35,939 nt of DNA, taken from assembly GCA_026708035.1 (NCBI GenBank), contig JAPOVQ010000008.1, positions 1 through 35,939 of the forward strand, in the 5' to 3' direction. The notes beneath the pieces are model-generated. The model was not told the DNA's origin. It made no database searches and saw nothing but the letters and a program-made list of their open reading frames with translations. A program made the position numbers and the translations under genes. The DNA comes from Chloroflexota bacterium (lineage in GTDB: Bacteria > Chloroflexota > UBA11872). Shown here in pieces: positions 1 through 35,939 of the stretch (the stretch's first letter is position 1; the number at the start of each line of letters is the position of its first letter).

Positions 1-143
1 GGCGGTGCCGAGGCCCTTCCCCACGCGCCCCGCCCCCAATAATTCAAAGGTCTCCAGAGGGAGAGGAGATCGGACCGGCCAGCCAATCTCCAGAGGCGGG
101 GTTACAAGGCGGTCTCCCTTCGAGACGATCTTTGAATCGGAAG

Positions 144-171
144 GTAGGGGCGACGCATGCGTTGCCCCTAC
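144..171. repeat. Palindromic intergenic element, GTAGGGGC-arm family
   Basis: The outer arms GTAGGGGC and GCCCCTAC are exact complements and enclose a 12-base centre that is itself almost self-complementary (core ACGCATGCGT). The same arms, with different self-complementary centres, recur near 25730, 25886 and 35902 in this window. Confidence 0.75.
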
Positions 172-210
172 GACAGAATTCGAGCGTGCGGCCAGATATG
201 GCCGGACTGG

Positions 211-230
211 ATTCCGGCCTTCGCCGGAAT
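211..230. repeat. REP-like stem-loop (ATTCCGGC arms)
   Basis: A perfect 8-bp stem, ATTCCGGC and GCCGGAAT, closes a CTTC loop and is followed by GAC. Partial relatives are seen around 25926, 33930-34015 and 35347. This type of short palindrome is common in intergenic DNA of many bacteria; no T-tract follows, so I do not call it a terminator. Confidence 0.65.
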
Positions 231-293
231 GACGTGCGGATTATGTAAAGGCCTCCTTCCTGCGGGAAGGGGTTTAATCCAATCAGACGTCTG

Positions 294-1061
294 CTAGAAG
301 TGCGCCTTGGCGAGGGTGCCGCCGTCGATGGTGATGGCGCTTCCGGTCACGTATTGACACTCGTCGCTGGCCAGGAAGAGCGCCGCGGCGGCCACGTCCT
401 CGACCCGTCCGAAGGGACCTAGCGGAATGGCTTCCGTGCGCTTGGCTACCAGTGCCGGGTCTTGGTAGCGCGGGGCGTTCTTGTCCACCAGGATCGGGCC
501 CGGCGCCAGCAGATTGACCGCGATGCCGTGCCCGCCGAGCTCGATCGCCATGCTGCGCGTGAGCATCAGCAGGCCGCCCTTGCTGGCGGCGTAGGGCGCG
601 GCCTGCATCTCGGAGGCGAACGAGTCCACCGAGCCGGTATTGATGATCCGGCCCGGGATTGCGGCCGACACCATGTGGCGCGCCACCGCCTGCGCGATGA
701 CGAACGGGCCGGTGAGGTTGGTTTCAATGAAGTCGCGCCAGACATCGAGATCGACTTCCAGAAACGCCCCGGCGCGGCCCGTGCGGCCGGCGTTGTTGAC
801 CAGGATATCGAGCCGGCCGGTCGCTTCGATCGCCTGATCGATCAGCGCGAGGACCTGGTCAGTTTGCGTGATGTCGGTCGGGACCGCCAGGGCCCAACCG
901 CCGTCCGCCTCGATTTCGGCGACCGTCGCGTTGAGCGCCTCGGCGTTGCGCTGCGCGATGACGACGCGCGCGCCCTCCGCCGCGAAGCGCAGGGCGATAG
1001 CGCGACCGATCCCGGTGCCGCCTCCCGTGATCAGCGCGGCTTTGCCTCGAAGTCTTCCCAT
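294..1061 (-). CDS. SDR family NAD(P)-dependent oxidoreductase
   Basis: A 255-residue classical short-chain dehydrogenase/reductase, the usual length for the family. Visible motifs are the TGGGTGIG dinucleotide-binding loop (residues 12-19), NNAG (89-92), the structural Asn115, and the catalytic Ser144, Tyr157 and Lys161 (YAASK). The C-terminal IDGG-type ending is also present. Such enzymes oxidise or reduce alcohols, ketones or sugars in the cytoplasm; the substrate cannot be read from the sequence. A stop-free start at ATG 1061 is preceded by a GGCGGAAG stretch that can serve as a weak ribosome site. It is transcribed divergently from the sugar dehydrogenase gene, leaving about 106 bp for both promoters. 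Confidence 0.93.
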
Positions 1062-1167
1062 GTGCTTCCGCCAGATTGGGTCGCCGGCCGTCGTGGCTCC
1101 GGCTCACGGCGGATATTCTCTCACTCGTGACCATGCGCATCGTTCAGGTGTTGGGAGGCGCCGCCGC

Positions 1168-2727
1168 ATGAATCGTGTCCGGTTGGCGCTGGCCGCGATC
1201 CTGCTCGCTTTCATGGCCGGCGCCACTTGCGACGCGGGCGGCGAGCCGGTGGTCGTTCCGGAGTCCGCCACGCCCGTGCCGGTGATTGCCCCGGTGACCG
1301 CTGAGACCGTGGCCGCCGTGGTCCCACGCCCGACAGCGCGGCTCGAGCCGTCGCCACCGCCCGCGCCAACCGTCACGCCCGAACCGAGCCCGCCGCCCAC
1401 GCGAGAGGCCGCAGTTGATCCCTCGCCCTCGCCAACGGCAAGTCCCGTGCCGACACCGGCGCCTCAGCCGACCGCCGCGGCCGCACTATTCCCAACGGCA
1501 ACTTCGGCCGTCACGCCCACCCCGGAAACTCCGCCGGTGGCATCTCCCACGCCAACACCGGAACCCGAGCCGACACCGACCCCATCCCCCGCACCCAGGC
1601 CGACTCCCACGCCGTCACCGGCGCCCACACCAACGCCCACGCCGGCGCCGGCTCCTCTCCGCGGCCTTGCCGCCGATGTGGTCGTCGGCGGCTTCGTCCG
1701 CCCCGTCTATGCCGGCCACGCCGGCGACGGCACCGGTCGGCTATTCGTCATCGAGAAGGAAGGCCGCATTCGCATCGTGGCCGACGGGCAACTCGCGCCG
1801 GACCCGTTCCTGGACATCACCGGCATCGTCAGCTCTAGGGCCAATGAGCGTGGGCTGCTGGGGTTAGCCTTCCACCCGGACTACGCCTCCAACGGCCGCT
1901 TCTTCGTCAACTACACGCAATTGCGGGGCGCAACGGTCGTCGCCGAATACCGGGTCTCAGCCGATCCCGACCGGGCCGATCCCAGGTCCGCGCAAGTGCT
2001 GCTCACGCAAGATCAGCCTTTTGCCAATCACAACGGCGGGATGCTGGCGTTCGGGCCGGACGGGATGCTGTACGTGGCGCTGGGCGACGGAGGCGCGGCG
2101 GGCGATCCGCAGAATCACGGCCAGCGGCTGGATACCTGGCTGGGGACGTTGCTGCGGCTGGACGTGAGCGAGCCCGGCGTCTACCGCGTGCCCTCTGACA
2201 ATCCGTTCGTGGGCGTGGCCGAGGCGCGCGCTGAGATCTGGGCCTACGGCTTGCGCAATCCCTGGCGCTTCTCGTTCGATCGCACGACCGGCGACCTCTA
2301 CATCGCCGACGTGGGCCAAAACCTCTACGAAGAGATCGACTTCGCCCCGGCCTCGTCGTCGGGCGGAGAGAACTATGGCTGGAAAGTGATGGAGGGATTC
2401 AGTTGCTTCGTCGAGGGCAGTCCGGAGTGCAACTCGCTGCGCTTCACGGATCCGATTGCCGTGTATGGCCGGGACGCCGGCTGCTCGGTGACCGGAGGCT
2501 ACGTCTATCGCGGCTCGGCCCACCCGGCGCTCGTGGGCGCGTATGTCTTTGGCGACTACTGCAGCGGCAACGTCTGGACACTGCGGCGCGATGCGGCGGG
2601 TGCATGGCAGATGACGTTGCAGGGCGAGATTGACGCCCGCATCACGTCGTTTGGCGAGGATGAGGCGGGCGAGCTTTACATCACCGACGACGCCGGCCGC
2701 CTGCTGCGCCTTCGCACCGTTCCCTAA
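1168..2727 (+). CDS. Exported PQQ-dependent sugar dehydrogenase (glucose/sorbosone dehydrogenase family)
   Basis: I place the start at ATG 1168, preceded by GGGAGGCG; the frame is open further upstream but that part only mirrors the SDR gene. The 519-residue product has a hydrophobic signal segment (residues 5-19). A Cys21 follows, but the preceding A-T is a poor lipobox, so lipoprotein status is uncertain. A long Pro/Thr/Ser-rich linker spans about 55-163 and would hold the catalytic domain away from the membrane or wall. Residues 170-515 form a six-bladed propeller of the soluble glucose dehydrogenase type: GLAFHPDY (His236, aligned with the usual catalytic His), NHNGG (288-291), GDGG, and [11 protein letters not shown] (361-371, PQQ-binding Arg region). 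The expected role is periplasmic or extracellular oxidation of an aldose with PQQ; substrate unknown. Confidence 0.9.
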
Positions 2728-2756
2728 GGACTCTCTGAGCCAGCCGGTCGGCTAGT

Positions 2757-2808
2757 CCCCAATCCGTTCGGCCACCCCTTCGACAAGCTCAGGGCGAACG
2801 GATTGGGG
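2757..2808. repeat. Long-armed hairpin of the RPELVEG repeat type
   Basis: Perfect 14-bp arms CCCCAATCCGTTCG (2757-2770) and CGAACGGATTGGGG (2795-2808) enclose a 24-base loop containing CTTCGACAAGCTCAGGG. The minus-strand reading of this loop gives the peptide RPELVEG, well known from spurious proteins in many genomes, so this is a dispersed intergenic repeat. It lies 30 bp past the sugar dehydrogenase stop and could work as a strong hairpin. Confidence 0.75.
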
Positions 2809-2893
2809 TCCACCCATGCCAGCGGCACTTGCTATTTCAGAGGTTCCCCAAGCCCCACGTATCATCGTCGGAGGGTCAGCACGGAGGGTTGGC

Positions 2894-4150
2894 ATGGGGC
2901 ACCAATTCGCATTGGTCGGGTGCGGCGGCATGGGCCGGCGCCACCTGCGGGGCTTTGTGGAGCTGGCGCGCGCGCGTCCGGGCCTCGTGGAGCTGGCCGC
3001 GGTGGTGGACGTGGACCGCGAGCGGGCGGAATTCGTGGCCGGAGAGGTGGCCGAGCTGCTGGGCAACCGCGCCGCCGCCTGCACCAGCATCGCGGAGGCC
3101 AAAGCCCAGCGACCCGAGCTTGAGGCGGCGGACATCGTCACCACCGCCGGCACGCATCACGTCGCGGCCGCCGAGGCGCTGGACGCCGGCCTTCACGTGC
3201 TCGTCGAAAAGCCGCTGGCGGTCACGATGCGCGGCTGCGCCCGGATTCGCGCGGCGGCGTCGCGCTCCGGGCGCCTGGTCTCCGTCGCGGAGAACTATCG
3301 GCGCGACCCAATTCTCCGGCTCGCACGCGCGCTCCTGGACGCGGACGCCATCGGTGAGCCGCGCTCCATCGTCGAGCTGCGGGCCGGCGGCACCGACGCC
3401 ATGCTCATCACACCCTGGCGGCACTTCCGGGAGGACGGCGGCCCGCTGATGGACGTGGGCGTGCACTACGCCGACATGATCGTGTACCTCATGGGTCCCG
3501 TTGATCGGGTGGCCGGCATCACCCGGCTGCTGGAGCCGGTGCGCACGACCGACCGCGTCGACGAAGCGCCCAGCGGCATGTACGCCCGTTTCCGCGCGGA
3601 TTTGCCGGACACGTTCGAGGCCACCGCGCCCGACTCGCTGCAGGCCATGCTGGGATTCGCCTCGGGCGCCGCGGGCACCTGGGGACTCGAGCTCTCGGCC
3701 CCGGACGCCGGCAGCCACCTGAGCGCAGTGCTGGGTTCGGAGGGCCGGCTGGAAACGTTTGGGGTGCGCAGCGGCCGGCCGCTGAAAGTCTGGCGGGACG
3801 GCGCGGAGCCGCTCGACGATTCCGAGGTGCTCGCCCTGGCGACTGACTTTGCGCTGGACCCGCTGACGACGGATCTCTTTGGCGCCGACCGCATGGCGCG
3901 CTATGACCTTGAGTTCCCCCAAGCCGACCGCAAGCTGATTGCCCTCGAGATTGGCGAGCTGGCGGAAGCCATCGATTCCGGCAAGCCAATCGAGGTTGAC
4001 CTCGACGCCGGTGAGGCGGCCGTGGCGTTGGTGCTCGCGGTGCACGAGTCGAGCGAGGTCGGCGCGATGGTCACGCTCGACGACGTGCGCAGCGGCCGCG
4101 TCAGCGCCTACCAGGACGTGACGGATCGAAAGCTCGGCCTCATCGATTGA
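2894..4150 (+). CDS. Gfo/Idh/MocA family oxidoreductase
   Basis: The start is ATG 2894, chosen because GGAGGG sits 7 bases before it and the Rossmann fold begins at once; an upstream ATG (2816) would add 26 unlikely residues. The 418-residue product has the dinucleotide-binding GCGGMG (9-14), the family signature EKPLA (105-109, Lys106 being the usual catalytic lysine), and the substrate-side GGPLMDVGVHYAD (182-194) with Asp187 and His191. Members use NAD(P) to oxidise or reduce sugars, inositols or their derivatives in the cytoplasm. The gene ends 43 bp before the first membrane paralogue on the same strand, so the two may share a transcript. That would link sugar modification to the membrane array, but this is inference. 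Confidence 0.9.
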   Translation: MGHQFALVGCGGMGRRHLRGFVELARARPGLVELAAVVDVDRERAEFVAGEVAELLGNRAAACTSIAEAKAQRPELEAADIVTTAGTHHVAAAEALDAGLHVLVEKPLAVTMRGCARIRAAASRSGRLVSVAENYRRDPILRLARALLDADAIGEPRSIVELRAGGTDAMLITPWRHFREDGGPLMDVGVHYADMIVYLMGPVDRVAGITRLLEPVRTTDRVDEAPSGMYARFRADLPDTFEATAPDSLQAMLGFASGAAGTWGLELSAPDAGSHLSAVLGSEGRLETFGVRSGRPLKVWRDGAEPLDDSEVLALATDFALDPLTTDLFGADRMARYDLEFPQADRKLIALEIGELAEAIDSGKPIEVDLDAGEAAVALVLAVHESSEVGAMVTLDDVRSGRVSAYQDVTDRKLGLID

Positions 4151-4193
4151 GCCGGTGGCGCCGGTCGGTGACGGTCTGGCGGAGGGTGTCTGA

Positions 4194-7013
4194 TTGATCG
4201 TTGATCCGGCGGTCCTTCCGGGCCTGCTGCTGCTGGTGGCGGAGCTCGCCGCGCTGGCCGCCGTGGGCTACGTCATCGTGCGGGTGGCGCTGCGTCAGGA
4301 CGACGAGCGCATGGCCTTGGCGCAGGGTCTGGTGGTCGGCCCAGCGCTCTGGGGCGTGATCGTCAATTTCGTGCTTTACGCCATCCCAGGGATGGCGGGA
4401 GCGGCGGTCGGCTGGGGCCTAACGCTCGCACTGGGCGCGGGACTGGCGTGGCGCGCCCCCAATCCCATTCGCCCGCGGCCGCGTGTGCTCGCCGGACTCG
4501 CCCTCGCTGTGCTGGCGCTCTTCTGGGTTGGGCTCGCCGGTCGTCAACTCTTGTCGATTCCCGATGCCATGAACCACGTGGGGTTGGCCGCCTCGATCCG
4601 CGCCGGCGGGTTTCCGCCGGCGTTCTTCTGGATTCCGGACAACCCGGCTCCATACCACTACGGCACCGGCTTGCTGATTGGGCTGCTGGCGCCACCGTTC
4701 GGTCCGGACCTGGCCTTCTCGACCGAGGTCCTGGACGTGTGGATGTGGGCGAGCTTTGTTCTCGTTGTAGTCACGGCCCTGCTGCGGCGCACGTCGAGAT
4801 TCGCGGTGCTGCTCACGGCCCCGCTCCTGTTGACGGCGGGCGCCTGGACCTTTATCGCCGAGCCCGTCGATATCGTGAAGGTGCCCCTCCCGGCGGGGAT
4901 TCCCTCGGCCGGCATCCGCGCTTCGCTGACGGACATCTACTGGCCGCACGTTGAGCTTCCCTGGGCGTCGGAAGGCTCGGCGCTGCCGGACATCTGGCGG
5001 TTTGTCTACACCCTGGCCTATGCGCTGGCGTTCGTGATCCTGGAGCACGCCGCACGCGTGCAGCGCCGGTCGTTGCCCGCTGCCCTCACGCTCGCGGGGC
5101 TAGTCGGCTTCCTTGCCCTTTTGGCGACCACGCTGGCGCCGATCGTGCTCGCCTTGTGGGCTGCCTTGGAGGCCGTGGCTCTCGTGACGTCCTGGCGGGC
5201 AGGTGCTGCGATCCGAGGCACGGCGCTGCGATCGGGCGCGGGGCTGGCGGCCGCCATGCTGATGTATGGCTTTGGCGGCGGCACGTTCGCCTCCGCGCTG
5301 AGCGGCTCCGTGTCGTCCGGCGTGTCCATCGCGTGGAGCCAGCACCCAGGACTCTTTCGGCCGCTTGGATCCTTCGATTCGCTACCCGGCGGCGTCGCGC
5401 TGCTTCGAGGCGGTCCGGTTGTCATCGCCGGCGTCGCGGCGGTACTGGCCAGGCGTGATCGGCTGACGCTGATTCTTGCGGTGGGCGCCTGTGTGCTGGT
5501 GCTGGCCGCCGTGGCGCTGCACTACCACCCGGCGCCGGTGATACTCGGCCGGTTCGTCGGTCACGCGCGCAATTTTGCGCTGCTTGCGCTCGTGCTCGCC
5601 CTCGGCGCTCAGCTCGCAAGCCTGCGGTCGGTGAAGTGGCGGAACGCGGCCGCCGCCGCGCTCCTTGCCCTCGTCGTGTGGCCAACAGCGGTGGCGCCCG
5701 TTCGCAACGCGGCGCTGACGATCGGGCAGGGGACCAAGCTGGTCAACGCCGAATGGCCGCAGCCGTGGCCTGGCGGCCGGTTTGCGTTGCCGCCGATGTC
5801 CGACCGGATCGCCACCTACCTCCGAGTCCACACACCGGCCGACGCGCGGGTCCTCTCGCCCACTCCCACCGACATGTCGTTTTCCACCGTTCCCCTCGCC
5901 ACCGGCCGCCCAAACGCGTCGGGATTCGTCGAGCACATCTATTCCCAGTCGCACACGGGACCCTTCTACGTTGATGCCATCCGCCATCTCGAGCCGGCAG
6001 CCTTCCGGCGGCTGGGCCTCGACTACGTCTACGCGACGGACGATTGGGCAGGCGAACTGCCCGACCGGGCGGCTCGCTGGCTGGAAGATCCCGAACTGTT
6101 CGAGCTCGTGATCCGCGATGGCGCCGAGGCGCTCTACCGGGTGCGGCCCGCGTTCCTCGAGCTCGACGTGGCGCCTACCCCGGCGTCGTTCGAGGCGCTG
6201 CGCCAGGCAGTTCCCGCGGAAACCCTGCTGTACCTGCCCGCCCCATTTCGAACCGTGGACGGGTTGCGCGTGGCGTCGGCGCTTTCCCATGCGCGGCTGC
6301 TCGGCGCGATCGACCCGACGATGATTTATCTGATGACGCCTTGGCGGGCCGAACCCCTCGGCCAGCACGTGCCGGACCTCGTCATCATGTGGCGGCACGT
6401 GGATCCATGGATGTTCCCGCCCGCCGCGCGCCGGCCCATCTGGTGGAACGACGAGATTGCGGTCTATGCGCCGGACGGGGCGGTTGCGCCGATCATGGCG
6501 CCGCCGCCCGAGATCGAGCCGCCGCCCGTCAGCATCCAGGTGTCGAAGGTTGGGGCGGTCGATGGTCGGATCGCCTTCACGGCCAGCTTCGACAACCACG
6601 ATCCCGAGCAGTGGACCGGGCAGGATTGGGTGGTCCTGGTCGGCGACGACTCGCCGTGGGCCCTCCCGATGCACGTGCGCCCCGGGGGGCGGACCATCGG
6701 GAGCGTGGCGTGGTTTCCGGGCCAGGCTGCCGCCACCCAGCGGACGTCAACGTACGCCTACGAGTTCGAGGTCGCGTCGCCCGGCCTGGCGGTGCGCGAT
6801 GCGACTGGTGAGTTGGCTCCGGCCGCCGGATCGTCTCGAGGAATGCTGGGAGCGGGAGCCTGGACGCTCGCGGTGCGCCTGCAGCACGAGTGGAAGCCGC
6901 TTCATTGGCGGCAGGTGAGCCTTATTCCGGTGCTGCGCTTCAGCGTCTCCGAAACTGGCGAAGTCTCGCATGAGGTCTTTGACGACGTGCGCGGCGCAAG
7001 GCCTCTTCCCTAG
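4194..7013 (+). CDS. Large polytopic membrane protein, tandem paralogue 1 (possible GT-C-like transferase)
   Basis: The start is TTG 4194, seven bases after GGAGGG, giving 939 residues. Residues 5-510 hold roughly a dozen or more hydrophobic segments. Between them is a long polar loop with IPDAMNH (Asp124, His128), GGFPP, YHYG (154-157) and PFGPDLAF (168-175), and a GHARN motif (456-460) just before a later helix. A soluble part follows with TGRPN (570-574) and LGLDYVYATD (607-616). The C-terminal part (about 778-939) is predicted beta-rich and contains WTGQDW (807-812). An acidic residue in the first large external loop followed by a late soluble domain is how GT-C glycosyltransferases are built, but I cannot assign a known family. 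Its middle region (PAGIPSAGIRASL) resembles copies 3 and 5. Confidence 0.85.
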   Translation: MIVDPAVLPGLLLLVAELAALAAVGYVIVRVALRQDDERMALAQGLVVGPALWGVIVNFVLYAIPGMAGAAVGWGLTLALGAGLAWRAPNPIRPRPRVLAGLALAVLALFWVGLAGRQLLSIPDAMNHVGLAASIRAGGFPPAFFWIPDNPAPYHYGTGLLIGLLAPPFGPDLAFSTEVLDVWMWASFVLVVVTALLRRTSRFAVLLTAPLLLTAGAWTFIAEPVDIVKVPLPAGIPSAGIRASLTDIYWPHVELPWASEGSALPDIWRFVYTLAYALAFVILEHAARVQRRSLPAALTLAGLVGFLALLATTLAPIVLALWAALEAVALVTSWRAGAAIRGTALRSGAGLAAAMLMYGFGGGTFASALSGSVSSGVSIAWSQHPGLFRPLGSFDSLPGGVALLRGGPVVIAGVAAVLARRDRLTLILAVGACVLVLAAVALHYHPAPVILGRFVGHARNFALLALVLALGAQLASLRSVKWRNAAAAALLALVVWPTAVAPVRNAALTIGQGTKLVNAEWPQPWPGGRFALPPMSDRIATYLRVHTPADARVLSPTPTDMSFSTVPLATGRPNASGFVEHIYSQSHTGPFYVDAIRHLEPAAFRRLGLDYVYATDDWAGELPDRAARWLEDPELFELVIRDGAEALYRVRPAFLELDVAPTPASFEALRQAVPAETLLYLPAPFRTVDGLRVASALSHARLLGAIDPTMIYLMTPWRAEPLGQHVPDLVIMWRHVDPWMFPPAARRPIWWNDEIAVYAPDGAVAPIMAPPPEIEPPPVSIQVSKVGAVDGRIAFTASFDNHDPEQWTGQDWVVLVGDDSPWALPMHVRPGGRTIGSVAWFPGQAAATQRTSTYAYEFEVASPGLAVRDATGELAPAAGSSRGMLGAGAWTLAVRLQHEWKPLHWRQVSLIPVLRFSVSETGEVSHEVFDDVRGARPLP

Positions 7014-7141
7014 ACCCCCGGAGTAATGCTCATGCAACCAACGCGACTTGCGCCAACATTGTTGGGCGTGACGACCTGCGCGCCGGGCCCGCTGGGAGCG
7101 TGCCGAATCGAAGGCTTCGACGCACGGGCGAGGGTGGCTGA

Positions 7142-9985
7142 GTGACGGTTGATTCGGCGGTGCTTCCGGGCCTGCTGCTGCTGGCGGCGGAGGTCGCCGC
7201 GTTGGCCGCCGTGGGTTACGTCATCGTGCGAGTGGCCCTGCGTCAAGACGACGAGCGCATGGCCCTGGCCCAAGGCCTCGTCGTCGGTCCGGCCCTTTGG
7301 GGCCTCATCGTCAACTTCGTCCTGTACGCCGTCCCCGGCCTTGCCGGAGCCGCCGTGGGCTGGGGCGTCGTCATCGCGATCGGCGTGGGACTGGCGTGGC
7401 GGACGAGCCACCGCGTCCGGCCGCCGGCCCGGCTGCTCGCTGGCTTCGTGGTCGCTGTCCTGGCGCTCCTTTGGGCTTCGCTGGCCAGCCGCCAGCTCAT
7501 GGGAATCCCGGATCCCGAGGTTCATATGGGGCTGGCCGCCTTCCTGCGATCCGGCGGATTTCCACCGGAAATGTCGTGGACCGCCGGCGTGCCGGTGCGT
7601 TACCACCACGCGATCGATCTTCTGGTCGGACTGCTGGCGCCGCCGGTGGGGCCGGACCTGGCGTTCGTCACCGAGCTGCTGGGCGTCTACGCCTGGACGA
7701 GCTTTGTCCTGATCGTGATTACCGCGCTGCTCCGTCACGCGTCTCCGGTCGTCGTGGTCGCCGCCGCCCCGCTCCTACTCGCGAACGGTCTCTGGACGTG
7801 GGCGAGCGGCGATGGCGCGGTCTTGCAGGTTCCGATACCGGCGGGATTGCCGGAGGCAAACCTGGGCGCGTCACTCGGCGACGTGTACTGGCCGCCGGTC
7901 GAGCTGGCGCCGGAGGTCAGACTTGCGGATTTGTTGCCGGACTCCGGGCATCCGTCGTTCCCGCTCGGATACGCCCTGACATTCGTGGTGCTGGAGCGCG
8001 TGGCGAGGCTCGAGCGTTGGTCATGGCGCGCGTCGGTCACGGTGGCTGGACTTGTCGGCTTCATGGGGCTCGTCGCGACCACGATCCTGGCGCCGCTGGT
8101 GATCGGGTGGGCCGGTCTGGCCGGCTGGCATCTCATTCGAACCCGGCGTTCCGGCGCAATGCCGGGCGACGCGCTGCGGCTGGGCGCCGGCTTCGCGCTG
8201 GCGGGGATTCTGCTCCTCGGCGGCGGCGGCACGCTCACGAGGATCCTGGATGGCGCGCCGTCCAGCGGTTTGGAGTTGGCGCTCGGCCTCCACCCTCGGG
8301 ATTGGCAGGTGCTCGGCACGCTCGATGCGCGGCCCGGGGGCGTGGGCGTGCTGGGCATCGGGCCGTTGGCGCTCGCCGGAGCCGCCGTGGTGTTGGCGCG
8401 ACGGGATCGACTGGTGGTGGCGCTGACGGCCGCCGCGGCGCTGCTGGTGCTGGCCTGGATATGGCTGCACTATCCGCCGGCTCCCTGGGACCTGAACCGC
8501 CTGGCGGGACACGCTCGAAACCTGGCACTGGTGGCGCTGCTGCTCGCCGCGGCTGTGCGTTTGGGCGACTTCCGCCCCACGCGCGCCCGCTACGCCGCCG
8601 CCGTCGTGGCGATCCTGGTCACCTGGCCCACGGTCGTAGCGCCGGTCCGGAGTCTCGGGCTCGCGATCGGACACGGGGTCCAACTGGCCAACGCCACCTG
8701 GGTGCAGGAGCACTTGATCGATCAGGGCGTGGCCGTGCCCATGCGGCGGTTTCGGATGCCGCAGGTGTCCGCACGCGTTGCGGACTACATCCAGCGCCAC
8801 ACGCCGACGGAAGCGCGGATCCTCGCGCCCGAGGGGCCTTCCTGGGCCGTATCGGCCGCCACCGGTCGCCCGAACAACGCGGGGCTTGCCGGCCTGACGT
8901 ATCTGGTTTACCACTTCGGCCCCGAATACGCGGATGCGGCGGACTACCTGGAGCCGGCCGCCATCCGGCGCCTGGGAATCGACTACGTCCACACGACGGA
9001 TGCCTGGATCAGCGCACTGCCGAGGCGAGCGCAGTCGTGGCTCGCCGATCCGCAACTCTTCGAGCTCTTGGTCAAAGACGGCGACGAGCGGCTGTATCGG
9101 GTGCGGCGGGCGTTCGTTGATCTCGACGTTTCGCCGAATCCCAAGTCGTTTGAAGCCCTGAGGCAATCCGTGCCGCCGTCGGCAGCGGTCTACATCGTGG
9201 CGCCACCCAGGGAACCCGTTACCCTCCGTGTCGCGTCGGCCGTGTCGCACGCCCGGCTCGTGGGAGAAGTGGACCCACTCTTCCTCCACCTGCAACCGCC
9301 CGCGAAGTGGCACGTCGCCCCCCTCACGACCGAATCCCCCGACTTTGTCGCCCTGCCGACGGGCGTCGAGCCCTGGATGTTTCCGCTCTCGGCCCGGTCA
9401 CCGATTTGGTGGCGCGATGATGTCGCGGTCTACGCGCCCAACGGCGCGGCGCCACGGATCATGGATGCTCCGGTCCCGGAGGTTCCGCCGCCGGGCGAGC
9501 CGCCGGTGCTGGTGGAAGTGACCGCCGTGGAGGTGGCCGCAGGCCGCGTCGAGTTCGCGGCGGCGTTCGACGAACGCACCTCGCAGGGTTGGACGAGCCA
9601 GGATTGGGTCGTTCTGGAAGGCGACCTATCCCCGTGGGCCATTCCGACGGAGACGTTTCGCAGGGGTCACGAGCCGACAATCGCGAAGTGGATTGCGGGA
9701 TTGCTATCGGCGGGCAGCGCGACCTCGGCGCACGACTATCGGTTCGACGCCCGGACTTTCGAGTTGTCGGTGCGCAACGACGCTGGGGACTTCGTGCCCC
9801 TGGCATCCTCGGCCGTGAACCTGGGACCCGGAGGCTACACGCTGGCGCTGCGCCTGCGACACGAATACGAGCCGAACCATTGGCGCGACGCCGCCGTGAT
9901 CCCGGTGCTGCGGATCAGGATCGCCGAGAGCGGAGACGTCGCCTATGAACCGTTGGATGACGTTCTCGGCGGGCCGGTCCCATAG
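7142..9985 (+). CDS. Large polytopic membrane protein, tandem paralogue 2
   Basis: The start is GTG 7142 with GAGGG seven bases upstream; the product is 947 residues. It keeps IPDPEVH, YHHAIDLLVG, GPDLAF, GHARN, TGRPN and LGIDYVHTTDAW, and ends with the beta-type domain, in which the motif reads WTSQDW. The middle section (PAGLPEANLGASLGDVYW) and the stretch before the soluble domain (WVQEHLIDQG, MRRF) place it with copies 4 and 6 rather than with copy 1, 3 or 5. It lies 128 bp after copy 1, with no terminator visible between them. Function unknown; see copy 1 for the reasoning on a possible transferase role. Confidence 0.85.
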   Translation: MTVDSAVLPGLLLLAAEVAALAAVGYVIVRVALRQDDERMALAQGLVVGPALWGLIVNFVLYAVPGLAGAAVGWGVVIAIGVGLAWRTSHRVRPPARLLAGFVVAVLALLWASLASRQLMGIPDPEVHMGLAAFLRSGGFPPEMSWTAGVPVRYHHAIDLLVGLLAPPVGPDLAFVTELLGVYAWTSFVLIVITALLRHASPVVVVAAAPLLLANGLWTWASGDGAVLQVPIPAGLPEANLGASLGDVYWPPVELAPEVRLADLLPDSGHPSFPLGYALTFVVLERVARLERWSWRASVTVAGLVGFMGLVATTILAPLVIGWAGLAGWHLIRTRRSGAMPGDALRLGAGFALAGILLLGGGGTLTRILDGAPSSGLELALGLHPRDWQVLGTLDARPGGVGVLGIGPLALAGAAVVLARRDRLVVALTAAAALLVLAWIWLHYPPAPWDLNRLAGHARNLALVALLLAAAVRLGDFRPTRARYAAAVVAILVTWPTVVAPVRSLGLAIGHGVQLANATWVQEHLIDQGVAVPMRRFRMPQVSARVADYIQRHTPTEARILAPEGPSWAVSAATGRPNNAGLAGLTYLVYHFGPEYADAADYLEPAAIRRLGIDYVHTTDAWISALPRRAQSWLADPQLFELLVKDGDERLYRVRRAFVDLDVSPNPKSFEALRQSVPPSAAVYIVAPPREPVTLRVASAVSHARLVGEVDPLFLHLQPPAKWHVAPLTTESPDFVALPTGVEPWMFPLSARSPIWWRDDVAVYAPNGAAPRIMDAPVPEVPPPGEPPVLVEVTAVEVAAGRVEFAAAFDERTSQGWTSQDWVVLEGDLSPWAIPTETFRRGHEPTIAKWIAGLLSAGSATSAHDYRFDARTFELSVRNDAGDFVPLASSAVNLGPGGYTLALRLRHEYEPNHWRDAAVIPVLRIRIAESGDVAYEPLDDVLGGPVP

Positions 9986-10121
9986 GCTCGCTGGACGCCA
10001 TGCTTGCGTCGAGCCCGGCGGGCCCCAACTCGCCCAGGGGAGGATGGGCGCACGATTTGAACCAGCGCCTGAAAACGCGTCATGCGTGGCAGGATCGGAT
10101 TCGCCTGGCGGGAGACGATGA

Positions 10122-12983
10122 ATGACCGTTGACCCCACGGTCGTTCCCGGCCTCCTGCTCCTGGCGGGGGAGCTCATCGCCCTGGCCGCCGTGGGCTACG
10201 TCGTCGCCCGGGTGGTGCTGCGACAGGACGACGAGCGCACGGCCCTAGCCCAGGGTCTGGTGGTCGGGCTCGCTCTTTGGGGCGTGATCGTCAACTTCGT
10301 CATGTACCTGGTTCCGGGCCTCGGCGGGGCCATTGTGGGTTGGAGCGTCACGCTCACCGCGGGCGCTATCCTGGCCTGGCGCGCGCCTCACCCCATAGGC
10401 CCACGGCCGCGCGTGGCCGCGGGGTTTGTCGTTGCGGCCTTGGCGCTCATGTGGATCGCGCTCGCCAGCCGCCAGCTACTGACGATTCCCGACTGGGAAA
10501 TCCACCTGGGCCTGTCCGCCGTGATGCGCGCGGGCGCAGGGTTCCCGCCAGAGCTGCCCTGGAATCCCGGCATCCCGGTGTCCTACCACTACGGCTTCGA
10601 CCTCCTCGTCGGGCTGCTGGCGCCGCCTTTCGGTCCCGACCTTGCCTTCACGACGGAGCTGCTGGGCGTATACATCTGGACGGCCCTCGCGCTCATCGTC
10701 GTGACCACGCTTATCCAGCGCGGCTCGGCGCTGGGGGCGGTGCTCCTGGCGCCGCTGCTGCTCACGGCCGGCGCGTGGACCGTGGTGTTTGTGCCGCCGC
10801 CCGATGTGCTGCTCGTTCCGGTTCCGGCGGGGATTCCGTCCGCCGGGATTCGCGCGTCGCTGACGGACCTCTATTGGCCCAGCGTGCAACTGCCGTGGTT
10901 GTGGCCGGGCCTGGCGTCAGAGGGCCTGTCGACCCCATCGCCGCCGAACCTCTTCAAGCCGTACTTCCCGTTGGCCTACGCACCGGCGCTCGTGGTGCTC
11001 GAGCGGGCCGCATCCCCCGCGGGCCGCTGGCCGGGGCGCAGCGTGGTGCTCGCGCTGCTTGTCGGTTTCGTCAGCCTCTCCGACGAGGCCGTCGCTCCCA
11101 TCGTGCTCGTCCTGTGGGTGGTCTTCGAGGCAATGGCGTTCTGGAAGGCGCGGCAGCCGGGCGCCGACACCACCGGCCTGGCGCTGCGGGCCGCCGCCGG
11201 GCCGGCGCTCGCCATGCTCCTGCTGGTCCTGAGCGGCGGCGCCTTGACGGGTGTACTGACCGATGCGGGCGGGTCCGGCCTCTCGCTCGGGTGGATCGAC
11301 GACGCGAGCGCCCGCCGGCCGATAGCAACGTTTGCCCAGCAGCCGGGCGGCCTGGGCCTGCTGGGGCTCGGTCCCCTCGTCGTGGCCGCCGCCGCCGCGC
11401 TGCTGGCGTGGCGTGATCGGCTGGTGCTGGCGCTGATCGCCGGCGCGTTGGTGTTCCTGCTCGCCGCGTTGACGCTGCAGTACGAGTTCTCACCGGACGT
11501 CGCCCGACTGGACGGCCATGCGCGCAACTTTGCGTTGCTGGCGTTGCTGGTCGCCCTCAGCATGCGTCTCGCGGGCTTGCGGCCGCGCTGGCGCACCGCG
11601 GCCGGCGCGCTGCTCGTGGGCCTGGTGATCTGGCCGACGGTCGCGGCGCCGGCCCGCAATCTCGGCTTGGCGGTCGGCCAGGGCGTGCAATTCGCGAATG
11701 AACCCACGGACAAGCGCGAGTTCAACGTGATTCCCATGGACCGCTATGAGATCAAGCGCTTCGAGTCCAAGCGCATTGCCGCATTTATTCGCGACCACAC
11801 GGCGGTTGACGCGCGCATCCTCACCACGAGCCCACTCGAGATGACGCTCGCGACCGGCCGCCCCAACAGCCTGGGGTTCGTCGGTGTTTCCCATTTGGTG
11901 GCGTTTTCCGGCCCGGACTACGCGGACGCTCGCCGATCGCTCGAGCCCACCGCCATCCGGCGGCTCGGCATCGACTACCTGGTGGTGCCCGGCGCGTGGA
12001 TGGCCGAGCTTCCGGCGCGCGCGCAACGCTGGCTGGCGAACCCTGAGCTGTTCGAGCCACTGGTGCGCGACGGCGACGCCACGCTCTATCGCGTGCGGCC
12101 GGCCTTCCTGCAACTCGATGCGCCGCCCACGCCCGGATCTTTCGCGCACCTGCGATCCTCGGTCCCGCCCGCGACGACCGTGTACCTGCCGCCGCAACTC
12201 CATTGGTTGACGAGGCTGCGCGTGGCGTCGGTTCTGCCGCACGCTCAGCTGCTGGGCACGGTCCATGGGTGGCTGCATCGGCGGATGCCTGCGCCCTGGT
12301 CGGCCGAGCCGCTCGGCGACCGGGCGCCCGATCTCATCGTCCTGCCCGCGACCGTCGAGCCGTGGATGTTGCCGCCCGCCGGCCGGCGGCCCGTGTGGCA
12401 CAACCACGAGATCGCCGTGTATGCGCCGAATGGCGCCATCGCGCCAATCGTTCCGCCGCCCGCGCGGCCCGACCCGCCCGTCGTCGACGTGCGGCTGTCC
12501 GACGCGCGCGCCGCGGATGGCCGCCTCACCTTCACCGGCACCTTCGACAACCGCACACCCGAACAGTGGACCAGCCAGGACTGGATCATGTTCGCCGTGG
12601 ATGACACCCCGTGGAATATTCCGCTGGCCTTCGGTCCCGCCGGACGCATGCCGGAGGTTGCCGCGTGGTTTGACGGCTGGCTGGGGCCAGGGGCGACGAC
12701 CACCACGCACACCTACGAGTTCGACCCGCGGGCATCCCGTCTGGCGATCCGCGATAGCGAAGGCGACTTCACCGCGGCGGCAGCGTCTGGGGACGTACCG
12801 GGTCCCGGCGTTTGGACGCTGGCGCTGCGCCTGCGCCACGAATATCAGTCGAGCCAGTGGCGCGACGCCGCCGTGATCCCGGTGCTGCGGATCAAGATCT
12901 CCCAAGGTGGCGAAGTCGCCTACGAGGTCGTCGACGCCGCGCGCGACGGGCGGCCGCTCCCGAGCGCTGCGGCCATGCCGTAG
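10122..12983 (+). CDS. Large polytopic membrane protein, tandem paralogue 3
   Basis: One of only two copies with an ATG start (10122), preceded by GGGAGA. The 953-residue product has IPDWEIH, YHYGFDLLVG, PFGPDLAF, GHARN, TGRPN and LGIDYLVVPGAW, and the C-terminal motif WTSQDW. A longer external segment with VFVPPPDV, PSAGIRASLTDLYW, WPGLASEGL and SPPNLFKPYF marks a subtype shared only with copy 5; copies 2, 4 and 6 have a shorter, different sequence there. The segment between the last membrane helix and the soluble domain (EPTDKREFN...) also differs from the WVQ-type stretch of the other subtype. If these are transferases, this loop is the natural place for a difference in substrate choice. 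That is inference. Confidence 0.85.
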   Translation: MTVDPTVVPGLLLLAGELIALAAVGYVVARVVLRQDDERTALAQGLVVGLALWGVIVNFVMYLVPGLGGAIVGWSVTLTAGAILAWRAPHPIGPRPRVAAGFVVAALALMWIALASRQLLTIPDWEIHLGLSAVMRAGAGFPPELPWNPGIPVSYHYGFDLLVGLLAPPFGPDLAFTTELLGVYIWTALALIVVTTLIQRGSALGAVLLAPLLLTAGAWTVVFVPPPDVLLVPVPAGIPSAGIRASLTDLYWPSVQLPWLWPGLASEGLSTPSPPNLFKPYFPLAYAPALVVLERAASPAGRWPGRSVVLALLVGFVSLSDEAVAPIVLVLWVVFEAMAFWKARQPGADTTGLALRAAAGPALAMLLLVLSGGALTGVLTDAGGSGLSLGWIDDASARRPIATFAQQPGGLGLLGLGPLVVAAAAALLAWRDRLVLALIAGALVFLLAALTLQYEFSPDVARLDGHARNFALLALLVALSMRLAGLRPRWRTAAGALLVGLVIWPTVAAPARNLGLAVGQGVQFANEPTDKREFNVIPMDRYEIKRFESKRIAAFIRDHTAVDARILTTSPLEMTLATGRPNSLGFVGVSHLVAFSGPDYADARRSLEPTAIRRLGIDYLVVPGAWMAELPARAQRWLANPELFEPLVRDGDATLYRVRPAFLQLDAPPTPGSFAHLRSSVPPATTVYLPPQLHWLTRLRVASVLPHAQLLGTVHGWLHRRMPAPWSAEPLGDRAPDLIVLPATVEPWMLPPAGRRPVWHNHEIAVYAPNGAIAPIVPPPARPDPPVVDVRLSDARAADGRLTFTGTFDNRTPEQWTSQDWIMFAVDDTPWNIPLAFGPAGRMPEVAAWFDGWLGPGATTTTHTYEFDPRASRLAIRDSEGDFTAAAASGDVPGPGVWTLALRLRHEYQSSQWRDAAVIPVLRIKISQGGEVAYEVVDAARDGRPLPSAAAMP

Positions 12984-13161
12984 GCGGGTTGGGCAAGATG
13001 GGCGCCATGCCAGCGATGGACGACAGACCCACCGGCGGCGCGCAGGGACGGGCGGATGCCGGCAGCGTCACCGACGCCAATGCTGCGCCATCTTTGGCGG
13101 AGCGCGCCCGGTGGCCTGCGGCTCGAGCGTCTCGGCTTGATGCAACAGCGAGGTCGTTGGC

Positions 13162-16023
13162 TTGACCGTTGATCCGACGACAGTCCCCGGCCTGCTGCTG
13201 CTGGCGGCGGAGCTTGCTGTGCTGGCCGCGGTGGGATACGTCGTCGCGCGGGTGGTGCTGCGGCAGAGCGATGACCGCGTCGCGCTTGCCCAGGGTCTGG
13301 TGGTCGGGCTCGCCCTTTGGGGCGTGATCGTCAACTTCGTCATGTACGTGGTTCCAGGCCTCGCCGGGGCCATCGTCGGCTGGGGCATCACGCTCACCCT
13401 GGGCTCGGTGCTGGCCTGGCGCGCGCCGGGGGCCATCCGGCCGCGGCCACGGGTAGTTGCGGGGTTTGTCGTCACGGCCTTGGCGCTCATGTGGGCGGCG
13501 CTCGCCAGCCGCCAGATCATGTTGATACCGGATCCACCCATGCATCTGGGGCTGGCCGCCACGATCCGGGCCGGCGGCTTTCCCCCGGAGTTGCCCTGGC
13601 TCACGGGCACTCTGGCGCGCTATCACCACGGGATCGACCTGCTGGTGGGACTGCTGGCGCCGCCGTTCGGACCGGACCTCGCGTTCGTCTCCGAGTTGCT
13701 GGGCGCCTATGCCTGGACGACCTTGGTCCTGATCGTGACCACGGCGATGCTCCAGCGGGCATCGTTCCTCGCCGTGATCGTCACGGTACCGCTCATGCTC
13801 AGCGGCGGCCTCTTGACCTTCACCGATGTCGAACTTGGCGTATTGCGATTGCCGGTTCCGGCCGGGCTGCCGGAGGCCGGCCTGCGCGCGTCGTTGACTG
13901 ACATCTATTGGCCGCACGTCGAGTTGTCCGCGCAAGTCTTTGATGTCTTGTCCAACATCTGGAAGCCGGGATTTCCGCTGAGTTACGCCCTGGCGTTCGT
14001 GGTGCTGCAGCATGCGGCGAGCCACGAACGCTGGTCGTGGCAAGCAACGCTGACGCTGGCGGGGCTCGTTGGATTCCTGAGCCTGCTTTCGACCACGTTC
14101 GTGCCGGTGGTGCTGGTCGTCTGGGCCGGCCTGGCGCTGGTCTATTGCATTCAAGCTCGACGGGCCGAGGGGATGGCGCGGGCCGCGCCGCGGCTGGGTG
14201 CGGGGCCAATTCTCGCCGGGCTGCTGCTGCTCTTTGCCGGGGGCACATTCACGGGGTTCCTCGACGGTGCACCGCCGTCTGGCTTGGGGCTGGCTTGGGA
14301 CCTTGAACCAAAGCACTGGGAAGCGCTAGGAGTCTTCGACGCGCGTCCCGGCGGCCTAGCCGTGCTTGGCCTGGGGCCGCTGGCGCTCGCGGGCCTGGCG
14401 GCGGCGCTGTCCCGGCGCGACCGGGTGGTGCTGGCGCTGGCGGCCTGCGCCGGCTTGCTGGTGCTCGTCTGGATCACACTGACGTATCCCCCCGCCCCCT
14501 GGGACATCGACCGTATGGCGGGGCATGCCCGCAACCTGTCGCTGGTGGCGCTGCTGCTGGCGTTGAGTTCGCGCGTCGCCGACCTGCCGCCCGGACGTTG
14601 GCGCGGAGCCGTGGGCGCGCTGCTCGTGGGTCTGGTCATCTGGCCCACGGTGGTGACGCACGCGCGCAGTCTGGGTCTGGCGATCGCCAATGGCGTGCAG
14701 CTGGCCAATGCCCGGTGGGTGCAACAGGAGCTGATCGATCACGGCGAGATCCTTCCCATGCGCCGGTTTCAACTGCGGGCCTTGACGGGACCCGTGGCGG
14801 ACTTCATCCGCGACCACACGGCCGTGAATGCACGCGTGCTCGCCACCGAGTGGCCGTATTGGAATGTCTTCCTCGGCACCGGCCGGCCGAATAACGCCGG
14901 CTTTGCCGATGTGATCTATCACCAGAACTACTACCAAGGCGCGGAGTATTGGGACGCGCGCCACTACCTGGAGCCGGCCGCCATTCGGCGACTGGGTCTT
15001 GAGTACATTCTCGCGACGGACATCTGGGCCGCCGGATTGCCCGACCGTGCCAAGGCTTGGCTGGCGGACCCGGGCCTGTTCGACCTCCTGATCCGCGACG
15101 GCGACGAGTCGCTCTATCGCATTCGGCCGGCATTCCTCGAACTAGAGGTTGCGCCCCATCCCGAGTCATTCGAGGCGTTGCGGTCCGTCCCGTCGTACAC
15201 CGTGGTCTACCTCGCTCCGCAGACCCTGTGGCTGGAGCGGCTCCGAGTCGCGTCCGTGCTGCCGCACGCCCGTCTCGTGGGTGACGTCAGCGCCAGCGCG
15301 CGACAGCTCCACTTGCGCGCACCGGAACCGTGGACGGTGGCGCCACTGGGCGAGCGGGCGCCCGATCTCATCGTCCTGCCGGCGGCAGTCGAGCCATGGA
15401 CGTGGGCGTTTCCGCCCGGCGCCCGGCAGCCCATTTGGCAGAACCACGAGATAGCCGTCTACGCACCCGACGGGAACGTTGCGCCCATCACGCCGCCGCG
15501 CGTGGCTCTGGAAACGCCGCCGGTCACCGTCGAGATTGCCGAAGCCCACCTTGACGACGGGCGCATTACCTTTTCTGCCACCTTCCGCGAGCATGCGCCG
15601 GAGCGCTGGACGGGCCAGGATTGGGTCATCGTCCAGGTTGACGACGGACCATGGGCGGTTCCCACCAGCTTTCAGGGCCGCGGCCGCGGACCCGAGATCG
15701 CCAAATGGTTCGACGGACTCCTCGGCTCGGGGACGGCGACGACGTCGCACGCCTACGAGCTTGATGCCCAGGCTCCCAGTCTGGCGGTGCGCAGTGACAG
15801 CGGCGCCCTCACCCCGCTGCCGGCGTCCGAGGGTGACTTAGGGGTCGGAACCTGGGTCTTGGCGCTCCGGCTGCAACACGAATGGCAGCCAAACGTCTGG
15901 CGCGAGGCGGCCTTCATTCCAGTGCTGAAAATCGAGGTTCCCGTCGCCGGTGAGGTCGCCTTCTCGATCTTGGACGGCGTCCGCGTCCCAACGTCAGGCC
16001 CACGGACGCCGACGACGCCGTAG
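13162..16023 (+). CDS. Large polytopic membrane protein, tandem paralogue 4
   Basis: The start is TTG 13162 with GAGG eight bases before it; the product is 953 residues. The motifs are IPDPPMH, YHHGIDLLVG, PFGPDLAF, GHARN, TGRPN, LGLEYILATDIW and WTGQDW. Its N-terminal 100 codons are closest to copy 3, while its middle (AGLPEAGLRASLTDIYW, WKPGFPL) and the QLRALTGPVADFI stretch are closest to copy 6; a run of about 40 bases at 14769 recurs almost unchanged at 20728. The C-terminal domain, with EHAPERWTGQDW and GRGRGP, matches copy 5. A 178-bp spacer precedes it, which opens with a GGGCAAGATG block repeated after copies 4 and 5. Confidence 0.85.
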   Translation: MTVDPTTVPGLLLLAAELAVLAAVGYVVARVVLRQSDDRVALAQGLVVGLALWGVIVNFVMYVVPGLAGAIVGWGITLTLGSVLAWRAPGAIRPRPRVVAGFVVTALALMWAALASRQIMLIPDPPMHLGLAATIRAGGFPPELPWLTGTLARYHHGIDLLVGLLAPPFGPDLAFVSELLGAYAWTTLVLIVTTAMLQRASFLAVIVTVPLMLSGGLLTFTDVELGVLRLPVPAGLPEAGLRASLTDIYWPHVELSAQVFDVLSNIWKPGFPLSYALAFVVLQHAASHERWSWQATLTLAGLVGFLSLLSTTFVPVVLVVWAGLALVYCIQARRAEGMARAAPRLGAGPILAGLLLLFAGGTFTGFLDGAPPSGLGLAWDLEPKHWEALGVFDARPGGLAVLGLGPLALAGLAAALSRRDRVVLALAACAGLLVLVWITLTYPPAPWDIDRMAGHARNLSLVALLLALSSRVADLPPGRWRGAVGALLVGLVIWPTVVTHARSLGLAIANGVQLANARWVQQELIDHGEILPMRRFQLRALTGPVADFIRDHTAVNARVLATEWPYWNVFLGTGRPNNAGFADVIYHQNYYQGAEYWDARHYLEPAAIRRLGLEYILATDIWAAGLPDRAKAWLADPGLFDLLIRDGDESLYRIRPAFLELEVAPHPESFEALRSVPSYTVVYLAPQTLWLERLRVASVLPHARLVGDVSASARQLHLRAPEPWTVAPLGERAPDLIVLPAAVEPWTWAFPPGARQPIWQNHEIAVYAPDGNVAPITPPRVALETPPVTVEIAEAHLDDGRITFSATFREHAPERWTGQDWVIVQVDDGPWAVPTSFQGRGRGPEIAKWFDGLLGSGTATTSHAYELDAQAPSLAVRSDSGALTPLPASEGDLGVGTWVLALRLQHEWQPNVWREAAFIPVLKIEVPVAGEVAFSILDGVRVPTSGPRTPTTP

Positions 16024-16092
16024 ACGAGTCGGGCAAGATGATCCCAATGCCTGAGATGGACAACCGCGGGATGCGCGGTGGAGGCGCTGAGC

Positions 16093-18948
16093 TTGCCCGT
16101 TGATCCAACGGTGATTCCGGGCCTTCTGCTGCTGGCGGCGGAGCTCATCGCCCTGGCCGCGGTGGGCTATGTCGTCGCGCGGGTCGTGCTGCGGCAGTCC
16201 GACGACCGATTGGCGCTCGCCCAAGGTCTGGTGGTCGGGCTCGGGCTCTGGGGGGTGATTGCCAACTTCGCGTTCTACGCCCTACCGGGAGTGCCGGGTG
16301 CGGGCGTGAGCTGGGGCGTGACCCTCATGCTGGGCGCGGTCCTGGCCGGGCGTTCGCCCACCCCCATTCGTCCCCGACTTCGCACGGCGGCGGGCTTCGC
16401 CGTCGCAGCCCTCGTGCTCATGTGGATGGCCCTTGCCAGCCGCCAGTTGCTGACGATTCCGGATTGGCCGGTCCATCTTGGTCTGACCGCCTCGCTGAGG
16501 GCCGGCGAGTTTCCGCCGGTTCTGCCCTGGTCGCCCGGCGTCGCTACTCCCTACCACTATGGCTTCAACCTGCTGGTCGGGTTGCTCGCTCCACCGGTTG
16601 GACCCGACCTGGCGTTCGTGACGGAGCTGCTGGGCGCCTACATTTGGATGAGCCTTGCGCTCATCGTGGTGACCACGCTCATTCAACGTGGCTCCTGGCT
16701 CGTGGCGCTGATTCTGGCGCCGCTCCTCCTTACCGCCGGTGCCTGGACGCTCGTGTTTGTGCCGCCTCCGTACGTGCTCCAGGCGCCATTCCCGGCGGCG
16801 ATCCCATCCGCCGGGATACGCGAGTCGCTGGTGAATGTGTATTGGCCCGCCGTGCAGCTGCCGTGGGATTGGCCGGGGCGCGTGTCGGACGGCCTCACGA
16901 CCGCATCGCCGCCAAACATCTTCAAGCCCTTCTTCACCCTCGCGTACGCGCTGGCATTCGTGGTGCTGGAGCGGGCGGCAGCCTGCACGGATCGCCGGTG
17001 GCCTCGCGCCGCCGTGCTTGCGCTGCTGATCGGATTCTTGGGCCTGGTCGATGAAGCCGTCGCCCCCATCGTGCTCGCCCTGTGGATGGTCCTCGAGGCT
17101 GCGAATCTCTGGGCGAACCGGCCGGCGGGAGGCGCTCGCGTTCGCGCCGTGCGGGACGCCGTTGCGGGACCGGGCCTCGCCGTGTTGCTGCTGGCGTTCG
17201 GCGGTGGCGTGCTCACGAGCGTCCTGCGCGACACCGGAGGGTCCGGCCTCTCGTTTGGGTGGATCGACGACCCGGGAAGCCGCACCCCGCTGGGCGGGAT
17301 CATCGAGCGACCAGGCGGGATTGGCCTGCTGGGATTCGGTCCCCTCCTTGTGGCGGGCGCTGCCGCGCTCCTGAGCTGGCGGGACCGGCTGGTGCTGGCG
17401 CTGGCCGTGGGCGGCGGTGCGTTCCTGGTCGCCGCTTTGACGCTGCACTATGAGTTTTCCGGCGACATCGCCCGATTGGACGGACACGCGCGCAACTTCG
17501 CCTTGCTGGCGTTGCTGCTGGCGCTGGCGACGCGGCTGGCTGGCCTGCAACTCCGTGCGCGCTACGCGGCCACCGCGGTGCTTCTCGCCGTCATCGTCTG
17601 GCCGACGAGCGTGGGGCCGCTCCGCAACTTCGCCCTAGCGGTTGGCCAGGGAACGCACCTTGCGAATGCCCAGGGAGCGTGGCCCGAGCTTGGCCGGCAT
17701 CCCATGGGCCGCCAGCCGATCGTGCGCTTTCCGTCCGAACGCATTGCCGCGCATATCCGCGACCACACGCCGGTCGACGCGCGCGTTTTCTCGCCCAGCC
17801 CGGCGGCGATGTCGGTGGCCACCGGTCGCCCGAACGCGGAGGGGTTTGTCGGGCATGTTCACATGCACGTCTACACCGGCCCTGGGTATCTCGACATCGC
17901 GCGCTATCTCGAGCCGGCGGCAATTCGGCGGCTGGGCATTGGCTACGTGCATGCGCCTGATGCGTGGGTTGACGGCCTACCCAACGAGGCGGCCCAACGG
18001 CTCGGCGACCCTGAATTGTTTGAGCTGTTGATCCGCGACGGGGATCAGGCGCTGTATCGGGTGCGCCGCGCGCTCCTCGAGCTCGATGCGCCACGGCATC
18101 CGGAGTCATTCGAGGCGCTGCGATCCCTTTCGCCGTCGACCATCGTGCGCTTCGCCCCACAGACCCTCTGGCTGGACCGACTGCGCGTCGCCACGGTGCT
18201 GTCGCATGCCCGGCTGGTCGGGGACGTCACCGCCCAGCCCCTCCACCTGCGGACGCCTGAGTCGTGGACGGTCGAGCCGCTGGGCGAGCAGGCGCCTGAT
18301 CTTGTGGTCCTGCCGGCGTCCATCGAGCCGTGGATGTGGGCGTTTCCGCCCGGCGCGCGGCAACCCATTTGGCAGAACGACGATGTAGCCGTCTATGCGC
18401 CAGACGGCATGGTTGCGCCCATCACGCCCCTGCGTGCAGCTCCGACAGCATCTCCGGTTACGGTCAACCTGTCGGATGTGCAGATCGAAAACGGGCGCGT
18501 CACGTTTGCGGCGAGCTTCGAGGAGCACGCGCCGGAACGCTGGACCGGCCAGGACTGGGTCGTTGTCCAGGTGGACGACGGACCCTGGCCGATCCCCAAG
18601 CGTTTCCTCGGTCGAGGACGCGGGCCTTCAATAGCCAAGTGGTTTGCCGGACTGATTTCAGCGGGGTCGGCGACCAGCTCGCACACCTACAGGCTCGACC
18701 TGCCGGCGTTCAGCCTGGCGGTGCGGAACGATTCCGGGGCCTTCGTGCCGCTCGCGGCGTCCGACGATCAGATCGGGACGGGGTCTTGGGTCCTTGCGCT
18801 TCGCCTGCGGCACGAGTGGCAGCCGAACCATTGGCGCGAGATCGCCTCCATTCCCGTGCTGCGAGTCAACGTTTCCGACGCCGGTGAGGTCACCTTCTCG
18901 ATCTTCGACGACGTCCGCGACCAAACGTCAAGCCCAGGGACTCCGTAG
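16093..18948 (+). CDS. Large polytopic membrane protein, tandem paralogue 5 (mosaic)
   Basis: I choose TTG 16093, not GTG 16078, because alignment with the siblings begins there (M-P-V-D-P) and GGTGGAGG then falls at ribosome-site distance. The product is 951 residues. Motifs: IPDWPVH, YHYGFNLLVG, GPDLAF, GHARN, TGRPN, LGIGYVHAPDAW and WTGQDW. The first two thirds follow copy 3, including the long VFVPPP and SPPNIFKPFF loop. From about residue 640 onwards (HPESFEALRS, APQTLWLDRLRVA, WAFPPGARQPIWQN, EEHAPERWTGQDW, GRGRGP) it follows copies 4 and 6. The first ~45 codons and the leader are nearly identical to copy 6. It therefore looks assembled by recombination among its neighbours. Confidence 0.84.
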   Translation: MPVDPTVIPGLLLLAAELIALAAVGYVVARVVLRQSDDRLALAQGLVVGLGLWGVIANFAFYALPGVPGAGVSWGVTLMLGAVLAGRSPTPIRPRLRTAAGFAVAALVLMWMALASRQLLTIPDWPVHLGLTASLRAGEFPPVLPWSPGVATPYHYGFNLLVGLLAPPVGPDLAFVTELLGAYIWMSLALIVVTTLIQRGSWLVALILAPLLLTAGAWTLVFVPPPYVLQAPFPAAIPSAGIRESLVNVYWPAVQLPWDWPGRVSDGLTTASPPNIFKPFFTLAYALAFVVLERAAACTDRRWPRAAVLALLIGFLGLVDEAVAPIVLALWMVLEAANLWANRPAGGARVRAVRDAVAGPGLAVLLLAFGGGVLTSVLRDTGGSGLSFGWIDDPGSRTPLGGIIERPGGIGLLGFGPLLVAGAAALLSWRDRLVLALAVGGGAFLVAALTLHYEFSGDIARLDGHARNFALLALLLALATRLAGLQLRARYAATAVLLAVIVWPTSVGPLRNFALAVGQGTHLANAQGAWPELGRHPMGRQPIVRFPSERIAAHIRDHTPVDARVFSPSPAAMSVATGRPNAEGFVGHVHMHVYTGPGYLDIARYLEPAAIRRLGIGYVHAPDAWVDGLPNEAAQRLGDPELFELLIRDGDQALYRVRRALLELDAPRHPESFEALRSLSPSTIVRFAPQTLWLDRLRVATVLSHARLVGDVTAQPLHLRTPESWTVEPLGEQAPDLVVLPASIEPWMWAFPPGARQPIWQNDDVAVYAPDGMVAPITPLRAAPTASPVTVNLSDVQIENGRVTFAASFEEHAPERWTGQDWVVVQVDDGPWPIPKRFLGRGRGPSIAKWFAGLISAGSATSSHTYRLDLPAFSLAVRNDSGAFVPLAASDDQIGTGSWVLALRLRHEWQPNHWREIASIPVLRVNVSDAGEVTFSIFDDVRDQTSSPGTP

Positions 18949-19117
18949 ACAGGTCGGGCAAGATGGGCCCAATGCCTGAGGTGTACGACTGACGTGTGTG
19001 GGCCCGCATGGAGTCTGGTGGTCCCAGGCGTCGTGAGCCGTCGGCTCGCCCGGAGCACGGCGTTCCGGCCGCCGGGGATCGAGGACACCCGCGGGATGCG
19101 CGGTGGAGGCTTTGAGC

Positions 19118-21955
19118 TTGACCCTTGATCCGACGGTGATTCCGGGCCTTCTGCTGCTGGCGGCGGAGCTCATCACCCTGGCCGCGGTGGGCTACGTCGT
19201 CGCGCGGGTGGTGCTGCGGCAGTCCGATGACCGCATCGCGCTTGCCCAAGGTCTGGTGGTGGGGCTCGCCCTCTGGGGCCTGTTCACCAACTTCGTGCTG
19301 TACCTCGTTCCGGGGCTCGCGGGGGCGGCCGGAGGCTGGGCCGTCACCGTCACCCTGGGTGCAGTGCTGGCCTGGCGCGCGCCTCGTCCCATACGACCCC
19401 GGCCGCGCGTGGCGGCGGGCTTCGCCGTGGCGGTCCTGGCCCTCATCTGGGCGGCGCTCGCCAGCCGCCAGCTGATGGTGATTCCCGACCCACCGATCCA
19501 TCTCGGCCTGGCCGCCGCGTTCCGAGCCGGCGTGTTCCCGCCGGAATTGCCCTGGCATGCGGGCACGCTGGTGCGCTATCACCACGCCACCGACTTGCTG
19601 GTCGGCCTGCTGGCACCGCCCTTCGGACCGGATCTGGCATTCGTCTCGGAGTTGCTGGGGGCCTACGCCTGGACCGGCCTGGTCCTGATCGTGACCACGG
19701 CGCTGCTACAGCGGGCATCGCTCGTCGGCGTGATCGTCGCGGCCCCGTTGATGCTCAGCAGCGGACTCTGGACCTTCACCAACGTCGGCCCCGGGGTTCT
19801 GCACCTGCCCCTGCCGGCTGGATTGCCCGACGCAGGTCTGCGCGCGTCGCTCGGCGATGTCTATTGGCCACAGGTGGAGTTGTCCCCGACCGCGCACATC
19901 TCGGAGGTCCTGGCCGACATCTGGAAGCCGGGATTCCCGCTGGGATACGCCGTGACGTTCGTCGTGCTCAACTTCGCAGCGTGTCATTCACGCTGGTCGT
20001 GGCGAGAGTCGCTGACGCTCGCGGCATTGGTCGGCTTCCTGGGCCTGCTCTCAACCACGCTCGCTCCGGTGGTGCTGATTGCCTGGGCCGGACTGGCGGT
20101 GATGAACGTCCTGCGAGCGCGGCGGACCGAGCCGCCGGCGTCCGCGGCGCTCCGGCTTGGCGCCGGGCCGCTGTTGGGTGGACTGCTGTTTCTCGGCGGC
20201 GGGGGCGCCTTCACGGGATTCCTGGATGGAGCGCCGCCGTCGGGCTTGATGCTGGCGCAAGGCCTCGAGCCCATGCACTGGCAGGCGCTGGGGTCCTTCG
20301 ACGCACGTCCCGGCGGCCTGGGCCTGCTCGGCTTGGGCCCGCTGGCCCTTGGGGGCGTGGCGGCGGCCCTCGCTCGGCGCGACCGGCTGGTGCTGACGCT
20401 GGCGGCGTGCGCCGGCTTGCTGGCGCTCGTTTGGCTCGCGCTGACCTATCCACCGGCGCCTTGGGACCTCAATCGCATGGCCGGGCATGCCCGCAACCTG
20501 GCGCTCGTGGCGCTGCTGCTGGCGATGGGCTCACGCCTCTCCAACCTCCCGCCCGGACGCTGGCGCGCCGTCGCCGGCGTCCTGCTGCTGGGTCTGATCA
20601 CCTGGCCGACGATCGTGGCGCCGGCGCGCAGTCTGGGGCTGGCCATCGGTAATGGCGTGCAGCTGGCGAATGCCAGCTGGGTGCAAACGGAGCTGCGAGA
20701 ACAGGGCGTGGACGTGCCCATGCGCCGGTATCAACTGCGGGCCTTGACGGGACCCGTGGCGGACTTCATCCAGGACCACACCGACGTCGATGCGCGCGTG
20801 CTCGCCACCGAGTGGCCCTATTCGAACGTCTTCTTCGGCACCGGCCGGCCCAATAACGCGGGTTTCGCCGATGTGATCTACCTGCTCTACCACCCAGGTC
20901 CGGAGTATTGGGACGCGCGCCACTACCTGGAGCCGTCGGCCATCCGGCGATTGGGCCTCGAATACGTGCACGCGACCGACGCCTGGGCCGCCGAGTTGCC
21001 CGAACGCGCCAAGGCGTGGCTCGCGGACCCGAGCCTGTTCGAGCTGTTGATCCGCAACGGAAATGAGGCGCTCTATCGCATTCGGCCGGCATTCCTCGCA
21101 CTTGATGCGGCGCCGCATCCCGAGTCGTTCGAAGCGCTGCGCTCGGTGCCCGCGTCGACATCGGTCTACCTGGCCCCGCAGACCATCTGGTTGGACCGTC
21201 TCCGAGTCGCGTCGGTGTTGCCTCACACCCGGCTGGTTGGCGCCATCAGCGCGCGGCCGCTGCACCTGCGCACGCCCGAGCCGTGGACCGTGGAGCCGCT
21301 TGGCGTGGACGTGCCCGATCTCATCGTGCTCCCCGCGTCCGTGGAGCCGTGGACCTGGGCGTTTCCGCCCGACGCCCGGCAGCCCGTCTGGCAGAACGAC
21401 GAGATTGCCGTCTACGCACCCGGCGGAAACGTCGCGCTCATCACGCCGCCGCGCACGACACTTGAAACGCCGCCCGTAACCGTCGTGATAGCCGACGCCC
21501 ACCTCGACGACGGGCGCGTTGCCTTTACCGCCACGTTCGACAACCAGGCGCCGGAGCGATGGACCGGACAGGATTGGGTTGTGGTCGGGGTGGACGACAC
21601 ATCGCCTTGGGAAGCGCCAACCGAGTTTCTCCCCGGAGGCCGGGGGCCGGTGCTTGCCAAGTGGTTCGCCGGGCTACTCTCCTCGAACATGGCCACCAGC
21701 ACCCACTCGTACGAACTAGACGTGCCGGCGAGCAGGCTGGCGGTGCGAAACCAGAGCGAGGCCTTGGTGCCGCTCGACGCATCGGAGGGCGACTTAGGCG
21801 CGGGGTCCTGGGTCTTGGCGCTCCGCCTGCAGCACGAATGGCAGGCAAACCTCTGGCGCGAGGCCGCCTTCATTCCGGTGATCCGGATTGATGTCTCCGA
21901 GGACGGCCAGATCACGTATTCGGTGTACGAGAACGTTCGCGGCGAATTGCCTTAG
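19118..21955 (+). CDS. Large polytopic membrane protein, tandem paralogue 6
   Basis: TTG 19118 is preferred over GTG 19103 for the same reason as in copy 5: homology begins at M-T-L-D-P and GGTGGAGG precedes it. The product is 945 residues. Motifs: IPDPPIH, YHHATDLLVG, PFGPDLAF, GHARN, TGRPN, LGLEYVHATDAW and WTGQDW. The body is closest to copy 4 (WKPGFPL, QLRALTGPVADFI), while the 5' end and leader match copy 5. The leader of this copy has about 100 extra bases between the two blocks it shares with copy 5. Confidence 0.85.
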   Translation: MTLDPTVIPGLLLLAAELITLAAVGYVVARVVLRQSDDRIALAQGLVVGLALWGLFTNFVLYLVPGLAGAAGGWAVTVTLGAVLAWRAPRPIRPRPRVAAGFAVAVLALIWAALASRQLMVIPDPPIHLGLAAAFRAGVFPPELPWHAGTLVRYHHATDLLVGLLAPPFGPDLAFVSELLGAYAWTGLVLIVTTALLQRASLVGVIVAAPLMLSSGLWTFTNVGPGVLHLPLPAGLPDAGLRASLGDVYWPQVELSPTAHISEVLADIWKPGFPLGYAVTFVVLNFAACHSRWSWRESLTLAALVGFLGLLSTTLAPVVLIAWAGLAVMNVLRARRTEPPASAALRLGAGPLLGGLLFLGGGGAFTGFLDGAPPSGLMLAQGLEPMHWQALGSFDARPGGLGLLGLGPLALGGVAAALARRDRLVLTLAACAGLLALVWLALTYPPAPWDLNRMAGHARNLALVALLLAMGSRLSNLPPGRWRAVAGVLLLGLITWPTIVAPARSLGLAIGNGVQLANASWVQTELREQGVDVPMRRYQLRALTGPVADFIQDHTDVDARVLATEWPYSNVFFGTGRPNNAGFADVIYLLYHPGPEYWDARHYLEPSAIRRLGLEYVHATDAWAAELPERAKAWLADPSLFELLIRNGNEALYRIRPAFLALDAAPHPESFEALRSVPASTSVYLAPQTIWLDRLRVASVLPHTRLVGAISARPLHLRTPEPWTVEPLGVDVPDLIVLPASVEPWTWAFPPDARQPVWQNDEIAVYAPGGNVALITPPRTTLETPPVTVVIADAHLDDGRVAFTATFDNQAPERWTGQDWVVVGVDDTSPWEAPTEFLPGGRGPVLAKWFAGLLSSNMATSTHSYELDVPASRLAVRNQSEALVPLDASEGDLGAGSWVLALRLQHEWQANLWREAAFIPVIRIDVSEDGQITYSVYENVRGELP

Positions 21956-22089
21956 CGTCCCTGGACGCCGCGCTTGCGCCGATTGGGTCGGGCACGGGGC
22001 TCTTGCGGCGGACCCGCCGGGCGCCGGACGAATCGCGCAGCACCATCTGACCCGCCGCAAGCGCCGACACATCGGGTGAAAATGGACGA

Positions 22090-24441
22090 ATGATCGTCGA
22101 TCCGGCCGTGATCCCGGGGGTGCTGCTCCTGGCGGCGGAGCTCGCGGCGCTGGCCGCGGTCGGCTATGTCGTCGTCCGCGTGGCCCTGCGGCAGGCCGAC
22201 GAGCGGGCAGCCCTGGCGCAGGGGCTGGTCGTCGGCCTCGCGCTTTGGGGATTGATCACGAACTTCGTGCTCTACGTCGTGCCGGGTCTCGCCGGCGCTG
22301 CCGTCGGCTGGGGGGTCACGCTGGTTCTGGGCGCGGTCCTTGCGCGGCGCGCGCCCCAATCAATCCGACCGCGGCCGCGAGTCGTGGCGGTCTTCGTGTT
22401 GGCCGTCTTGGCCCTCCTCTGGCTAACGCTCGCCAGTCGGCAGCTGTTCGAAAGCCCGGACCCAACGCTGCATCTGGGGCTGTCGGCATGGATCCGCGCG
22501 GGAGGGTTTCCGCCGGAGGCGCCCTGGAATCCAGGCAGCCCCGTGCGCTACCACCACGCCGTCGATCTGCTGGTCGGCCTGCTCACGCCGCCGATCGGGC
22601 CCGACCTGGCGTTCGTGCAGGAGCTGCTTGGCGCCTACGCCTGGACGGCCTTCGCCTTGGTGGTGGTGACGGGGCTGTTGGGGCGTGGGTCGTGGCGAGT
22701 CGCGCTGGTCGTTTCCCCGCTGCTGCTCACCGCCGGCGCCTGGACCTGGACCGACTTGGGCGGCGGCATTCTGCAGATTCTCGTGCCCGCGGGACTACCG
22801 GCAGCCGATGTAGGGGGCGCAGTTGCCGAGGTCACCTGGCCGGCGCTCGGGCCGTCGTGGCCGTCGGAACCGGCGGCGCTGCACGACATCTGGACACCGG
22901 CCTTCACCCTGGGATACGCGCTCACGTTCGTGGTGCTGGGGCACGCGGTCCGATCTGAACGCGAGACGTGGCACGGCGTGCTGACGCTTGGGGCGATCGT
23001 CGGATTCCTCGGCATTCTCGTGACCTCGCTCGCGCCCGTGGTGGTTGTCGTGTGGGCCGTCCTGGCGGCTGTCCACGTGGTGCGAGATCGGCCCGGCGGC
23101 GGCGCCGTGCTGCGACTGGGCGCCGGGCTTGGGCTGGCCGTGCTCCTGATGCTGTTCGGCGGGAGCGCCTTCACCGCGCTCTTCGACGGTGGACCATCCA
23201 CCGGCCTCGGACTGTCGTGGGACGTCGATCGAACGCGCTGGCGGGCGTTCGGCACGTTCGACGCGCGGGCGGGCGGCATCGGCGTGCTGGGTATCGGCCC
23301 CGTGGTCGTGGCGGGCCTCGCCGTGCTCCTGGCGCGCCGCGATCGCCTGGTGGTTGCGCTAGCCGCGAGCGCCGCCGTGCTGCTGGCGGCCTGGCTGGTT
23401 CTCAGCTATTTGCCCGCGCCGTGGGTGGTGAGCCGATTGGCGGGACATGCCCACAATCTCGCGCTTGTGGCGCTGCTGCTCGCGCTCGCCACCCGGCTCT
23501 CCAGCCGAGTGTCAGCCCGATGGCATGGCGCCGCCGGCCTCCTACTCGTCGCCGTCGTCGTCTGGCCGACCATTGCGGGGCCAGTGCGCAGTCTCGCGGC
23601 GGCGGTTGGAAGCGGTGTGCAGCTGGCCAACACCGACTGGGTCCGGCGAGAGCTTCACCGCCAAGGCCCGGCGTCACTGCGGCGGTTTGAAATGCCGATC
23701 ATGTCGGACCGCCTGGCGAGCTACATCCGCGACCGCACGCCGTTGCACGCCCGGGTGCTGACGCCCGAGTGGCCCTATTGGGCGGTGTCCCTGGCAACCG
23801 GCCGGCCCAGCAGCGCAGGGTTCTCCGATCTGCGGCACCTCATCTACTTCACCGGCCCGGAATACCTGGACGCCGTCAGCTACCTGGAGCCCGACGCCAT
23901 CCGCAGGCTGGGCATCGAGTACGTCCACGCCACGGACGCCTGGGCGGCCGCGCTGCCGCCGCGGGCGCAGGGCTGGCTGGCCGACCCGAGCCTGTTCGAG
24001 CTGCTGGCGCGCGATGGCGCCGAATCGCTCTACCGCGTCAGGCAGGCGTTCCTGACGCTCGACGTCGAGTCGCATCCCGAGTCATACGAAGCGCTGCGCT
24101 CGGCGCCGTCGTCGACGATCGTGCATCTCGCCCCGGAGCTCGGCTGGTTGGACGGGCTGCGAGTCGCCTCGGTGCTGTCCCACACGCGCCTGGTCGGCGC
24201 CGTCGACACGCAGCATTTACACCTGCTGGCGTCCGCGTCCTGGACGCTGGAGCCGCCGGGCGGACGGACGCCCGATCTGGTGGTCCTGCCGGCGTCCGTC
24301 GAGCCACCGACGGCGCCGAATGTGGAGTGGACGCGAATCTGGCGCAACGACGACATCGCGGTCTACGCGCCGGCCTCCTCGCGCAGCCGTGCCACGAATG
24401 AGTCTTGGACCACGCTCACCGCATCCAGGGGGATCGGCTGA
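22090..24441 (+). CDS. Polytopic membrane protein, tandem paralogue 7, C-terminally truncated
   Basis: ATG 22090; 783 residues, about 160-170 shorter than its siblings. It keeps the membrane part and the first soluble domain: SPDPTLH, YHHAVDLLVG, GPDLAF, LGIEYVHATDAW. Two motifs deviate: GHAHN instead of GHARN, and TGRPS instead of TGRPN. Homology stops sharply after NDDIAVYAP (residue 761, base 24372). The last 22 residues are read from the strand opposite the convergent SAF-domain gene, which this gene overlaps by 79 bp. The whole WTGQDW-type C-terminal domain is missing. It reads as a deletion or rearrangement product; whether the shortened protein works is open. Confidence 0.8.
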   Translation: MIVDPAVIPGVLLLAAELAALAAVGYVVVRVALRQADERAALAQGLVVGLALWGLITNFVLYVVPGLAGAAVGWGVTLVLGAVLARRAPQSIRPRPRVVAVFVLAVLALLWLTLASRQLFESPDPTLHLGLSAWIRAGGFPPEAPWNPGSPVRYHHAVDLLVGLLTPPIGPDLAFVQELLGAYAWTAFALVVVTGLLGRGSWRVALVVSPLLLTAGAWTWTDLGGGILQILVPAGLPAADVGGAVAEVTWPALGPSWPSEPAALHDIWTPAFTLGYALTFVVLGHAVRSERETWHGVLTLGAIVGFLGILVTSLAPVVVVVWAVLAAVHVVRDRPGGGAVLRLGAGLGLAVLLMLFGGSAFTALFDGGPSTGLGLSWDVDRTRWRAFGTFDARAGGIGVLGIGPVVVAGLAVLLARRDRLVVALAASAAVLLAAWLVLSYLPAPWVVSRLAGHAHNLALVALLLALATRLSSRVSARWHGAAGLLLVAVVVWPTIAGPVRSLAAAVGSGVQLANTDWVRRELHRQGPASLRRFEMPIMSDRLASYIRDRTPLHARVLTPEWPYWAVSLATGRPSSAGFSDLRHLIYFTGPEYLDAVSYLEPDAIRRLGIEYVHATDAWAAALPPRAQGWLADPSLFELLARDGAESLYRVRQAFLTLDVESHPESYEALRSAPSSTIVHLAPELGWLDGLRVASVLSHTRLVGAVDTQHLHLLASASWTLEPPGGRTPDLVVLPASVEPPTAPNVEWTRIWRNDDIAVYAPASSRSRATNESWTTLTASRGIG

Positions 24442-25712
24442 TCCGCGCCCACGGGCTCGCGCACAGCGGCCCCGTAAGCGAGCCCCAGCGGTAGCACGCC
24501 GTCGGCGCTCACCGCTTCCGCCCGGTCGATCAGGCCGTAGACCAACTCTCCACCCGATCCGTCCAGCGTGTCGCCGGGCTGCAGGTCGCGCTTGGCAAAC
24601 GCCAGCACCTCGGAGGTCGGCGTTTCCCGGGGCGCGCCCGACGCCGCGCCGAGCAGCGCCGCCTGGGCGATGCTCAGCGGCGTCTCCACGCCGCACAGGT
24701 GGTACTCGCGAAAGAGCAGCGTGCGATCGCCATCGTGCGAGACGCGCGTGCCGTGAATGCGCAGGTCCTCGCGCACGCGCTCGTCGTCGCAGGTGACCAC
24801 GGTCCACACACCGGTGGCGATGTGTTCCGGCATCTCGGACGCGCCATCGGGCGCCACGGCGTTCGCCAGATCGACCACGCCCGTCCGGTGCAATAGACCA
24901 CCGGCGTCGCGCGGCGCGAACAGATCGGCCAGCTCGTTCAAGCCGGCCGACGGCTCGTGCATGCCGCGACGGTCCGGCGGCAGTCCCGTCATATTCGAAA
25001 CGGCGCACATCTCGATCTGGGACTTGGTGCCGTCGCGGAACGAGTTGTACATCTGCGCGTTCAGGCGGAGACGGTCCGCAGTCTCCGCGTCGTAGCCGAG
25101 TCGCGCCAGGGCCTCGTCGGCGTCCCCGTGGCGGTCGTGCGGGTAGAGCCGCGTGCCGCGCCCCACGGCCACCGGTTCCAGGCCCAGCGCGACGGCCCAG
25201 TCGAACAGCTCCATGATCGCGATCGGCTGGTCGCCGGCGGCGAGCGTGTAGACCACCCCCTGCCGCCGCGCCTCGCGCGCCAAGGCCCAGCCGCAACTCA
25301 TGTCCGCCTCGACCGTGACCATGACGACGTGGCGGCCTCCGCGCAACGCCGTCCACGCGTTGCGGGCGGCCACCTCCGGGATACCGGTCGCGTCCACGAA
25401 CACCTCGATGGGCGCGGAGGCCAACGCCTCGGCGTCGGGCGCCAGCGCGGCATTGCCCGCTTCAACGGCCGCTTGCGCGGCGACCGCGCTCTCGCAGCGC
25501 TGCAATTCGTCGTCCGCCCAACCGGCGGCGCGCAGGGCCTCCGCGCCGTTCCGCGCGTTGGGATCGGCCACGGCCGCCAGACGCAAACCGTCCATCTGCG
25601 CGATCTGCGCCGCGATGCTCGTCCCAAACCGACCGGCGCCCGCCAGCGCCACCGTGACGGGTCGGCCGGCCGACGCTCGCGCCTCCAATCGCTCGAGCAA
25701 CGGGCGCATCAT
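24363..25712 (-). CDS. SAF-domain dehydrogenase (homoserine-dehydrogenase-like, FlgA-annotated family)
   Basis: 449 residues from ATG 25712 (a second ATG follows directly), with GGAG nine bases upstream. The N-terminal Rossmann fold has GAGRFG (25-30) and VDATGIPEV around 111-119; the C-terminal SAF-type domain contains KRDLQPGDTLDG and a YGLIDRAE stretch. Proteins of this build are often labelled homoserine dehydrogenase-like or FlgA. They are believed to be NAD(P)-linked enzymes acting on sugar-derived acids; no reaction can be named here. The stop codon TAG (24363-24365) lies inside the last preserved codons of membrane paralogue 7, so the end of this gene coincides with the truncation point of that copy. 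Confidence 0.8.
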   Translation of the reverse strand: MMRPLLERLEARASAGRPVTVALAGAGRFGTSIAAQIAQMDGLRLAAVADPNARNGAEALRAAGWADDELQRCESAVAAQAAVEAGNAALAPDAEALASAPIEVFVDATGIPEVAARNAWTALRGGRHVVMVTVEADMSCGWALAREARRQGVVYTLAAGDQPIAIMELFDWAVALGLEPVAVGRGTRLYPHDRHGDADEALARLGYDAETADRLRLNAQMYNSFRDGTKSQIEMCAVSNMTGLPPDRRGMHEPSAGLNELADLFAPRDAGGLLHRTGVVDLANAVAPDGASEMPEHIATGVWTVVTCDDERVREDLRIHGTRVSHDGDRTLLFREYHLCGVETPLSIAQAALLGAASGAPRETPTSEVLAFAKRDLQPGDTLDGSGGELVYGLIDRAEAVSADGVLPLGLAYGAAVREPVGADQPIPLDAVSVVQDSFVARLREEAGA

Positions 25713-25729
25713 GAGGACGGGCTCCGGGG

Positions 25730-25755
25730 TAGGGGCGGTTCGCGAACCGCCCTGC
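25730..25755. repeat. Palindromic intergenic element, GTAGGGGC-arm family
   Basis: The core GGGCGGTTCG and CGAACCGCCC (25733-25752) is a perfect 20-bp palindrome. The left flank reads GTAGGGGC as in the element at 144, while the right flank has drifted (GCCCTGCC). Confidence 0.7.
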
Positions 25756-25885
25756 CGCGCAGATCCAGCGGAAGGTGCGTCATTTGACAGGGGCCTTGTC
25801 GGAGTCGACTCATTCGAATTCTAGTCTTGGACACGACGCTCAAACCGTCCATCGTCATCCGCGCGGCAAGTCGGCCATGCCTCGC

Positions 25886-25912
25886 AGGGGCGGGTTTGAA
25901 ACTCGCCTCTAC
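25886..25912. repeat. Palindromic intergenic element, GTAGGGGC-arm family, degenerate
   Basis: AGGGGCGGGTTT is followed by its imperfect complement, ending in GCCTCTAC. The arms match the family seen at 144 and 25730, with a different self-complementary centre (GTTTGAAAC). Confidence 0.6.
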
Positions 25913-26012
25913 ACGACCAGATCCGTCATTCCGGCGAAGAGCCCGCCCGGTGGCCCGCGCGGCGTGTAGCGTGGGACCATAATCACCGCAGTCGTGAACT
26001 GTGAGGCACGTG

Positions 26013-26588
26013 ATGACCAGCCTATTTCGACATCGTGATCTCGGCGCCGCCCAAGCGCTCGTCGCCGCGGCCATTCTCGGCGTCGCACTGTTCGCGTGGG
26101 GCGACCAGACCGGCATGTTCAGCCGGCCGGGTCTGGCCTCGACCGACAACTGGACCTGGCGGCTCTGGCAGATCGGCGCGCTGCTCATGGGCATTCCCGG
26201 CGTCTGGTGGATCTGGCGTGGCACCCGCCGCGTGGCGTGGTCGCGCGGTCTGATCCTGACCGTCCTGGCCGTAATCGTCTTTCTCAACACGTACACGGAA
26301 GTGTTGTCGTCGGCGCATTTCGGCAATGTCTGGAAGATGATCAACCCGCTCTTCCTGGGATGCACCACCGTGGCCGTTGCCGCACTCTGGATTCGCGGCG
26401 GCTTCTGGGACGGCATCGGCGCCGCGGTCTTCGCCGCGCTCGGAACCGTGGTGTTCATCAACGCCTACTTCGTCAACCACGACATCCTCTGGGAGGCGCT
26501 GAACCCGCTGCGGACATTGGTCTTCTTGCTGTGGGCGTTTGCGGCGTTGCAGGTGGGCCCAGAATCCCGGGAATCCGCCAATGAATGA
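26013..26588 (+). CDS. Small polytopic membrane protein of unknown function
   Basis: 191 residues from ATG 26013; GTG codons at 26001 and 26010 are in frame and possible starts, and none has a strong ribosome site. Five or six hydrophobic segments are visible: roughly residues 14-30, 50-67, 79-96, 111-127, 133-152 and 162-181, with short polar connections and no large soluble domain. I recognise no family motif. The stop codon overlaps the start of the next gene in the sequence ATGAATGA (26581-26588), so the two are probably translated together. Confidence 0.75.
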   Translation: MTSLFRHRDLGAAQALVAAAILGVALFAWGDQTGMFSRPGLASTDNWTWRLWQIGALLMGIPGVWWIWRGTRRVAWSRGLILTVLAVIVFLNTYTEVLSSAHFGNVWKMINPLFLGCTTVAVAALWIRGGFWDGIGAAVFAALGTVVFINAYFVNHDILWEALNPLRTLVFLLWAFAALQVGPESRESANE

Positions 26589-26967
26589 CAACTCCTTGTT
26601 CGAAGCGGCCTACCCGTTCCAGGACGACGTGCTCGCGCTGCCCGTCACGGACCTGGACACAGCGTCGGAGTGGTATTCCCGATCCTTCGGCCTTTCCGAG
26701 GCGGAGCGCCGGGACAGCCCCGTTCCCACCGTCCTCATGGAGCGAGACGGCGTGCGGCTCGGCTTTGCCGTGAACGGCGGCGATGCCAGCGTCGACGGCG
26801 CGGCCATCCTGGTCAGCGACATCCACCGCGCCCGGCAGGAGCTGGAGGCCAACGGCGTCGCCATCGCCAACTCGCGCGTGGATGAGCGCGACGGGCAGAA
26901 GTTCCAGGTGTTCTTCGTCGTCGCGCCGGACGGACTCTGCTGGTACTTCCATCAGCCCGTCGAATAG
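26581..26967 (+). CDS. VOC family protein (glyoxalase/bleomycin-resistance fold)
   Basis: 128 residues from ATG 26581, which overlaps the end of the membrane-protein gene by 8 bp, pointing to translational coupling. The paired beta-alpha-beta-beta-beta pattern is visible: VLALPVTDLDTASEWYSRSFGL at the start, and ILVSDIHRARQELEANGV with FFVVAPDGLCWYF at the end. Members bind a metal and act as isomerases, dioxygenases or resistance proteins. The substrate is not evident, and the usual metal ligands are only partly recognisable (a Glu or His at the first position is not obvious). Confidence 0.8.
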   Translation: MNDNSLFEAAYPFQDDVLALPVTDLDTASEWYSRSFGLSEAERRDSPVPTVLMERDGVRLGFAVNGGDASVDGAAILVSDIHRARQELEANGVAIANSRVDERDGQKFQVFFVVAPDGLCWYFHQPVE

Positions 26968-27019
26968 GCACGGACCGGGGCGAAGCGATGCGTTGTCCCG
27001 GAATTGCGTCGATCCTGCC

Positions 27020-27625
27020 GTGACCGACCGGCGCCGGCAACCCGGCGACCAGGTCGTCGTGCGCAGCGTGTGGGGCGCGAAAATCCAAATCGCGATGCCG
27101 ATGACGGTGATCGCCGACACCGAGCGAATCACGGCCCTCTACCTGGCCGCCGGCACGCCCATCAAGAACAAGAGCACCTACCGATCCGACCACTTGCCGA
27201 TCGGGGACTGGGAGATGGTCGACGACATCTGGCGGGACGACCTGATCCGCATCAAGTCCGCGGACGACGCGCACGCCTACTACGCCATGTGGAAGGGCGG
27301 CCGGTTTCATCGCTGGTATGTCAACCTCGAAAGCGCCTACCAGCGCACGTCCATCGGCTTCGACTTCACCGACCACGTGCTAGATCTCGTCGTCGAGCCC
27401 GACCTGGCCGGCTGGCGGTGGAAGGACGAAGACGAGCTGGCAAGGGCGGTTGGGCTGGGACTCGTCACCCAGACGCAAGCCGATGCCTTCTACGCGGAGG
27501 GCGAGCGCGCCATTGCCCGGCTGGAGGCGAAGCGCTCGCCGTTCGCCGACGGCTGGGAAACGTGGCGTCCCGATCCGGCATGGCCAATCCCGGCGCTGCC
27601 GTGCGATTGGGACCTCATCGAGTAG
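27020..27625 (+). CDS. DUF402 (FomD/Ntdp-like) domain protein
   Basis: I choose GTG 27020, because the DUF402 fold begins directly with GDQVVVRSVWGAKI; this gives 201 residues. The family core is clear: WYVNLES (the conserved Asn), GFDFTDHVLDLVVEPD with the acidic metal-binding cluster, and WKDEDEL. Known relatives (FomD, and the staphylococcal nucleoside di/triphosphatase) hydrolyse nucleotides or CMP-linked compounds with divalent metal in the cytoplasm. The specific substrate here is unknown. It lies about 50 bp after the VOC gene on the same strand and may be cotranscribed. Confidence 0.82.
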   Translation: MTDRRRQPGDQVVVRSVWGAKIQIAMPMTVIADTERITALYLAAGTPIKNKSTYRSDHLPIGDWEMVDDIWRDDLIRIKSADDAHAYYAMWKGGRFHRWYVNLESAYQRTSIGFDFTDHVLDLVVEPDLAGWRWKDEDELARAVGLGLVTQTQADAFYAEGERAIARLEAKRSPFADGWETWRPDPAWPIPALPCDWDLIE

Positions 27626-27637
27626 CGACGGCTTCTT

Positions 27638-27673
27638 CTCCCTCTCCCTCTGGGAGAGGGTCGGGGTGAGGGC
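27638..27673. repeat. GAGAGGGT-GGGTGAGGG palindromic repeat, copy 1
   Basis: A CCCTCTCC/GGGAGAGGG hairpin followed by TCGGGGTGAGGG. An inverted copy lies at 28144-28176, on the other side of the DUF559 gene remnant. Confidence 0.75.
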
Positions 27674-27695
27674 CCTTTCGAGCCATGCGCCCGGT

Positions 27696-28096
27696 TCACG
27701 TCGACGCCTGCCGGGTAGCAGCCAGGCGCTCTTGGCACGCGTGCCAAATCGCATCGGCCACGGCGGTCGTTTCCCGTAATACCTCGAGATTCGTGAAACG
27801 CAGCACATGGATACCCCGACCCTCGAGAGTGGCAGTGCGCCTTGCATCGCTTGTGCGTCCGGTCAGATCGGCGTGCTGCCCCCCATCCACCTCAACAGCA
27901 AGGCGCAGCTCATGGCAATAGAAGTCCAGCACAAAGGGGCGATTGGGTGCTGGCGGCGAAACTTGACCCCCATTCTCCGGCGGCGAACCAGCTGCCAGAG
28001 CACGACTTCTGAATCAGTCTGGCCTCGGCGGAGGCCCCGGGCCAGCTTGATGAGCCGGGGCGGAGTGTGCTCGAAGGGACGGTTCGAATGCGACAT
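27696..28096 (-). pseudogene. DUF559 endonuclease-like gene, frameshifted
   Basis: Two overlapping minus-strand frames together make one protein of about 133 residues, normal for DUF559 (a restriction-endonuclease-fold family related to very-short-patch repair nucleases). The first (from ATG 28096) carries LRRGQTDSEVVLWQLVRRRR and KFRRQHPI. The second carries VLDFYCHELRLAVEVDGGQHAD and the RGIHVLRFTN strand, with the acidic and Gln residues of the EVDGGQH active-site motif. The frame is lost by one missing base in or near the GGGG run at 27936-27939. An inverted pair of palindromic repeats flanks the gene, a setting often seen for this family. It is either a dead gene or a local base-calling error. 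Confidence 0.75.
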
Positions 28097-28143
28097 GGAT
28101 GCTCATCCAGCGAGTGCGGGCTCTGCCTCTGCCAACGGAAGAA

Positions 28144-28176
28144 CCCCTCACCCTAACCCTCTCCCCCAGGAGAGGG
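28144..28176. repeat. GAGAGGGT-GGGTGAGGG palindromic repeat, copy 2 (inverted)
   Basis: Reads CCCTCACCCTAACCCTCTCC and then an AGGAGAGGG arm; its reverse complement matches the element at 27638-27673 with a few changes. The two form inverted flanks around the DUF559 remnant. Confidence 0.75.
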
Positions 28177-28279
28177 AACAACACCCTCTCCTTCAGCAGA
28201 CGGAGTAGTTCCTAACCCCAGGAGAAAAGGTGGGCCCGCTCCTCAACGAAGGGGAATGAAGGCGCGCGTCCGCAGCCTG

Positions 28280-28413
28280 CCTACAATGCGGCTCTCGATA
28301 TGGACGGGGGACGACCTGATGCCAACGCTCTGGGGACGTGACTACACCCGCGCGGAGTTGATGGCTCGCGTTGGCGACCTGTCCCAGGTCGGCGGCGTCC
28401 GCGAATACCGCCT
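28280..28413 (+). repeat. 134-bp direct repeat, left copy (5' end of DUF4432 gene)
   Basis: Identical to 32262-32395 except for one base (G at 28381, C at 32363). It starts with CCTACAATG and ends after codon 32 of the DUF4432 reading frame. Sequence on both sides of the two copies is unrelated, so these are the exact limits of the duplication. Confidence 0.95.
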
Positions 28414-28468
28414 GGGCGGGCGCTCTCGCGAGACCGTTCACTCGCTCTATGGGGACTCGGGAATCTGA
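28319..28468 (+). pseudogene. DUF4432 5' fragment (49-codon stub) upstream of the SIR2 gene
   Basis: From ATG 28319 the first 31-32 residues are those of the intact DUF4432 protein at 32301 (MPTLWGRDYTRAELMARVGD and onward). The frame then leaves the repeat and continues 17 codons in unrelated DNA to TGA 28466-28468. The GGGGG ribosome site ten bases upstream is preserved. The SIR2 ATG follows after one base, so ribosomes finishing this stub could reinitiate on the SIR2 gene. Confidence 0.8.
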
Positions 28469-28469
28469 T

Positions 28470-31400
28470 ATGACCGACGGAAGTAATTGGCCATTTGAAG
28501 ACGCTGACTCCGCCGGCACGTTCAATGAATTCATACACGAGCTAACTCGATCCACCGACGGTGGCATAGCTTTCTTCGGCGCGGGAGTCTCTGCGTCCGC
28601 AGGACTGCCGACTTGGGATGAGTTCCATAGGGGATTCTTGAAGCACTTTGGCGCCGACGAACGACCGCAGAATTCAGATTCAGGCCGGGATATACCAACT
28701 GATATTGACTATCATACCAGCAGAGACCATACAAGATCTCTCGCATATATAAAGTCAACTTTCGGGAATCCGAATCCGGCAATTCCCAGCCTCATGAGAA
28801 TTGCTCGACGGACGCGCCTATTTCGCTATTACTATACCACGAATATTGATGAACTTTTGTTTCAAGCAGCCTACGGGGATCCCATTGCGTCCTATCCTCA
28901 CTACATGCCAATGGAGTCTAGATTCATCTACTTGCATGGGCGAGCATCGACCGCCAAGTGCATCGATGATCATCTTGTCATCGGATCCAAGGGATATGAT
29001 TTCGCGTACGATGACATACAGGGTGGATTTGCAAAAGCTAAGTTACAGCTCATTGCCCCTTATCCAGTTCTATTTCTCGGATTTTTCGTTTCGTGATACT
29101 CGTATATCTTCATCGCTCGCCAACATGGCACAGGCTGCTCGATTGCGACAGTCTACCGCTGGCGACGTCCAAATGTCCGAAACCGTTTCGAACCTCAAAT
29201 GGTACAGCCTAGAAAAGGCTCCTGATCAAGATGAAACTTCCAGGATAGAAAGTATGCACGCGCGAACTCAGCGGCTGAAACAATACGGTGTACGGGTGAT
29301 TTGGTATCAGGATGGTGGGGCACCGGATCCTTATCGTGCGGCATTTGAGATCATCCGGCAAACGCAGCGTCGAAGCAGGGAGTTGACTGTGGCCGAAAAC
29401 GACTTGGAGTTCGTCGAACGCCTGATTGAAGCTGAGGAGCTCGCATCAATCGCGGCTCCGACTCCCGGCCAAGTTAGGCGGGCAGTGGCGATAGTGAATG
29501 GGCATCCGAGGGTGGCGTTGGCGTTCTGGGACGTTGTCGAAAGCGTCGAGTGGTTTCGAAGCCTGCGAGACGCCGGCATTCTTGCCCCCAAGCCGGTTCT
29601 CTTGGCCGCGAATGGCGACCGCCGCGCTCCGTACTGGATGGCCTCCGGATTGCTCAGGCGGGTAGCCTCTGCTGCGCCCTCCGAAGTCGCCCAATTCTTG
29701 TGCAGCATCGATACCGACAACTGGGCAGCAATTCGCGGCGCATTTGAAATCCTCGAGGCGCTGGACGAATCTTCTGGAGCCTATGTCGGACCACAATTCG
29801 CCAAGTGGTCTGTCGACGCAATGTCCATCGAACCTCTGCTTCTCTACCAAGCCTCGGAGTCATCGCAGCGGCTCAACTCAGACGGAAAGCCGAAGGCAGC
29901 GCTCGCCCTGTTGGAAGCGATCCTGCGCAAACTCGCGGAATCTGGTCTCTCGATCACGGAAGGGGTGGGATCCGATTTCAGTCACGCCATCGCGCCGATC
30001 CTAGGGCGATCTGAGCCCGCCGTGGAGGCAGTGAGCCATACCCTCGAGGCAGCGCTCATTGAGCGTTGTGGTACGCCGGAAGACGACAACGTCCGGTATT
30101 TGCGGCATGCAATTGAACCTCATCGAATGGACTTGACCGAGTCCTCTGCCATTAGCCTCCTGATTGACGTATTGCGGGATGCGTTGCTTCAGACAAAGGA
30201 CGACTCCGCCCGGTCGACAGCAGTCACGAAACTCCTTCAATCCAGTTGGCCAACGAAGCGGCGAATCGGAATCGCCCACTGCTTCCTACTACGCTCCGAC
30301 TTGACTATTCATGAAGCGAGAGTCATCACTCACGAGAATCTAGCAAACGATCATCTCTTTCACGAGTTAGCAAAGTTGCTGTCAGACGACATAACGGATA
30401 TTACCGAACAGCGAACTGACACGCTTAAGCGCTTCGTGACGTCTCTCCACGATAGTTCGAGCGAGAACGACCGGTTCGACTATAAGCTGTGGTCCCAAGT
30501 TCTTCCCATAGAACTTCTGCCCGAGCCCCCAGCACCGATAGAGGACGATTTCGAAGATTCCGATAGACATCTGTTTCGTGGCGTTTACTTCGGCAGCGTT
30601 ACTTCACGAGGTGCACCATTGGACCTTGACAGCTTCGCTGAACGTGCATCGACGTTGTCGTCCGACGAGCTGTTGGCCCTTGTTCGGGATCCCGCCGCCC
30701 ATGGGGTGCGGATCACATGGAAGCACAGTACAAGTGAGATGTGGTCACTATTGGCCGAATACGCCAAGGCTCGCGGCACACTCGACCCGCTAGTCCAGAT
30801 CCGACCGGAGGACCTGGAGGGCCGACAGGTTTGGCAAGCGATCGAAGCAATGGCCGAAGTCGCAGGAGATGATCCGATCCGATGGAGCGAAGTCATAGAT
30901 TGGGCTTCCAGAATGGTTTCCAAGCTTCCGGCAGACAAGCTATGGCCGATCGGCGGCTTGTTGGAGGGCATCGGAGATTCAATTCCCCTCGGGCTGAGTC
31001 ATAGTGCCAGAAAACTCGCAATGCAAGTAATCGAGAAATCGAAGCGCACCGACAGACTCGAGTCGGAATCTCTCGAACACTCGTTTGTCGGCGGTTACCT
31101 AAACCTACCAGCCGGCAAAGCCATGCGAGCATTGCTCGAACTTCTCCGCCGAGAGATCTTCAAGGCCGATACCGACAAGGAGAGTCTCCAAGACCTTCCA
31201 GAGTGGTTCAAAACGACTGTGCTAGAACGCTTGAGTCGAGATTCGATGGGCCTCGGCATCGACGCGTGGATCGGTGTCGGACTCTACTATGCGCTATTTT
31301 GCGACCGCTCACCGGACTCAGCCGAATCTATCGCGCGGTATCTCGAATTCGAAACGTCAGAAACGTCTACTGCTAAGGTTGCATTCTGGTCCGGACATCT

Positions 31401-32121
31401 ATCAGCGCCTACTCTTTGGACCGGTACCCTAGAGCGTCTCCATGATGCCTATCGGATTAGCGCGCGCACGCTGCAGGCGGACGGAATCCTCGAAGATGAT
31501 CTCAGAGATCGGTTCTTTCAGCATATAGTGATCGGAGCCCTCAGAAATATTGCTGGCTATGACGAACTACTGTTGAGCACGCTTAGTTCAGATTTCACAC
31601 CGGTTGCAAGAGGTTCAATAGTCTTCGCCCTCGGACGGGCTGTGCGAGAGATGACTGACAGCACCGACGCCAAGCTACAATCAACTGTTATCTGCTGGTT
31701 TCGACGATATTGGGCAAAGCACGTCGAGGAAATCGGCGGTCAGGATGGACCACAATTGGCGACCTACCTCCGCTGGCTGAAGGATCTTCAGTTGCCGCCG
31801 CGCACAATCGACAACCTGATTGAAGCATCTCTGGATCAGGTGAGTGAAGGGTTCGAAATACACACTGTCTTTGAATATCTGGGGCGATACGCTGAGGAGG
31901 ATCCGGACACCGTGCTCGCGCTCCTCGGCCGCTGCGTCGACTGGTATCGACTGCGGGACGACGCATGGCTTCACGCCGAAATGATGAAGGACCTTCTTGA
32001 CCAGGTCGCGCCGCTAACAAGACATGAAGCGATCCTGCGCGAAGTTCTCGACGGGTTAGCAGAACTGGGCGCAATTTCGACCGCCGATGTGCATCGGTAC
32101 CTCGGAAGCGATCAGTCCTAG
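28470..32121 (+). pseudogene. SIR2-domain defence-type protein (DSR-like), single-base frameshift
   Basis: Restoring one base gives a 1216-residue protein. The SIR2 domain occupies about residues 28-260: NAD-binding GAGVSASAG (37-45), TTNID (123-127, Asn125), YLHG (His156), then VLFLGF continuing in the next frame as SFRDTRI. The remaining ~950 residues are mostly helical and contain no motif I recognise, which is the plan of defence-associated sirtuins that deplete NAD after sensing a phage protein. The frame breaks at the five-T run 29082-29086; four Ts would restore it, and the first frame now ends at 29096. Codon use is visibly AT-richer than in all neighbours, so the gene was acquired. 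ATG 28470 is preferred (GGGA upstream); ATG 28449 is the alternative. Confidence 0.82.
29125..32121 (+). CDS. Helical C-terminal part of the SIR2 protein (open frame after the shift)
   Basis: The frame after the shift is open for more than 1000 codons; ATG 29125 is the first Met after the conserved SFRDTRI stretch and would give 998 residues. Apart from the end of the SIR2 fold, the sequence shows regular amphipathic helices rich in Leu, Glu and Arg, consistent with a solenoid of HEAT/ARM or TPR-like repeats. The only clear start signal is far upstream, so independent translation is doubtful. The long undamaged frame suggests the shift is recent, or is a base-calling error. Confidence 0.55.
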   Translation: MAQAARLRQSTAGDVQMSETVSNLKWYSLEKAPDQDETSRIESMHARTQRLKQYGVRVIWYQDGGAPDPYRAAFEIIRQTQRRSRELTVAENDLEFVERLIEAEELASIAAPTPGQVRRAVAIVNGHPRVALAFWDVVESVEWFRSLRDAGILAPKPVLLAANGDRRAPYWMASGLLRRVASAAPSEVAQFLCSIDTDNWAAIRGAFEILEALDESSGAYVGPQFAKWSVDAMSIEPLLLYQASESSQRLNSDGKPKAALALLEAILRKLAESGLSITEGVGSDFSHAIAPILGRSEPAVEAVSHTLEAALIERCGTPEDDNVRYLRHAIEPHRMDLTESSAISLLIDVLRDALLQTKDDSARSTAVTKLLQSSWPTKRRIGIAHCFLLRSDLTIHEARVITHENLANDHLFHELAKLLSDDITDITEQRTDTLKRFVTSLHDSSSENDRFDYKLWSQVLPIELLPEPPAPIEDDFEDSDRHLFRGVYFGSVTSRGAPLDLDSFAERASTLSSDELLALVRDPAAHGVRITWKHSTSEMWSLLAEYAKARGTLDPLVQIRPEDLEGRQVWQAIEAMAEVAGDDPIRWSEVIDWASRMVSKLPADKLWPIGGLLEGIGDSIPLGLSHSARKLAMQVIEKSKRTDRLESESLEHSFVGGYLNLPAGKAMRALLELLRREIFKADTDKESLQDLPEWFKTTVLERLSRDSMGLGIDAWIGVGLYYALFCDRSPDSAESIARYLEFETSETSTAKVAFWSGHLSAPTLWTGTLERLHDAYRISARTLQADGILEDDLRDRFFQHIVIGALRNIAGYDELLLSTLSSDFTPVARGSIVFALGRAVREMTDSTDAKLQSTVICWFRRYWAKHVEEIGGQDGPQLATYLRWLKDLQLPPRTIDNLIEASLDQVSEGFEIHTVFEYLGRYAEEDPDTVLALLGRCVDWYRLRDDAWLHAEMMKDLLDQVAPLTRHEAILREVLDGLAELGAISTADVHRYLGSDQS

Positions 32122-32261
32122 GTGAAATGGCGGAGGGCATTGGACCCAACAGTTGGGCACAACACTGCCGTGCAAGGCACCTAGTCCTCCCTCCCTAAAG
32201 GGTAGATTGGCTCGGTTGATCGGCACGCTCTGAGGGACGAATCCCGCCGATCCCCGGCCCA
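32122..32261. other. Gap between SIR2 gene and DUF4432 repeat
   Basis: No gene. It contains a small CCCAA/TTGGG hairpin at 32145-32157 just after the SIR2 stop, without a T-tract. It belongs to the inserted DNA, because homology to the left flank starts only at 32262. Confidence 0.6.
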
Positions 32262-32395
32262 CCTACAATGCGGCTCTCGATATGGACGGGGGACGACCTG
32301 ATGCCAACGCTCTGGGGACGTGACTACACCCGCGCGGAGTTGATGGCTCGCGTTGGCGACCTCTCCCAGGTCGGCGGCGTCCGCGAATACCGCCT
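32262..32395 (+). repeat. 134-bp direct repeat, right copy
   Basis: The intact partner of 28280-28413 (133 of 134 positions identical by eye). It covers a TACAAT hexamer (32264-32269, a possible -10 box), the leader with its GGGGG ribosome site, and the first 31-32 codons of DUF4432. Confidence 0.95.
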
Positions 32396-33380
32396 CGACG
32401 GCGGCTCGGGCGACGGCGTGGAGGCGGTCGATTTCGACACGGGATCGGGTCTGCGCTTCACCGTGCTTCCCGGGCGCGCCCTGGACATTTCGAGCGCTTC
32501 ATACCGCGGCATTCCCCTGGCGTTCCGCACGCCGACGGGCGACGTGCAGGGCGCCCGCTACGAGCCCGGCGGCCAGGGCTGGATTCGCACCACGGTGCTC
32601 GGCCTGCTGGTGACCGGCGGTCTCACCAACGTGGGCGATCCGGTGGACGACGACGACGAGGGGGGCGAGGAGGGTCTGCACGGACGGCTGTCCAACCTGG
32701 GCGCGACCAACGTCTGGGCGGACGGCGCGTGGGACGGCGACGACTACCGCATGTGGGTCCAGGGCCGCGTGCGCCAGGCGACTCTCTACGGCGAAAACCT
32801 GGAGCTGGTGCGCCGCATCGAAACTTCGCTGGGCTCCAGCACCATCGAGATTCACGACACGGTGACCAATCACGGCCACCGCCAGCAGCACATGATGATT
32901 CTGTATCACATGAACCCCGGCCATCCGCTGCTCGACGAGGGCGCGCGGTTCCACGTGCGCAGCCAGTCGCGCCGGTTCCACGACATTTACACCGGGGCAA
33001 GCCCGGAGGGGTGGGAAGTCTACGAAGGCCCCTCCGTCGACTGGCAGGTGCAGGTGTTGATTCACGACGTGGAGGCGGCGACCGACGGCACGGTTCACGC
33101 GGCGCTCGTGAATCGCGGGCTGGGCGACGGGCTTGGGCTGGGGTTCACCTGGAACAAGCACCAGCTGCCCTATCTGAACCATTGGCGAAACACCACGCCC
33201 GGCGACTACGTGACCGGCATCGAGCCCGGCAACGCGACCGTGCTCGGCCGCGCGCGCAACCGCGCCGACGGCACCTTGCACTCCCTCGGGCCCGGCGAGA
33301 CGGCGTCGTTCGACGTGCGCATCCAGGTGCTCGACGGAGCGGACGCCATCGACGACTTCCTCGCGCGCGTCGGGGCGTAG
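32301..33380 (+). CDS. DUF4432 family protein (aldose-1-epimerase-like fold)
   Basis: I choose ATG 32301, which follows GGGGG at ribosome-site distance and fits the family's usual start (YTRAELMARVGDLSQVGGVR); ATG 32268 would add 11 residues. The product is 359 residues. Recognisable family features are GLRFTVLPGRALDI, LHGRLSN with its conserved His, ILYHMNPGHPLLDEG, and GDYVTGIEPG, whose Glu corresponds to the catalytic position in galactose mutarotase folds. It probably binds or epimerises a sugar or sugar acid in the cytoplasm; the exact activity of the family is not settled. Its 5' end is duplicated 4 kb upstream by the SIR2 island. Confidence 0.85.
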   Translation: MPTLWGRDYTRAELMARVGDLSQVGGVREYRLDGGSGDGVEAVDFDTGSGLRFTVLPGRALDISSASYRGIPLAFRTPTGDVQGARYEPGGQGWIRTTVLGLLVTGGLTNVGDPVDDDDEGGEEGLHGRLSNLGATNVWADGAWDGDDYRMWVQGRVRQATLYGENLELVRRIETSLGSSTIEIHDTVTNHGHRQQHMMILYHMNPGHPLLDEGARFHVRSQSRRFHDIYTGASPEGWEVYEGPSVDWQVQVLIHDVEAATDGTVHAALVNRGLGDGLGLGFTWNKHQLPYLNHWRNTTPGDYVTGIEPGNATVLGRARNRADGTLHSLGPGETASFDVRIQVLDGADAIDDFLARVGA

Positions 33381-33396
33381 TCGGCCGCGCGGTCCG

Positions 33397-33831
33397 ATGC
33401 CCCGCGAACGCCGGGACGCGCCCGATGCGCCGCCCGCTCACCGCGAGACCCTGCGCGTGCGCTACTCGGATACCGACGCGCAGGGCATCGCGCACCATTC
33501 GAGCTATCTGCTCTGGCTCGAAGAGGCGCGGCTCGGGTGGCTGCGCGCCATCGACCTTGGCTACGCCGACCTCACCGCCGGCGGCATGTTTCTGTCGTTG
33601 GTTGATTGCAGCTGCCGCTATCTCTCGCCGGCCTTTGGGGAGGACGTGGTGACCATTGAGGTGTGGGTGGTCGAGGTCTCGCGGCTGCGGGTGCGGCTGC
33701 GCTACGAGATTCGGCGCGACGACACGCTGCTGGCGACCGCCACGACGCAGAATGCCTTCGTGGACGGGGACGGCCGCCCGCGGCGGCTACCAGCCGACCA
33801 CCCGACGTGGCTCAAGCTGCGGGAGCTTTGA
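33397..33831 (+). CDS. Acyl-CoA thioesterase, 4HBT/YbgC-like hotdog fold
   Basis: 144 residues from ATG 33397, 16 bp after the DUF4432 stop and probably in the same transcript. The signature RYSDTDAQGIAHHSSYLLWLEEAR carries the catalytic Asp (in DTDAQG) and the conserved His and Tyr of the YbgC/4-hydroxybenzoyl-CoA thioesterase family. Length and the later beta strands are typical. It would hydrolyse a small acyl-CoA in the cytoplasm; the acyl group is not deducible. Confidence 0.88.
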   Translation: MPRERRDAPDAPPAHRETLRVRYSDTDAQGIAHHSSYLLWLEEARLGWLRAIDLGYADLTAGGMFLSLVDCSCRYLSPAFGEDVVTIEVWVVEVSRLRVRLRYEIRRDDTLLATATTQNAFVDGDGRPRRLPADHPTWLKLREL

Positions 33832-34071
33832 GGGGCCAGGGTTGGACCGTGCCGTAAGTATGGGCGCAACTGAACGGGCGGGTCTGATACCCCGCCCATA
33901 CTCCAACCATCCCGCGCCACCGGTCTCGACCGGACTGGATCCCGTCCCATTTCGCCTTCGGGTAGGCCGTTTGTCGGCATGATGGGTGGGTTCCCGTCTG
34001 CGCGGGTAATGACGGAGGGGTTGCGCAAAGAACTCCTTGCGCGGGCATGACGCCGGGGGTGCCGCGGTCGG
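33832..34071. repeat. Intergenic stretch of degenerate REP-like repeats
   Basis: No gene. The sequence around 33929-34015 consists of imperfect CCGGACTGGATCCCG and GGGTTCCCGTCTGCGCGGGTAATGACGG units, related to the element at 211-230. A GCGCAA/TTGCGC hairpin follows at 34023-34042, past the end of the toxin gene. Confidence 0.55.
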
Positions 34072-34473
34072 CTATTGGTGGGGCGGCGTGATGAAGTCGC
34101 ACCTCGGACCGCTGGCGCGGCTGAGCCGGCGATCGAGCGTCACGAGCGGATAGTCGAGGGCCTCGGCCAACGCGACATACCACGCGTCGTAACTGGTGAC
34201 GTTTGCGCGCAGCGCCCACACGCGCTCGGCGTACGGGGCGAACGAAAACAAGGCAATATCCAACCGCAGCATGTCGCGGTGGCTGGCAGTGGCTTGCAGC
34301 GTTGAAATCCGGCCGGATCGCTCCATCCGGCGCAGGATGTTGCTGGTCTCGGCTAAGACGAACTCCGGTCCGGCCACGGGGCCTTCGGCAACAGCCGCTT
34401 CGGCCCAGGATCCTACGGGTCCAGTCTCGACTAGAGCCGCGACGAGGACGGATGCGTCGACGACGGCCCTCAC
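34072..34473 (-). CDS. vapC: PIN-domain toxin (VapC-type ribonuclease)
   Basis: 133 residues from GTG 34473, whose first bases overlap the antitoxin stop (GTGA, 4 bp), the usual VapBC arrangement. The four acidic PIN residues are present: Asp in VVDASVLV, Glu in VLAETSNIL, Asp in SYDAWYVALAE, and Asp in LVTLDRRL. Such toxins cleave specific RNAs (tRNA or rRNA) with Mg2+ when the antitoxin is degraded. The target is unknown. Confidence 0.88.
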   Translation of the reverse strand: MRAVVDASVLVAALVETGPVGSWAEAAVAEGPVAGPEFVLAETSNILRRMERSGRISTLQATASHRDMLRLDIALFSFAPYAERVWALRANVTSYDAWYVALAEALDYPLVTLDRRLSRASGPRCDFITPPHQ

Positions 34474-34706
34474 TTGCGGTCCGCGTCGCGAGCCTCGAGG
34501 ATTTCTGACGCCGTCACGCGCGTGCCGTACGCTGCCTTGCGCCGACGTACTTCTGCCAGCCATTCGTCGTTGGAGGGCCGCGACGCGATGCGCTCCAGCT
34601 CCCCGCGCAGGAATTCCTGCATGGACTGGCCGCGACGGGCCGCGCGCGACGCCAGCTCGTTGCGGACGTCGTCGGGAACGTCCCGAATGGTGATCTGGAT
34701 TGGCAT
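34470..34706 (-). CDS. Ribbon-helix-helix antitoxin (FitA/VapB-like)
   Basis: 78 residues from ATG 34706. The first 20 residues (ITIRDVPDDV, then RNELASRAARRGQSM) form the beta strand and two helices of an Arc-type ribbon-helix-helix DNA-binding domain of FitA type. The C-terminal half (SNDEWLAEVRRRKAAYG) would wrap the toxin. It is encoded just upstream of the toxin with a 4-bp overlap and should repress the operon through the palindrome directly in front of its start codon. Confidence 0.87.
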   Translation of the reverse strand: MPIQITIRDVPDDVRNELASRAARRGQSMQEFLRGELERIASRPSNDEWLAEVRRRKAAYGTRVTASEILEARDADRK

Positions 34707-34710
34707 AGCA

Positions 34711-34739
34711 GCACAATGCCAGCATTGCTGGCATTGTGC
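34711..34739. promoter_or_regulatory. Operator palindrome of the toxin-antitoxin operon
   Basis: The arms GCACAATGCCAGCA and TGCTGGCATTGTGC are perfect complements around one central T. The palindrome ends four bases before the antitoxin ATG. On the minus strand a TTGCAC, a 17-base gap and CATTGT can be read as -35 and -10 boxes overlapping it, so binding by the antitoxin would block RNA polymerase. No ribosome site fits between palindrome and ATG, so a leaderless transcript is likely. Confidence 0.75.
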
Positions 34740-35383
34740 AAGCAGCGAAGTGCTCTTCGGGCAGCCGACGGCGTCGAGGCCTGATCGCGAAGAGTCGCGA
34801 CGCCCCCGAGCCTTGGCTAGTTCAGATCCGACGCCCCGTAGCCCGACAGCGTGTGGATGGGCATGTTGTGCCGAATCGACGCGTCGGTAATCACGCGCTG
34901 GGTGCGAGATGAGGTGGCCGACTCGTCGAGCAACAGGCGCAGGATGCCCCTCAGCACGCCCAACGCCCTGCGGGGGGCCACTTGAAGGCCCGTCACCGCC
35001 AGACGCGCCCAGCGGAGCGGAGCGGCGGGACGCCGCGGCAACTCTGCCTGTGACCTGACGACGGGCTGGTAGCGGCGGATCACGCCGGGTGCGTAGCGGC
35101 GCGCACCTGCCGCCTTGCGAAAGTCGGAATGGCCATTGGCCCTCGACACGGAGAACCGATTCGGCCCTGAGAAGTCGGCGTTCGGCGGATGGCCCCACGC
35201 ATTCGCCCGCTCACGCCTTTTTCGTGCGACCCACTCGCCGAGACGGTCGGCAAGACTCCGCAGATGCTCAGCAGGGGTCGTTCGCGAAGCGCCCCCAGCG
35301 CGTGCCACGAGGGCGCGTGGAGACTCGACCAGACTGAAGTGCGGCCGGCGCCGGAATGACGCAGAAGTACGCAAGAGTCTCGC
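34740..35383. other. Stretch with no recognisable gene
   Basis: The longest open frame (185 codons, minus strand, 34817-35374) is Arg- and Ala-rich, shows no family motif and competes with an open plus-strand frame (35115-35405), as is usual in GC-rich non-coding DNA. The end near 35347 carries a GCCGGAATGAC fragment of the REP-like repeat. It may be the remains of a lost gene; I cannot identify one. Confidence 0.5.
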
Positions 35384-35731
35384 CTATCCCACCGTGCCGT
35401 CGTGACGCTGGTGCAGCACGAGCAGGTTGCCCTCCGGATCCCGGATCGCGGCGCTGGCGCACCATTCGTTGCCCTGCGGTCCGGCCACCACCTCCACGCC
35501 CTTCGCCTTGAGCTCTTGGACCGCGTCGCTCACGCTATCGACGGACAGCGCGACGCTGACGCCCTCGACCTCGGCCGCCAGCGCGATCGTGGTGTCGCCG
35601 GCCGCCAGCTCCACCCATTCGTCGCCCCACGCCTGGCCGACCGGCATCCCCAGGGCGTCGCGATAGAAGCCCAGGGCCCGGTCCATGTCGCGCACCTGGA
35701 TCTGAACGAAGTCGACTGCTCGAACCTTCAT
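35384..35731 (-). CDS. VOC family protein (glyoxalase-like)
   Basis: 115 residues from ATG 35731, chosen over 35761 because the VOC fold begins at once (VDFVQIQVRDMDRALGFYRD). The second half shows the classic ending AAIRDPEGNLLVLHQRH with the family's conserved Asp-Pro-(E/D)-Gly-Asn and a late His. It is similar in build to the VOC protein at 26581 but not a close copy. Substrate unknown. Confidence 0.85.
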   Translation of the reverse strand: MKVRAVDFVQIQVRDMDRALGFYRDALGMPVGQAWGDEWVELAAGDTTIALAAEVEGVSVALSVDSVSDAVQELKAKGVEVVAGPQGNEWCASAAIRDPEGNLLVLHQRHDGTVG

Positions 35732-35939
35732 GCCCTGCTCGCATCCCGCGCGCGTCCCCACGTCGCACCGATGCTACACCGGACAGACAATCGGCGGCGT
35801 ATTGGAAAGGCAATCCCTCGTGGCTGCCCTGCTCACCGGCCGAACGGGCGCCCACCAGGGACGCCCCTACGCGAAGGGCGGCAACCGCACGGGCGCGTTT
35901 TGTAGGGGCAGCCCTCGTGGCTGCCCTGTTCTCGCCCTG
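35732..35939. repeat. Intergenic palindromes of the GTAGGGGC and GGCAGCC type
   Basis: Two related elements carry the centre CCCTCGTGGCTGCCC, at about 35812 and 35910; the second begins with GTAGGGGCAGCC at 35902. An inverted GCCCCTAC arm lies at 35865-35872. No gene is seen up to the end of the window. Confidence 0.6.

Follow-up and report, generated by a model that had tools for sequence, protein, structure and literature searches.

The window analyzed here is a whole contig of 35,939 nucleotides from a 3.46 Mb, 96%-complete Chloroflexota genome, and between positions 4194 and 24441 (+) it carries seven same-strand open reading frames that are paralogues of one another (53-75% identical). 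We conclude that the proteins they encode most likely represent an unnamed, expanded family of GT-C glycosyltransferases and not a new kind of enzyme. The explanation we favor, to which we assign a probability of roughly 60%, is that they are parallel extracytoplasmic transferases of the GT-C(A) type with differing acceptor or linkage preferences that diversify an envelope glycan.

As we envisage it, each copy would be a GT-C(A)-type enzyme whose first external loop (EL1) bears, on a juxtamembrane helix, an aspartate of the catalytic type. To this are added an extracytoplasmic alpha/beta region and, in all copies but the last, an Ig-like beta-sandwich. If the copies work as characterized GT-C enzymes do, a sugar would be taken from a polyprenyl-phosphate donor at the outer leaflet and handed to an acceptor outside the membrane, and the array would constitute a repertoire of such transferases, each with its own acceptor or linkage preference. 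Turnover of this repertoire via tandem duplication, loss and intragenic recombination could then leave related species with different envelope glycans. Catalytic activity, the lipid-linked donor and the membrane topology of the copies are what we infer; that the product is a surface glycan, and that symbiosis or phage evasion is the reason for it, are guesses. The initial annotation had also considered glycan export, which we do not favor; transfer outside the membrane is the preferred reading.

The array and its conserved locus

The seven copies and the two genes that flank them are as follows:

2816..4150, + strand: Gfo/Idh/MocA oxidoreductase, upstream flank of the array, conserved in 6/6 species; its true start may be nearer 2930
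4194..7013, + strand: copy 1, 939 aa, TTG start, putative GT-C-like membrane glycosyltransferase
7142..9985, + strand: copy 2, 947 aa, GTG start
10122..12983, + strand: copy 3, 953 aa
13162..16023, + strand: copy 4, 953 aa, TTG start, 75% identical to copy 6
16078..18948, + strand: copy 5, 956 aa, GTG start; a mosaic that joins copy 3 in trees of the catalytic core and copies 4 and 6 in those of the C-terminal part
19103..21955, + strand: copy 6, 950 aa, GTG start, the protein modelled
22090..24441, + strand: copy 7, 783 aa, without the C-terminal beta domain
24363..25712, - strand: DRL_cat/SAF oxidoreductase, conserved downstream flank, convergent with the array and overlapping the end of copy 7

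Spacers within the array are 43-178 bp long. Copies 4 and 6 are the closest pair in the window, and copy 1 is 53-54% identical to each of the others in full-length alignment. The initial annotation had described seven tandem paralogues with two soluble domains apiece, and the array is indeed present as described, but not every copy has both soluble regions because copy 7 is short and lacks the C-terminal beta domain. A frameshift or truncation artefact in copy 7 is ruled out, since an equally short orthologue ends the array in five other species (G001-G005).

Six separately assembled genomes of the genus have the array at this locus, flanked by the same pair of genes; it comprises 7, 4, 8, 12, 9 and 7 copies and always ends in a short copy. 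The flanking-gene proteins are 87-95% identical across these genomes. An assembly artefact is in practice excluded, because six independent genomes carry the array between the same flanks with differing copy numbers. In the comparison with related genomes that had been proposed for array size and neighbors, the flanking genes are constant and the copy number varies from 4 to 12. In a genome of the sister genus that is assembled as a single contig (G006), the same DRL_cat/SAF gene is found downstream of a two-copy array.

How widely is the family distributed? Our scan of 84,980 species genomes returned matches in Chloroflexota MAGs only, and 20 of the 41 genomes of the class that we examined have the family, comprising 18 of the 19 from its own taxonomic family and one genus of a neighboring family. 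The source genome has 14 full members: besides the seven in the window, contig C23 has four, C17 two and C35 one. Two of the MAGs returned carry the prefixes RHO3 and COS3, which, reading from the names alone, would match the sponge genera Rhopaloeides and Coscinoderma that were sampled in PMC8163846. The sponge-Chloroflexi literature we examined reports other glycosyltransferase families or none. Two array members, L064 (G006:C1:2238179-2240577) and L069 (G020:C19:354275-357097), are interrupted by a frameshift or an in-frame stop, the result of either decay or faulty assembly. Two species have an unrelated 513-aa membrane protein with no confident Pfam match interleaved in their arrays (L101, G003:C2:25693-27231; L102, G001:C8:38355-39893).

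Predicted fold, candidate catalytic site and distant relatives

Sequence searches of Pfam, NCBIfam and the PDB gave no confident match for the array proteins, in keeping with the first impression that the family is nameless, and none of the 52 members scanned matched the PMT_2/GT39 Pfam model. We therefore turn to structure: copy 6 was modelled with AlphaFold2 from a 52-sequence family alignment (pLDDT 89.5, pTM 0.87), and all residue numbers below are those of copy 6. The best 12 Foldseek matches to the PDB are all GT-C proteins, including CeDPY19, AftA, OST, ArnT, PglB and ALG9, with E values of 1.6e-5 to 4.8e-5 for the best three. In VIA-align, OST, AftA and ArnT align over 421-486 residues with Z of about 13 (12.7 for ArnT), a score that by itself can arise by chance for helical models; the first 34 rows are all GT-C, after which Z falls to 6.6 and below. 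PMT and AftB are also among the top structural matches. We base the GT-C assignment not on that Z alone but on the uniformity of the list, the extent of the alignments (421-486 residues, with external parts among them) and the site described below. The GT-C fold had been a guess in the initial annotation, and the model, structure search, motif and profile comparison all uphold it.

Copy 6 is predicted to span the membrane with 14 helices, of which the first three are extra and the remaining 11 form the GT-C core; we read this topology from helix order in the model. Its main parts are:

19415..20650, + strand: predicted GT-C core, residues 105-516, TM helices 4-14 of the model, with topology likewise read from the model
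19469..19633, + strand: EL1, residues 123-177, in which D129 heads helix 130-141, followed by FPPELPW and YHH and by helix 162-170
20747..21097, + strand: predicted extracytoplasmic domain 1, residues 549-665, with TGR (580-582) and D604
21461..21937, + strand: predicted C-terminal Ig-like beta-sandwich, residues 787-945

Predicted alone and searched, the C-terminal sandwich found generic Ig-like matches only (Z of 6.4 or less), and a carbohydrate-binding role for it is consequently a guess.

In the GT-C(A) module, TM1 and TM2 are separated by two juxtamembrane helices, the first of which has an essential aspartate at its tip (PMC12041299). Both the model and the structure search recover this seven-helix module: in copy 6 the order is helix 101-122, EL1 with helices 130-141 and 162-170, and helix 178-204, after which more TM helices follow. 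By sequence order in the model, D129 directly precedes helix 130-141, which is the GT-C(A) catalytic position. Extending the VIA ranges without gaps, which gives rough positions, places D129 at AftB 64 (the catalytic residue is D62) and at ArnT 53. This aspartate is kept in 77 of 86 members, including all seven window copies. In the other nine (L017, L018, L037, L028, L052, L011, L012, L014 and L016) it is replaced by E (3), N (3), H (2) or R (1), and each N variant has a D four residues on. EL1 also has P146, H160 and an FPP..W...YH motif. R35, E183, R458, R582 and D604 are invariant in the family, while H160, H462, R464 and T580 are nearly so; of these, R458, R582, D604, H160, H462, R464 and T580 are predicted to be on or near the external face.

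It had been claimed that divergence is concentrated in the external loops, and this is true only in part. Entropy is 1.8-2.5 bits in EL2, EL4, the linker and the beta domain as opposed to 1.0-1.5 in the membrane helices, but the cytoplasmic loops are equally variable (2.0) and EL1 is conserved (1.34). The most conserved part of the protein is the N-terminal three-helix bundle, ahead of the core. Recent homogenization is not supported as the cause, as four-fold sites there are only a little less diverged (0.38-0.50) than elsewhere (0.42-0.62).

The relatives of the family are also distant at the sequence level. TIGR03662 (Chlor_Arch_YYY) and PF10060 (DUF2298) match its N-terminal region weakly and far under their cut-offs, the best scores being 35.1 against a cut-off of 300.25 for TIGR03662 and 21.1 bits against 27.8 for PF10060 in the source genome, so that the scores place the array proteins in neither family. 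A bridge between them is provided by a paralogue that occurs once, or a few times, in most genomes of the taxonomic family, with the motifs FxDExWHxxLA...FPPVTPYG...GYHYG. In the source genome it is split by a frameshift (L100, G000:C1:166500-172000), and it is intact in several relatives at about 1035 aa. Using hhalign, this single-copy paralogue matched the array family at 100% (E 6e-57) and DUF2298 at 95.4% (E 1.9e-8), whereas direct profile comparison of the array family with DUF2298 was weak (16%, E 0.0015). As the direct link is weak and the paralogue bridges both, we consider the array family a distant sister of DUF2298 and not a member of it. Judged from these profiles, the array family and DUF2298/YYY share common ancestry in a wider clan, and the earlier suggestion of DUF2298/YYY as a GT-C relative is thus borne out as distant kinship. 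Like the array family, DUF2298/YYY proteins have three N-terminal helices and then a GT-C-like loop, whose motif FPPxDPWxAGxxxNYYYFG aligns with FPPELPWxxGxxxRYHYG of the array family. The two differ in that the NYYYFG-type motif is absent from the array family, which has xYH[HY][GA] in its place, and in copy number: almost all genomes of the class have 1-3 copies of DUF2298, while the array family reaches 18 per genome among the class genomes examined. We found no paper for TIGR03662 under that name, although DUF2298 does receive mention in the literature. Contig C23, which carries the second array, also has a 1645-aa ORF about 28 kb away from it in which PMT_2 and true DUF2298 regions are combined (L070/L132, G000:C23:20779-24684), and this fits a sugar-transfer role for that protein.

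Selection, turnover and competing explanations

Orthologous copies have dN/dS values of 0.17-0.35 compared with 0.04-0.19 for the flanking genes, and in EL1 the values are 0.04-0.13 in all ten orthologue pairs examined. These are therefore maintained genes that evolve faster outside the site, and the array is not decaying because its orthologues are under purifying selection. In a tree of 58 members the short last copy forms one orthologue group in 6/6 species and the penultimate copy is also largely orthologous across species. The Gfo-proximal part of the array, by comparison, turns over, as illustrated by six lineage-specific copies in G003.

The catalytic core and the C-terminal part give conflicting trees. 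The core of copy 5 groups with copy 3 and its C-terminal part with copies 4 and 6, and copy 1 of G004 has the same kind of discordance; the swapped grouping was rejected in both regions for each (AU p of 1e-51 and 0.003 for copy 5, 5e-93 and 5e-4 for G004 copy 1), in tests of groupings that were picked after the trees were seen. Copies 1 and 8 of G004, which are 80% identical overall, share a 675-bp identical tract, and two copies on contig C23 share 351 identical bases. A strict criterion marks 3 of the 41 full-length copies as strongly discordant, to which the older case of copy 5 is added. Recombination is thus real but not dominant, and rampant domain shuffling is ruled out by the same count. 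The copies turn over via duplication and intragenic recombination. Among the 25 longest inverted repeats only pairs of 70-84% complementarity were found and no convincing switching device, and tandem repeats and SSRs were too weak to suggest a phase-variable cassette.

What else might such an array do? One answer is the glycosylation of secreted proteins by PMT- or OST-like enzymes, each copy with its own set of proteins. Oligosaccharyltransferases and Pmt1-Pmt2 are among the best structural matches, and in structure comparison the extracytoplasmic region aligns to the C-terminal globular domain of STT3/AglB; however, the array proteins have no sequence match to the STT3 or PMT families and arabinosyltransferases score equally. 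The fold does not decide between a protein and a glycan acceptor, because both types of GT-C enzyme share it, and we consider protein glycosylation unlikely, if the strongest of the competing ideas. We think it less probable still that these are non-catalytic or non-transferase proteins with a GT-C fold, such as structural partners or lipid-carrier binders, that were expanded for binding. Dead GT-C subunits do exist, for example PIGU in which DxD is replaced by SSW (PMC12653191), the N-terminal bundle and not the core is the most conserved part, and some members may be inactive as nine of 86 are without the EL1 aspartate. Yet retention of that residue in all other members and in every window copy, the consistently low EL1 dN/dS, and the fact that six of the nine exceptions have either E or a D four residues away all speak against this idea.

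Tandem arrays often raise dosage, and the identity between copies 4 and 6 might be taken to mean that many copies supply one activity in amount and not in variety. Against this, the window copies differ from one another at 22-58% of positions depending on region with synonymous sites near saturation, distinct orthologue groups are each retained across species, and no near-identical copies were seen save for short conversion tracts, which makes simple dosage very improbable, even if two transferases of equal function could diverge as well. Returning to parallel transferases with different preferences, a more elaborate version is a recombining GT-C repertoire in which core and C-terminal domains are exchanged and each sponge-symbiont species or strain shows its own surface glycans. 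We put this forward tentatively, as a possibility with the odds against it. In its effect such a repertoire would resemble serotype-switching or antigenic-variation loci, although it would be made of whole membrane enzymes.

Several known systems resemble the array in part. Serotype-changing GT-C enzymes include Gtr and GT136, the latter with a carbohydrate-binding module (PMC11127046). The Gtr/GT136 enzymes of O-antigen serotype conversion are extracytoplasmic GT-C proteins whose variation alters the surface glycan, akin to the role proposed for the array, but they belong to three-component operons with a donor synthase and a flippase and usually one transferase, whereas the array has many lone transferases and no GtrA. 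The mycobacterial arabinosyltransferases AftA, AftB and EmbA-B-C (VIA Z 7-13) share with the array family the GT-C(A) fold and external carbohydrate-related domains, and the Emb proteins are a small tandem paralogue set. They have no detected sequence similarity to the array family, the copy number of which is far larger and unstable. ArnT/PMT_2 (GT39) proteins also have the GT-C(A) fold, and their DE-type motif in loop 1 resembles FxDExWH of the single-copy paralogue; the array family differs from them in its extra N-terminal helices and beta-sandwich as well as in the missing PMT_2 Pfam match.

An unnamed GT-C family is hereby added to the sugar-transferring membrane enzymes, and the single-copy paralogue that links it to the uncharacterized DUF2298/YYY proteins is a lead to the function of both. 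With 4 to 12 copies in different species at one fixed place between neighbors that are about 90% identical, the locus amounts to a natural experiment in the evolution of transferase specificity. Should the product be a surface glycan, there would also be a testable molecular basis for host or phage recognition of these sponge bacteria.

Genes around the arrays

Sugar genes nearby had been cited in favor of a glycan role, an argument that is weak in the window and stronger in the sister genus. The window neighbors are sugar oxidoreductases and unrelated genes, with no glycan-assembly cluster adjoining the array, and the 96%-complete genome has no match to GtrA (PF04138), the flippase of the three-component Gtr type. 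In the sister genus g2, two convergent arrays are situated between a block with MreB and RodA/PBP2-like genes, of which MreB alone was confirmed by Pfam, and an asparagine synthase gene; an NAD-epimerase gene lies between the two arrays and a PMT_2 protein is encoded nearby. This envelope-like neighborhood supports, but does not prove, a glycan role.

Two further features of the window deserve mention. An ORF of 1106 aa (28801-32121, +) has a GC content of 55% compared with about 69% elsewhere in the window, with no match in Pfam or PADLOC and no convincing one in NCBIfam; it looks like a recent insertion, because G005 is without it and has its two flanking genes adjacent. At 34075-35198 (-) a PIN-domain gene lies beside a FitA-like ribbon-helix-helix gene, and the pair is probably a toxin-antitoxin system of the VapBC/FitAB type.
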